29,437 nucleotides of DNA. Source: a virus. The position numbers and the translations under genes are program-made. Location of the stretch: positions 1 through 29,437 of IMG/VR virus record IMGVR_UViG_3300050821_010575, one strand, 5' to 3'. Shown piece by piece: positions 1 through 29,437 of the stretch (the first letter of the stretch is position 1; every line of letters starts with the position of its first letter). Below the pieces are notes generated by a model, which had not been told where the DNA came from, did no database searches, and worked only from the letters and a program-made list of their open reading frames with translations.

Positions 1-377
1 GTGATGAGCCCTGCCGCCGTGAGCGTGCCCGGCAGGTGCAGCGCGTTCGAGTCCGCGTCGAGCATCGCCGCCTTCTCAGCCGGGAGGTCGACCCACACGT
101 CAACGATGCCATCGTTGAAGTCAACGAGCCCGCCAGACGAGCTATCGTACACCGTCGTGCGCAACAGCGTCTTCGTCAAGGCCGTGTAGAGCCCGCTGCC
201 GACCTCCCACTGCCCGCTCGTCTCGTGCTCGATCGTGTACGGCACGATCTCGCCGTCCAAGCCGCCTTGCGCGAACGTCTGCAGCCCGATCCCAGCCGCG
301 CCTTGCAGCACGACCGGGCTGCTGCTGATATTGGTCGCCGTCTCTTGTACGCGGTCCGCTGCCGCGAGCATGGTCAT
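1..377 (-). CDS. Phage tail/minor structural protein, N-terminal part (cut by window edge)
   Basis: An open frame reads leftward from ATG at 377-375 (M-T-M-L-A-A-A-D) to the window edge without a stop, giving about 125 residues. The N-terminus has the pattern D-R-V-Q-E-T-A-T followed by a Val/Leu-Gln-Gly-Ala stretch and G-L-Q-T-F, which I recognise from the start of many phage tail and tail-fibre-associated proteins (typically D-R-V-K-E-T...G-F-Q-S-F). The start lies 3 nt after the stop of the adaptor gene, so it is the next gene of the leftward head-to-tail operon. The remainder is outside the window, so its total length and any receptor-binding role are unknown. Confidence 0.65.
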   Translation of the reverse strand, partial: MTMLAAADRVQETATNISSSPVVLQGAAGIGLQTFAQGGLDGEIVPYTIEHETSGQWEVGSGLYTALTKTLLRTTVYDSSSGGLVDFNDGIVDVWVDLPAEKAAMLDADSNALHLPGTLTAAGLI

Positions 378-380
378 GGG

Positions 381-791
381 CTAAGCCTGCGAGGTGTCAA
401 CGAGGTGCGCGCCGTCGGCAACGCTAGCGCCTTCGAAGAGCGTGAACTCAGCGAACTGCTGCGCGCTGACCCGCTCGCCATCGACATCCGTGCGCCACAG
501 CTGCCGGCGCTTGAGAATGCCGCGGATGAAGTAGATCTCATCAGCGAAGAGCATGATCCCATCCTCAGGGATGACGGCGGTGTAGTTGAACGTCGCCTTG
601 ACGCGGTCGCGGTACTCGGTGTGAGCCTGAGGGGCAGAAGCCACGACCTGAGCGTCTCGCGCGTCGTCGAGCCGACCCCAGAGCGTGTAGAGGTAGCTGT
701 ACACGGGTCGCTGAAAGCCGTCGCTGCCGGCCTCGGCACGCTGGTAGATCGCGATGCGCTGGTTGCGGAGGCTTGGCGAGTTGCCGGCCAC
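381..791 (-). CDS. Head-tail adaptor / head closure protein
   Basis: Protein of 136 aa starting at GTG 791-789, with a GGGAGCGG Shine-Dalgarno about 8 nt upstream. Its length, position after the connector gene, and the sequence type (N-terminal R-I-A-I-Y-Q-R with an early Y-T-L-W-G-R-L-D-D and later E-I-Y-F-I-R-G-I) match SPP1 gp16/HK97 gp7-like stopper or adaptor proteins, which form a ring below the portal and gate DNA exit. It starts 2 nt after the preceding stop and ends 3 nt before the tail gene, so it is translationally coupled in the head operon. The exact family (head closure versus tail completion) is inferred from size and order. Confidence 0.65.
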   Translation of the reverse strand: MAGNSPSLRNQRIAIYQRAEAGSDGFQRPVYSYLYTLWGRLDDARDAQVVASAPQAHTEYRDRVKATFNYTAVIPEDGIMLFADEIYFIRGILKRRQLWRTDVDGERVSAQQFAEFTLFEGASVADGAHLVDTSQA

Positions 792-792
792 A

Positions 793-1383
793 TCACACCG
801 CTCCCACGGGCAGCTTGAGCTGGCTCACGATCTGCTGGATGCGGCCCATCATGTCGCGAGAGATGTCCCAGGTGACCCGTGAGTCGCCCGCGCCTTCCTG
901 GTGCGCACCTGGCGAGCGGCGCTCGTACAGGTCCGCGGCAATGTCGATGACAGCTTGGCTGAGCGCAGCCTCGACCGACGCCGCGTAGTTCCACAAGAAC
1001 TGTGCGCCGATGTTCGTCGTCATCGTGTACGGCCCCGTCGGAAAGACGACACCATAGTTGGCGCGGATGAAACCCTGCTGATCAGCGATCGTGTACGTCG
1101 TGGGGTCAACCGCGAGACCGTTGCGGTCTGTGATGACCACGCTCGTCTTGTCGATCGGTCGTACGGGGAACATGAGCACCCGCGGCGGGCCGTCCAGCTG
1201 CAGTCCGCTCTGAGACTGATCGACGTACGTGTACGGCGTCGACAGGATCGGAAACGTGAGCGCGGACTCGAGAATCGCGATACCGCGCGAAATGAGGCTG
1301 TTCAGCAGCGTCGCCTCGGCCGTAAGATCAGCGTCATCCAGCCTGAGATAGGCGCCGAGGTCCGCGCCGGTTGGGAGCGTCAC
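793..1383 (-). CDS. Head-tail connector protein (HK97 gp6-like)
   Basis: About 196 aa. I place the start at GTG 1383-1381, whose GTGA overlaps the TGA of the glycosyltransferase gene and which has GGAGG about 8 nt upstream. A longer frame from GTG 1398 would overlap more and lose this signal. The N-terminus (L-P-T-G-A-D-L-G-A-Y-L-R-L with D-D-A-D then a long helix L-L-N-S-L-I-S-R-G-I-A-I-L-E) is the usual form of gp6-like connectors, where the first helices pack into a ring under the portal. The C-terminal half ends in a helix-rich segment with D-I-A-A-D-L-Y-E-R-R, also usual for this family. Neighbours are the adaptor and capsid genes, as expected. Confidence 0.7.
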   Translation of the reverse strand: MTLPTGADLGAYLRLDDADLTAEATLLNSLISRGIAILESALTFPILSTPYTYVDQSQSGLQLDGPPRVLMFPVRPIDKTSVVITDRNGLAVDPTTYTIADQQGFIRANYGVVFPTGPYTMTTNIGAQFLWNYAASVEAALSQAVIDIAADLYERRSPGAHQEGAGDSRVTWDISRDMMGRIQQIVSQLKLPVGAV

Positions 1384-2570
1384 TGCCTCGCCTCCCACGC
1401 CGGCTTCACGATCTCGAGGTAACGCTCCGCTACGGCCGGGTAGTCGTGGTGCTTGCGAACGTATGCGTGGACGCGGTTCGCCTCAGCAAACCGCCAGTCG
1501 CGGTCTGTAGCTGCCCGCTCCAGCGCTTCGATCAGATCCTTCTTCTCAGGCGCGTAGGTGTACGGGCACTCGCCAAGGTGCTTGACGTACTCATTTCGCG
1601 CGCTCGGATCGCCGGCGATGACCAGCTGACCCATGCTCGCGGCCTCAAGACCGCTGCCCTGCAGCCCGAGCCAGAACGAATCGAACGTGGCGTCGCACGT
1701 CGCCTTGAGCTTGAGCGCCTCATCGTGCGTCTTGCCCTCGATCAGGACCAGCTCCAACATAAGGCCCTTCGCCCTCAGCTGCTTGACCGCGTCGATGAGC
1801 TGCTCGGTGCCCTTGAGCGCGCGAACGGTGGGGCTGTGCGCGATGCGGAGCGGTCGATCGCCTGAGAACGTGAAGTTGTCATGCGCCAGCTTCGCATAGT
1901 CGAGCACCGGCATCGGGATCGGGAGCCAGTGGATGTTATCGTTGTAGCGCTTGAAGTAGAGCCGCGCGCCAACCCGCAGCGCCTCGTGCTTCTCGTCCTG
2001 CGCGTCATCGACGAACGTGCTGCCGCCTGGGTCGCCTGGGAACCGGCTGCCATGGTAGTGTCGCACGAGCAGCTGTCGCTTCTCAGGCAGCCGGCCGAGC
2101 CCGTGGTACAGCGTCCGGTAGTCCATGTGGACGTGAATCACGTCCGCGGTCTTGAACGCATAGTCCAGCGTCTGCGGCTGTGATTCCGCGTCGATCTGGC
2201 GCAGATCGCAGCATGGGTTGGCGTGCTGGAACCGGCCGAAGGCGGAGATGAGCCCTGGCACGGTGTTCAGCGCGCTGTGGTAGCGGTACACGCTCGAGCC
2301 GGGGTCGTAGTACGTCAGCTGCAGCGCCTGGAGCCAGCGCTCACCCTTCGCCGGCACGGCTGAGGCGTACCGCGACCAGCCAAGCGGGCTGAGCTGCCGG
2401 TCAGGCGCGTCGCCCCATGCGTGCGTGAACTGCTCCTCGGTCCAGGCCAGGTAGCCCCGCGTCAGCGCCTCAGCGCGAGCCTTGTCCTCAACCTCAAACC
2501 GCTCCCCTTCCTGGCGGTAGGTATCCGCGACGATGTCCTTGAACGTCGTGCGAGCGATGAGCGTCGTCAT
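1380..2570 (-). CDS. Glycosyltransferase (GT-B/GT4-like) with an N-terminal head-region domain
   Basis: 396 aa. Residues about 140-390 look like the two Rossmann halves of a GT4-type (GT-B fold) glycosyltransferase: V-I-H-V-H-M-D at 144-150, the second-domain start L-R-I-A-H-S-P-T-V-R-A-L-K-G-T at 241-255, and G-L-E-A-A-S-M-G-Q-L-V-I at 307-318, the usual sugar-nucleotide binding segment. Residues 1-45 resemble a small stand-alone protein common in phage head operons (R-T-F-K-D...Y-R-Q-E-G-E-R-F-E-V...A-E-A-L-T-R-G-Y-L), so the gene looks like a fusion. The ATG (2570-2568) lies 4 nt after the tRNA and has no Shine-Dalgarno. It sits between capsid and connector genes and so may modify virion proteins; its substrate is unknown. 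Confidence 0.7.
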   Translation of the reverse strand: MTTLIARTTFKDIVADTYRQEGERFEVEDKARAEALTRGYLAWTEEQFTHAWGDAPDRQLSPLGWSRYASAVPAKGERWLQALQLTYYDPGSSVYRYHSALNTVPGLISAFGRFQHANPCCDLRQIDAESQPQTLDYAFKTADVIHVHMDYRTLYHGLGRLPEKRQLLVRHYHGSRFPGDPGGSTFVDDAQDEKHEALRVGARLYFKRYNDNIHWLPIPMPVLDYAKLAHDNFTFSGDRPLRIAHSPTVRALKGTEQLIDAVKQLRAKGLMLELVLIEGKTHDEALKLKATCDATFDSFWLGLQGSGLEAASMGQLVIAGDPSARNEYVKHLGECPYTYAPEKKDLIEALERAATDRDWRFAEANRVHAYVRKHHDYPAVAERYLEIVKPAWEARQ

Positions 2571-2574
2571 GAAG

Positions 2575-2648
2575 TGGCGGGGGTGGGATTTGAACCCACG
2601 ACCTCGTGGTTATGAGCCACGCGAGCTACCGAGCTGCTCCACCCCGCT
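2575..2648 (-). tRNA. tRNA-Met (CAT anticodon), initiator-like
   Basis: Read on the minus strand, the segment folds as a full cloverleaf. The D-arm has GAGC/GCTC, the anticodon stem is CGTGG/CCACG with loop CTCATAA (anticodon CAT), the variable loop is AGGTC, and the T-arm is GTGGG/CCCAC with loop TTCAAAT. The acceptor pairs GCGGGG/CCCCGC, but positions 1 and 72 are A and C, which do not pair. A11:U24 and an unpaired 1:72 are marks of bacterial initiator tRNAs. The three consecutive G:C pairs of the initiator anticodon stem are not all kept (U29:A41, G30:C40, G31:C39). No CCA is encoded (A73 is followed by CTTC). It lies between the capsid and glycosyltransferase genes in the same orientation and is probably cut out of the structural mRNA. 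Confidence 0.93.
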
Positions 2649-2656
2649 CCATGACC

Positions 2657-2674
2657 CGGCGCCTTGCGGCGCCG
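2657..2674 (-). terminator. Hairpin between capsid gene and tRNA
   Basis: A perfect 7-bp inverted repeat, CGGCGCC/GGCGCCG, closes a tetraloop that reads GCAA (GNRA type) in the leftward transcript, 15 nt after the capsid stop. There is no U-tract, so it may be an mRNA-stabilising or processing structure, or a partial terminator limiting expression of the distal genes, rather than a strong intrinsic terminator. Confidence 0.5.
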
Positions 2675-2689
2675 AGCCAAGTTCGAACC

Positions 2690-4084
2690 TTACGAAGCCG
2701 GAACGTCGAGGGCGACGAACGGGCTGTGCTCGTCGACCTTGTTGCCCGAGCTGTTGACCTTGTACGCGTACGTGCTGGTGGGGATCGGGATGCCACCGGC
2801 GCGAACGATGAAGCGGTACGTGGTGAGGTCGTTGATGAACGCGAAGTGGATGCTGGACTCGATGGTCAGAGCCTGGCGAAGCGCCAGCGCGTAGAAGTCA
2901 CCGTTGATCAGGGCCACGTCGCCGAGCGTGCCGAGCGGCGAGAGCAGGTCGCTGATGATGACCGGCAGCCCGAGCAGGAGCATCTGCGGCCGGTTGTTCA
3001 GGTCACGCAGGAACGTGACCATCGTGTTGTTGGTCGTCTGCATCGCGAAGAGCTGCGCCAGCACGCGGCGCGAGATCATCCAGCAGCTCTTCGGACCGTG
3101 CGTGTGACGCTCGTACATGTTGAACGCGTCAGGTGCTGTGAACGTGTTCGCCGTCGCGCGGTTGACCTTGATCAGCGCGCCGTTCGCGGAGTTCAGCGCT
3201 CCGAGCGGGTTGTTGCCGCTGTTGTCGCCGTCGATCGTGCACTGCTCGTTGACGGCGTTGACGGCCTGCTGACCGACCGCGTTGCTGACCTCGGTCGGCA
3301 GCTCACCGGTGAAGTCGTCGACCAGGATCTCGTCGCCCATCTGCGTGATGGCGGCGAACTTGAACACCGTGAGCAGCCGCTGCCCGAACTGCGGCGTGCG
3401 AGCCGGCTTGGTGCTGCCTTCGCCGATGATCGTGACGTCGGCGATCTGGCCGGCCATCGGGCGGTTCAGGGTCGAGTCGCCCGTGTCCTGGATCAGGTAC
3501 GGGATGCGCAGCGAGCGGCCGGGGACGTTGTACGTCCGCGCGGTCTGCATGATGCCGGGCTGCTGGTTGGTGACGGAGAAGATCTCGGCCACCTGCGTGA
3601 GCGGCAGGAGGTACTGACCGCCGTCCGTGTCGCCGGTGATCTGGCGGGTGAACTTGTCCAGCTTCTCGATGAACTTCTGCTGCGAGGCGTTCGGTATGGC
3701 GCGGCCGTTGAGGACGCGGAGCAGCTCCCGCTGCGACCCGAACTCACCCATCACCTCGTCGTTCAGGCTGCGGATCTGCTCCGCGGCCGTCTTGCGGTCC
3801 CGGCGCAGCAGCTTCCGCTGCTCCTCGGGCGTCTCCTCGCTCGTTTCGGCGCCCGCCCTGAAGGCGCGAACCTCTTCCTCGCCGCCCTGGCGGCGAATCT
3901 CGGCTTCCGGCGTGAACTCCGCCGTGGCCTGGGCCCGCATCTCCAGCGAGCGGATGCCCTCGATCGTCTTGTTGACCTCGTCGACGGTCATCTCCGTCTT
4001 CGGGTCGGCAAGCTTGACGCGCAGCGCGTCGGCCTGCGAGCGAAGCTCATTGGCTTCGCGATTCTTGGTGACCAGCGGTGCCAT
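2690..4084 (-). CDS. HK97-fold major capsid protein
   Basis: 464 aa from ATG 4084-4082. A longer open frame to 4306 overlaps the protease gene and is low-complexity Arg-rich, so I reject it. Residues 1 to about 120 are highly charged and helical (E-L-R-S-Q-A-D-A-L-R, E-E-E-V-R-A-F), like the delta/scaffold domain that the prohead protease removes. The following part has classical HK97 capsid features: G-G-Q-Y-L-L-P at the start of the N-arm, V-P-G-R-S-L-R-I-P-Y, T-P-Q-F-G-Q-R, the I-L-V-D-D spine-helix region and the late G-L-P-V-I-I-S-D...L-I-N-G-D-F-Y segment. It lies 25 nt after the protease stop. No strong Shine-Dalgarno precedes the ATG, which is odd for such an abundant protein; translation may be coupled to the protease gene. 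Confidence 0.93.
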   Translation of the reverse strand: MAPLVTKNREANELRSQADALRVKLADPKTEMTVDEVNKTIEGIRSLEMRAQATAEFTPEAEIRRQGGEEEVRAFRAGAETSEETPEEQRKLLRRDRKTAAEQIRSLNDEVMGEFGSQRELLRVLNGRAIPNASQQKFIEKLDKFTRQITGDTDGGQYLLPLTQVAEIFSVTNQQPGIMQTARTYNVPGRSLRIPYLIQDTGDSTLNRPMAGQIADVTIIGEGSTKPARTPQFGQRLLTVFKFAAITQMGDEILVDDFTGELPTEVSNAVGQQAVNAVNEQCTIDGDNSGNNPLGALNSANGALIKVNRATANTFTAPDAFNMYERHTHGPKSCWMISRRVLAQLFAMQTTNNTMVTFLRDLNNRPQMLLLGLPVIISDLLSPLGTLGDVALINGDFYALALRQALTIESSIHFAFINDLTTYRFIVRAGGIPIPTSTYAYKVNSSGNKVDEHSPFVALDVPAS

Positions 4085-4109
4085 GGTGGTTTTGTGAGGT
4101 TGAAGGAAG

Positions 4110-4961
4110 CTACACTGCAGCGCCGAACGAACCACGCAACGCTTTGATGCGCTCGTCGATCGACATCTTCCTGGAACCTTCACCTTCGGCGGCAGGCGTC
4201 TCCGCGGCGGCCGGGTCAGCGGCAGCTGGCGGTGTGACCTCTTCCTTCGGTGTCGGGGTCTCAGACGCGCTTCGCTGGAAGCCGTACTCCAGCAGCGTGG
4301 CGTCAAGCCGCTCCTTGGGCAGCGCGCTCAGCAACGAGCGCAGCGCCACGATCATCACTTCTGGGTCCTCGTCGTCCTCGCGGCGAGCGCCGGTGATCAA
4401 GGCGCCCTCAACTGCGGGGACGGGGGTGATGCTCTCCTCGCGGAGCTCGATCTCGATGAAGCGGTAGTTGCCGGTCGACACGCCGCCGGCGTCCTTGACC
4501 GCCTCACCCTTGCGCGGGATGAACCCGATGCTGATGCCGGTCTCGCCACCCGCGGCGATGACGGCCTTGCAGTACTCGAGGGCGAGCCGGCCGTCCGCCG
4601 TGTCGAGGATGTCGGCCGTCATGATCGCGCTGTCCCCGACATCGGTCATGGAGCTCACGATGCCGACGTGGCAGCGGACCTCCTTGTCGTGGTCGAGGAA
4701 GAGGTTGACCTTCCGAGCGGCGACGCGCTCGTTGATGCTGCGGGCCATGCAGCCAGGCGCGAACATCGTGCCGTACCAGTCAAGCTGGTCGTACACCATC
4801 GCGGTGCCCTGGATGCGACCGCAGACGCCGTCAGGCAGCTCGCTGCCCTCAGCGCGCTTGCCCTCCGCGTCAACCGCATCGACGAGCTTGAGCTGCCCGA
4901 TCGTGTGCGTGAACTGCTTCACGCGCGACGTCGTCTTGCGGTACGGCGAGACCGCGGGCAT
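4110..4961 (-). CDS. HK97-family prohead maturation protease
   Basis: 283 aa serine protease of the U35/S78 group, which cleaves the capsid scaffold domain during prohead maturation. Visible motifs are G-T-A-M-V-Y-D...W-Y-G-T-M-F-A-P-G near 52-70, F-L-D-H-D with His91 as probable catalytic histidine, and T-G-I-S-I-G-F with Ser144 as probable nucleophile, then E-S-I-T-P-V-P-A near 176-183. After about residue 200 the protein becomes an Ala/Pro/Glu-rich tail ending in S-I-D-E-R-I-K-A-L-R, which could serve as a scaffold-like or self-cleaved segment. It starts 4 nt after the upstream small gene and lies directly before the capsid gene, the canonical order. Confidence 0.92.
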   Translation of the reverse strand: MPAVSPYRKTTSRVKQFTHTIGQLKLVDAVDAEGKRAEGSELPDGVCGRIQGTAMVYDQLDWYGTMFAPGCMARSINERVAARKVNLFLDHDKEVRCHVGIVSSMTDVGDSAIMTADILDTADGRLALEYCKAVIAAGGETGISIGFIPRKGEAVKDAGGVSTGNYRFIEIELREESITPVPAVEGALITGARREDDEDPEVMIVALRSLLSALPKERLDATLLEYGFQRSASETPTPKEEVTPPAAADPAAAETPAAEGEGSRKMSIDERIKALRGSFGAAV

Positions 4962-4965
4962 CGAG

Positions 4966-5196
4966 CTACTCGCCGTCGTCGCGCTTCCGATCCATCTTCG
5001 GCTCGCCGTGCTTGCGCTCGGCGGCCGGCTCTTCGCGCTTCCGCTCTCCCTTCGGCTCGTTGCGCGGGGCTCCCATCGGATCGACGGTCGAGTCCATCAC
5101 GCGCTTGGCGACGTCGCTGTGTCGCGACATGTCGCTCTCGCCGTCCCGCTTGCGACCCTTCTCCTCCTTCGCGTCCGGCATCTTTTCCTTGGCCAT
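4966..5196 (-). CDS. Small highly charged protein upstream of protease
   Basis: 76 aa, dominated by Lys, Arg, Glu and Asp (for example K-E-K-M-P-D-A-K-E-E-K-G-R-K-R) and probably disordered. GGAG lies about 8 nt before the ATG, the stop is 4 nt from the protease start, and a promoter-like site lies at 5241-5269, so it is probably the first gene of a protease-capsid sub-operon. I do not recognise a family. Scaffold-associated or head-decoration roles are possible from position only. Confidence 0.7.
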   Translation of the reverse strand: MAKEKMPDAKEEKGRKRDGESDMSRHSDVAKRVMDSTVDPMGAPRNEPKGERKREEPAAERKHGEPKMDRKRDDGE

Positions 5197-5240
5197 GGTG
5201 TTGCTCCGTGATCGTGGCGTGATGTTGTTTTCGACTCTAC

Positions 5241-5269
5241 AATGTAAGCTATGTTCAGCCCGGTGTACA
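5241..5269 (-). promoter_or_regulatory. Promoter-like site, leftward, before protease/capsid genes
   Basis: On the minus strand the site reads TGTACA, 17 nt, TACATT. It shares hexamers and spacing with seven other sites in this window and lies 45 nt upstream of the first gene of the protease-capsid block, as a -35/-10 pair would. It probably gives the capsid genes extra transcription beyond the operon promoter at 10569-10597. It is the most divergent -10 of the set. Confidence 0.5.
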
Positions 5270-5293
5270 TATCTGCATCAGCGTGCGTGAATC

Positions 5294-5313
5294 AGGTCAC
5301 ACCGAGCGTCACT
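5294..5313 (+). repeat. Copy C of the GGTCAC tandem motif (partial)
   Basis: The 20 nt from AGGTCACACCGAG onward match the outer arm of the two inverted composite repeats at 21414-21469 and 25395-25450, except for C in place of G at one position. It contains two (G/C)GTCAC half-sites 12 nt apart. The second arm of the composite repeat is absent here. It lies between the stop at 5337 and the promoter at 5241-5269. Confidence 0.6.
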
Positions 5314-5336
5314 CGTGCGTCCAGGTGATGCTTCGA

Positions 5337-5561
5337 TCAGGTCTTGAACACCTGCGGGACCGGTGCTGCGGGCACGGGCGCCGGGCTCGGCGGCACGTAC
5401 TTGTCGGTCGTCGCGTCGGGCTGCTGCTTCGGCAGGTCGACTGAGCCCTGGCTCGGCTCTGACTGCGGCGCGCCGAACGCTGACGTGGCCGGGCGGCCGC
5501 TGGGCTGCGCCGTGCTGCGCGTGGCGTTGTCCGGAACCCTGGTGCTTCTCTGCTCGTCCAT
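5337..5561 (-). CDS. Small Pro/Ser/Gln-rich protein
   Basis: 74 aa of low complexity, rich in Pro, Ala, Ser and Gln, with a Pro-Ala-Pro tail (P-P-S-P-A-P-V-P-A-A-P-V-P). The strong Shine-Dalgarno GAGAGGAGAG, 5 nt before the ATG, supports it as a real gene despite its composition. It lies between the portal gene and the protease block. Probably disordered and of unknown function; a virion-associated or assembly role is only suggested by position. Confidence 0.6.
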   Translation of the reverse strand: MDEQRSTRVPDNATRSTAQPSGRPATSAFGAPQSEPSQGSVDLPKQQPDATTDKYVPPSPAPVPAAPVPQVFKT

Positions 5562-5594
5562 GGTGGCTCTCCTCTCAAGCGTGGTGGTTGGGTC

Positions 5595-7982
5595 CTACTC
5601 GGCCTTCTCGTCGTAGAACAGCAGCGTGCAGCGGCAGTTGATGACCTCGTCGGCGTCGCCGTTCTGATCGCCGGGGTACGCGCAGCCGTTGTCGAAGATG
5701 TCGTCCATGTCGATGCGGACGCCGTCGAGCTCAGCGTGGCTGTCGCGGACCTTGTCATCCTGCTGCGTCAGCCACTCCTTGCTCTGCATGACGCCCTGCG
5801 CCTTGGCCGTGTCGTGCTCGCCCTGGTTCAGCGCCCCGACCGTCTCGGTGCGGGCGATCATCGTCGCGCGGCTGATTGCCGTCCCGCCGAACACGGTCTG
5901 GTCGACAAGCTTCGCCACGTCGCCGATGCCCATGCCAGCCTTGCGCCCGACGGTCACGGCCGCGGCGACCTGCTTCGCTGAGGTCTCGGTGACGTAGCTC
6001 GCGAGCTGCTCGACGCGGTCTTGGATCGCCTGGTAGACGGCTGGGTTGTCGAGGTTGAAGTCGAGGCCGAGCTCGTCGAGCAGCTCCTGCCCCGCCACGG
6101 TGTACGTCTTCCCGATCAGGGCTCTGAACTCGTTGATCCAGTTCTTATAGTACTCCGCGTCCTGCTTGTAGCCGCGCTTGATCGCGTTCAGCGCCGCTTG
6201 GATGTACGGATCGTCAGAGCTGAGCGCGTCGTCAGCTGAGTCGCGCGTCTCGATGCTCCGGTGCGCGTCGGCCTCCGCCTTCTGCTTGTCGAAGATCTTG
6301 CGAACGCTCTCCTTCTCGTCGCCAAACCGCCGCAGCGCGGCGCGCTTGTACTCCGCCTCCTCCTTCGTCGCTCGCGAGTCGAACGCGGACCAGAGCAGCT
6401 GGCGCTGCCCGGTGGTGAGCTTCACGCCTCGCTCGATGAGGCGGATGCCCTTGGCGAGGCGCGAGCGGGTCAGGTGGCTGATCGAACGGTCTGGCTTCAG
6501 CGGCGTCTTGTCGTTCTTCTCGGGCGCTGGCTCAGCCTCGGGCTTCGCAGCGGCGACCGGGGCAGCACCCGCGGGGTCGCCTGGCTTCGGCACGGCGGTC
6601 ACGGTGCCGGCCGTGGGGTCTGGTGTCTCGTCCTCCTCGTCTAGGTCGATCACCACGCTCGAGGCAAGCACCATCTGCCCCGTGTTTGGCAGCCAGACGG
6701 TGTCGGTGGGCTTGATCGTCGGGTCGAGGTGCAGCGCCTCGCGGGTCTCCTCCCAGCTTCGCGCGCCGCGGATGAACTCCGTCGTCACGCGATCAGACGT
6801 CGCCTTGTCGTCCTCGACCAGCTCCTGCAGCGTCTTGCGGTGATACTTGATCCACATCAGCCCGTACTCGGGGCTGAGGCTCGCGTTCAGCGCGTCCTCC
6901 TCCACCGCGAGGAGCGGCTCAACCGTGTGGCTGATGAGCCGCGACCGGGCCTCGGCGTACTGCGATCCACTGAGCCCGGAGTCCTTGATCGCGGAGCTGA
7001 TGCCGATCATACGCGGGTCGACGCCGATCGCGGCGCAGATGTCCTCGCGTGAAACGCGGCGCAGGTCCGGAAACTCGAGGTCCTTGAGGTTGAACCCGAT
7101 CGCCTTGACGTCCTTGACGCCGCCGACGAAGGCCGCTCGGCCGCGCCGGCCGCGCTCCACGTTGAGCTGCTGCCAGCGCTCCTGCGCCGTTTCGGCGTCC
7201 GCTTGGCCAACCTGGTCAGCCATGATGAAGGCCAACGTCGGCGTGCCGTCGTTCGTCACGATCTGCCGCACGTACTTCGTCGCCTCGGTGTCGCCGGCGA
7301 TCGAGTTGAGCGCCGTCGCGACGCGGGGGAAGCCGAAGACGTCGGGCAGCCAGGAGGGCGCGAGCTGGAGGTCGCGGAAGTGGACGATGTCCTCACCGGC
7401 GGTGGTGCGCACCCGCCCGAAGTGGTCGATCCACATGTACGCGATGACGTTCTGCTCTTGGTCGACGTAGACGACCTGCATGCCCTCAGGGTTGATCCGC
7501 TTCAGCGCGGCGACCGGCCCGCCTGGGCTGAGCCGCACCATGCGCCAGAACGCGTTGCCGTACGTGATGAAGTCGAGCGCGAACGCGGCGCGGAGCTGCC
7601 GGGCCGTGGAGCTCGACGACGGCGCGTCGAGCAGCTTCTGGAGCTTATTGATCAGCGGCGCCTCGACCTTGCCGTCAACGTCACGGTACGTGCGCAGCGG
7701 CACGGTGCACGCGACGTCGGTGATGACGCGCATGCAGGCCTGGACGACGGGGTGCTGCTGGAAGCCAAGGATCCGGACGTTCATGCCGGACTCCTTGAAG
7801 ATCTGCGGCGGCAGCCCTCGCACCGGGCCAGCGATCGACTTCAGCTTGCCAGCTTCGCCGGCGTCGACGCCCCAAGCTGGGATGCTCGAGCCTGGCGACG
7901 CGTCTGGAAAGCCAGCGTTGTTCGACGCGCTCGCCCGCTGCGCGAGGCGCGAGCTGACGAGCTTGACGAGAGAGGAGGCCAC
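5595..7982 (-). CDS. Portal protein fused to MuF-like head morphogenesis domain
   Basis: 795 aa. Residues about 40-430 match HK97-type portals: H-P-V-V-Q-A-C-M-R-V-I-T-D-V-A-C near 77-92, the G-N-A-F-W-R segment, D-I-V-H-F-R-D-L near 195-205, and D-P-R-M-I-G-I followed by a Q-Y-A-E-A-R helix. A Glu/Pro/Ala-rich linker follows (about 435-500), then a helical region. The last 100 residues carry the MuF/SPP1-gp7 signature: A-R-T-E-T-V-G-A-L-N, W-L-T-Q-Q-D-D-K-V-R-D-S-H and the final V-I-N-C-R-C-T-L. Portals (about 400-500 aa) and MuF proteins are usually separate neighbouring genes. The GTG start (7982) lacks a good Shine-Dalgarno; an in-frame ATG at 7784-7782 has AAGGAG upstream and is a possible alternative. 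Confidence 0.88.
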   Translation of the reverse strand: MASSLVKLVSSRLAQRASASNNAGFPDASPGSSIPAWGVDAGEAGKLKSIAGPVRGLPPQIFKESGMNVRILGFQQHPVVQACMRVITDVACTVPLRTYRDVDGKVEAPLINKLQKLLDAPSSSSTARQLRAAFALDFITYGNAFWRMVRLSPGGPVAALKRINPEGMQVVYVDQEQNVIAYMWIDHFGRVRTTAGEDIVHFRDLQLAPSWLPDVFGFPRVATALNSIAGDTEATKYVRQIVTNDGTPTLAFIMADQVGQADAETAQERWQQLNVERGRRGRAAFVGGVKDVKAIGFNLKDLEFPDLRRVSREDICAAIGVDPRMIGISSAIKDSGLSGSQYAEARSRLISHTVEPLLAVEEDALNASLSPEYGLMWIKYHRKTLQELVEDDKATSDRVTTEFIRGARSWEETREALHLDPTIKPTDTVWLPNTGQMVLASSVVIDLDEEDETPDPTAGTVTAVPKPGDPAGAAPVAAAKPEAEPAPEKNDKTPLKPDRSISHLTRSRLAKGIRLIERGVKLTTGQRQLLWSAFDSRATKEEAEYKRAALRRFGDEKESVRKIFDKQKAEADAHRSIETRDSADDALSSDDPYIQAALNAIKRGYKQDAEYYKNWINEFRALIGKTYTVAGQELLDELGLDFNLDNPAVYQAIQDRVEQLASYVTETSAKQVAAAVTVGRKAGMGIGDVAKLVDQTVFGGTAISRATMIARTETVGALNQGEHDTAKAQGVMQSKEWLTQQDDKVRDSHAELDGVRIDMDDIFDNGCAYPGDQNGDADEVINCRCTLLFYDEKAE

Positions 7983-8008
7983 TGGGTGAGGTGAGTGAGG
8001 GTGAGAAG

Positions 8009-9388
8009 CTAGCCGACGATGTAGATGCCCGAGCTGGTGATCATGAGCTCGGTGATGGCCCAGACGAGCGCGTCCATGCGATCCGGTGAAGGCAGCCCGA
8101 GGTCGAACCGCCAGGTGGTCATCTGGCTCTCGAGCAGCGCGTGGTAGCCGACGTGGTGCACCTTGCCCTGCTCGTAGAGCCCAACCACGGGCTCTGCGCG
8201 GGCGTCCTTGCCTCTCGAGGCGTTGACGCCCTTGTACGGGATGGCTGGGTCGATCTGACGGATGACGGTCTCGACCAGGTCGCCGCCGTTGTTGACCTCA
8301 CCGATGATGCGGTCGCCGTTGTACGCGTGGTAGAGCTCGACGCCCTTGCGAGCCCAGCCGTTCGGGCTGAACCGCCCGCTACCGTCGCTCAGCACGTACG
8401 CGTGCTTGTTGTCGCCAAGCCCGACCACGACGATGCCGGTCTCCGCGCTCGTCTTCTTCGACGTCACAGCTGGGTCGATCGCGACGACGATGCGAACCAG
8501 GCGCGACAGGTCCTTGCCGTTGATGCGGCTGCGCTCGATGAGGAGCGTGTTCCAGTGTGCGCCCTCGACGTCCTCGATCAGCTTCGCGTAGAGCTCCTGC
8601 TGACCGAGCGTGGTGCCCTCGTACTTGCGCACGACCTCGCTGATGAACGTCCTCGCGAGGTTGGCCAGGTTCTCGTACGTGGTGCCGATCGTCATGACGA
8701 CGTCGACGTGCTCCGTGACGCGACCGGCGCGCAGCTCGACGTCAGAGACGGCGCGTTTGTTGAGGTCGCGCATCATCGGCGTCGGCTTCGGCGTCGTGGT
8801 CAGCACGACCTGCGGGTCGTGGCCGAGCCGAAGGCCGAACATCAGCTGGTCGAGCGTCTCGGGGTACTGCCACGCGGCCGGCTCGTCGCCCCACGCCTTC
8901 TCGTGCTGCGGCCCGCGCAGCCGGTTTGGCTCCTCGGCTGAGTATAGCATCGCCGTGGCGCCGTTGGGCCAGCGCACGCGGCGCCGGCCAGGCTCGTAGA
9001 TGGGGCGCTCGTTCTCGGGGTCGTGCTCGCTGACGGCGATGATGCCGGACGGGCCCTCAACCATGACGTCGCGGACGTCCGAGCTTGTGGCGCCGACGAA
9101 CGCGACGCGTCGCACACCTTGCTGGACCCAGTGGCGAACGAGCTGCGCTCCGGTGCGGGTCTTGCCCCAGCCACGGCCGGCTTGGATGAGCCAGGTGACC
9201 CACTTACCAGGAGGTGGGAGCTGGTTGGGGCGCGCCCAGAACTTCCAGTCCGCCAGCAGCGTCGACGCAGCCTGCGGCGTCAGCTTGTCGAGGATCGCGC
9301 AACGCTCCGGCTCCGGCAGCGCGGCCAGCTTCTCCAGCAGCGAGAAGTGCTCGGCCTGCGCCGGGATCAGCAGCTCGTTGGCGGTCAC
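8009..9388 (-). CDS. terL: Terminase large subunit
   Basis: 459 aa, normal length for the ATPase-nuclease motor that packages phage DNA. ATPase part: Walker A A-G-R-G-W-G-K-T at 70-77, Walker B ending A-W-G-D-E (D168, E169), and coupling motif T-T-T-P-K-P near 197-202. Nuclease part (RNase H-like): V-V-A-I-D-P with D305, G-E-V-N-N-G-G-D with E364 and D370, and D-R-M-D-A-L with D439. GTG start 9388-9386 overlaps the stop of the upstream glycosyltransferase (GTGA), with TGAGG about 6 nt before it. It precedes the portal gene by 26 nt, the standard order. Confidence 0.95.
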   Translation of the reverse strand: MTANELLIPAQAEHFSLLEKLAALPEPERCAILDKLTPQAASTLLADWKFWARPNQLPPPGKWVTWLIQAGRGWGKTRTGAQLVRHWVQQGVRRVAFVGATSSDVRDVMVEGPSGIIAVSEHDPENERPIYEPGRRRVRWPNGATAMLYSAEEPNRLRGPQHEKAWGDEPAAWQYPETLDQLMFGLRLGHDPQVVLTTTPKPTPMMRDLNKRAVSDVELRAGRVTEHVDVVMTIGTTYENLANLARTFISEVVRKYEGTTLGQQELYAKLIEDVEGAHWNTLLIERSRINGKDLSRLVRIVVAIDPAVTSKKTSAETGIVVVGLGDNKHAYVLSDGSGRFSPNGWARKGVELYHAYNGDRIIGEVNNGGDLVETVIRQIDPAIPYKGVNASRGKDARAEPVVGLYEQGKVHHVGYHALLESQMTTWRFDLGLPSPDRMDALVWAITELMITSSGIYIVG

Positions 9389-9996
9389 GCCATCCTCAGC
9401 TCTGGGTACCGCTGGTAGAACCGCTCTCGCTCCGTGGGCATGTCGATCCGCTGCATGTGCTGTTCTGCGTGAGCGCGGTAGTTCCAGAGCGGCGACCTAA
9501 CGCAGGCCCACACCGCGCCGGCCTTGAACAGCTCGTATCGCGACGCCCAGTCGCTGTACGCCAGTTCGTTGCCAGCCTTCTCAACCGCGTCGATGAAGCG
9601 CGTTCGGCGGATCAGGGACGTGAACCAAGCGACGGGGCCGCGCCGCAGGTTCTCAAGCGTGAAGTGCGGGGCGCAGTATCGCGCGCTTCGCTGCCCAAAC
9701 TCCTGCACGTCGCTGTAGACGAGATCCGCTCCGATGCGATCAGCGGCGGCGAGAAACTCGCGCAGCGCATCTGGTGCCCGCAGCGTGTCGTCATCACACA
9801 GTGGCAGGATATACTCGCCCTTTGCGAGCCGCGCCAGGTCGACGATCTTCTCGTGGTACGGAAAGCTCGACATGCTGATGAGGACCTGCACCTGCTCCTT
9901 CAGCAGGTCCTGCGCCTCGACCGAGGCCAGCGTCTCACGCAGCATCGCCGCTCTTTCGCCGCCAGACGGGATGAGGACGCTGACGCGAGGGTTCAG
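9385..9996 (-). CDS. GT2-type glycosyltransferase inserted between terminase genes
   Basis: I extend this gene to a CTG codon at 9996-9994, which overlaps the terminator codon of the small-terminase gene as CTGA with AAGGA 9 nt upstream. This gives 203 aa starting N-P-R-V-S-V-L-I-P-S-G-G, the first beta strand that GT-A enzymes need; starting at ATG 9945 would remove it. Other GT2 features: L-R-E-T-L-A-S-V-E-A-Q, then G-E-Y-I-L-P-L-C-D-D-D-T-L with the metal-binding D-D-D, and a late W-N-Y-R-A-H. It probably transfers a sugar to an unknown acceptor. Its place between the two terminase genes is unusual, and tight overlaps at both ends show it is integrated in the operon. Confidence 0.75.
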   Translation of the reverse strand: MNPRVSVLIPSGGERAAMLRETLASVEAQDLLKEQVQVLISMSSFPYHEKIVDLARLAKGEYILPLCDDDTLRAPDALREFLAAADRIGADLVYSDVQEFGQRSARYCAPHFTLENLRRGPVAWFTSLIRRTRFIDAVEKAGNELAYSDWASRYELFKAGAVWACVRSPLWNYRAHAEQHMQRIDMPTERERFYQRYPELRMA

Positions 9997-10538
9997 AACT
10001 CGCCGTCCTTGGCCGCGATCTGGGCTGGCGGTAGGGCGGGCTGCACCTCGCGACCCGACATGCGCTCTGCAGCCTCACGAACAGCGTCGAGCAGCTTCAT
10101 GCGCGGATCTTCGCTGCCGAAGTTGAAGTTGTACGTATCGCCGCTCGCTGGCAGCTGCGAGGCCTTCTCGTTCAGCAGCTGCTCGCTCAGGTGCAGCAGC
10201 ATCGGGACGTTGCCCCTCATCGCGACGCGCCATCTCACCCGTCGAAGCGCGATCAGCGACTCTTCGCGCCCCTGCTCAGTGATGCGGCCGTACTGCGCCT
10301 TGAAGTCTGCGATCGGCACGTCGATGACCTTCGCGATCTCGTCGTCGGTCATGTACAGCGCTGCGAGGCGCCGCACCATCTCCGGGTCGATGGGGCGCTC
10401 TCGAAAGTCCTGGTTCTCGAGCGGGTCGAGAACCTCGCTCTCGAACAGGTCAGCCGGCAGCCGTCGTGGGATCGACGCGTCGAGGAGCGTCTCTCTGCGC
10501 CGCCGCTGTCGGTGAAGGCCTTCCGCTGCCACGCGCAC
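9993..10538 (-). CDS. terS: Terminase small subunit-like protein
   Basis: 181 aa. The central part has a helix-turn-helix-like stretch (M-V-R-R-L-A-A-L-Y-M-T-D-D-E-I-A-K-V) followed by I-T-E-Q-G-R-E-E-S-L-I-A-L-R-R and A-M-R-G-N-V-P-M-L-L-H-L-S-E-Q-L-L, a pattern I know from small-terminase-like proteins that recognise packaging sites. It is the first gene of the leftward structural operon and is followed (after the GT) by the large terminase. The start may be GTG 10538 or the in-frame GTG at 10532-10530; the latter is better spaced (8 nt) from AAGGA. The C-terminus (P-A-L-P-P-A-Q-I-A-A-K-D-G-E-F) is a flexible tail. Confidence 0.75.
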   Translation of the reverse strand: MRVAAEGLHRQRRRRETLLDASIPRRLPADLFESEVLDPLENQDFRERPIDPEMVRRLAALYMTDDEIAKVIDVPIADFKAQYGRITEQGREESLIALRRVRWRVAMRGNVPMLLHLSEQLLNEKASQLPASGDTYNFNFGSEDPRMKLLDAVREAAERMSGREVQPALPPAQIAAKDGEF

Positions 10539-10568
10539 CGTCCTTGGTCAGTGATGATCGATCTAGGC

Positions 10569-10597
10569 AACATAGCACATGTGTGGCCAAAAGTACA
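10569..10597 (-). promoter_or_regulatory. Promoter-like site, leftward, for the structural operon
   Basis: The minus strand reads TGTACT, 17 nt, TATGTT, with the -10 about 30 nt before the small-terminase start. Hexamers and spacing match the other promoter-like sites. Being the only such site upstream of the terminase genes, it is the best candidate for the head-operon promoter and is divergent from the site at 11339-11367. Confidence 0.6.
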
Positions 10598-11246
10598 CAG
10601 GTGTCACCTCGAGTCACGGCAGGACGGCAAGGACTGGCCCACCGCGCCCGGGTAGTTATAAACATGCATGTGCCCGAGCGCTGCGCCATGGGCTGGTAAC
10701 CCCCTAAAGATGCAAGGATAGGCCATTCGAGATGCCTCAAGCACACTTCTAATCTCAAGCCAGGGTTACATGGGTTACAGGGTTACACGACCCTCTAGCT
10801 GGTAAGGACAGCGACGACGCTTTCGCTAAGTTGTTGCCCTGGCTACCCTTGCACCTTAGTGACCCACCCAAAGCCCGCGTTGCCGTGTAACTTCCTTGTA
10901 ACTTCACCTTGTAACAAAAAGTCACTTTTTGCAGCTGTAAGTGATTGCTGCCAAATGCTTTAGTGACGTGTAACCCCTGCTGCGCGTTACTCTTATGACA
11001 CAGGACTCAAATAGTAACTCGTATGTAGGTTTTGAGCTCACCCCTTGACCAGGCTACGCCTTGCCCCAGGCCTTCGTACGCCCTGCCATCGGCTTGTAAC
11101 CCCGACTGCTCACCCGGGGTGACTGCGGGTTACAGTGGGGTTACAAGCCTCTACGTTGTTTAGCACGAACCACTTGCAGCGTACGATTTGTGATATTGTT
11201 AACAACTGAAGTTACAAGCGGGTTACAGCTCCTGCGCAGCGAGGCG

Positions 11247-11270
11247 TGTCACTCGCTCAGTCGAGTGACA
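11247..11270. promoter_or_regulatory. Perfect 9-bp inverted repeat
   Basis: TGTCACTCG, six bases CTCAGT, then CGAGTGACA. No T-run follows in either direction, so it looks like an operator or extrudable hairpin within the control region rather than a terminator. It lies about 70 nt upstream of the rightward promoter-like site. A smaller inverted repeat (GAAAC-GCTA-GTTTC, 11322-11335) lies between the two. Confidence 0.5.
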
Positions 11271-11338
11271 GTCCCGCGTCGCGTGTCTTTTGCTCCCCAA
11301 TAAACAGCCGTGTACTCAAAAGAAACGCTAGTTTCCTG

Positions 11339-11367
11339 TGTACTTTTCGTGAGATAGGTGTTAGGTT
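11339..11367 (+). promoter_or_regulatory. Promoter-like site, rightward, for the small-gene operon
   Basis: TGTACT, 17 nt, TAGGTT, followed by GAGCTC. It is nearly the same as the site at 20101-20129 (TGTACTTTTC and GTGTTAGGTT in both). It would drive the operon beginning at 11530, leaving a leader of about 155 nt that includes a GGGTTACA copy at 11425. Confidence 0.65.
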
Positions 11368-11529
11368 GAGCTCACATGAAGGTGCAAGCATCTCGTTCGG
11401 CGTAGCGCTGGGGGCCTAGCCCGCGGGTTACAGCCATCCTCACTTGGAAACGCGTAGGCATACGTCGCAAGTGGCAGCGCTCCGCCGAACGAAGCTCGCT
11501 CAAGACACTTCTATTAGAGAGGAGATCCG

Positions 11530-11949
11530 ATGCCACGGAAGTCCAAGCAACTGAAGAAGCGCAAGCACGTTCGCAAAGTGCCGTACGTCTCGAGCGACCG
11601 GCAGCTCGACGCCGACACGAACAAGCGGGTTCGAGCCATTCACCTCGGTGAGAAGAAGGCGCGGCCATTCATCATCAGCGATGACGTCATGAAGGATGAC
11701 CTCGCAGCGAGCAATCGTGAGAAGACGGTCAAGTTCGCGGAGCGGTACGCGACGCCGGTCGAGAAGATCGAAGAGGCCTTCCGCTTTCCGCTGTCCATGA
11801 ACAGCGCGATCGTCGACCGCGTCTTCCTCAGCATCCTGGCCGACCGGCTTGAGAGCGGGCTGCCCGCGACGCAGGACGGCCAGCGAGCCGACGCGGTCGT
11901 TTCACAGCTCCGCACCATCGCGAGCTGCCTCACGACGCTGGCGAAGTAG
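11530..11949 (+). CDS. Unknown protein, first gene of rightward operon
   Basis: 139 aa with AGAGAGGAGA 4 nt upstream of the ATG, one of the clearest starts in the window. Residues 1-17 are very basic (P-R-K-S-K-Q-L-K-K-R-K-H-V-R-K), the rest mixed helical with acidic patches and a hydrophobic C-terminal part (I-V-D-R-V-F-L-S-I-L-A-D-R-L). I do not recognise a family. As the first gene after the GTTACA array with a nucleic-acid-binding type of N-terminus, it is a candidate DNA-binding regulator, but nothing in the sequence proves this. Confidence 0.75.
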   Translation: MPRKSKQLKKRKHVRKVPYVSSDRQLDADTNKRVRAIHLGEKKARPFIISDDVMKDDLAASNREKTVKFAERYATPVEKIEEAFRFPLSMNSAIVDRVFLSILADRLESGLPATQDGQRADAVVSQLRTIASCLTTLAK

Positions 11950-11953
11950 CTCA

Positions 11954-12166
11954 ATGATGCCCTGGCTCCTGATCGCCCTGAACACGGTCCTTGCCGCCTT
12001 GATCGGCTACGCGGTCGGTCGTCGCGAGACCGCGCGCCGCTACGAGCGGTTCATGCACGAGAACAAGGTCATGATCGAGAAGCTGTTCATCATCAGCGAG
12101 CAGCAGATCGGGTTCATCGAAGAGGTGACCAAGACGCTGCGCGACCTGCGGAGCAGGGTCACGTGA
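11954..12166 (+). CDS. Small single-span membrane protein
   Basis: 70 aa (two adjacent ATGs at 11954 and 11957). Residues 2-20 form a hydrophobic segment (P-W-L-L-I-A-L-N-T-V-L-A-A-L-I-G-Y-A-V) followed by G-R-R-E-T-A-R-R, giving an N-out, C-in topology by the positive-inside rule. A charged amphipathic helix follows. It starts 4 nt after the previous stop and its stop overlaps the next GTG (GTGA). Function unknown; small membrane proteins of this type occur in early phage operons. Confidence 0.6.
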   Translation: MMPWLLIALNTVLAALIGYAVGRRETARRYERFMHENKVMIEKLFIISEQQIGFIEEVTKTLRDLRSRVT

Positions 12167-12501
12167 CCTCCCCCTTCGTCCCTCGGCAGCCCGTTCGCAT
12201 CCGGTTCGAGGCCGTGGGCACCAGCTTCGATGAGATCGTGCCGGCCTGTGTGATCGCGCGGCCATCCGCCGACGGCGCCAGCGTTCAGGTCACCTCTCAC
12301 CAGGGCAGCAGAGAAGAGCTCGTCACGCTCTACGCCGGCCTCATCGGGCAGGCCCACAACCTGGGCGTGCTCGGCGACGCGCTGAGCGCTGTGCTGAGCG
12401 GAAAGCTGCGCGGCGAGACCACGGTCCAGCTGGACCCGCCGGCGGGCACCCGCCCACTCGACGACGTCCCGCCCCATCTCCGGAGGCCGCCCGGTGCCTG
12501 A
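12163..12501 (+). CDS. Unknown protein
   Basis: 112 aa starting at GTG 12163, which overlaps the upstream stop (GTGA) and has GGAG about 10 nt ahead. The N-terminal half is beta-like (V-R-I-R-F-E-A-V-G, A-C-V-I-A-R-P), the middle helical (L-V-T-L-Y-A-G-L-I-G-Q-A-H-N-L), and the end Pro-rich. No family recognised. The last 8 nt overlap the next gene. Confidence 0.6.
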   Translation: MTSPFVPRQPVRIRFEAVGTSFDEIVPACVIARPSADGASVQVTSHQGSREELVTLYAGLIGQAHNLGVLGDALSAVLSGKLRGETTVQLDPPAGTRPLDDVPPHLRRPPGA

Positions 12502-12910
12502 CCCCCTCCCCGCCTCCCCAGCCCCAAGCCGCCCGAAGCAGTACACCGAAGCGGAGATAGTCGCGCACCACGGCGATCCGATGTGGGAAGCCATTTGGTA
12601 CGCGATCAAGGGTTGGGACATCAGCCGCACGTCGGACGGAGTGTACAGTTCTCCGACTGGTGATGCTGCCACGGCGATTTACGATGCCATCAAGGCCCGC
12701 TTCCCGCAGTTCGAGGACGGGGCATCCTTGAAGGTGACAGACGCGATGGCGCTGGCGGCCATGCGGGAGTTCAGCGCGCAGAAAGGCGAGTCGCATGACG
12801 CGATGTGGGGCGCGGTCGATACGAAGGACAAGCTCGAAATGTTGAGCGAGTGGCGGGCGATCATTGAGTGCGCGCTGATTCACGGAGACATGCGAGAGGT
12901 GACGCTATGA
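12494..12910 (+). CDS. Unknown phage protein
   Basis: 138 aa from GTG 12494, with GGAGG 7 nt upstream. After a Pro/Ser-rich first 15 residues it has D-P-M-W-E-A-I-W-Y-A-I-K-G-W-D-I and A-T-A-I-Y-D-A-I-K-A-R-F, a style shared by many phage hypothetical proteins that link Trp-rich helices to a variable core. No catalytic motif is evident. ATGA overlap with the next gene. Confidence 0.6.
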   Translation: MPDPLPASPAPSRPKQYTEAEIVAHHGDPMWEAIWYAIKGWDISRTSDGVYSSPTGDAATAIYDAIKARFPQFEDGASLKVTDAMALAAMREFSAQKGESHDAMWGAVDTKDKLEMLSEWRAIIECALIHGDMREVTL

Positions 12911-13593
12911 CGCGCGACTGGAAGTACGATCCGAAGGTCATTGCGGCACGCGAGTTGTACGAGGACGCGAACCATCGGTATTTCGATCCGATTGTTGCAG
13001 AAATCGAAGCCGCACTCGAACGCGGCGATGACGTGTATCTCCAGCCTGACGGCACTGCGCTGTTTGGCGCTGAGGCTCGTCGCGCTCGTCGCCCAACGCT
13101 TGACGAACTTCAGGCGATTCTCGCGGAGGAGGAAGTGTCCCCAGCGGGGGCCGGAGGGAACGGCGGAGCCTCGACTATCGCGGGAGATCGTGACCGTATT
13201 TGGTGCGAGGCGTTGATCGCCAACGTCAGCTTTTGGTCGAAGGAGTTCAAGGGCATCATCGACTACGTGGTGAGCAAGGCACCTGACGCCATCGTACCTG
13301 ACCGCTCCCCAGCCTCCCCCGACGCGAGGCCGTCCACAGACGCCAAAGAATCGCGCCGGGCACTTCGCGACATGCTGGAGCAGGTGTTGCAGAATAGCTG
13401 GAACGACTACTGCGGTGATGCGGGGTTCATCCCTGATGGGTTCGACATCGCACGGCGGCGCGGCAAGCCACCAGAGTTGACGGTGGACTTCGCGCGCTCG
13501 GGCAACTTCCTGCTCAACGCCGCGACCTCACTCGCGCATGAACTTTTCAAGGCTGGATGGTCCCCTCCCGACGCGAGGCCGTCCAATGGCTAA
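12907..13593 (+). CDS. Unknown protein with Pro/Ser/Asp linkers
   Basis: 228 aa from ATG 12907, which overlaps the previous stop (ATGA) and has AGAGG 7 nt upstream; an upstream in-frame codon at 12868 is less likely. It reads as at least two short modules, residues about 1-80 and 95-120, joined by Ala/Gly-rich and Pro/Ser-rich linkers, then a C-terminal module. The peptide P-D-A-R-P-S occurs in a linker and again at the very C-terminus, encoded by an identical 19-nt repeat. No family recognised. Confidence 0.6.
   Translation: MTRDWKYDPKVIAARELYEDANHRYFDPIVAEIEAALERGDDVYLQPDGTALFGAEARRARRPTLDELQAILAEEEVSPAGAGGNGGASTIAGDRDRIWCEALIANVSFWSKEFKGIIDYVVSKAPDAIVPDRSPASPDARPSTDAKESRRALRDMLEQVLQNSWNDYCGDAGFIPDGFDIARRRGKPPELTVDFARSGNFLLNAATSLAHELFKAGWSPPDARPSNG
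13318..13336 (+). repeat. Dispersed 19-nt repeat CCCGACGCGAGGCCGTCCA, copy 1
   Basis: Identical to 13567-13585; the first 13 nt recur at 14018-14030. All copies read in frame as P-D-A-R, in flexible linkers or at a C-terminus. Confidence 0.7.
13567..13585 (+). repeat. Dispersed 19-nt repeat, copy 2
   Basis: Identical to 13318-13336. It ends at the junction with the methyltransferase start codon and includes that gene's probable ribosome-binding GAGG. Confidence 0.7.
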
Positions 13594-14221
13594 GGGATTA
13601 CGCGCGATGAGCAAGCGCACGATGCGCGAGGACTGGTGCACGCCACCCGCTCTGTTCGCAAAGTATGATGCCGAGTTTCACTTCACGGTTGACGGAGCGG
13701 CGACAGCGGCCAACGCGCTTTGCAAGAAGTTCTGCGACGGTCGCCTCTACGAGCCAGACTGGGCGAACGAGACGGTGTGGCTCAACCCGCCCTACGGCTA
13801 CAAGAACCTCGCGCGATGGATGGAGCGATCGTACACCCAGTCACAGCGCGGCGCGACGGTGGTGTGCCTCGTTCCCGCGCACACGGGTCAACCGTGGTGG
13901 CACGACTGGGTCATCGGGAAGGCGAGCGAGATCCGCTGGATCAAAGGCAAGGTCAAGTTCGTCGGCGCAGATTCGTGCGCCCCGTTCCCTTCGTGCATCG
14001 TGATTTACCGCCCTCAGCCCGACGCGAGGCGGACGCGAGAGGGAGAGACGTACTACGGCGGATGCAAGGCGGCGGAATGGGTCAACTCGTTTTTTGCGCT
14101 CAAGCTCGACGGGGACAGTCTGATGACATTGCAGGATGCGTTGGACGTGTTCTACACGCACGCGCCTGTGATGCACGATTCGTCTGTCTCCTCCCCGGCG
14201 CGGACGCCGAAGGAGGGGTGA
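13586..14221 (+). CDS. Phage N6-adenine DNA methyltransferase (Dam-type)
   Basis: 211 aa if started at ATG 13586 (GAGG 7 nt upstream, 8-nt overlap with the previous gene); an in-frame ATG at 13607 is the alternative. It carries W-C-T-P-P-A-L-F (residues 17-24), F-T-V-D-G-A-A-T, and the catalytic N-P-P-Y at 67-70, followed by a Gly/Ala-rich strand (G-A-T-V-V-C-L-V-P-A) and F-P-S-C-I-V-I-Y. This matches the phage DNA N-6-adenine-methyltransferase family, which methylates adenine and may protect phage DNA from restriction. Residues after about 155 form an extra tail with a P-D-A-R-R repeat-coded linker and no recognised function. Confidence 0.9.
   Translation: MAKGLRAMSKRTMREDWCTPPALFAKYDAEFHFTVDGAATAANALCKKFCDGRLYEPDWANETVWLNPPYGYKNLARWMERSYTQSQRGATVVCLVPAHTGQPWWHDWVIGKASEIRWIKGKVKFVGADSCAPFPSCIVIYRPQPDARRTREGETYYGGCKAAEWVNSFFALKLDGDSLMTLQDALDVFYTHAPVMHDSSVSSPARTPKEG
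14018..14030 (+). repeat. Dispersed repeat, partial copy 3
   Basis: The first 13 nt of the 19-nt repeat, inside the linker after the methyltransferase catalytic domain; it reads P-D-A-R-R. Confidence 0.6.
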
Positions 14222-14225
14222 GGTG

Positions 14226-14516
14226 ATGCATGAGACCCGCTTCGGGCTTGGCGACAAGCCGGTCGCCATCCAGCTCACGGACCACGGCTGGCGACCTACG
14301 CTACCGCAGACCATCAGGCGCATCAGCCTCGGATGCACGACACCAGCTGTCTACTTCCTCGGCCCGCTCAATGAGCGTTTCGCTGAGGCCGATCTGTTCA
14401 TGACGATCGGGCAGGCGAGGGCGGAGTGCCTCGCGCGGAACAGCGCGGCCGGCATCGTCGACCCGCTCGCCCCGCCGCCCACCTCGATAGACACCCTGCT
14501 GGAGACGATGCGATGA
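14226..14516 (+). CDS. Unknown protein
   Basis: 96 aa. AAGGAGG lies 8 nt before ATG 14226 and 5 nt before an in-frame GTG at 14223; I prefer the ATG. The N-terminus is beta-like (T-R-F-G-L-G-D-K-P-V-A-I-Q-L), then a segment with I-G-Q-A-R-A-E-C-L-A. The C-terminus is Pro-rich, then helical (D-T-L-L-E-T-M-R). No family recognised. The Shine-Dalgarno is inside the end of the methyltransferase gene. Confidence 0.6.
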   Translation: MHETRFGLGDKPVAIQLTDHGWRPTLPQTIRRISLGCTTPAVYFLGPLNERFAEADLFMTIGQARAECLARNSAAGIVDPLAPPPTSIDTLLETMR

Positions 14517-14584
14517 GAAGCTGCGACGCGTGCGGTGGAGCCGGTCAACGACAGGCTGTTCGAGGTGACGGACAAAGATCATGA
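14513..14584 (+). CDS. Possible micro-gene with a CxxCGGxG motif
   Basis: A 23-codon frame starts at ATG 14513, overlapping the previous stop as ATGA, the coupling used by most genes here. It encodes M-R-S-C-D-A-C-G-G-A-G and then stops at 14584. C-x-x-C-G-G-x-G is the zinc-knuckle pattern of DnaJ-like and many small phage proteins, where it normally begins a longer protein. The larger gene in the next frame (14535-14939) overlaps it. It may be a real micro-protein, the remnant N-terminus of that gene after a frameshift, or a frameshift leader. Confidence 0.3.
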   Translation: MRSCDACGGAGQRQAVRGDGQRS

Positions 14585-14939
14585 CCGCGGTGTGGAAGTG
14601 AACGGCTTCAGCTTTCGAGTCACTTGCGCCCCAACCAGCGGGCACGGTGACTATCACGAGGTGCTCGAGTTCGAGCTGCCAATCGACGCGCAGCTGGCTG
14701 GCGACCTGCGAGAGCTGATCATCGAGACGACGCTGGCCCATCTTCACAGGCGGTTTGGCTTTCCACGCTGTGACGTGAGAGAACTCATCAGCATCGCGAA
14801 GGTGGAGCAGCGCTTCAGCGGCTGCTGGCGAGAGCTACGCTGGCCCGTTGAGCCGGAGCTGACGAAGATCGAAGAGCTGGCGTTCAGCGCGTCAACGGGT
14901 GAGCTGCTCACGAACCCTCTCAAGACTTGGCCACGATGA
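14535..14939 (+). CDS. Unknown protein (N-terminus uncertain)
   Basis: 134 aa from GTG 14535. The body (R-L-F-E-V-T-D-K-D-H-D, then F-S-F-R-V-T, then E-F-E-L-P) has an alternating beta pattern, with a C-terminal helical part. No good Shine-Dalgarno precedes this GTG (GAGAAG is 14 nt away), and the better coupled ATG (14513) is in another frame, so the true start is unclear. The end overlaps the exonuclease start (ATGA). No family recognised. Confidence 0.55.
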   Translation: MEPVNDRLFEVTDKDHDRGVEVNGFSFRVTCAPTSGHGDYHEVLEFELPIDAQLAGDLRELIIETTLAHLHRRFGFPRCDVRELISIAKVEQRFSGCWRELRWPVEPELTKIEELAFSASTGELLTNPLKTWPR

Positions 14940-15625
14940 TCCTCCTCTTCGACACCGAGACGACCGGCGCCGGTGACGACGCTGAGATCATCGAGGCCGC
15001 GTATGCTGACCTCAGCACTTCAGCTGAGCGCCCGCTCGTGCCGTCATTCAGCGACGTGATCGTGAAGCGGTTCAAGCCCAGCAGAGAGATCGAGCTCGGC
15101 GCGATGGCTACCCACCGCATCATCGCCTCTGACCTCGAGCACTGCGACCCGTCGTCGAGCTTCTCCCTCCCGCCTGAGACGACCTACCTCATCGCGCACA
15201 ACGTCGACTTCGACTACCGCGTGGCGGGCTCGCCGCCAGGCGTGAGGCGGATCTGCACGCTGGCGCTGTCCCGCTTCCTCTGGCCGAAGCTCGACTCGCA
15301 CCGCCTCGGGCCTCTCATCTTCAGCCTCATGGACCACGGCGCCGCGAGGACGCTGACCGCGAGCGCGCACAGCGCGGCGCAGGACGTCACCCTTCTGTTC
15401 ACGGTCATCTCTTCGATCTGCCGGCAGCTCTCACCAACGACGTGGGGGCACCTGCACGCGCTCAGCGAGGAGGCCCGCGTCCCGACCGTCATGGCCTTCG
15501 GCAAGCACAAGGGCGCGCGAATCGCCGACCTGCCGTCGAGCTACCAGACCTGGCTCCTGAGCCAGGACACGATGGACCCGTACGTGAAGAAGGCCGTGCG
15601 CCGAGCGCGAGGAGAGCAGCCATGA
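14936..15625 (+). CDS. DEDDh 3'-5' exonuclease, ExoX-like
   Basis: 229 aa from ATG 14936 (ATGA overlap). DnaQ-type core: F-D-T-E-T-T-G with D6 and E8, H-N-V-D-F-D with D91 or D93, and H145 with D150 in A-H-S-A-A-Q-D, which makes it a DEDDh enzyme. Residues about 185-215 (M-A-F-G-K-H-K-G, D-L-P-S-S-Y, W-L-L-S) match the small C-terminal domain found in exodeoxyribonuclease X-like proteins. Probable role: trimming 3' ends in phage DNA repair or degrading host DNA. It lies among unknown small genes rather than next to the polymerase. Confidence 0.88.
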   Translation: MILLFDTETTGAGDDAEIIEAAYADLSTSAERPLVPSFSDVIVKRFKPSREIELGAMATHRIIASDLEHCDPSSSFSLPPETTYLIAHNVDFDYRVAGSPPGVRRICTLALSRFLWPKLDSHRLGPLIFSLMDHGAARTLTASAHSAAQDVTLLFTVISSICRQLSPTTWGHLHALSEEARVPTVMAFGKHKGARIADLPSSYQTWLLSQDTMDPYVKKAVRRARGEQP

Positions 15626-15921
15626 CGCCTGACTACCTGAAGAAGCTGATCGCCGATGAGGTTGCTAGGTGGGCGTTGGAGGTCGCGTGCGCGCCGAACC
15701 AGACCGCGCCAGCGCGCAGCCTGTACGAGCTGATCGAGACCTGCGTCGTGAAAGCCCACCCGCTCATGGTCAACAAGCTCGCGCTGCTGAAGCAAGCGCA
15801 CACTGACATCGAGAACGTTGCGAGCGAGCTGGCCGTTACGGCGATCGAGCTTGAAAACTCACGGCGACGCGTCAAGGAGCTGTCAGAGCGCCTCATCGCG
15901 CCAACGGAGAGACGATCATGA
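15622..15921 (+). CDS. Small helical protein, paralogue 1
   Basis: 99 aa, ATG overlapping the exonuclease stop (ATGA), GGAGAG upstream. N-terminal helix with S-L-Y-E-L-I-E-T-C-V near the middle, then a heptad-like coiled coil (A-H-T-D-I-E-N-V-A-S-E-L-A...L-E-N-S-R-R-R-V-K-E-L). The next gene has the same length, architecture and a related S-L-E-E-L-V-Q-S-C-V segment, so the two look like a tandem duplication. Function unknown; they may form a heteromer. Confidence 0.65.
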   Translation: MTPDYLKKLIADEVARWALEVACAPNQTAPARSLYELIETCVVKAHPLMVNKLALLKQAHTDIENVASELAVTAIELENSRRRVKELSERLIAPTERRS

Positions 15922-16232
15922 CAGATCTTCAGATCAGCGAGGAGGTGAGCCAGGCCGTGCGGCTGTGGCTCAGCGCACCGCACGCTACGCGCGGCTCGCT
16001 CGAGGAGCTCGTACAGAGCTGCGTGAACGCGCAGCAGCAACACACTGTCGAGACGCTCACTGATGGGCTGAGCGAGCTCAGCATCGCGCGCAATAGTCAG
16101 CTGGGCTCTCTCGCGCAGCAGGTCATCGACGAGCTGAGCACGGCCAAGTTCCTGAATGATCAACTCTACTCAGCGAACGCGCAGCTCACAGCTCGCATCA
16201 CCGAGCTCGAGGCTGAGGAGCCGATCCCATGA
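15918..16232 (+). CDS. Small helical protein, paralogue 2
   Basis: 104 aa, ATGA overlap with its paralogue. It shares the order E-V-(x)n-W, Ala-Pro, S-L-E-E-L-V-Q-S-C-V and a C-terminal coiled-coil helix (S-A-N-A-Q-L-T-A-R-I-T-E-L-E-A-E) with the preceding protein, although most other residues differ, which suggests an old duplication. Function unknown. Confidence 0.65.
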   Translation: MTDLQISEEVSQAVRLWLSAPHATRGSLEELVQSCVNAQQQHTVETLTDGLSELSIARNSQLGSLAQQVIDELSTAKFLNDQLYSANAQLTARITELEAEEPIP

Positions 16233-16420
16233 AGCCGCGCTGCCTGTTGCTGGGCCATGCCTGGAGCAGCGTGAGAGCGATTGATCTGCAGAAAGAGCTG
16301 ATCACCGTGAGCGGCGCAAAGCACCGCATCCGCTGGTTGCAGGTCCACTACGCCTGCATTCATTGCGGTAAAGAGTGCGCGCGCGATTATACGCCTGAGA
16401 TCATTCAGGAGGCAGAGTGA
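16229..16420 (+). CDS. Small protein with a CxxC motif
   Basis: 63 aa, ATGA overlap with the previous gene. Begins M-K-P-R-C-L-L-L-G-H-A-W and has Y-A-C-I-H-C-G-K-E-C near 41-50. With C5, H10, C43 and C46 it could bind one zinc ion, as in many short phage proteins of the C-x(4)-H...C-x-x-C type. Function unknown. Confidence 0.6.
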   Translation: MKPRCLLLGHAWSSVRAIDLQKELITVSGAKHRIRWLQVHYACIHCGKECARDYTPEIIQEAE

Positions 16421-16737
16421 TCCAAGAGCTGCGGTTCCACGCCGCTCGGCTGCTGTTCATGCGCCGCCTGTTCGCGTTCCTCGCCTCAGCTGAGGCAGAG
16501 CACGACAGCTCGCGCGGTCGGCTCATGGTTGAGCTGTTCGATACAGGACAAGGCCGCAAGCCACGACACTGGAGCTGGCAGGTGCGCGTGCCGGTCTTCA
16601 CCGGCCGCGTGCAGGTGGGCTTCGTCAGCTGCTTGAGGGCGCCGATCTATGACCAACGGCTGCTGAGCCCTCAAGAAGCGTTTCACAGCACCGGGAAGTG
16701 GCCACCCTACTACGAGGCGAGGCTCCATGGCGCCTGA
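16417..16737 (+). CDS. Unknown protein
   Basis: 106 aa from GTG 16417 (GTGA overlap, GGAGG close upstream). The N-terminus is amphipathic and Arg/Phe-rich (L-R-F-H-A-A-R-L-L-F-M-R-R-L-F-A-F-L), followed by beta-like segments (W-S-W-Q-V-R-V-P-V-F). No recognised family. The end overlaps the next gene by 11 nt. Confidence 0.6.
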   Translation: MIQELRFHAARLLFMRRLFAFLASAEAEHDSSRGRLMVELFDTGQGRKPRHWSWQVRVPVFTGRVQVGFVSCLRAPIYDQRLLSPQEAFHSTGKWPPYYEARLHGA

Positions 16738-16915
16738 GCGGCGGGTGGTCGTCATCGGCGCGAGCACGAAGTTTCGCCTCTCTGAGAGCGGGAAAGAGAT
16801 CGAGTGCGCGAAGCTCGGTGAGGAGAAGTGGTTCAAGTTCGTCGACGTGAACGCGATCGAGGCGCTGAACAGGCTGGTCAAGGACCCATACGAGAGGAGG
16901 GAGTCATGCCGCTGA
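16727..16915 (+). CDS. Small unknown protein
   Basis: 62 aa from ATG 16727 with GAGGCGAGG upstream. Pattern R-V-V-V-I-G-A-S-T-K-F-R-L-S followed by a charged C-terminal helix (A-I-E-A-L-N-R-L-V-K-D). No family recognised. It overlaps both neighbours by about 10 nt. Confidence 0.55.
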   Translation: MAPERRVVVIGASTKFRLSESGKEIECAKLGEEKWFKFVDVNAIEALNRLVKDPYERRESCR

Positions 16916-17049
16916 AGAAAGGAACGTCCAAGAAGGTGGTCGCTGACAACATCAAGGCTGAGGTCAAGGCCGGGAAGCCGGTCAAGCAGGCCGTGGCCAT
17001 CGCCCTTCACACGGCGCACCCGAACAGCGCCGGGAAGAAGAAAAAGTGA
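16906..17049 (+). CDS. Small basic phage protein with a KQAVAIAL helix
   Basis: 47 aa from ATG 16906 with GAGAGGAGGGAG immediately upstream, a very strong ribosome site. The sequence M-P-L-K-K-G-T-S-K-K-V-V...A-G-K-P-V-K-Q-A-V-A-I-A-L-H is a common type of short basic phage protein: a Lys-rich start, then a helix ending in K-Q-A-V-A-I-A-L. Its function is not established as far as I know; a DNA- or protein-binding role is plausible from charge. The Lys-rich end overlaps the next GTG. Confidence 0.75.
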   Translation: MPLKKGTSKKVVADNIKAEVKAGKPVKQAVAIALHTAHPNSAGKKKK

Positions 17050-17312
17050 CAGACGGCGATGGAGAGCCCACGACCGGCGACGTTGTCGGCGTCCGGCTCG
17101 AGTTTCTCTTCGGCGATGAGCAGGTGGCCGTGACCGCGCACAGCGTGAACGGCGTCGAGCTGCTCAAGCCCACGACCGCGCTCATCAGCTTCGAGCAGTG
17201 GATCGAGATCGGCTGCAAGCTGCAGCTGAAGAAGATCGCCGCTCGGCAGGCGGGCATGACGACCGACACCGCGCTGGCAAGGACAGGGCTCATCGTCCCA
17301 GGAGGTAGGTGA
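17046..17312 (+). CDS. Unknown protein
   Basis: 88 aa from GTG 17046 (GTGA overlap). Acidic N-terminus, then beta-like V-G-V-R-L-E-F-L-F and a helix containing W-I-E-I-G-C-K-L-Q-L-K-K-I-A-A-R. No family recognised. Its stop overlaps the next ATG by one base (TGATG). Confidence 0.55.
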   Translation: MTDGDGEPTTGDVVGVRLEFLFGDEQVAVTAHSVNGVELLKPTTALISFEQWIEIGCKLQLKKIAARQAGMTTDTALARTGLIVPGGR

Positions 17313-17443
17313 TGCGCGAGTTTATGCTTGGTCTCTTCTGCGGCGTGCTGATCTGCGCGCTTGGCCTTGTTGCCATGTTCTTGATCTTCATCACCGATAA
17401 GCGGCGCTTCAACCAGGACGATCGTGACGAAACCGACGCTTAG
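17312..17443 (+). CDS. Very small membrane protein (43 aa)
   Basis: Starts at ATG 17312, with GGAGGTAGGTG directly upstream, and ends at TAG 17441-17443. It encodes M-R-E-F-M-L then one hydrophobic span (G-L-F-C-G-V-L-I-C-A-L-G-L-V-A-M-F-L-I-F-I) and a charged tail (D-K-R-R-F...D-R-D-E-T-D-A). Strong start signals and the one-base overlap with the previous gene support it. The next gene (glycosyltransferase) starts inside its tail, so this peptide could be a membrane partner for that enzyme, though position is the only support. Confidence 0.65.
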   Translation: MREFMLGLFCGVLICALGLVAMFLIFITDKRRFNQDDRDETDA

Positions 17444-18338
17444 CATCTTGATCCCGACGCACAACCGCGCGCACACTCTGCCGCGGCTGCTCGCCTCGAT
17501 CGAGGCGCAGATCCGACCGGACGTGGAGATCATCATCGCTGACAACGCGTCTGACGACGACACAGCAGCGTGCGTCAAGGCCTTCATCGCCAAGCACGTC
17601 AGCCACTCAAGCCAGTGGCGGTATCTGCGAAGCAGCCGCAACCTCGGCTTTGACACCAACCTGCTGCGGTGCGTGAGCTGCGCTGAGGGCGGCGTCGGCT
17701 GGTTCGTGGGCTCAGACGACTGGCTGTACCACGGCGCGCTGGCGAGGGTGCTGGACTCGATCAGCAAGGCGCCAGGAGCGATCATCGTCGGCAACACATG
17801 TGACCACAAGGTCACCGGTGAGCTGGTCGGAGACTCGGCCTCGACCAGCTGGCCCGACCAGACCCCTTTCTTCTTTGACATCGCTGGCTCCGTCTCTCGC
17901 TACCTTGAAGGGGTGAGATCAGTTCGTGGCGCGTTTGGGTTCATCTCGAACTTCGCGTTTCCGATCAGCGCGTGGCCAATGGACGCAGAGCGCTGGGTTG
18001 GCACCGGGTACGCGCACATGCTGGCCGCCTGGGCGATGGCGCTAAGCGGCACGCCGCTGTTCATCCGCGACAGGATATTCGTGAACGCGACGATCGGTCA
18101 TCCCGAGCGCCGTGACGCTGAGACCGCCGAGGGCGTGAGGATCGACACCGAGGCGGTGAGACAGCTGCTAGCGCTGCTGCCGTGCGCGCGAGACCGCAAC
18201 GCGCTGAGAGCCGTGTGGGGCGCGGAGTACCCTGAGTGGCGGGTAGCGAGCCTCGAGCAGCGCTGCCACGGTCAGCCGGCGTGGCTCTTCACGCGCGCCG
18301 GTCTCGAGAACATTCTCCAGCTCAGAGAGCACGAATAG
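17424..18338 (+). CDS. GT2-family glycosyltransferase
   Basis: 304 aa from GTG 17424, overlapping the small membrane gene by 20 nt. GT-A fold signatures: T-L-S-I-L-I-P-T-H-N-R-A near 5-16, L-L-A-S-I-E-A-Q, V-E-I-I-I-A-D-N-A-S-D-D-D (donor-binding aspartates) and G-W-F-V-G-S-D-D-W-L with the D-D metal site near 97-98. The last third has no motif I can assign. It probably transfers a sugar from a nucleotide donor to an unknown acceptor such as phage DNA bases, virion protein or host envelope. This is the third glycosyltransferase in the window. Confidence 0.87.
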   Translation: MTKPTLSILIPTHNRAHTLPRLLASIEAQIRPDVEIIIADNASDDDTAACVKAFIAKHVSHSSQWRYLRSSRNLGFDTNLLRCVSCAEGGVGWFVGSDDWLYHGALARVLDSISKAPGAIIVGNTCDHKVTGELVGDSASTSWPDQTPFFFDIAGSVSRYLEGVRSVRGAFGFISNFAFPISAWPMDAERWVGTGYAHMLAAWAMALSGTPLFIRDRIFVNATIGHPERRDAETAEGVRIDTEAVRQLLALLPCARDRNALRAVWGAEYPEWRVASLEQRCHGQPAWLFTRAGLENILQLREHE

Positions 18339-18339
18339 C

Positions 18340-18630
18340 ATGGCACCACCGCGCACGAACACTCACCGCCTCAGCCTTGACCTCATCTCGCAGATCAAGC
18401 AGCTCTTCCCGAGCCCGCAGCACTCGTACATCCTGCTGAAGCTGCGGAAGGGCGGCCTTGAGCTGCGGCGGTACATCACCGCGCTCGGGTTTGGGCACCT
18501 CTCGCACAAGGAGATCCTACTCATCGAGGCGAGGTGGGACGCATGGAAGAAGCACTACCTCGTCGATCCAAAGGCGGAGTACTTCGACCTGCCGGATGGC
18601 CTGATCCCCGACCAGGAGCCAAAGCTCTGA
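18340..18630 (+). CDS. Unknown protein
   Basis: 96 aa, ATG one base after the glycosyltransferase stop. Helical start (L-S-L-D-L-I-S-Q-I-K-Q-L-F), then H-K-E-I-L-L-I-E-A-R-W-D-A-W-K-K and a Pro/Asp end. No family recognised. No strong Shine-Dalgarno, so translation is probably coupled. Confidence 0.55.
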   Translation: MAPPRTNTHRLSLDLISQIKQLFPSPQHSYILLKLRKGGLELRRYITALGFGHLSHKEILLIEARWDAWKKHYLVDPKAEYFDLPDGLIPDQEPKL

Positions 18631-19004
18631 TGGACAAGACCTTCTTTGACAAGGTGCACGCCAGCACGGTTGTGCACAGCACCATCCTCGATCTCGCGAA
18701 GCTCGAGGGACAGTACGCTAGCAGCGTGAGCCTGCACAGGGCTGGCATTATCACTGAAGCTGAGAAGGACGAGGTCGGCAAGAAGGTGCAGGCCGCGATC
18801 CACGACCTCGTGACGCAGGCCTGCCACGTCGGCCTGGCGCGAGGCTACCGTGATGGCGTTGAGCGGAGCATCGGCATCGTGCGGAGGATGTGCCACAACG
18901 AGCAGATCGTGGATCACGTTGACATTGTCGAGGCGCTGTGCTCGCTGACGCAGGACCCAGAGCTGGTTCGCATCTACACCCATGAGGAGGCGTTCAGGCC
19001 ATGA
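18630..19004 (+). CDS. Unknown mostly helical protein
   Basis: 124 aa from ATG 18630 (TGATG overlap, AGGAG 12-13 nt upstream). Helices with V-H-S-T-I-L-D-L-A-K-L-E and V-Q-A-A-I-H-D-L-V-T-Q-A-C-H-V-G-L-A-R-G-Y-R-D-G. A longer in-frame extension to 18534 would overlap the previous gene heavily and has a low-complexity Arg/Pro composition, so I reject it. No family recognised. Confidence 0.6.
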   Translation: MDKTFFDKVHASTVVHSTILDLAKLEGQYASSVSLHRAGIITEAEKDEVGKKVQAAIHDLVTQACHVGLARGYRDGVERSIGIVRRMCHNEQIVDHVDIVEALCSLTQDPELVRIYTHEEAFRP

Positions 19005-19270
19005 CTGCCCGTCACCTGGTCATCCCGAGACTGTTCACAGCCCTGCTGGCTATAGGGCTCATCATGCTCAGCGCGCTGATCGCCTGGGTGATCACCGCGG
19101 ACGATCGCGACCACGAGCTGGCCCGGTACGACGCCTGTGACCAGCTGGTCGACCGCTCTCGCAGCCACAGTGACACCGCTGACGCCACGAGGTGGTGCGG
19201 CGATCACGGCGTGCTGTTCACGTTCGACACCGCCCCGAGGAGGGTCGCGCACCATGCTCGCGTTCACTAA
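19001..19270 (+). CDS. Single-span membrane protein with a Cys-containing outer part
   Basis: 89 aa, ATGA overlap. Residues about 10-31 (L-F-T-A-L-L-A-I-G-L-I-M-L-S-A-L-I-A-W-V-I) form one membrane span after a short basic start, so the C-terminal 55 residues, with two Cys (C46 and C66), probably face the periplasm or outside. The topology resembles small spanin-like or inner-membrane phage proteins, but no lipobox or partner is visible. The next gene, also membrane, overlaps its end. Confidence 0.55.
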   Translation: MTARHLVIPRLFTALLAIGLIMLSALIAWVITADDRDHELARYDACDQLVDRSRSHSDTADATRWCGDHGVLFTFDTAPRRVAHHARVH

Positions 19271-19469
19271 GGCGCCTGAGGTCGTTCACGTCATCTTGAA
19301 GCTCACGGGCCTCGCGCTCGTCTTCCTGTGGCTGTACGACCTGCTCAAGGAGCTTCGACCCCTGTGGAAGTGGGAAACGACCGACGACAAGGTGCGGTAT
19401 GCCAGCATCGCGATCGTGATCGCAGTCCTGCTCTACTCAGCCCTCTACTCGCAGGCCGTGCCATGGTGA
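19254..19469 (+). CDS. Two-span small membrane protein, holin-like in size
   Basis: 71 aa from ATG 19254, GAGGAGGG about 10 nt upstream. Two hydrophobic spans (V-V-H-V-I-L-K-L-T-G-L-A-L-V-F-L-W-L-Y and Y-A-S-I-A-I-V-I-A-V-L-L-Y-S-A-L-Y) are joined by a charged loop. Length and topology fit class II holins, and the preceding gene is also a membrane protein. But no endolysin lies nearby, so a lysis role is only a possibility. Confidence 0.55.
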   Translation: MLAFTKAPEVVHVILKLTGLALVFLWLYDLLKELRPLWKWETTDDKVRYASIAIVIAVLLYSALYSQAVPW

Positions 19470-19684
19470 CGCCGCCAGCGCGAGGGGAGCGCGTCTACTC
19501 GACGATCAAGAAGGACCTCGGCGGACAGCCGCGTCGGATCGCTGAGCTCATCGGCGCGACGCACGATGGCTACCACGTCGTGCTGGAGGGCGGCCTCCAC
19601 CGGGTGGTGAGCTGGCACGACACCGGCGGCTGGCTCGTGACCCGCGACTACCCAGCCCACCCCAGCGAGATCCAGACCCGATGA
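19463..19684 (+). CDS. Small unknown protein, beta-rich
   Basis: 73 aa from ATG 19463, overlapping the membrane gene by 7 nt and the deaminase by 4 nt (ATGA). Contains G-Y-H-V-V-L-E-G-G-L-H-R-V-V-S-W and G-W-L-V-T-R, which suggests a small beta barrel. No family recognised. Confidence 0.55.
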   Translation: MVTPPARGERVYSTIKKDLGGQPRRIAELIGATHDGYHVVLEGGLHRVVSWHDTGGWLVTRDYPAHPSEIQTR

Positions 19685-20094
19685 GACCGACCAAGGCTGA
19701 GATGTTCATGCGGATGGCGGAGGTCGCCGCGCTGCGAAGCACGTGCAAGCGGGCGGCGGTCGGCGCGATCATCACCGACGCTTCGATGCTGAACGTGCTC
19801 GCGATCGGGTACAACGGCCCGCCGCGCCGGCTCGGCAATGAGTGCCCAGATGACGCCAGCGTCGCGGGCGGCTGCGGCTGCATTCACGCGGAGGTCAACG
19901 CGTTGCTGAAGGCGCCGTTCGGCGGCGGGCTGAGCCAGACGATGTTCATCACCGACAGCCCATGCCTGGCCTGCGCGAGGCTGATTATTAACTCAGGCGT
20001 GAACCAGGTCGTTTTCCGCAAGCTCTACCGGCTCTGGGACGGCGTGGAGCTGCTAACGCGCAACGGCATCGTCGTCATTCATCTTTCTCAGTAG
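19681..20094 (+). CDS. dCMP deaminase-like protein
   Basis: 137 aa from ATG 19681 (ATGA overlap). It has the zinc-dependent cytidine/deoxycytidylate deaminase site: C-I-H-A-E (H69, catalytic E71) and S-P-C-L-A-C (C95, C98), with A-V-G-A-I-I near the start and I-G-Y-N-G-P-P-R before the site, as in dCMP deaminases that make dUMP for thymidylate synthesis. No thymidylate synthase or dUTPase is in the window. It is the last gene before a new promoter. Confidence 0.88.
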   Translation: MRPTKAEMFMRMAEVAALRSTCKRAAVGAIITDASMLNVLAIGYNGPPRRLGNECPDDASVAGGCGCIHAEVNALLKAPFGGGLSQTMFITDSPCLACARLIINSGVNQVVFRKLYRLWDGVELLTRNGIVVIHLSQ

Positions 20095-20100
20095 AGGCTG

Positions 20101-20129
20101 TGTACTTTTCACAGCGACAGTGTTAGGTT
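20101..20129 (+). promoter_or_regulatory. Promoter-like site, rightward
   Basis: TGTACT, 17 nt, TAGGTT, followed by AGCTC, as at 11339-11367. TGTAAC lies at 20135-20140, overlapping the expected transcription start; bound protein there would repress, in contrast to the leftward cassettes, where TGTAAC is upstream of the -35. It drives the glycosylase and nuclease genes. Confidence 0.65.
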
Positions 20130-20163
20130 AGCTCTGTAACACGAGAGCGGAGAAAGCTGTGCC

Positions 20164-20883
20164 ATGATGTCGTTCTTGCCGTACGCGTCGTTCGAGGCCA
20201 GCGCGGCTGTCCTTGACTGGCGAAGGCTCAACAAGCAGCGGGTAGAGGCGCTGCAGATGCTGCTGGCCTTGACCGGCCGCAGCGGAGCCTGGCGCAACCA
20301 CCCAGCGACGAGGATGTGGCTGGGACACGAGGCGAGCTTGGCCAGCTATGCGCTGGCGATGAGCGCTGAGTGGGTGCACCGAGGCGGCAAGGACACGGTC
20401 GCGCTGCGCGTGACGGCGATCGTCAAGGAAGATGGGCTAAGCCTCGTGGAAGGGCCCAAGCCGCCGTGGTTCGGCGACGAGCGCCTGCACAGCTCTCACC
20501 GCTCTAACCTGCTTCGCAAGAAGCCGGATCACTACGGCCTGCTGGGCTGGGCTGAGCAACCAAACCAGCTGTACTACTGGCCTCCCGAAGCTCGCAACGT
20601 TCTACCACTGCCCAGGAGGGCAAGCACGATGGACGAGAAGACCGCAGAAGCCGCAGTTCCGACCTCGCTCAGCAAGATCCAGGCGATCATCGCTGATGAG
20701 CGCACCAACGTCAACCAGGCGGTCGGCGCGAACAACGTCGCCCGCTTCAACGCCCGCCTCGACATGCTCGAGCGCGTCGCGAAAACCACCTTCGAGCGCT
20801 ACGGCAAGCAGGTCGCGTACGCCACGCGTCCGAAGCGCGTGAAGAAGGAGAAGCAGGCCGCCGCGGCCCCGGCTGCGAAGTAA
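20164..20883 (+). CDS. Pyrimidine-dimer DNA glycosylase-like protein with C-terminal extension
   Basis: 239 aa. Residues 1 to about 150 (F-L-P-Y-A-S-F-E-A-S-A, V-L-D-W-R-R-L-N-K-Q-R-V-E-A-L-Q, W-R-N-H-P-A-T-R-M-W, P-P-W-F-G-D-E, S-H-R-S-N-L-L-R-K-K-P-D-H-Y) match the MSMEG_6728/pyrimidine-dimer glycosylase-related family of UV-damage repair proteins. Residues about 156-239 form a separate, Lys/Ala-tailed helical part. Its first Met (ATG 20629-20631) has AGGAGGG 8 nt upstream, so the tail may also be made alone. It is the first gene after the promoter at 20101. Confidence 0.8.
   Translation: MMSFLPYASFEASAAVLDWRRLNKQRVEALQMLLALTGRSGAWRNHPATRMWLGHEASLASYALAMSAEWVHRGGKDTVALRVTAIVKEDGLSLVEGPKPPWFGDERLHSSHRSNLLRKKPDHYGLLGWAEQPNQLYYWPPEARNVLPLPRRASTMDEKTAEAAVPTSLSKIQAIIADERTNVNQAVGANNVARFNARLDMLERVAKTTFERYGKQVAYATRPKRVKKEKQAAAAPAAK
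20629..20883 (+). CDS. Possible internal in-frame gene (C-terminal domain of the glycosylase ORF)
   Basis: An 84-aa product beginning M-D-E-K-T-A-E, in frame with the glycosylase gene. AGGAGGG lies 8 nt before the ATG, as strong as any start in this region, which is unusual within a coding sequence. The product would be helical with a basic end (R-P-K-R-V-K-K-E-K-Q). It may be a formerly separate gene joined to the glycosylase, still translated by itself. Confidence 0.4.
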   Translation: MDEKTAEAAVPTSLSKIQAIIADERTNVNQAVGANNVARFNARLDMLERVAKTTFERYGKQVAYATRPKRVKKEKQAAAAPAAK

Positions 20884-20903
20884 CCAAGGGTCGAGAGCGC
20901 ATA

Positions 20904-20933
20904 GCGGGCCAGGGGCGAGAGCTTCTGGCCCGC
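20904..20933 (+). terminator. Perfect 9-bp hairpin after the glycosylase gene
   Basis: GCGGGCCAG, a 12-nt loop, then CTGGCCCGC, in the 61-nt gap before the nuclease start. No U-run follows, so it may act as a partial terminator or mRNA stabiliser that sets lower nuclease expression. The nuclease start, 11 nt after it, has no clear Shine-Dalgarno. Confidence 0.55.
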
Positions 20934-20944
20934 AACTCACTTCC

Positions 20945-21415
20945 ATGACGGAGCGGAACTGGTGGTCCAACCACGTTCGGCCGGCGCTGCACCGGCCAGC
21001 TGAGCGGTGCGTCGCTGAGAAAACTCAGGACGCGTTTAGAAAGGGCGCGCCTGACGTGACCATGTGCGCGCGCGGCAAGGTGCTTCTCTTGGAGCTGAAG
21101 TTCGTCGACGCGCTGCCGAAGCGGATCACCGATCGGCCCTACGACCTCGGCCTCACCGCCGAGCAGCGCATCTGGCTGGAGGCCTGGTACCAAGCGGAGG
21201 GCCGCAGTGGCGTGCTGGTCGGCGTCGAGGATGGCCGCTGCTTCTACGTCGGCTGGCGCATCGCCCGTGACCCGTGGACCTGGGGCAACCTCGAGACGAT
21301 GGTGACCTGGCTCAGGTGGAAAGGCGTGGGCCAGGAGCCCAAGCTCTCACTGCTTCCGAAGCTCCTGGCCACCGGGGCCCTCGACGCGCACAGCGCCCTG
21401 CCGGCAGTGCTCTAG
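20945..21415 (+). CDS. PD-(D/E)XK (VRR-NUC-like) nuclease
   Basis: 156 aa. R-K-G-A-P-D-V (D37) followed by L-L-L-E-L-K (E50, K52) is the PD-(D/E)XK active-site arrangement, and the later L-T-A-E-Q-R-I-W-L-E-A-W and G-V-L-V-G-V resemble the Q-containing helix and last strand of VRR-NUC/Holliday-junction resolvase-like phage nucleases. Probable role in recombination, branched-DNA resolution or DNA degradation. Its stop codon overlaps repeat A. Confidence 0.75.
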   Translation: MTERNWWSNHVRPALHRPAERCVAEKTQDAFRKGAPDVTMCARGKVLLLELKFVDALPKRITDRPYDLGLTAEQRIWLEAWYQAEGRSGVLVGVEDGRCFYVGWRIARDPWTWGNLETMVTWLRWKGVGQEPKLSLLPKLLATGALDAHSALPAVL

Positions 21416-21469
21416 GTCACACCGAGGGTCACTGTCTCACAGCAGGATGATAGGTACTATTCACCCCGG
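21414..21469 (+). repeat. Composite inverted repeat, copy A
   Basis: A 21-nt arm starting AGGTCACACCGAGG, then 12 variable nt, then a 23-nt arm containing ATAGGTACTATTCACC. Copy B at 25395-25450 is identical in both arms, has the same 12-nt gap and the opposite orientation. Outer arm: GGTCAC twice, 12 nt apart. Inner arm: ATAG-N3-CTAT dyad. It begins on the stop codon of the nuclease gene. Confidence 0.8.
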
Positions 21470-21479
21470 TGAGCGCAAA

Positions 21480-21507
21480 CCTGGGCCCCTGTGCAAGCGG
21501 GCCCAGG
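21480..21507 (-). terminator. Terminator-like hairpin after the DUF932 gene
   Basis: CCTGGGCCC, a 10-nt loop, GGGCCCAGG: a perfect 9-bp stem 7 nt past the DUF932 stop, followed in the leftward transcript by TTTGCG. It lies between convergent genes and could stop transcription in both directions. Confidence 0.6.
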
Positions 21508-21514
21508 CTCGGTG

Positions 21515-22519
21515 TCAGCTGCCGATGAGCTCGAGCAGCCTGTTCTTGGCCGTCAGCTTCAGGCTCTGCCCACCACCCAGCCAGGCGTAGTTGAGCCGGC
21601 TGTTCGCGGAGCGACCACGCTCGTGGTCGAAGTACTCCGTGACCGCGTTCAGGAGCCCCCACGCGGTGCCCTTCGCCGAGGGAAGATCGGCGCCCTTCGC
21701 CTCGCCGCCGAACAGCTTCAGCACCCGGTCCACCGGCTTCGGCGCGTCCTCGATCTTCTCGCGATCCGCGGTCGGGGCGAAGAGGTTGTAGCTGAAGTCG
21801 ACGGCGGTGAGGTAGTCGATCTGCGCCGCGCTGAGCTTCTTCGCCTCTTCCGCGCTGCGGACCAGCTTCTCCTTGCTCAGGTTCAGCCGCTCGCGGATCT
21901 CCTCCATCCGGCCCTCGCTGAGCTCGGCCGTGTGCCAGAGCTGCACGGAGCTGCCGCGGCCGCCGAGCGCCATGGTCATCGTGTTCTGGCAGACGACCCG
22001 GATCTCGGTGAGCTTCGCGATCATGCCCTTGCCGTACTGGTGGGGGTTCATGAGCAGCACGTAGCCGTCGCTCTTGTCCGGTTGAGCGGCCGTGCCGACG
22101 TCGAAGCCAACTCCGAGCTTCGCCAGAGCCCAGATGTTCTGGCCCCCGTTCAGGCTGCCAGCCGTCTCGATGTGCATGTCGCCGGCCTCGACGTACTTGC
22201 GGAAGAAGTCGAGGATCTGGCGGTTCTGGAACGGAACGTAGTCCGGGCCGACCAGCGTCAGCGGCTTGTTCGTGTCGCCGCGGAGCAGGAAGCGGTGCCG
22301 GGACTCGACGAGCATGCCGCCGTTCAGCGCGCCGTCGTCCTTCGTGGGAACGCGGTAGCAGGCCGGCACGAGGTTGACCTGCCAGTCGAGGTGCGCGGCC
22401 TTCTCGATCTCCTCGATCGTGGCGCCCTTTTTGACCTCCTGCCCGAGCCCGTGCCAGGGCTTCTCACCGACGTAGGCCATCGCGGCGTTCCCGTTCGTCT
22501 CATCGATCGCGTGTGACAT
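21515..22519 (-). CDS. DUF932 phage/plasmid-like protein (TIGR03299 type)
   Basis: 334 aa from ATG 22519-22517, with AGAGGAGA 7 nt upstream; a frame extension to 22624 runs through the promoter and is rejected. The N-terminus M-S-H-A-I-D-E-T-N-G, then E-K-P-W-H-G-L-G, and later D-Y-V-P-F-Q-N-R, C-Q-N-T-M-T-M-A-L and the C-terminal N-A-V-T-E-Y-F-D-H-E-R-G-R-S-A-N-S-R match this family, widespread in phages and plasmids but of unknown biochemical function. The Leu/Lys helix in the middle fits the family. It is the last gene of the leftward cassettes and has its own promoter. Confidence 0.9.
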   Translation of the reverse strand: MSHAIDETNGNAAMAYVGEKPWHGLGQEVKKGATIEEIEKAAHLDWQVNLVPACYRVPTKDDGALNGGMLVESRHRFLLRGDTNKPLTLVGPDYVPFQNRQILDFFRKYVEAGDMHIETAGSLNGGQNIWALAKLGVGFDVGTAAQPDKSDGYVLLMNPHQYGKGMIAKLTEIRVVCQNTMTMALGGRGSSVQLWHTAELSEGRMEEIRERLNLSKEKLVRSAEEAKKLSAAQIDYLTAVDFSYNLFAPTADREKIEDAPKPVDRVLKLFGGEAKGADLPSAKGTAWGLLNAVTEYFDHERGRSANSRLNYAWLGGGQSLKLTAKNRLLELIGS

Positions 22520-22589
22520 GTTCGAATCTCCTCTCTGGTGGTGCATGGTGCCGCGGCCCGAGTGGCGTTGGCGTTGTGCTACAGAGCTG

Positions 22590-22618
22590 AACCTAACACT
22601 GATGCGGTTGAAAGTACA
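22590..22618 (-). promoter_or_regulatory. Promoter-like site for the DUF932 gene
   Basis: Minus strand: TGTACT, 17 nt, TAGGTT, followed by CAGCTC. AATGTAACAA lies just upstream (GTTACA on plus at 22635-22640), 16 nt from the -35, and overlaps the last codons of the zinc-ribbon gene. AGAGGAGA of the DUF932 gene lies downstream. Confidence 0.65.
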
Positions 22619-22627
22619 TCGCATCAG

Positions 22628-22801
22628 CTATATTGTTACATTGGGCTCCGGGACGACCTCGCCGCAGTACAGGCAGACCTTCACCGGCTCGACCATCTCC
22701 TTGCAGGTCTCGCAGACCCGCATATCGGGATCGACGGCGCGCTGGCAAAACGGGCACTCCAGCGAGATGTCCTCGTGCTGGCACTCTGATGGTTGCGTCA
22801 T
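22628..22801 (-). CDS. Small zinc-ribbon-like protein
   Basis: 57 aa from ATG 22801-22799, overlapping the stop of the upstream gene (ATGA). It has three CxxC pairs (E-C-P-F-C-Q near 15-18, V-C-E-T-C-K near 29-32, V-C-L-Y-C-G near 43-46) plus C7 and H9. These could bind two zinc ions, as in double zinc-ribbon proteins. Function unknown; it may bind nucleic acid or RNA polymerase. A longer in-frame start at 22921 would overlap the neighbour and is rejected. Confidence 0.7.
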   Translation of the reverse strand: MTQPSECQHEDISLECPFCQRAVDPDMRVCETCKEMVEPVKVCLYCGEVVPEPNVTI

Positions 22802-23040
22802 GACATGTTCTCCATGATCAGCGCGACGCAACCTGCTGCGGCAGCGAGCTCGAACGCCTCGTGCTCGAAGAAGTCCTCGGCCGGGTGAGCGTAGTAGAAC
22901 GTGGCCGTCTCCTCCAGCCAAGCGCGAAACTCCGCGCTGCGCTCGACGAAGCGATCATGAGGCAGCGGGTACATGTTCTGCGGCTGGAACTTCGCGGGGA
23001 TCTGCGCTTCCGTGAGAATCACGATCTCGGTCTGCGGCAT
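22798..23040 (-). CDS. Unknown small protein
   Basis: 80 aa from ATG 23040, with AGAGAGGAGAGAGG 6 nt upstream. Starts M-P-Q-T-E-I-V-I-L-T-E-A-Q-I-P, is aromatic-rich in the middle (F-R-A-W-L-E-E-T-A-T-F-Y-Y-A), and ends hydrophobic (A-A-A-A-G-C-V-A-L-I). First gene of a two-gene cassette with the zinc-ribbon gene. No family recognised. Confidence 0.7.
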   Translation of the reverse strand: MPQTEIVILTEAQIPAKFQPQNMYPLPHDRFVERSAEFRAWLEETATFYYAHPAEDFFEHEAFELAAAAGCVALIMENMS

Positions 23041-23088
23041 CTGACCTCTCTCCTCTCTGGCGTGTGTCCAGCAACATCATCTGAGCTG

Positions 23089-23117
23089 AATCTAATGCAT
23101 GACATTGAGGATGTACA
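23089..23117 (-). promoter_or_regulatory. Promoter-like site for the 80-aa/zinc-ribbon cassette
   Basis: Minus strand: TGTACA, 17 nt, TAGATT, followed by CAGCTC. AATGTAACAA lies 15 nt upstream of the -35 (23133-23138 for GTTACA). Directly before that lies the hairpin at 23146-23228. Confidence 0.65.
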
Positions 23118-23145
23118 CTGCCTCGGAAACTTGTTACATTGGCCC

Positions 23146-23228
23146 GTAGGAGCTCCCAAGCCGGCAGCTAATAGAACCATATTAGCGTACCGGCTTGAGA
23201 CCACCTCCATGAACCGAGGAGCTGCTAC
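23146..23228 (-). terminator. Nested hairpin at the end of the AAA+ ATPase gene
   Basis: Three nested pairings: GTAGGAGCTCC with GGAGCTGCTAC (10 of 11 bp; the second arm overlaps the ATPase stop), AAGCCGG with CCGGCTT (7 bp), and GCTAATA with TATTAGC (7 bp), closing a loop GAACCA. The promoter-like cassette starts right after it. There is no U-run, so it may be a factor-dependent terminator or processing site. The hairpin at 25018-25082 also contains GAACCA. Confidence 0.6.
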
Positions 23229-24925
23229 TCCTGCGTCGGCTTGAACCGCTTAGCGAACTCGATCGTTGCCAGATCGATCTCCTTGCCCTCGCTCTTGGCG
23301 ATCATCGATCCCAGCTTGAGCAGGTTCTTGATGTCGCGGCCCGTGAGCTTGGGATGCGCGGTCAGGATCTGCTCGATCGTCGCGTCGCTCAAGCTCAGCT
23401 TCGCGTTGTCGGCCAGCACGCGCCAGATCTTGCGCTGATCATCGACAGCGGGCGTGGCGTAGTCGATGCGCGCGATGCAGCGGCTGAGCACGGCGTCATC
23501 GATCAGATCCGCGCGGTTGGTCGTGAGGAACATCACGCCGCGGTAGTACTCGAGCACCCGCAGGAAGACGCCGACGATTGCGTTCTGCGTGAGATCAGAA
23601 CCACGCTTCGCGACGTAGACGTCCGCCTCGTCGAGCAGCAGGATAGCGCTCCACCGCTGCGAGCGAGCAAACACCTTGAGCAGCTCGGCTTCGAGCTCGT
23701 CAGGCGAGGTGCCCAGCTGGCTGCACTGGACCGTGTACAGCGGCTTGTGCGCGACCTCAGCGTAGACCTCGCTCGTGAGCGTCTTGCCGGTGCCAGGGAT
23801 GCCAGTGCATGCGATGATCGAGCCGCCGCCCTTGTTGCCGATGATGTCCTGAAAGCCGCCCGTGCCGGCCATGAGCAGGTCGACCAGATGACGGGCGTCC
23901 TTCGGCAGCACAAGCTTGCTGCCAAGCGTCGCGTCGTACACGTACTCCGTCAGCTGGTCGATGTAGACCTCCACCCGCAGCTGGCGGCTGAGATCAAACA
24001 CCATCAGCACGGTATGAAGCGGGATCTCGATGTAGGCGAGTGACTTGACTGGCTCTTCACCGCGAGCAGCGGCCTCCGCCTCGTCGTCCTCGTCTTTGGC
24101 CTCGTCCTTCTCACCAGCGCCAGGCAGCACGCCCCAGAAGTTCTCGTCGATGTCCGTGTCGCGCTCGAGTTTGTTGCGGCTACGGCTGCCGTGATCACCC
24201 TCGCTCGGGATGTCGATGACGACCCGCACGGCTGCGTCATCCTTATCCAGCTGCACGGCGCTCTGCTTCCGCCACCAGTCATCGCTAACCGCCTCGCTCA
24301 TGCCCTCACCGGTCGCTAGAAACTGCTTGCCGACGCAGTCAGATTCAGCTTCCCATCGCGCTTTGTCGCGCAGGTACGCTTCACGCAGCTCAGGCGTCTG
24401 CGTGACGTCCTTGCCGCGAACGTCTTCGAACCAGAACGTCAGATGACGGCTGCTGCGAACGCCGAAGCTCGAGTAGAGCAGCGAGATGTCGCAGTGCGCC
24501 GGCGTGACTCCACCGCCGTGGTGGCTGCACTTTGGCACGTACACGACGCTATTGACGTAGTACGGCAGCCAGCGCTCGTGATCTTTGATGTAGACGCGAT
24601 GGCCATCGACCGAGCGAAGGTGCTCTGTCAGCAGCGCGGTGAAGTGCGACATGTTGCGCGGCTTCTGACCGGCGGGGTTTTCCATCAGCTTCCGCCAGTT
24701 CGCGATGTCGTACAGCAGCGTCGCCGCGCCGCGGATCATCTGGCTGGAACCGCGGTCGAACGGCTTGACCAGCGCCTCGAGCTGCTCGACCTGCGCGGCA
24801 GTGTACTTGTTCAGCTCAAGCAGGACGTAGCTGCGATTGTAGAAGCTGTGCGTCTCGATCTGATACAGCCGCAGCTTGTCGAAGCCGATCGCCTGAGCCA
24901 GCGCCTTCGGGACCTTGATCTCCAT
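23225..24925 (-). CDS. AAA+ ATPase
   Basis: 566 aa from ATG 24925, with AGAGAGGAGAGAG 4 nt upstream. The C-terminal ATPase module has Walker A G-I-P-G-T-G-K-T at 375-382, Walker B I-L-L-L-D-E-A-D with D432 and E433, sensor-1-like T-T-N-R at 468-471, a candidate Arg finger near S-R-C-I-A-R (R482), and a helical lid. Residues 1 to about 340 form an N-terminal region with no motif I recognise, containing an acidic Asp/Glu/Ala stretch near 270-290. This suggests a remodelling ATPase (ring-forming) of a phage type whose partner is unknown. The adjacent promoters and the DUF932 gene suggest a common functional unit. Confidence 0.9.
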   Translation of the reverse strand: MEIKVPKALAQAIGFDKLRLYQIETHSFYNRSYVLLELNKYTAAQVEQLEALVKPFDRGSSQMIRGAATLLYDIANWRKLMENPAGQKPRNMSHFTALLTEHLRSVDGHRVYIKDHERWLPYYVNSVVYVPKCSHHGGGVTPAHCDISLLYSSFGVRSSRHLTFWFEDVRGKDVTQTPELREAYLRDKARWEAESDCVGKQFLATGEGMSEAVSDDWWRKQSAVQLDKDDAAVRVVIDIPSEGDHGSRSRNKLERDTDIDENFWGVLPGAGEKDEAKDEDDEAEAAARGEEPVKSLAYIEIPLHTVLMVFDLSRQLRVEVYIDQLTEYVYDATLGSKLVLPKDARHLVDLLMAGTGGFQDIIGNKGGGSIIACTGIPGTGKTLTSEVYAEVAHKPLYTVQCSQLGTSPDELEAELLKVFARSQRWSAILLLDEADVYVAKRGSDLTQNAIVGVFLRVLEYYRGVMFLTTNRADLIDDAVLSRCIARIDYATPAVDDQRKIWRVLADNAKLSLSDATIEQILTAHPKLTGRDIKNLLKLGSMIAKSEGKEIDLATIEFAKRFKPTQE

Positions 24926-24961
24926 CGTTCTCTCTCCTCTCTGAAGTGGTTGACCTGCTCG

Positions 24962-24990
24962 AATCTAGCAAGCGGCGATCTGAAAGTACA
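24962..24990 (-). promoter_or_regulatory. Promoter-like site for the AAA+ ATPase gene
   Basis: Minus strand: TGTACT, 17 nt, TAGATT, followed by CGAGC. AATGTAACAA lies 16 nt upstream of the -35 (GTTACA at 25007-25012). The 16 nt TTGTTACATTGGCCCG are identical at 23131-23146 and 25005-25020, so the upstream part is a copied module. Confidence 0.65.
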
Positions 24991-25017
24991 CAGCGTCAGG
25001 CATCTTGTTACATTGGC

Positions 25018-25082
25018 CCGTGAGGTCATTGGCCGGCTTGGATGATGAACCATATAAGCCAACCTGGCCGATGACCTCACGG
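25018..25082 (-). terminator. Long hairpin between the 73-aa gene and the ATPase promoter
   Basis: The 17-nt arms CCGTGAGGTCATTGGCC and GGCCGATGACCTCACGG pair along their full length in RNA with one G-U pair. An inner pairing GGCTT/AAGCC encloses a loop containing GAACCA. It lies 34 nt after the stop of the upstream gene, directly before the conserved promoter module. It is probably a terminator (no U-run) or RNase III-type processing site separating cassettes. Confidence 0.7.
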
Positions 25083-25116
25083 TGACCCTGGCGATCAGCC
25101 GGCCTGCGCCAGAGGC

Positions 25117-25338
25117 TCATGATACCTCGACCGTGAACCCCTCCTCGAGGTTCACGTAGTCGCCGACGCGATCCATGATCATGTAGTGGACCGTCTCTGA
25201 GTCGCGGGCCTCGTACACCTCTCCTGTCTTGCGGTGCCGGCAGGCGACCTTCGCCTGGCCCATGACGTGCTTGCGCGAGGCGTGCTGAAACCCGAGCACG
25301 CGCTGCGCCTCGGTTCTCGTGAGGAACTTCCGAGCCAT
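25117..25338 (-). CDS. Unknown small protein
   Basis: 73 aa from ATG 25338, GGAGGG about 9 nt upstream. M-A-R-K-F-L-T-R-T-E-A-Q-R-V-L-G-F is a helical start, H-R-K-T-G-E-V-Y-E-A a beta turn, and Y-V-N-L-E-E-G-F-T-V-E-V an acidic strand. No family recognised. It is the gene downstream of inverted repeat B and has no TGTACT-type promoter of its own. Confidence 0.65.
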   Translation of the reverse strand: MARKFLTRTEAQRVLGFQHASRKHVMGQAKVACRHRKTGEVYEARDSETVHYMIMDRVGDYVNLEEGFTVEVS

Positions 25339-25394
25339 CGGATCCGCCCTCCGTCGTGAAGTGAAGAAGCTCGCTCCAGCGTCGGAGACCTGCC

Positions 25395-25450
25395 CCGGGG
25401 TGAATAGTACCTATCATACAGCTGGTCTTCAGTGACCCTCGGTGTGACCT
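25395..25450 (-). repeat. Composite inverted repeat, copy B
   Basis: The reverse complement equals copy A (21414-21469) in both conserved arms (21 and 23 nt), with a different 12-nt middle. It lies between two leftward genes, 21 nt after the stop at 25472 and 56 nt before the start at 25338. Confidence 0.8.
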
Positions 25451-25471
25451 GGTGACGGACTTTCGCAGCGC

Positions 25472-25693
25472 TCAGACCTTTCTGGCGTACGGGACCAGAT
25501 CAGCGAGCCCGGCGCAGGCCAGGACCGCCGAGAGCTCCAGCTGGTCGTCCAGCCGGAAGCTCAGCTCGATCGGGCCCTCGTGGTTCTTGCTGGAGCGGAT
25601 GCTCGGCTCGATCGCGCCGGCCCCATGCAACATGGGCAGCGCATCGTGCACTCGCGTGTGCTCCTTCTTGTGCAGCGTCAGGCGGACTCGCAT
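25472..25693 (-). CDS. Unknown small protein
   Basis: 73 aa from ATG 25693, with AGAGAGGAGAG 3 nt upstream. Starts M-R-V-R-L-T-L-H-K-K-E-H-T-R-V and contains P-I-E-L-S-F-R-L-D-D-Q-L-E-L-S-A-V. The composition suggests a small beta/helix fold. No family recognised. Confidence 0.65.
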   Translation of the reverse strand: MRVRLTLHKKEHTRVHDALPMLHGAGAIEPSIRSSKNHEGPIELSFRLDDQLELSAVLACAGLADLVPYARKV

Positions 25694-25720
25694 GGCTCTC
25701 CTCTCTGAAAGGTAAGTGGG

Positions 25721-26368
25721 TTACAGCGTAACGCCGGTGTGCGCGAGCAGGCTCTTCACCTCTTTCAAGCTCAGCGTCGTCGTGAACTGGATCGTGGCGC
25801 GCTCGGCGCTGAAGCTCACGTCCCAGGTGTTGACGTCACCGAGGACGCAGCCGATCGAGGTCAGCGCGTCCATGGCGTCCTGCAGCGCGGCGCCGTCATC
25901 GATGCCATAGAACTTGAGGCGGTGCGGCTGTGGCAGCTCCAGCGTCGCCGTGGCGCGCTGCTGGCTGGCCTCGATCGCAGCGTGCTCAGCGCGGATGCCG
26001 GTCGGGTCGGCGGTCACCTGCGCGGCGACACGATGCTCGATCACTGCCGTATTGTCTTGTACAACGAAGATGACGTCCTCTTCCGTCAGAGGTGAGCCGT
26101 CATCTGGCAGCAGATTCGAGTTCGTGATCAGCTTCTCAATCGGCGGCAGCATGAGCTCCATAATATCGCGGCGCTGGATCTCTATCGCCGTCTTGGCCAG
26201 CGCTACCCACTCCCTGCTGGAGTGATTCGCGATGCTGGTGGCGTCAACGCGAACTGGCTGTGAAAGATCAGCGCCAGCGATGACGTAGTAGCCGTTGCCG
26301 CGAATCAGCTCGCCGTTGATGCCAGCCGCGCGAATCGCGGCTGTGACGCTCTTGGTCGTGAGGCGCAT
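25721..26368 (-). CDS. Unknown phage protein
   Basis: 215 aa. The N-terminus (T-T-K-S-V-T-A-A-I-R-A-A-G, then E-L-I-R-G-N-G-Y-Y-V-I-A-G) resembles the start of several uncharacterised phage proteins, and the rest is helical with a beta-rich C-terminal half. GGAGG lies 9 nt before the ATG, inside the end of the upstream gene. The stop codon overlaps a GGGTTACA site (25718-25725). Confidence 0.65.
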   Translation of the reverse strand: MRLTTKSVTAAIRAAGINGELIRGNGYYVIAGADLSQPVRVDATSIANHSSREWVALAKTAIEIQRRDIMELMLPPIEKLITNSNLLPDDGSPLTEEDVIFVVQDNTAVIEHRVAAQVTADPTGIRAEHAAIEASQQRATATLELPQPHRLKFYGIDDGAALQDAMDALTSIGCVLGDVNTWDVSFSAERATIQFTTTLSLKEVKSLLAHTGVTL

Positions 26369-26383
26369 GTTAGCGGGCCTCCA
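26366..26383 (-). repeat. Gene-junction repeat TGGAGGCCCGCTAACATG, copy 1
   Basis: Identical to 26544-26561. In both places the minus strand encodes the last residues E-A-R and stop of one gene, the Shine-Dalgarno GGAGG and the ATG of the next. Confidence 0.8.
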
Positions 26384-26546
26384 GCTGTCTGCGGTACGAC
26401 TTCAAGATGCGACGGGCCGTGAGACCGCGGTCGCTGATGTTTCCACTGCGCAGCCAGTCACGGATCTGATCCTCGTTCCAACCTGCGACGGCCATCGACT
26501 TTCCGAGCTGGTGGCAGGTGATGAGCGGCAAGGTGTACTTGAACAT
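26370..26546 (-). CDS. Small protein (58 aa), helical
   Basis: 58 aa from ATG 26546-26544 to TAA 26372-26370, with GGAGG 9 nt upstream. It contains two short helices (L-G-K-S-M-A-V-A-G-W-N-E-D-Q-I-R-D-W-L-R-S-G and L-T-A-R-R-I-L-K-S-Y-R-R), which suggests a helix-turn-helix-like binding protein. It starts one base past the upstream stop, and both its start and end junctions contain the same 18-nt sequence. Confidence 0.7.
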   Translation of the reverse strand: MFKYTLPLITCHQLGKSMAVAGWNEDQIRDWLRSGNISDRGLTARRILKSYRRQLEAR

Positions 26547-26561
26547 GTTAGCGGGCCTCCA
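26544..26561 (-). repeat. Gene-junction repeat, copy 2
   Basis: Same 18 nt as 26366-26383, joining the Cys-rich gene to the 58-aa gene. The two copies bracket the 58-aa gene. Confidence 0.8.
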
Positions 26562-26739
26562 CTAAGGCTGCTTCTAGAGCTTCAGTGTACATGCGCTCAG
26601 CATCTCGACAAGGCCACAGTTCCATGCAGCACCAGCACCAATCTGCGCCAGACACTTGGCGCTTTACGCAAGCGTGAGCAGTATCTTTAGTGACACTGTC
26701 GATCGTGAACCCGATCTTGCGCTCTTTATCGGTCGTCAT
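26548..26739 (-). CDS. Small Cys-rich protein
   Basis: 63 aa from ATG 26739, with GAGAGGAGAG 6 nt upstream. Contains C-V-K-R, then W-C-W-C-C-M and W-P-C-R, so five Cys in about 25 residues, enough for one zinc or iron site. It ends A-L-V-E-A-R, the same coded end as the next gene. First gene of the 25.7-26.7 kb cassette. Confidence 0.65.
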   Translation of the reverse strand: MTTDKERKIGFTIDSVTKDTAHACVKRQVSGADWCWCCMELWPCRDAERMYTEALEAALVEAR

Positions 26740-26788
26740 GACCTGCTCTCCTCTCTAGTGTTTGACATCAACATCATTCTTGTAGCTG

Positions 26789-26816
26789 AATCTAAAACAG
26801 CGTACGGGAAAGTACA
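26789..26816 (-). promoter_or_regulatory. Promoter-like site for the 25.5-26.7 kb genes
   Basis: Minus strand: TGTACT, 16 nt, TAGATT, followed by CAGCT. The upstream TGTAAT/ATTACA (26838-26843) is a weaker relative of TGTAAC, 21 nt from the -35. It probably drives the cassette from 26739 down to 25472. Confidence 0.6.
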
Positions 26817-26855
26817 CTGCCTGAGGCAACTATTTTTATTACAGTTTTGTAATAC

Positions 26856-27017
26856 TTACTGGCCTCTCTGGCGTGCCAGCGCGGCACGCCCCTCGGCCTG
26901 AAGCGCGTGCTTTCGCAGCTCCTTGAGCAGCTGCACCATGTTCTGTGCATCTCGTGCACTTTTTGCGTGCGACTTCACCCAGGCCCAGATCGCCTTCTTC
27001 ACCTCAGTCTCTGTCAT
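26856..27017 (-). CDS. Small protein downstream of DNA polymerase
   Basis: 53 aa from ATG 27017-27015, overlapping the polymerase stop (ATGA), to TAA 26858-26856. M-T-E-T-E-V-K-K-A-I-W-A-W-V-K-S-H-A is an amphipathic helix, followed by a second (M-V-Q-L-L-K-E-L-R-K-H-A-L-Q-A). It is coupled to the polymerase, so a polymerase accessory role is possible but unproven. Its 3' end contains a hairpin (26870-26890). Confidence 0.7.
   Translation of the reverse strand: MTETEVKKAIWAWVKSHAKSARDAQNMVQLLKELRKHALQAEGRAALARQRGQ
26870..26890 (-). terminator. Hairpin in the 3' end of the 53-aa gene
   Basis: GGCGTGCC, a 5-nt loop, GGCACGCC. It lies within the last 12 codons of the gene, upstream of the TAA and of the next promoter, so it may attenuate transcription leaving the polymerase operon. 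Confidence 0.45.
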
Positions 27018-29437
27018 TTTCTAGGCGGCAGCGGTTTACAGTCACCCCAGTTAGGGCCGACCTCAGCCTCAGCTCTTACTGGTACTCTGAGCTTAGCGAC
27101 GCTCTCCATGATCTCTTTGATCTTGTATGCTTCTCTAACTCCTTTTGCGCCTGGAGGGACTGTTGCATCGAGCTCATCGTGAATCGTGAGGTGCAGGATC
27201 GTGTTCTCGTAGTCGATCTCCTTGTCGACCGCGATCATCGCCAGCTTGATGAGATCCGCCGCTGAGCCTTGCGTCAGGTAGTTCAGCGCGTTGTTCGTGC
27301 GCGTGAACACGGTTCGACCGCTGACGTTCAGCGCCTGGAACCGGCAGCGCCGCCCGCCGTGCGTGATGATGTAGCCTCTCGCCGCGGCCTTGTTCATGGC
27401 TCTCTTCGCGAGGATTCGCGCCTCTGGGATCTGCTCGTGGTACGCGGCCAGCGCTGCGTTGGCTTGGTCAGGCGGTAGCCCCGTCTGCGCGGCCATCTTC
27501 TTCTCACCCATGCCGAAGAGGATGCCGAAGTTGATGTTCTTGGCCGGGTCGCGCGCCATGCCGGTCAGGTCCGCCACCATCTGGTGGAAGTCCACGTCCG
27601 GCTCGTTGACGTACCGCTGCATCACGGCGCCACCAGCGTAGTGCGCAAAAAGCCGATATTCGATCTGGCTGTTCGCTGAGATGACGCCAGCGCCAAGCGC
27701 GTAGTTGTGGTGCTCATCAACCGTGAGCTGGTACATCGGCAGCATCAAACCAAGGTCTTCGACGAGCGTGACCTTGTGGTTCAACCTTCTTCGCGGATGC
27801 GCTGCAAAGCACGCTGAGCAGCGCCTGCCTGGCCAGGCCTGAGATGGCCAGAGCTGCATCATGGTATCGCACTCTGTGCACTTGACCTCTATCTTTCCAC
27901 CTTTCCAGCGGGGGTTGCCTTCACCTGCGTAGGACCTTCTGGCTTTCAGACCGACGCGCAGCGCGGCGACTCTCTTTTCCTCATCGACGCCGGTCCAGGC
28001 ATCAAGAGCTCGATGAACGGATATCGGCAGATACTCGAGGTTGTCAGGGCCGTAGTTGTGAGCATCGCGATCTTTGTGGTGCACCTCGTGACCTGGAGGA
28101 CACGGCCCAAAGTGCGCTTCGGCCACGAGCCTGTGCAGCTTGCTGTAGAGCCTGTTAGACCAGCTGTAAAAGGTAGGGTATCCCTTCAAGCCGTCTGTGC
28201 CTTTCCTGATCGCCGCGAGCGAGTCACCTGGCGCCAGCGCGCTGATCTTGCGCAGCTCGCCATCGCGCATGACCATCTTGTGATCACCAGATGCGATGAT
28301 AGCCTCACCGCTGTCGAGCGTCAGGCGCCAGGCTGGCAGCATGCCGACGCAGGCGGACGCGCTCACGTTGCCCCAGGTGATGCGGCCGTTCTTCCAAGAG
28401 AACACCTTGTCACCTGGCATGATGTCCTTGATCTGCTTCTTGCCTCGCGTCGTTTCGACCTCAGTCTCTCCGGCGAGGCAGAAGTCACAGCGCAGCCACT
28501 GACCGCCATCGTAGGCCGGGATGAAGAGCCCGCGGATCAGCGGCGCCCAGACCTTGTCGCGCTTCGGGATGTTCTGCGCGTTGAGCCCGCCGGCAGAGCT
28601 GAACCGGCCCGTGCGCGCGCCGCCGAACGCGGACTTCGCCTGGTGGAACGAGGGGTGGATGAAGCTGTGCGGCGTGATGTTCTTGAAGATGTAGTTGTCG
28701 ATGAACACGTTGCTGTAGTGCTTCGCCTGCTTCGAGGTGATGATCAGCTTCGCGACTGGGTGCTCGACCGTCTTCAGGAAGTCCTTGGTCACTGACGCGT
28801 TGCCAGCCTCCGTCTTCGGCGCCGTGATGCCAAGGCTCTCCAGCAGCTGCGCGACCTGCGCTGTCGACTCGCAGTTGAGCTCCACGCCGTGGTTGAGCTT
28901 GAACAGCTCAGCCTGGGCCTCATCGCGGCGCTTCACGAGCTCGTGCTTCAGCTTCTCCGCCTTCTCCGCGTCGACCCGCACGCCAGCGCGATACATCCGC
29001 ACCAGCACCGGCATCAGCGCCCGCTCCATGTCGTGCACCGTCGTGAGCCCGTTGACCGCGATCTTGGGCTGTAGGCAGAGCCAGAGCAGCCGGGTCAGGT
29101 TCGCGTCCTGCTCAGCGTAGGGCTCGACCAGGTCGCCTGGGCACCTGTGATAGAAGCCAGCCTCCTTGCCCTTCTTCACGTCGAACACCTGTCTGCAGTA
29201 CTCGTTGAGGTCGTCTGAGGCCTTGACGTGCTGCGGGCCGAGGTGCTTGATGCACAGGTTCTCGAGGCTATAGCTGGGCTCGTACTCGTCAAGCAGCGCA
29301 GCGATGACGCAGGTGTCATCCACCTGCTCGGGCAGGTCAAACCCAACCGCGCGGATCATGCGCAGATCGTACACGGCGTTGTGGAACACGGCCAGCACGC
29401 CTCTCGCCACCTCCTTGTTCCACCACTCTCTCACCTG
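27014..29437 (-). CDS. polA: DNA polymerase I-family (family A) replicative polymerase with an intein; 5' end outside window
   Basis: At least 807 residues, cut at the right edge. Part of a 3'-5' exonuclease is visible (H-N-A-V-Y-D with N19 and D23, later Y-A-E-Q-D-A-N near 105-111). The polymerase has L-N-A-Q-N-I-P-K-R before motif A, R-D-P-A-K-N-I-N-F-G in motif B (R-x3-K) and I-H-D-E-L-D in motif C. Motif A (D-F/S-Q-I-E) is split between Phe and Ser by a 270-residue intein. Motif B ends F-G-I-L-F-G-M-G, with Phe where the family normally has Tyr (E. coli Y766). Without the intein it should be a functional replicative enzyme. Confidence 0.93.
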   Translation of the reverse strand, partial: QVREWWNKEVARGVLAVFHNAVYDLRMIRAVGFDLPEQVDDTCVIAALLDEYEPSYSLENLCIKHLGPQHVKASDDLNEYCRQVFDVKKGKEAGFYHRCPGDLVEPYAEQDANLTRLLWLCLQPKIAVNGLTTVHDMERALMPVLVRMYRAGVRVDAEKAEKLKHELVKRRDEAQAELFKLNHGVELNCESTAQVAQLLESLGITAPKTEAGNASVTKDFLKTVEHPVAKLIITSKQAKHYSNVFIDNYIFKNITPHSFIHPSFHQAKSAFGGARTGRFSSAGGLNAQNIPKRDKVWAPLIRGLFIPAYDGGQWLRCDFCLAGETEVETTRGKKQIKDIMPGDKVFSWKNGRITWGNVSASACVGMLPAWRLTLDSGEAIIASGDHKMVMRDGELRKISALAPGDSLAAIRKGTDGLKGYPTFYSWSNRLYSKLHRLVAEAHFGPCPPGHEVHHKDRDAHNYGPDNLEYLPISVHRALDAWTGVDEEKRVAALRVGLKARRSYAGEGNPRWKGGKIEVKCTECDTMMQLWPSQAWPGRRCSACFAAHPRRRLNHKVTLVEDLGLMLPMYQLTVDEHHNYALGAGVISANSQIEYRLFAHYAGGAVMQRYVNEPDVDFHQMVADLTGMARDPAKNINFGILFGMGEKKMAAQTGLPPDQANAALAAYHEQIPEARILAKRAMNKAAARGYIITHGGRRCRFQALNVSGRTVFTRTNNALNYLTQGSAADLIKLAMIAVDKEIDYENTILHLTIHDELDATVPPGAKGVREAYKIKEIMESVAKLRVPVRAEAEVGPNWGDCKPLPPRK
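27671..28480 (-). other. Intein with HNH endonuclease in polymerase motif A
   Basis: 270 aa in frame, beginning C-L-A-G-E-T-E-V (first splicing Cys) and ending G-A-G-V-I-S-A-N before Ser. Block B-like S-G-D-H-K-M lies near its residue 70. The middle has H-E-V-H-H-K-D-R-D-A-H-N-Y-G-P-D-N-L-E-Y-L, an HNH homing-endonuclease motif, and a C-x-x-C...C-x-x-C zinc-finger-like pair. Block F (M-Y-Q-L-T-V-D-E-H-H-N-Y-A-L-G) is clear. The residue before the final Asn is Ala instead of the usual His, known in some inteins but often linked to slower splicing. Complete endonuclease and splice ends suggest an active mobile intein. Confidence 0.93.

Follow-up and report, generated by a model that had tools for sequence, protein, structure and literature searches.

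One candidate promoter type with a TGTAC upstream box at the gene blocks of an uncultured phage fragment

The window analysed here, the whole 29,437-base stretch of an IMG/VR record, is probably a fragment of a larger genome; the source is a tailed phage, at a guess of soil type. Its G+C content is about 64%. The left part, on the minus strand, encodes a head-tail adaptor, the major head protein, a head maturation protease, the large terminase and a portal protein fused to a head-morphogenesis domain. A tRNA-Met gene (CAT; 2574-2648) lies beside a glycosyltransferase gene inside this head-gene block; tRNA was all that an Rfam search of the window returned. The middle part, on the plus strand, encodes a DNA methyltransferase, an exonuclease, a glycosyltransferase, a dCMP deaminase and a pyrimidine-dimer glycosylase-like protein. 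The right part returns to the minus strand with a DUF932 protein, a double zinc ribbon, an AAA+ ATPase and, at the contig end, a family A DNA polymerase (27014-29434), which is split by an intein that contains an HNH_3 endonuclease domain.

An earlier note on this DNA had described eight sites sharing the pattern TGTAC(A/T)-N16/17-TANRTT. All eight lie where that note placed them, on the strands it gave (Table 1). Every site is intergenic, on the coding strand and upstream of a gene block; none overlaps a gene in a hand-made gene list that leaves only 8.4% of the window intergenic. With gene starts set by hand from the list of open reading frames, and therefore approximate, the end of the -10 element lies 31-71 bp from the assigned start codon, except at one of the eight sites, where the distance is 163 bp. 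This longer stretch is the structured leader of promoter 3. Within this 160-nt leader, 18-nt arms (94% complementary) enclose a structured region at 11393-11492; it has no Rfam match.

Table 1. Candidate promoters, TGTAAC elements and RNA hairpins in the window
Feature	Coordinates	Strand	Sequence	Context
Promoter 1	5241..5269	-	TGTACA-N17-TACATT	Before gene starting 5196 and protease/capsid block; ATG 45 bp past the -10 end; lowest matrix score (18.4)
Promoter 2	10569..10597	-	TGTACTTT, TGn, TATGTT	Before putative small terminase gene 9993-10538, large terminase, portal
Promoter 3	11339..11367	+	TGTACTTT, TGn, TAGGTT	Before long plus-strand block 11530-20094
Promoter 4	20101..20129	+	TGTACTTT, TGn, TAGGTT	Before Pyr_excise gene 20164-20883; starts 7 bp past previous stop
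Promoter 5	22590..22618	-	TGTACTTT, TGn, TAGGTT, CAGCTC	Before DUF932 gene 21515-22519
Promoter 6	23089..23117	-	TGTACA-N17-TAGATT, CAGCTC	Before genes 22798-23040 and 22628-22837 (zinc ribbon)
Promoter 7	24962..24990	-	TGTACTTT, TGn, TAGATT	Before AAA+ ATPase gene 23225-24925
Promoter 8	26789..26816	-	TGTACTTT-N14-TAGATT (spacer 16 from hexamer), CAGCT	Before genes 26548-26739, 26370-26546 and 25721-26368
Ninth match	23112..23140	+		Antiparallel to promoter 6, shares palindromic TGTACA; no gene 3'
TGTAAC array	10765..11432		13 TGTAAC/GTTACA elements	Between divergent promoters 2 and 3; final copy in promoter 3 leader
TGTAAC element	22633..22644	-	CCAATGTAACAA	5' of promoter 5 -35; also end of zinc-ribbon reading frame
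TGTAAC element	23131..23142	-	CCAATGTAACAA	5' of promoter 6
TGTAAC element	25005..25016	-	CCAATGTAACAA	5' of promoter 7
RNA hairpin	23148..23206	-	No T run	Past gene 23225-24925, just before promoter 6; -37.8 kcal/mol, z -6.0
RNA hairpin	25018..25082	-	No T run	Just before promoter 7; -37.4 kcal/mol, z -8.0

The upstream element extends beyond six bases. TGTAC is invariant and is followed by TTT at six of the eight sites; the longer box TGTACTTT is found at six, often with GCTG or GCAG immediately 5' of it. The box is longer and stricter than the usual -35 elements of hosts. As the earlier note stated, it is unlike TTGACA: all eight sites carry TGTACW. The downstream element is of the TANNNT type recognised by sigma70/sigmaA; it reads TANRTT, with invariant TA..TT, and stands 17 bp (seven sites) or 16 bp (one site) from the upstream hexamer. 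The optional extended -10 (TGn) is present at five sites. Neither this nor the greater length of the upstream box was mentioned in the earlier note. The trailing CAGCTC that had been called frequent is exact at only two sites (22618 and 23117); a shorter form is commoner, with CAGCT at three sites and, at five, AGCT no more than two bases from the -10.

The pattern TGTACW-N16/17-TANRTT matches nine times in the window; none was expected, and none was found in 100 dinucleotide shuffles. The reversed pattern has no match in the window. When TGTACW/TANRTT pairs were counted at all spacings from 8 to 34, only 17 (eight times) and 16 (once) occurred. An unsupervised scan, in which all 1024 pentamers were paired with TANNNT at sigma70 spacing, avoids the bias of a pattern picked post hoc. 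It placed TGTAC far ahead: nine of 66 occurrences were paired, against 0.52 expected (10^-8.4), whereas 200 shuffled windows yielded no word stronger than 10^-4.1. A matrix built from the eight sites gave these same training sites 18-39 bits and the next unrelated match in the window 11 bits.

Ordinary promoters could not be found beside this class. TTGACA occurs six times in the window and is never paired with a -10 element, and a consensus scan of 10-29.4 kb for sigma70-like TTGACA/TATAAT sites gave chance levels only. In the related complete phage MW202777, the same pentamer scan returned TTGAC as its top word (13 of 164, against 1.73 expected); the scan therefore detects ordinary promoters where they are present, and the window phage differs. 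A discovery routine run on upstream regions with crude gene calls was discarded: it missed the motif of the window itself, which deprives its negative results elsewhere of any weight, and the whole-sequence scan took its place.

The ninth match, absent from the earlier note, overlaps the site at 23117. It is read as a by-product of the palindromic TGTACA and the adjoining TGTAAC element, and not as a promoter. Antisense or bidirectional promoters were also considered, since TTACATT lies opposite three minus-strand sites; as a main reading this was rejected, since the bases in question belong to the TGTAAC element, which occurs 13 times elsewhere, and no gene follows.

TGTAAC is itself a repeated element. 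Its 13 copies in the array compare with a shuffle mean of 0.76 and a largest shuffle count of 4; they take the form TGTAAC(CCC), and several are direct repeats 8-13 bp apart. Outside the array the window has five copies; three have the form CCAATGTAACAA and stand about 55 bp 5' of the inferred starts of promoters 5-7. The array looks like a regulator site (an operator array), an origin, or a replication or partition site. In a distant terminase relative (L352; also L350), nine GTTACA/TGTAAC copies fall within 0.9 kb of apparently non-coding DNA (about 2540-3520) 5' of the terminase. The very stable hairpins before promoters 6 and 7 are possible terminators or RNA-end protectors.

The promoter type could not be traced to other phages: the motif did not turn up in any related phage, and strict patterns had no match in all viral contigs. 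Candidate relatives from a looser pattern were rejected, as each stretch held a single match and the multi-match contigs inspected were AT-rich. Promoter 2 is identical in L010, a contig 99.9% identical. A literature search for phage promoters with TGTACT had no relevant result.

Of the proteins scanned from this fragment, none was recognised as a sigma factor, an RNA polymerase or an activator. Two possible regulators (11530-11949 and 25117-25338) were set aside, their predicted structures being uninterpretable (pLDDT 50 and 54). A sigma-70 region 2 domain is present in five of 16 related phage records. The best named relatives of the AAA+ ATPase are in the Bacillus jumbo phages AR9/PBS1 and in Rhizobium phages; just two relatives were found in IMG/VR, and both of their records are among the five with a sigma gene. 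One sigma-bearing relative, G574, encodes a 184-aa sigma-like protein. It also carries GGAAT-N19-TATAAT seven times within 60 kb, always with exactly the same spacing (L401-L403; e.g. 8238, 19847, 26494 and 30583), several of them at gene ends or within genes; this is possibly another phage-specific promoter class. Phage-owned sigma factors thus recur among related phages, but pairing a sigma gene with a motif is conjectural both for the window phage and for G574.

With L010 set aside, identity to the best terminase relatives is only 42-57%, and these relatives are spread over many phyla; a host assignment by this route was therefore rejected. Host-wide use of the motif was examined in 525 genomes: 149 Actinomycetota, 99 Acidobacteriota, 120 Pseudomonadota, 81 Chloroflexota, 37 Myxococcota and 39 Verrucomicrobiota, with phylum labels taken from the records used as centres. 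The motif was rare in these, with no excess over the reversed control, when searched with patterns stricter than TGTACW-N16/17-TANRTT. The same was found in 27 genomes with related terminases, the one set searched with a pattern no stricter than that. Host-wide use was rejected for the six phyla sampled, and the result argues against a widespread host promoter.

The eight sites very probably constitute a real promoter class, because of their position, strand and fixed spacing, the TGn extension and the lack of competing TTGACA promoters. Since the upstream half is TGTACTTT and not TTGACA, the class probably depends on a non-standard promoter-recognition factor of phage or host. The earlier note had offered an unusual host sigma factor or a phage-modified RNA polymerase. 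The former gained no support from the 525 genomes of six phyla, and the latter is better put as a phage sigma factor or activator. A phage product of this kind, be it a sigma factor or a MotA-like activator, is the likelier reader of the box in place of a -35. It is somewhat favoured over a host factor because the motif is not enriched in the 525 genomes and sigma genes are found in five of 16 related records.

In the mechanism proposed, one promoter class would start all transcription units visible in the fragment, both head genes and replication and nucleotide genes. A multi-subunit RNA polymerase would recognise the sigma70-type -10 (TGn plus TANRTT) and start 6-8 nt downstream. The (GCTG)TGTACTTT box, at -35 to -28, would be recognised instead of a host TTGACA. 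Its reader, a phage sigma or a MotA-like activator acting with host sigma, is most likely the product of a phage gene that lies outside the fragment. TGTAAC, about 55 bp 5' of three promoters and packed at 10.7-11.4 kb, is probably bound by a further regulator. More tentatively, a phage sigma or activator of an undescribed group may read TGTACTTT and control all units alone from early to late, together with a TGTAAC-binding regulator at the array in the divergent region.

The strongest rival, though a doubtful one, is that the housekeeping sigma of the host prefers a TGTACT-like -35 and that the phage simply uses host promoters. The spacing, TGn and -10 are all of sigma70 type, and a single class serves structural and replication genes alike; the latter is less expected of a late or middle phage factor, and a host holoenzyme fits it equally. 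Also in its favour, genome sampling was confined to six phyla. Against this rival, neither the 525 genomes nor the 27 with related terminases are enriched for the motif, and the box exceeds the usual host -35 in length and strictness.

It is very unlikely that the sites are not promoters but operators, bound by a phage repressor or another DNA-binding protein in the manner of mycobacteriophage stoperators. Such sites would also be repeated, intergenic and directional; two of the sites contain the palindrome TGTACA, and the TGTAAC element suggests that DNA-binding arrays occur here. However, the two-part layout, the 16/17 spacing, TGn and TA..TT match a -35/-10 pair, six of the eight boxes are the non-palindromic TGTACTTT, and these gene blocks yielded no alternative promoter candidates. 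Least credible of all is that a phage-encoded RNA polymerase (T7-, N4- or phiKZ-like), and not a sigma-type holoenzyme, uses these promoters. Conservation does continue beyond the -10, in CAGCT and AGCT, as in polymerase-specific promoters. Single-subunit polymerase promoters, however, form one contiguous block, whereas a pair of blocks separated by two helical turns and accompanied by TGn is typical of sigma70-type recognition; the window proteins scanned include no RNA polymerase.

If the phage-factor reading is correct, sequence alone is enough to map all promoters of this uncultured phage fragment with a single consensus, which also points to a promoter-recognition factor whose -35 specificity is new. 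That factor, with its promoters, would be separate from TTGACA promoters and hence useful for controlled expression. The contrast with the TTGACA-using relative indicates that phages with related terminases recruit RNA polymerase differently. The promoter class is a testable prediction, yet one that is known in kind.

Bacterial sigma70/sigmaA promoters share the 17 bp spacer, TGn and a TANNNT -10 with the window class. They differ in the -35, which is TTGACA and not TGTACT/A, and in position 5 of the -10, which is always T in the window and not A. ECF sigma promoters, such as those of B. subtilis sigX, have a TGTAAC-type -35 and a CGAC/CGTC -10. The window -35 likewise starts with TGTA, followed by C, but its -10 is TANRTT.

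Phage sigma promoters (phiEco32/7-11, SPO1 gp28, T4 gp55) resemble the class in that a phage-specific consensus is repeated at transcription units, and sigma genes are found in related phages. A shared consensus at many units is present in the window; its non-host status refers to the six phyla sampled. Those of phiEco32/7-11 consist of a short block around TGATGT/TAATGTATA (PMC4331800). The window, in contrast, has a separate -35 and a sigma70-like -10, and no sigma gene was seen in the fragment.

T4 middle promoters carry the MotA box WWWTGCTTtA 12+/-1 bp from a host sigma70 -10, with TGn in about half (PMC2988021). They share with the window class a box instead of a -35, a retained sigma70 -10, TGn in about half of the sites and use at many units, a likeness that counts in favour of the phage-factor reading. 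The window box is TGTACTTT and ends 14-15 bp before the -10 (12 in T4); since both sequence and distance differ, the window class is not a T4-type promoter. It is also placed before head genes, and neither MotA nor AsiA, the T4 proteins of sigma appropriation, was found among the proteins scanned from this incomplete genome. In working, T4 middle promoters are nevertheless the closest known system.

Follow-up and report, generated by a model that had tools for sequence, protein, structure and literature searches.

A dense GTTACA repeat array between divergent operons of an environmental phage is a probable iteron-type replication origin

The intergenic region between two divergent operons of IMG/VR virus record IMGVR_UViG_3300050821_010575, a 29,437-base fragment of a phage encoding DNA polymerase A (PolA) that is referred to here, over its whole analysed length, as the window, carries a dense array of the hexamer GTTACA. 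The array is probably the phage replication origin, at which a phage primase would read the repeats, as iterons, through its C-terminal winged helix. Arrays of the same kind recur in about 100 of the phages listed, in two fixed genomic contexts, and their spelling turns over in register among close relatives, independently of the small terminase subunit (TerS) and in association with a residue of the primase wing. Because its own primase lies beyond the fragment, we infer from these relatives that the window phage works alike.

Thirteen exact copies of GTTACA or its complement TGTAAC are present at 10765–11432 on both strands (starts +10765, +10774, +10782, -10886, -10897, -10910, -10969, -11095, +11129, +11140, +11211, +11222 and +11427), nine of which are extended to GGGTTACA. 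Spacing within groups is 8–13 bp, and the groups follow one another as three plus, three minus, one minus, one minus, two plus, two plus and one plus. A single near-copy, GGTTACC, lies at 10695. For the gap between genes (10539–11529), 1000 local dinucleotide shuffles gave 0.68 expected copies with a maximum of 5, and the most frequent 6-mer in the shuffled gap, whatever its sequence, had a mean count of 4.5 and a maximum of 7. Over the whole window there are 18 copies against 2.9 ± 1.7 expected from shuffles, with 5 in the 28.4 kb outside the gap. A preliminary description made from the sequence had given 13 copies, nine extended cores, tight clusters, copies on both strands, a palindrome at 11196 and a chance expectation below one copy, all of which were recovered on recounting; the comparable hexamer density in coding DNA that it named as the finding that would speak against it was not seen. 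The features of the array and of its surroundings are as follows.

8009–9388, minus strand: terminase large subunit (TerL)
9993–10538, minus strand: probable small terminase or helix-turn-helix DNA-binding protein, judged from its place upstream of TerL
10569–10597, minus strand: promoter-like element PL (TGTACT, 17 bp, TATGTT), preceding the packaging operon
10765–10787, plus strand: iteron group 1, three direct copies of GGGTTACA, 9 and 8 bp apart
10886–10915, minus strand: iteron group 2, inverted triplet of TGTAAC at intervals of 11 and 13 bp
10916–10968, no strand: AT-richer segment (AT 0.60 vs 0.36 window average), candidate unwinding element
10969–10974, minus strand: single inverted iteron GGGGTTACA
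11095–11100, minus strand: single inverted iteron GGGGTTACAAG
11129–11145, plus strand: iteron pair, 11 bp apart
11146–11210, no strand: AT-richer segment (AT 0.58) containing the palindrome, second candidate unwinding element
11196–11205: palindrome TTGTTAACAA
11211–11227, plus strand: iteron pair, 11 bp apart
11339–11367, plus strand: promoter-like element PR (TGTACTTT, 13 bp, GTTAGGTT), preceding the small-gene operon
11427–11432, plus strand: single iteron, downstream of PR
20101, plus strand: promoter-like element
22618, 23118, 24990 and 26816, minus strand: promoter-like elements
22633–22644, minus strand: CCAATGTAACAA box preceding a leftward promoter-like element, of uncertain relation to the array
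23131–23142 and 25005–25016: further CCAATGTAACAA boxes, sisters of that at 22633–22644
27014–29437, minus strand: PolA, cut by the contig end and 34% identical to the PolA of phages with the array before terS

No credible gene was recognised between 10539 and 11529, in agreement with the preliminary description. The GC content of the gap is 54% against 64% for the window, and there is no extreme AT tract beside the iterons, the two AT-richer segments lying between iteron groups. At 668 bp, the array is longer and less AT-rich than most of the others described below. A DnaA-box origin (TTATCCACA-type 9-mers) was not indicated, since the k-mer count of the gap has a clear excess for the GTTACA family only. 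A perfect inverted repeat, TGTCACTCG-CTCAGT-CGAGTGACA, occupies 11247–11270 between the array and PR, and a similar imperfect one, GTGTCACCTCGAGTCAC, is found just upstream of PL (about 10601–10617).

The array is located between the divergent promoter-like elements PL and PR and is flanked by the TerS-like gene and by a gene for a 139-amino acid protein without assigned function. The leftward block to its left comprises the TerS-like gene, a glycosyltransferase-like gene and genes for TerL, portal, protease and capsid, and to its right a rightward block of small genes is followed by leftward genes including those for a DUF932 protein, an AAA protein and PolA, the last of which is split by an HNH/intein-like insertion at about residues 325–590. 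The product of the gene at 9993–10538 has no Pfam or PHROG match and shows weak similarity to a phage DNA-binding protein. A tRNA-Met gene (2574–2648) lies between the capsid and glycosyltransferase-like genes and matches its counterpart in Sinorhizobium phage phiLM21 with 90% identity over 61 bp, which hints at an alphaproteobacterial host.

PL and PR belong to a set of seven promoter-like elements in the window with the common pattern TGTACTTT-N13-(G)TTAGRTT. Their shared -35 (GTGTACTTT) and -10 (TTAGRTT, often then AGCTC) are unusual and their spacing is constant, and a phage sigma factor or activator may be needed for their use. The recurrence of the hexamer at leftward promoters, as noted in the preliminary description, is real: three of the distant copies (22635, 23133 and 25007) are each contained in a CCAATGTAACAA box, and each of these boxes precedes the -35-like box of a leftward promoter-like element by a constant interval of about 16 bp. 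The CCAATGTAACAA box has TGTAAC in common with the array and different flanks, TT preceding and TTGG following GTTACA at the promoters as compared with GG and AG in the array. The remaining two distant copies are at 20135, downstream of a rightward promoter-like element, and at 25720, overlapping a stop codon.

Conservation of the array among close relatives, proposed in the preliminary description as a check, could be followed in part. Searches of IMG/VR with TerL, portal and right-arm queries returned one near-identical contig, L009, together with distant TerL relatives that do not have the motif. L009 is 99% identical to the window and retains iteron group 1, and it stops inside the array at 10818. 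No GTTACA array was found in the named TerL relatives Mae-JY09, Pan1 and MW202777 or in DSL-LC04 and HTVC027P, isolates with related TerS, and a scan with the promoter pattern gave no match.

Scanning IMG/VR for three clustered GGTTACA returned, among the matches listed, contigs with 6–20 copies on both strands at 7–13 bp spacing, as well as coding repeats with a period of 3, and a mixed-strand motif scan gave at least 120 matches. The reversed-motif control gave 31 matches in the full IMG/VR scan, with no GTTACA array among them. In that control scan (L239–L269) the motif used, ACATTGG, also returned six both-strand arrays of its own, which are possibly further origin words. At least 101 array loci including the window, at least 88 of them non-redundant, are contained in the matches listed, at GC contents of 30–71%.

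These arrays have two main contexts, one immediately after the 3' end of a primase-helicase gene and the other before terS. Across the 88 non-redundant arrays listed, neighbours of at least 500 amino acids make up 25 of the 69 genes with their 3' end toward the array and 4 of the 81 with their 5' end toward it (p=2e-6), and in the former orientation the distance from the stop codon of these large neighbours to the first iteron is mostly 1–40 bp. The 3'-facing neighbours are replication primase-helicases, with the SF3-helicase domain DUF5906 in 19 of 50, VapE in 11, DUF927 in 3 and D5_N in 2, besides DUF3987, DnaG and others, and on the 5'-facing side Terminase_2 is the single enriched family (12 of 55). 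By profile search, 28 of the arrays listed lie 3' of a primase-helicase gene, 18 lie 5' of terS, 1 is in both positions and 41 are in neither. Relatives of NrS-1 Pol (L140 and L154) carry GGTTACA arrays 5–12 bp behind the gene, and other words, without GTTACA, stand behind related primase-helicases: AAGGTCCGAA in AH2, AGGTATCCGAA in Vibrio 1.017.O and GGGGATAGG in ply2008005c. In the cultured Pelagibacter phage HTVC023P (L279, 6660–6780), ACTAGGAAAA repeats on both strands lie directly upstream of terS and are probably the same element with another word.

The window most resembles the second context. PolA is encoded at 11 of the loci with the array before terS, the window included, and these proteins form one blastp cluster; the replication module of the group comprises an SF2 helicase, DUF7307, a Pam3_Gp34-like protein, an archaeo-eukaryotic-type (AEP) primase, a UvrD-like helicase and PolA. 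In common with the group, the window has a PolA gene (at the 34% identity given above) and, on both strands of a stretch of about 700 bp, at least six iterons of the GTTACA type. The gene next to its array, which lies 5' of it, is TerS-like by position, but its product is unrelated by profile to the Terminase_2 proteins of these phages. The 600 bp upstream of 75 terS relatives contain a mean of 3.6 GTTACA against a background of 0.17, and other terS relatives have GTAACA, GGAACA, GGTACA or ATTACA in a like arrangement.

The change from one word to another is concerted. In the pair L334 and L332, whose DNA is 94.8% identical and whose TerS proteins are 100% identical, all iterons have changed in register from GTAACA to GTTACA. 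A switch of every iteron in place indicates selection by a changed reader and not independent mutation. A host factor as that reader, with one word for all hosts, is unlikely, as the spelling varies between near-identical phages. TerS was rejected as the reader since identical TerS proteins occur with different iterons.

The primase shows the largest association with iteron type. Its identity averages 0.76 within the GTTACA and GTAACA types vs 0.53 to the GGAACA type, a group that is also a lineage. In the structure model of the AEP primase (mean pLDDT 74, the C-terminal part mostly 77–91), the last 90 residues form a winged helix with a predicted order of helix-helix-strand-strand-helix-helix-strand-strand, including helices 443–452 and 460–469 and strands 473–479 and 482–490. 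Its weak fold matches are to the winged-helix proteins 5vfy, HSF1 and PadR, and the N-terminus gives fold matches to prim-pol domains. Residue 476 (L386 numbering) sits in the first wing strand of the model and is Val in 12 of 13 GTTACA/ATTACA phages and Leu or Gln in 4 of 4 GTAACA phages (p=0.002, a value that ignores descent and comes from few independent changes), and it is Lys in four GGAACA-type phages. The sole exception, L390, has CGTTACA iterons and a Thr. Near-identical pairs differ in the same way, L370 having GESTVLKI with GTTACA and L372 GESRLLKI with GTAACA, and L385 having Val with ATTACA and L376 Leu with GTAACA. In these relatives, the association with the wing residue lends indirect support to the proposed sequence-specific binding of the iterons by the C-terminal domain of the primase.

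In the mechanism that we propose, a phage-encoded initiator would bind the short iterons on both strands. In the best-matching relatives, the PolA phages with the array before terS, this initiator is most likely the AEP primase, whose predicted C-terminal winged helix would read the iteron. Once bound, the primase would load the helicase and lay primers in the neighbouring AT-rich stretches, from which PolA would continue synthesis. Several points count against this reading. There is no primase of either type in the window, whose contig ends inside PolA, its TerS-like protein is of another family, and its array exceeds most others in length and is poorer in AT. The cumulative GC skew, recommended in the preliminary description as an origin check, has no clear turn at the array and is uninformative on an origin. 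Finally, L383 has a normal AEP primase of the group and a GC-rich region (16085–16505) with no recognisable iterons upstream of terS.

The three GTTACA boxes at promoters further suggest a regulatory role and in this respect speak against a pure origin; promoter control may overlap with the origin. The preliminary description had left the choice between a replication origin and/or a master operator, and it is the iteron-origin half that gains support, from comparison with the arrays of other phages. A dual role, with the initiator starting replication at the array and also repressing or activating PL, PR and the three leftward promoters, would extend the origin reading and not exclude it. Initiators of iteron plasmids that autoregulate through their iterons are well known and provide a precedent, and the core hexamer is common to array and promoters, but the window contains no initiator gene and the flanks of the promoter boxes differ, so that we entertain this extension only tentatively.

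The operator and packaging-site readings are weaker than the origin reading. If the array were a master operator or enhancer, a phage regulator acting on GTTACA boxes would control the two divergent operons and activate the leftward early promoters. The positions of PL and PR on either side of the array and the fixed placement of the CCAATGTAACAA boxes are as this would predict; however, most boxes of the array are 100–600 bp from either promoter, the promoter boxes have flanks unlike those of the array, and arrays elsewhere lie next to the 3' ends of primase-helicase genes, with no regulator gene in common, which makes this account unlikely. It is more doubtful still that the array is a packaging start (pac or cos) at which TerS binds repeats adjoining the gene that encodes it, in the manner of lambda cosB or SPP1 pac. 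Such a site would explain why the array is directly 5' of the probable terS in the window and of Terminase_2 genes in 18 relatives listed, whose TerS proteins match an SF6/SPP1-type DNA-binding domain, but repeat specificity in the relatives does not track TerS. At least four pairs with 99–100% identical TerS (L334/L332, L304/L296, L308/L305 and L292/L290) have different iteron words, TerS identity is the same within and between iteron types (0.74/0.74), and like arrays also stand behind primase-helicase genes. A partition or centromere-like site of a plasmid-like phage, with ParB- or ParR-type repeats, would have clustered short repeats at about 11-bp spacing, as here, but is highly improbable given that no ParA/ParB or ParM/ParR gene was recognised among the window genes scanned and that arrays elsewhere adjoin primase genes and terS.

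Known origins offer partial parallels to an iteron origin of this kind. In SaPI Rep and SCCmec Cch2, short iterons directly downstream of the replicative helicase gene are bound by the C-terminal DNA-binding domain of the helicase (PMC7581432). This anatomy is shared by the arrays 3' of primase-helicase genes, and iterons immediately downstream of the initiator gene, as in the SaPI and P4 type, are found in 28–29 other arrays listed and not in the window; in the window and in the phages with the array before terS, a long distance separates array and primase gene, and no SF3 helicase is fused to the primase. The P4 alpha protein is a multifunctional primase-helicase that binds origin repeats via a winged-helix domain (PMC4234260), although its primase is of the Toprim type, whereas the terS-array phages have an AEP primase and separate helicases. 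The pRN1 ORF904 protein is an AEP primase with a C-terminal winged helix and an essential region downstream of its gene (PMC4234260), but pRN1 has a stem-loop origin that lacks iterons, unlike the arrays described here. NrS-1 PrimPol recognises 5'-TTTGGTTA-3' (PMC8718748), which has GGTTA in common with the iteron. In NrS-1 the HBD reads this motif on a single-stranded template, whereas the reader proposed here is a C-terminal winged helix. A search of the PDB gave no sequence match between the terS-array primase and NrS-1, and by fold the two match only weakly. A link between the NrS-1 priming site and the iteron is possible.

Origins whose iterons are bound by a C-terminal domain belonging to a replicative helicase or primase are already known from SaPI, Cch2 and P4. 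Novelty appears to lie in the spread of a single word over many unrelated phages, in arrays close to terS in phages whose AEP primase stands alone, and in iterons that change together, matched by a wing residue; no paper describing such an origin system was found in the literature searched, the scope of which excluded most subscription journals. We regard as evenly balanced the wider proposal of a widespread phage origin system based on the reading of iterons by the C-terminal winged helix of a free-standing AEP primase, with one or two wing residues setting the spelling (Val for GTTACA, Leu or Gln for GTAACA, Lys for GGAACA). All iterons would switch together while the rest of the genome stays near-identical, so that close relatives would have distinct, possibly incompatible origins, and the window would belong to this system with GGGTTACA.

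The replication origins of most environmental phages are, to our knowledge, unknown, and an iteron signature behind primase-helicase genes or before terS would permit origins to be annotated from sequence. The HTVC023P array is a tractable test case. Iteron switches matched to a single primase position constitute a natural series for deciphering the protein-DNA code in origin recognition by phages, and they raise the question of why origins diversify so fast, whether through competition of co-infecting phages, origin-stealing satellites or host defence.

Follow-up and report, generated by a model that had tools for sequence, protein, structure and literature searches.

What function, if any, is served by two inverted copies of one 56-nt sequence that bound a 4-kb segment of phage DNA? 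The segment carries a DUF932 gene, a zinc-ribbon gene, an AAA+ ATPase gene and two small genes. The original prediction saw in it an element moved in trans, or a cassette bounded by recombination or regulation, and proposed that DUF932 and the AAA+ ATPase could form one functional system. We analyzed the whole of the 29,437-base linear virus record that contains the pair (hereafter the window). Judging from the letters of this record and its comparison with others, we consider that the two copies, A and B, are probably two instances of one bipartite cis-acting site for the control of transcription, and put the probability of this reading at roughly 60%.

The inverted pair and its surroundings

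The window is a tailed-phage genome fragment. Leftward genes at 1-10.5 kb encode the terminase, the portal with head morphogenesis, the head protease and the major head protein. Early genes run rightward from 11.5 to 21.4 kb, and replication-type genes lie leftward between 29.4 and 21.5 kb, the last of them being DUF932. Copy A therefore lies at the tail-to-tail junction of the rightward and leftward blocks, and copy B lies within the leftward block, with one 73-aa gene on each side. The phage has no close relatives in the collections searched. The protein encoded at 20945-21415 had no relative among phages, and the neighbor protein encoded at 25721-26368 had none in viral contigs. Elsewhere in the window, a family A DNA polymerase (27014-29434, minus strand) is split by an HNH endonuclease-bearing intein, and a tRNA-Met gene (2574-2648, minus strand) adjoins the major head protein gene; a 61-bp piece of it is 90% identical to the tRNA-Met of Sinorhizobium phage phiLM21.

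A repeat search of the whole window returned 21414-21469 on the plus strand (copy A) and 25395-25450 on the minus strand (copy B) as its longest inverted pair, 56 nt long, 88% complementary and 3925 nt apart. Each copy consists of a 21-nt outer block, AGGTCACACCGAGGGTCACTG, a 12-nt gap and a 23-nt inner block, ATGATAGGTACTATTCACCCCGG. Both blocks are identical between A and B, so the arms and gaps are as originally described. The two gaps differ (TCTCACAGCAGG and AAGACCAGCTGT) and have only CAGC in common. Identity breaks sharply at the gap and then returns, a pattern more readily explained by constraint on each of the two blocks than by recent copying.

When up to 3 mismatches were allowed, the outer block matched the window three times (shuffle mean 0.01; 0 of 100 shuffles reached 3) and a 19-nt core of the inner block matched it twice (shuffle mean 0.00). 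The third outer-block match (5294-5314), which the original prediction did not mention, is solitary, with no inner block adjoining it. Copies A and B each come after a same-strand stop codon (21415 and 25472, respectively) with the outer block first, and copy A shares bases with the stop codon of the abutting gene. Their opposite orientation is accounted for because each points along the gene that it follows, and it need not mark them as paired ends.

Features of the inverted pair and its surroundings, with the evidence for each
Feature	Positions	Strand	Evidence or remark
Solitary outer block	5294..5314	+	19/21; box pair 26 nt from TGTACA of gene 4966-5196 promoter
GTCAC-N5-GTCAC pair	10603..10617	+	5 nt from TGTACT of gene 9993-10538 promoter (first leftward packaging gene)
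Gene abutting copy A	20945..21415	+	phrog_2165; full length vs L006 homolog
Copy A outer block	21414..21434	+	paired GTCAC boxes, 12-bp period; identical to B
Copy A variable gap, 12 nt	21435..21446	+	sequence comparison
Copy A inner block, GTAC center	21447..21469	+	identical to B
DUF932 gene	21515..22519	-	PF06067 E 7e-42 on longer reading 21515-22624; phrog_1221
Promoter-like site of DUF932	22590..22645	-	TGTACT-N17-TAGGTT and mirrored AATGTAAC box
Zinc-ribbon gene	22628..22801	-	DZR E 2e-6 on longer reading 22628-22921
80-aa gene	22798..23040	-	no family match
Promoter-like site of 80-aa gene	23085..23140	-	mirrored AATGTAAC box
AAA+ ATPase gene	23225..24925	-	PF00004 E 4e-14; phrog_29662 E 9e-71
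Promoter-like site of AAA+ gene	24962..25016	-	mirrored AATGTAAC box
73-aa gene	25117..25338	-	no family match
Copy B inner block, upstream of 73-aa gene	25395..25417	-	identical to A
Copy B variable gap, 12 nt	25418..25429	-	sequence comparison
Copy B outer block	25430..25450	-	identical to A

The family search confirmed the gene content claimed for the segment. That the copies enclose exactly these five genes is a weak argument for a unit, because whole genes will lie between any two intergenic sites. The N-terminal half of the AAA+ ATPase has no assigned family. Two very stable hairpins at 25018-25082 and 23147-23202 on the minus strand follow the 73-aa and AAA+ genes (z of -5.9 and -4.8 for the stretches that hold them); the loop regions of both carry the 9-nt word ATATGGTTC, which occurs nowhere else in the window.

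Box pairs and the promoter family of the phage

In A and B, the outer block contains two GTCAC boxes 12 bp apart (n7 between them). We counted 9 GTYAC pairs at 9-13 bp in the 2,523 bp of intergenic DNA and none in the 26,914 bp of coding DNA. The gene boundaries, and hence the intergenic set, were picked by us from mechanical ORFs, and the overlap of A with a stop codon led us to begin the intergenic piece there further left, at 21406. Shuffled intergenic pieces yielded a mean of 0.10 pairs and none of 1000 shuffles reached 9, for a pattern that was defined after the arms had been seen. Six of the nine pairs lie at 10539-11529, copies A and B account for two more, and the solitary copy (at 5296) supplies the last. 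With A, B and 10539-11529 set aside, one pair is left; 39 of 1000 shuffles reach this number, and thus the independent support from outside these places is modest. The stretch 10539-11529 is a 991-base noncoding hub with divergent operons on either side and many GGGTTACA boxes, and is possibly an origin or regulatory center.

The stricter pattern GTCAC-N5-7-GTCAC occurs four times in the window, always in intergenic DNA, compared to five occurrences across 50 other loci that total 581 kb. All four pairs have a GTAC center no more than 26 nt away, compared to 24% of intergenic positions at this cutoff, which was chosen post hoc. Two of these GTAC centers are the -35 of recognized promoter-like sites of structural operons.

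Eight intergenic promoter-like sites (three in the segment, the other five beyond it) have TGTACTTTy in common, with TGTACT and TAGRTT mostly 17 nt apart; the matrix that finds these sites was trained on the same eight. A TGTACT..TAGRTT promoter is present at 4/4 of the other transcription units read nearby (DUF932, 80-aa, AAA+ and 26548). The 73-aa gene has no such site, only copy B upstream, and because this gene lacks the usual phage promoter, copy B sits at the position expected for one. A and B themselves fall outside the promoter family (best -10 of 3.3 bits, no -35 at the proper distance), and a general promoter scan found no promoter at either copy. The promoter-family pattern had no match in viral contigs.

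Before the DUF932, 80-aa and AAA+ genes, the mirrored box listed in the table stands on the far side of TGTACA/T. All three sites look mirror-symmetric, with a GTTACATT-type box, the common TGTACA/T center and a TTAGRTT-type box, as if each held two divergent promoters with one common -35.

How might a two-block site act here? If A and B are control sites, the outer block would be the docking site for a regulator that binds in tandem along a single DNA face. The AT-rich inner block, with its GTAC center, would be the part that faces the polymerase, and the variable 12 nt would form a spacer that is not read by sequence. Copy B would then control the 73-aa gene, and copy A would act where the rightward and leftward operons meet tail to tail. 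From this layout we infer that a regulator binds, that the site acts as a promoter or a roadblock, and in which direction it does so. Several observations count against this reading. As a promoter, copy A would fire antisense to DUF932; 44 identical bases are more than one would expect of a simple regulator site; neither A nor B belongs to the phage promoter family; and the 5294 site has the orientation relative to its gene opposite to that of A and B.

Roadblock action is the main alternative inside the same general control-site reading. By analogy with phage L5, A and B could be stoperator-like, each an oriented repressor site that halts transcription arriving from the upstream gene. Both copies are placed for this, behind a same-strand stop codon with the outer block first, as in L5 according to the text of PMC9283540 available to us. 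However, the L5 site described there is 13 bp long and present in more than 20 copies, compared to only two full copies here, and the solitary half-copy has the reverse orientation with respect to its gene. We consider roadblocks of this kind unlikely. A broader proposal is that the long two-block site represents an undescribed control layer. Such sites would border a block of early genes, the three main ones driven by mirror-image promoters with one common -35, and would affect transcription as it exits the gene upstream. We advance this tentatively and with considerable doubt.

Gene order and gene content across the segment

If the pair were instead the terminal inverted repeats of a non-autonomous element, mobilized in trans by a transposase elsewhere, one would expect what gave rise to the idea: an inverted pair, identical outer ends and five enclosed genes. 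However, the 20 bases on each side of the pair have no common word of at least 5, so there is no target duplication of that size, shorter ones being beyond the reach of this test; the original prediction had also seen no clear duplication. The gene at end A is intact at full length, and aligns to its end with its homolog (156 vs 162 aa; 36% identity over 105 aa) in the viral contig L006, which has the closest DUF932 relative in viral contigs (48%). In L006, about 1.5 kb of other small ORFs separate DUF932 from this homolog. DUF932 faces it tail to tail, with a dCMP deaminase homolog behind it and the polymerase further on. Since DUF932 faces the same neighbor in both, the gene order across end A is old and unbroken. 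The terminase of this phage had no match in L006, and relatedness is therefore shown for the early region only. The polymerase homolog of L006 matches only the parts that flank the intein.

The ends and the interior also argue against an element. Each end has a sharply divergent 12 nt within it, the inside and outside of the segment have promoters in common, and third-position GC is similar (0.87 inside vs 0.84 outside). One end block was found alone, beside the promoter of another gene, as the original prediction would expect of ordinary regulatory sites in place of paired ends; this holds in this contig for the outer block, and no full copy stands alone. The proposed search for the arms in other genomes gave nothing, with three exact arm patterns unmatched in viral contigs and 76-bp queries unmatched for copy A in phages and for copy B in plasmids. 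Taken together, a mobilized element is very unlikely.

Recombinase sites would be another way to explain the inverted orientation and the conserved arms around a variable center. The 4 kb between them would invert and thereby switch the expression of five early genes. A recombinase core site would have inverted arms, though, and comparison by eye shows no reverse complementarity between the outer block and the inner one. The orientation of DUF932 to its neighbor is the same in L006, and no recombinase was recognized among the window proteins scanned, the record being a fragment. An invertible segment is thus highly improbable. Among the three readings originally offered, regulation is the one that we favor, and movement in trans and recombination boundaries both lose ground to the L006 synteny and the other observations above.

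Least probable of all is that the copies form a structured RNA, or a terminator, within the 3' UTRs of two genes. A and B both follow a same-strand gene and allow CTG/CAG pairing across the gap by eye, but we reject this reading because they fold differently from one another and, on both strands, no better than shuffles (z -0.82 to 1.45), and neither has an Rfam match.

The idea of DUF932 and the AAA+ ATPase as one functional system finds no support in how these genes are distributed. Homologs of genes outside the segment are present at 8 of 35 DUF932 loci in viral contigs (tblastn E 1e-3). At the same threshold, other segment genes, AAA+ included, were found at 0/35, a count limited by the shortness of many loci and by the difficulty of detecting the three small proteins. 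Conversely, 0/8 loci of AAA+ relatives carry a DUF932 homolog, a family search detected DUF932 in 0/2 whole records of the nearest AAA+ relatives, and five annotated stretches around AAA+ relatives had no DUF932 neighbor. The AAA+ family also occurs in the jumbo Bacillus phages AR9 and PBS1 and in large plasmids and megaplasmids; against genome contigs, the AAA+ query found one weak relative (25%). At the DNA level, the only match of the 4-kb segment in phage records involved three Rhizobium phages and covered part of the AAA+ gene.

None of the gene-order, co-occurrence or GC results suggests a recent or functional cassette. Our literature search turned up no relevant work on DUF932 in connection with inverted repeats in phages, and nothing suitable on phage elements that lack a transposase. 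The tempting picture of a mobile DUF932 plus AAA+ system is therefore unsupported, and is replaced by a testable regulatory map.

Comparison with known systems

Transposon terminal inverted repeats and MITE-like elements are alike to the pair described here in that inverted copies bound a gene-bearing segment. They differ in the features that we observe: no flanking duplication, a divergent block in each end, a half-copy elsewhere and an old gene order across one end.

The GlnR box of actinomycetes is GTnAC-n6-GTnAC, as given in the accessible part of PMC10704036. The outer block resembles it as a GTNAC direct repeat about one helical turn apart. The n6 spacing is exact in three GTTAC pairs within 10887-11226, whereas A and B have n7 in their outer block and a conserved inner block besides.

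The stoperators and operators of cluster A mycobacteriophages such as L5 and TipsytheTRex offer a further comparison. In the available text of PMC9283540, the L5 stoperators are asymmetric, lie in short intergenic spaces and are in line with transcription. Like them, A and B are asymmetric, intergenic, placed at several points along the genome and oriented with transcription, which is true of A and B and false of the 5294 site. In contrast to 13-bp sites in more than 20 copies, the sites here measure 21+12+23 nt and occur in two full copies, and no L5-type repressor was identified in this phage fragment. Should A and B nonetheless act as roadblocks, oriented transcription-blocking sites would extend beyond the mycobacteriophages that this text describes.

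Follow-up and report, generated by a model that had tools for sequence, protein, structure and literature searches.

Two neighboring intergenic stretches in the phage genome fragment analyzed here each hold a long hairpin with the letters GAACCA in its loop region, followed by the same block, promoter and ribosome site, and the question is what this repeated arrangement does and why the loop letters are shared. The window is the whole of a 29.4-kb IMG/VR virus record (positions 1-29,437). We consider it somewhat more probable than the alternatives taken together (roughly 55%) that the two stretches of this tailed-phage genome descend from a single intergenic expression cassette and have since diverged, and that they work like the PeSL and ESAS elements described below. 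The window has a G+C content of 64% and is a fragment of a tailed phage. On its minus strand, the left part carries terminase, portal and capsid genes and the right part DUF932, zinc-ribbon, AAA+ and DNA polymerase A genes, while the genes between these two parts are on the plus strand; both cassettes sit in this right-hand block and are transcribed on the minus strand. The nearest proteins come from unrelated, mostly non-T4 phages of mixed hosts with less than 60% identity, and a search of bacterial genomes with the terminase found no relative. Rfam at the gathering threshold detected only a tRNA-Met (2575-2648) in the window. One contig (L039) is 99.9% identical and covers positions 5915-10818 only, thus not the 21-27 kb region. 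The nearest relative, contig IMGVR_UViG_3300039109_000042 (G001), of which roughly 36 kb (half) was read, is distant, with 48% identity in DUF932, 50% in DNA polymerase A and 46% in a deaminase. The DNA polymerase A gene of the window (27014-29434, minus strand) is split by an intein-like insert that has an HNH_3 endonuclease domain above the Pfam cut-off and a sub-threshold Intein_splicing match.

Read directly from the sequence, both inter-gene stretches, one from the 73-aa ORF to the AAA+ gene and the other from the AAA+ gene to the 80-aa ORF, have the same order in sense: hairpin, 18-nt block, promoter and AGAGAGGAGA, all on the minus strand. In the first stretch (cassette 2), the 73-aa ORF (25117-25338, no family match) is followed by hairpin H2 (25018-25082), whose loop region includes ATATGGTTC (GAACCA on the plus strand), and by the 18-nt block (25004-25021; ACGGGCCAATGTAACAAG in sense), which overlaps the end of the H2 stem by 4 nt. 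Promoter P3 (24962-24990; TGTACTTTCAGATCGCCGCTTGCTAGATT) scores 34.8 with the position weight matrix (PWM), while no window site outside the family exceeds 13.6, and the ribosome site AGAGAGGAGA (24933-24942) precedes the 566-aa AAA+ ATPase gene under P3 (23225-24925; Pfam AAA, 4.2e-14; PHROG 29662, 9.4e-71). In the second stretch, hairpin H1 (23148-23206), with a UGGUUC hexaloop and an outer stem that reaches the AAA+ stop codon, is followed by an identical copy of the 18-nt block (23130-23147), promoter P2 (23089-23117; TGTACATCCTCAATGTCATGCATTAGATT; PWM 29.5) and AGAGAGGAGA (23049-23058), then the 80-aa ORF under P2 (22798-23040) and a 97-aa double-zinc-ribbon ORF (22628-22921). The original prediction had placed long hairpins after the 73-aa and AAA+ genes, and a conserved promoter and ribosome site behind them, and these were found as described, with the promoters starting from 23117 and 24990 and AGAGAGGAGA from 23058 and 24942. 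The 16 nt that it described as shared, TTGTTACATTGGCCCG, occur exactly at 23131-23146 and 25005-25020, while the identity actually extends to 18 nt (CTTGTTACATTGGCCCGT on the plus strand) adjoining both hairpins. The ribosome site is found exactly at six genes (22536, 23058, 24942, 25706 and 26756 on the minus strand, 11516 on the plus strand), one of which, the gene from 25693, does not have this promoter family. AGAGAGGAGA would base-pair at nine positions with a 16S 3' end of the type usual in high-G+C Gram-positives, which gives only a hint of such a host for the phage.

The promoter step is well supported by recurrence of its pattern. Exactly seven promoters occur in the window, with weight-matrix scores of 29.5-36.5, while other window sites reach at most 13.6 and shuffled sequence at most 15; the score is partly circular because the seven sites built the matrix, yet the gap is large nonetheless. 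The consensus is GTGTACTTT-N13-TTAGRTT, or TGTACT-N17-TAGRTT, with a spacing of 16-17 (N16 at one site), and the two cassette promoters read TGTACT-N17-TAGATT, which is sigma70-like. Besides these two, the family includes P1 of the DUF932 gene (22590-22618, minus strand, PWM 32.3), P4 of a 63-aa ORF (26789-26816, minus strand, PWM 35.6), which has the same core without the CCAATGTAACAA box or GAACCA hairpin, P5 (20101-20129, plus strand, PWM 36.5), P6 (11339-11367, plus strand, PWM 35.3) and P7 (10569-10597, minus strand, PWM 30.4), the last also present in the 99.9% identical contig. With an exact pattern search, we found the core twice in G001, on the minus strand at 7375-7403 and 7660-7689, and a control search of that genome with the reversed pattern gave no match. 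These two copies are in tandem, each before a small ORF; the second is located shortly past the stop codon of the first. Both share an upstream element of their own, CCAAGGGAGTTTTWATTTCGGTA. The layout of promoter plus upstream element is therefore common to both phages, while the element itself is particular to each. Neither G001 promoter has a comparable hairpin (z -1.7 and -0.6), a GAACCA loop or the 18-nt block. The cassette layout as first proposed, running from the upstream gene end through hairpin, promoter and leader to the next gene, is borne out, with the promoter recurring as a discrete module (seven times in the window, twice in G001). Upstream of the G001 promoter at 7689, GGTACCCT-type repeats precede the tandem promoters and are perhaps the counterpart of the TGTAAC cluster in the window.

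That cluster is located between 10700 and 11500, where 13 TGTAAC/GTTACA boxes were counted as compared to 0.34 expected (at most three in 2000 shuffles). The boxes lie between P7 (minus strand) and P6 (plus strand), which are divergent promoters, and some of them are arranged as inverted pairs within a strong hairpin (11091-11149). The region looks like a control or origin region, and a DNA-binding factor shared by the TGTAAC boxes is possible. The 12-nt core of the 18-nt block, CCAATGTAACAA, has a third copy on the minus strand (22633-22644), 14 nt before P1 and in the 3' end of the zinc-ribbon ORF, with no long hairpin at this site (fold z -1.7); the 18-nt block thus belongs to the promoter and not to the hairpin. 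A separate 56-nt repeated element was found at 21414-21469 (plus strand) and 25395-25450 (minus strand), with the two copies inverted and 88% identical, and its core also at 5293-5313 (plus strand). It starts with AGGTCACACCGAGGGTCACT and includes the palindrome ATAGGTACTAT, and a stop codon precedes both long copies.

Together with the repeat at 11.09-11.15 kb, H1 and H2 are the strongest non-coding hairpins in the window. On the minus strand, H1 has a minimum free energy (MFE) of -41.8 kcal/mol (z -4.4) and H2 of -40.8 kcal/mol (z -5.9), with none of 200 shuffles equally stable in either case; the 65-nt H2 hairpin alone gives -36.9 kcal/mol (z -7.3), and the plus-strand fold of H2 (-45.6) is better than that in sense. 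The stems have about 24 pairs including interruptions, and H2 starts about 35 nt past the stop codon of the 73-aa ORF. No U-run follows H1 or H2, with GGGCCAAUGUAACAAG coming after both stems, unlike in a canonical intrinsic terminator, where a U-run succeeds the G+C-rich stem. U-less (I-shaped) terminators proposed in mycobacteria are, like H1 and H2, hairpins close behind stop codons (PMC12288462), although U-less termination is disputed even there according to Czyz 2014 as cited in that study. In our preferred reading, each cassette in sense would have a long hairpin shortly behind the stop codon of the preceding gene, then a TGTAAC-containing box upstream of the promoter TGTACT-N17-TAGRTT, a leader of 40-60 nt and a strong Shine-Dalgarno sequence, AGAGAGGAGA. 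Through the predicted promoter, the AAA+ gene would become one transcription unit and the 80-aa/zinc-ribbon pair another. Judging from its position and stability, the hairpin would most likely act as a U-less terminator of the upstream mRNA, or define and protect its 3' end, and by forming that end would insulate the transcription units. Not every promoter needs such insulation, since the genes just before P1 and P5 have no comparable hairpin.

The same stems may instead be sites where RNA is processed by RNase III-like double-strand cuts, or they may stabilize the 3' ends of read-through mRNAs, comparable to the situation between the early genes of T7. Their length of about 24 pairs, the missing U-run and the intergenic position immediately upstream of a promoter are consistent with this, but the H2 stem is bulged in sense and H1 and H2 have no conserved internal-loop geometry, making this alternative unlikely, if still worth weighing.

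The loop letters present a different problem. GAACCA is found at 23174-23179 in H1 and 25047-25052 in H2; ATATGGTTC, in sense, is identical in both hairpins and has no further copy in the window, and GCTWATATGGTTC agrees at 12 of 13 positions. Aligned locally, the two inter-gene stretches score 13.5, with their hairpin parts resembling each other in the same order; this value was reached by 13 of 5000 dinucleotide shuffles (about 0.003), while a 9-nt shared word alone is common by chance (3-6%). In the MFE structures, the H1 apex is a 7-bp stem closing the UGGUUC hexaloop, whereas the minus-strand H2 apex is a 3-bp AUG/CAU stem closing GUUCAU in a mostly open region. The stem arms have little sequence in common in register, and a consensus fold of the two copies (RNAalifold) gave no common stem and no covariation, only a spurious 6 bp. 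The original prediction of a kept loop on different stems holds for the letters, which are identical above chance, but not for the structure, as the apices differ and the conserved block, longer than GAACCA, runs into the 5' arm of H1. Most simply, the shared letters would be a remnant of duplication, which is indicated by the 18-nt identity flanking the two loops.

Another explanation is a DNA-level site for a protein or for recombination, in which the conserved motif GAACCATATWAGC and the TTGTTACA box stand at a fixed promoter distance and the inverted repeat plays only a secondary part. Both cassettes have exactly 57 nt between GAACCA and the -35 despite a 1-nt shift of the box in between, a constancy that could hint at constraint on the DNA, although two cases cannot establish it. 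The asymmetry of the conserved block, which enters one stem arm, and the central intergenic clustering of TGTAAC point the same way. We nevertheless find this reading doubtful, given only two copies, the five of seven promoters without GAACCATAT, and the long G+C-rich inverted repeats that it would leave as improbable chance occurrences.

Searches elsewhere returned no second source of the cassette. Scanning 2.9 million viral contigs for the exact 16-mer gave one unrelated inovirus-like coding match, and the promoter scan gave single matches in two A+T-richer contigs unrelated to the window. Among 106 matches to TGGTTC-N25-45-CCAATGTAACA, none is followed by the promoter core; one is near TGTACTT with the TAGRTT box not in place. 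BLASTN of the cassettes against phage records found none, and a covariance model built from the two copies found nothing below E 0.1 outside the window. Three further candidates were rejected: a flipped stem from the 10-nt word GCCGGCTTGG (H1 and the opposite strand of H2), dropped because of further copies of the word at 3402 and 9176; a loop-internal promoter with TATGGT as -10, which has no -35; and a tRNA T-arm-like GGUUC, where neither ARAGORN nor Rfam found a tRNA. The original prediction also had the loop recognized by an RNA-binding protein or RNase and looked to relatives for its conservation, and G001, the relative with the promoter core, lacks both hairpin and loop, which counts against that prediction by its own standard, although this relative is distant. 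That the UGGUUC loop is read by an RNase or RNA-binding protein, of phage or host origin, to coordinate the two upstream mRNAs is very improbable, as is a phage nuclease or RNA-binding protein that reads this loop or the GAACCATAT DNA motif, set at a constant spacing from the promoter, and couples transcript end to the next start: loop letters kept between differing stem arms and the above-chance alignment speak for recognition, but it is unsupported because there are two copies, probably from one duplication, with differing loop geometry and no covariation, the block runs into a stem arm, and neither a relative nor the other phage sequences searched carry it.

The original prediction had also described the genes served as moron-like. 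The 36 kb or so read from G001 do not contain the AAA+ gene, whose relatives occur in unrelated phages. This fits an accessory gene, but the gene's G+C content of 62.6% does not stand out from that of the remaining genome, so a recent arrival is not indicated. The cassettes themselves may be mobile.

Several known systems share parts of this arrangement. PeSLs of T4-type phages are cassettes of promoter and stem-loop that occur between genes in several copies by accessory genes (Arbiol 2010 and Comeau 2014, as cited in PMC4503421). In T4-type phages, the stem-loop of a PeSL ends transcription, and genes are shuffled among related genomes through recombination between the cassettes. The window resembles them in having a predicted strong sigma70-like promoter repeated between genes and packaged with a stem-loop near accessory genes, but phage and sequence are unrelated, only two full copies exist, and there is no canonical terminator. 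We do not claim PeSL membership: the phage is not T4-type by its nearest proteins, termination at the strong hairpins is only predicted, and the one near-identical contig does not reach the 21-27 kb region in which cassette shuffling would show. In cluster K mycobacteriophages, a conserved ribosome-site sequence (SAS) is found at several genes, about half of the repeats having an upstream inverted-repeat element (ESAS) (PMC3203893), and cluster EF Microbacterium phages have SAS/ESAS likewise (PMC7302621). The SAS consensus is the 13-bp GGGATAGGAGCCC, directly upstream of which are 17-bp imperfect inverted repeats that keep a constant sequence, whereas here the ribosome site is AGAGAGGAGA, the stem arms differ between H1 and H2, and the sigma70-like promoter stands between ribosome site and hairpin. 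The haloarchaeal virus HGTV-1 has a promoter-like box plus inverted repeat before genes, likened to PeSLs by its authors (PMC3950731); its promoter, however, is of the archaeal TATA type and occurs at most ORFs in the left part of the genome.

The promoter consensus is ready for annotation use, while the account of the loop is not yet. TGTACT-N17-TAGRTT provides a defined promoter for an uncultured phage lineage without close database relatives, and the same promoter recurs in a second, distant phage genome. If the cassette reading is right, the window would add another independent case of phages packaging a stem-loop and promoter between small genes.
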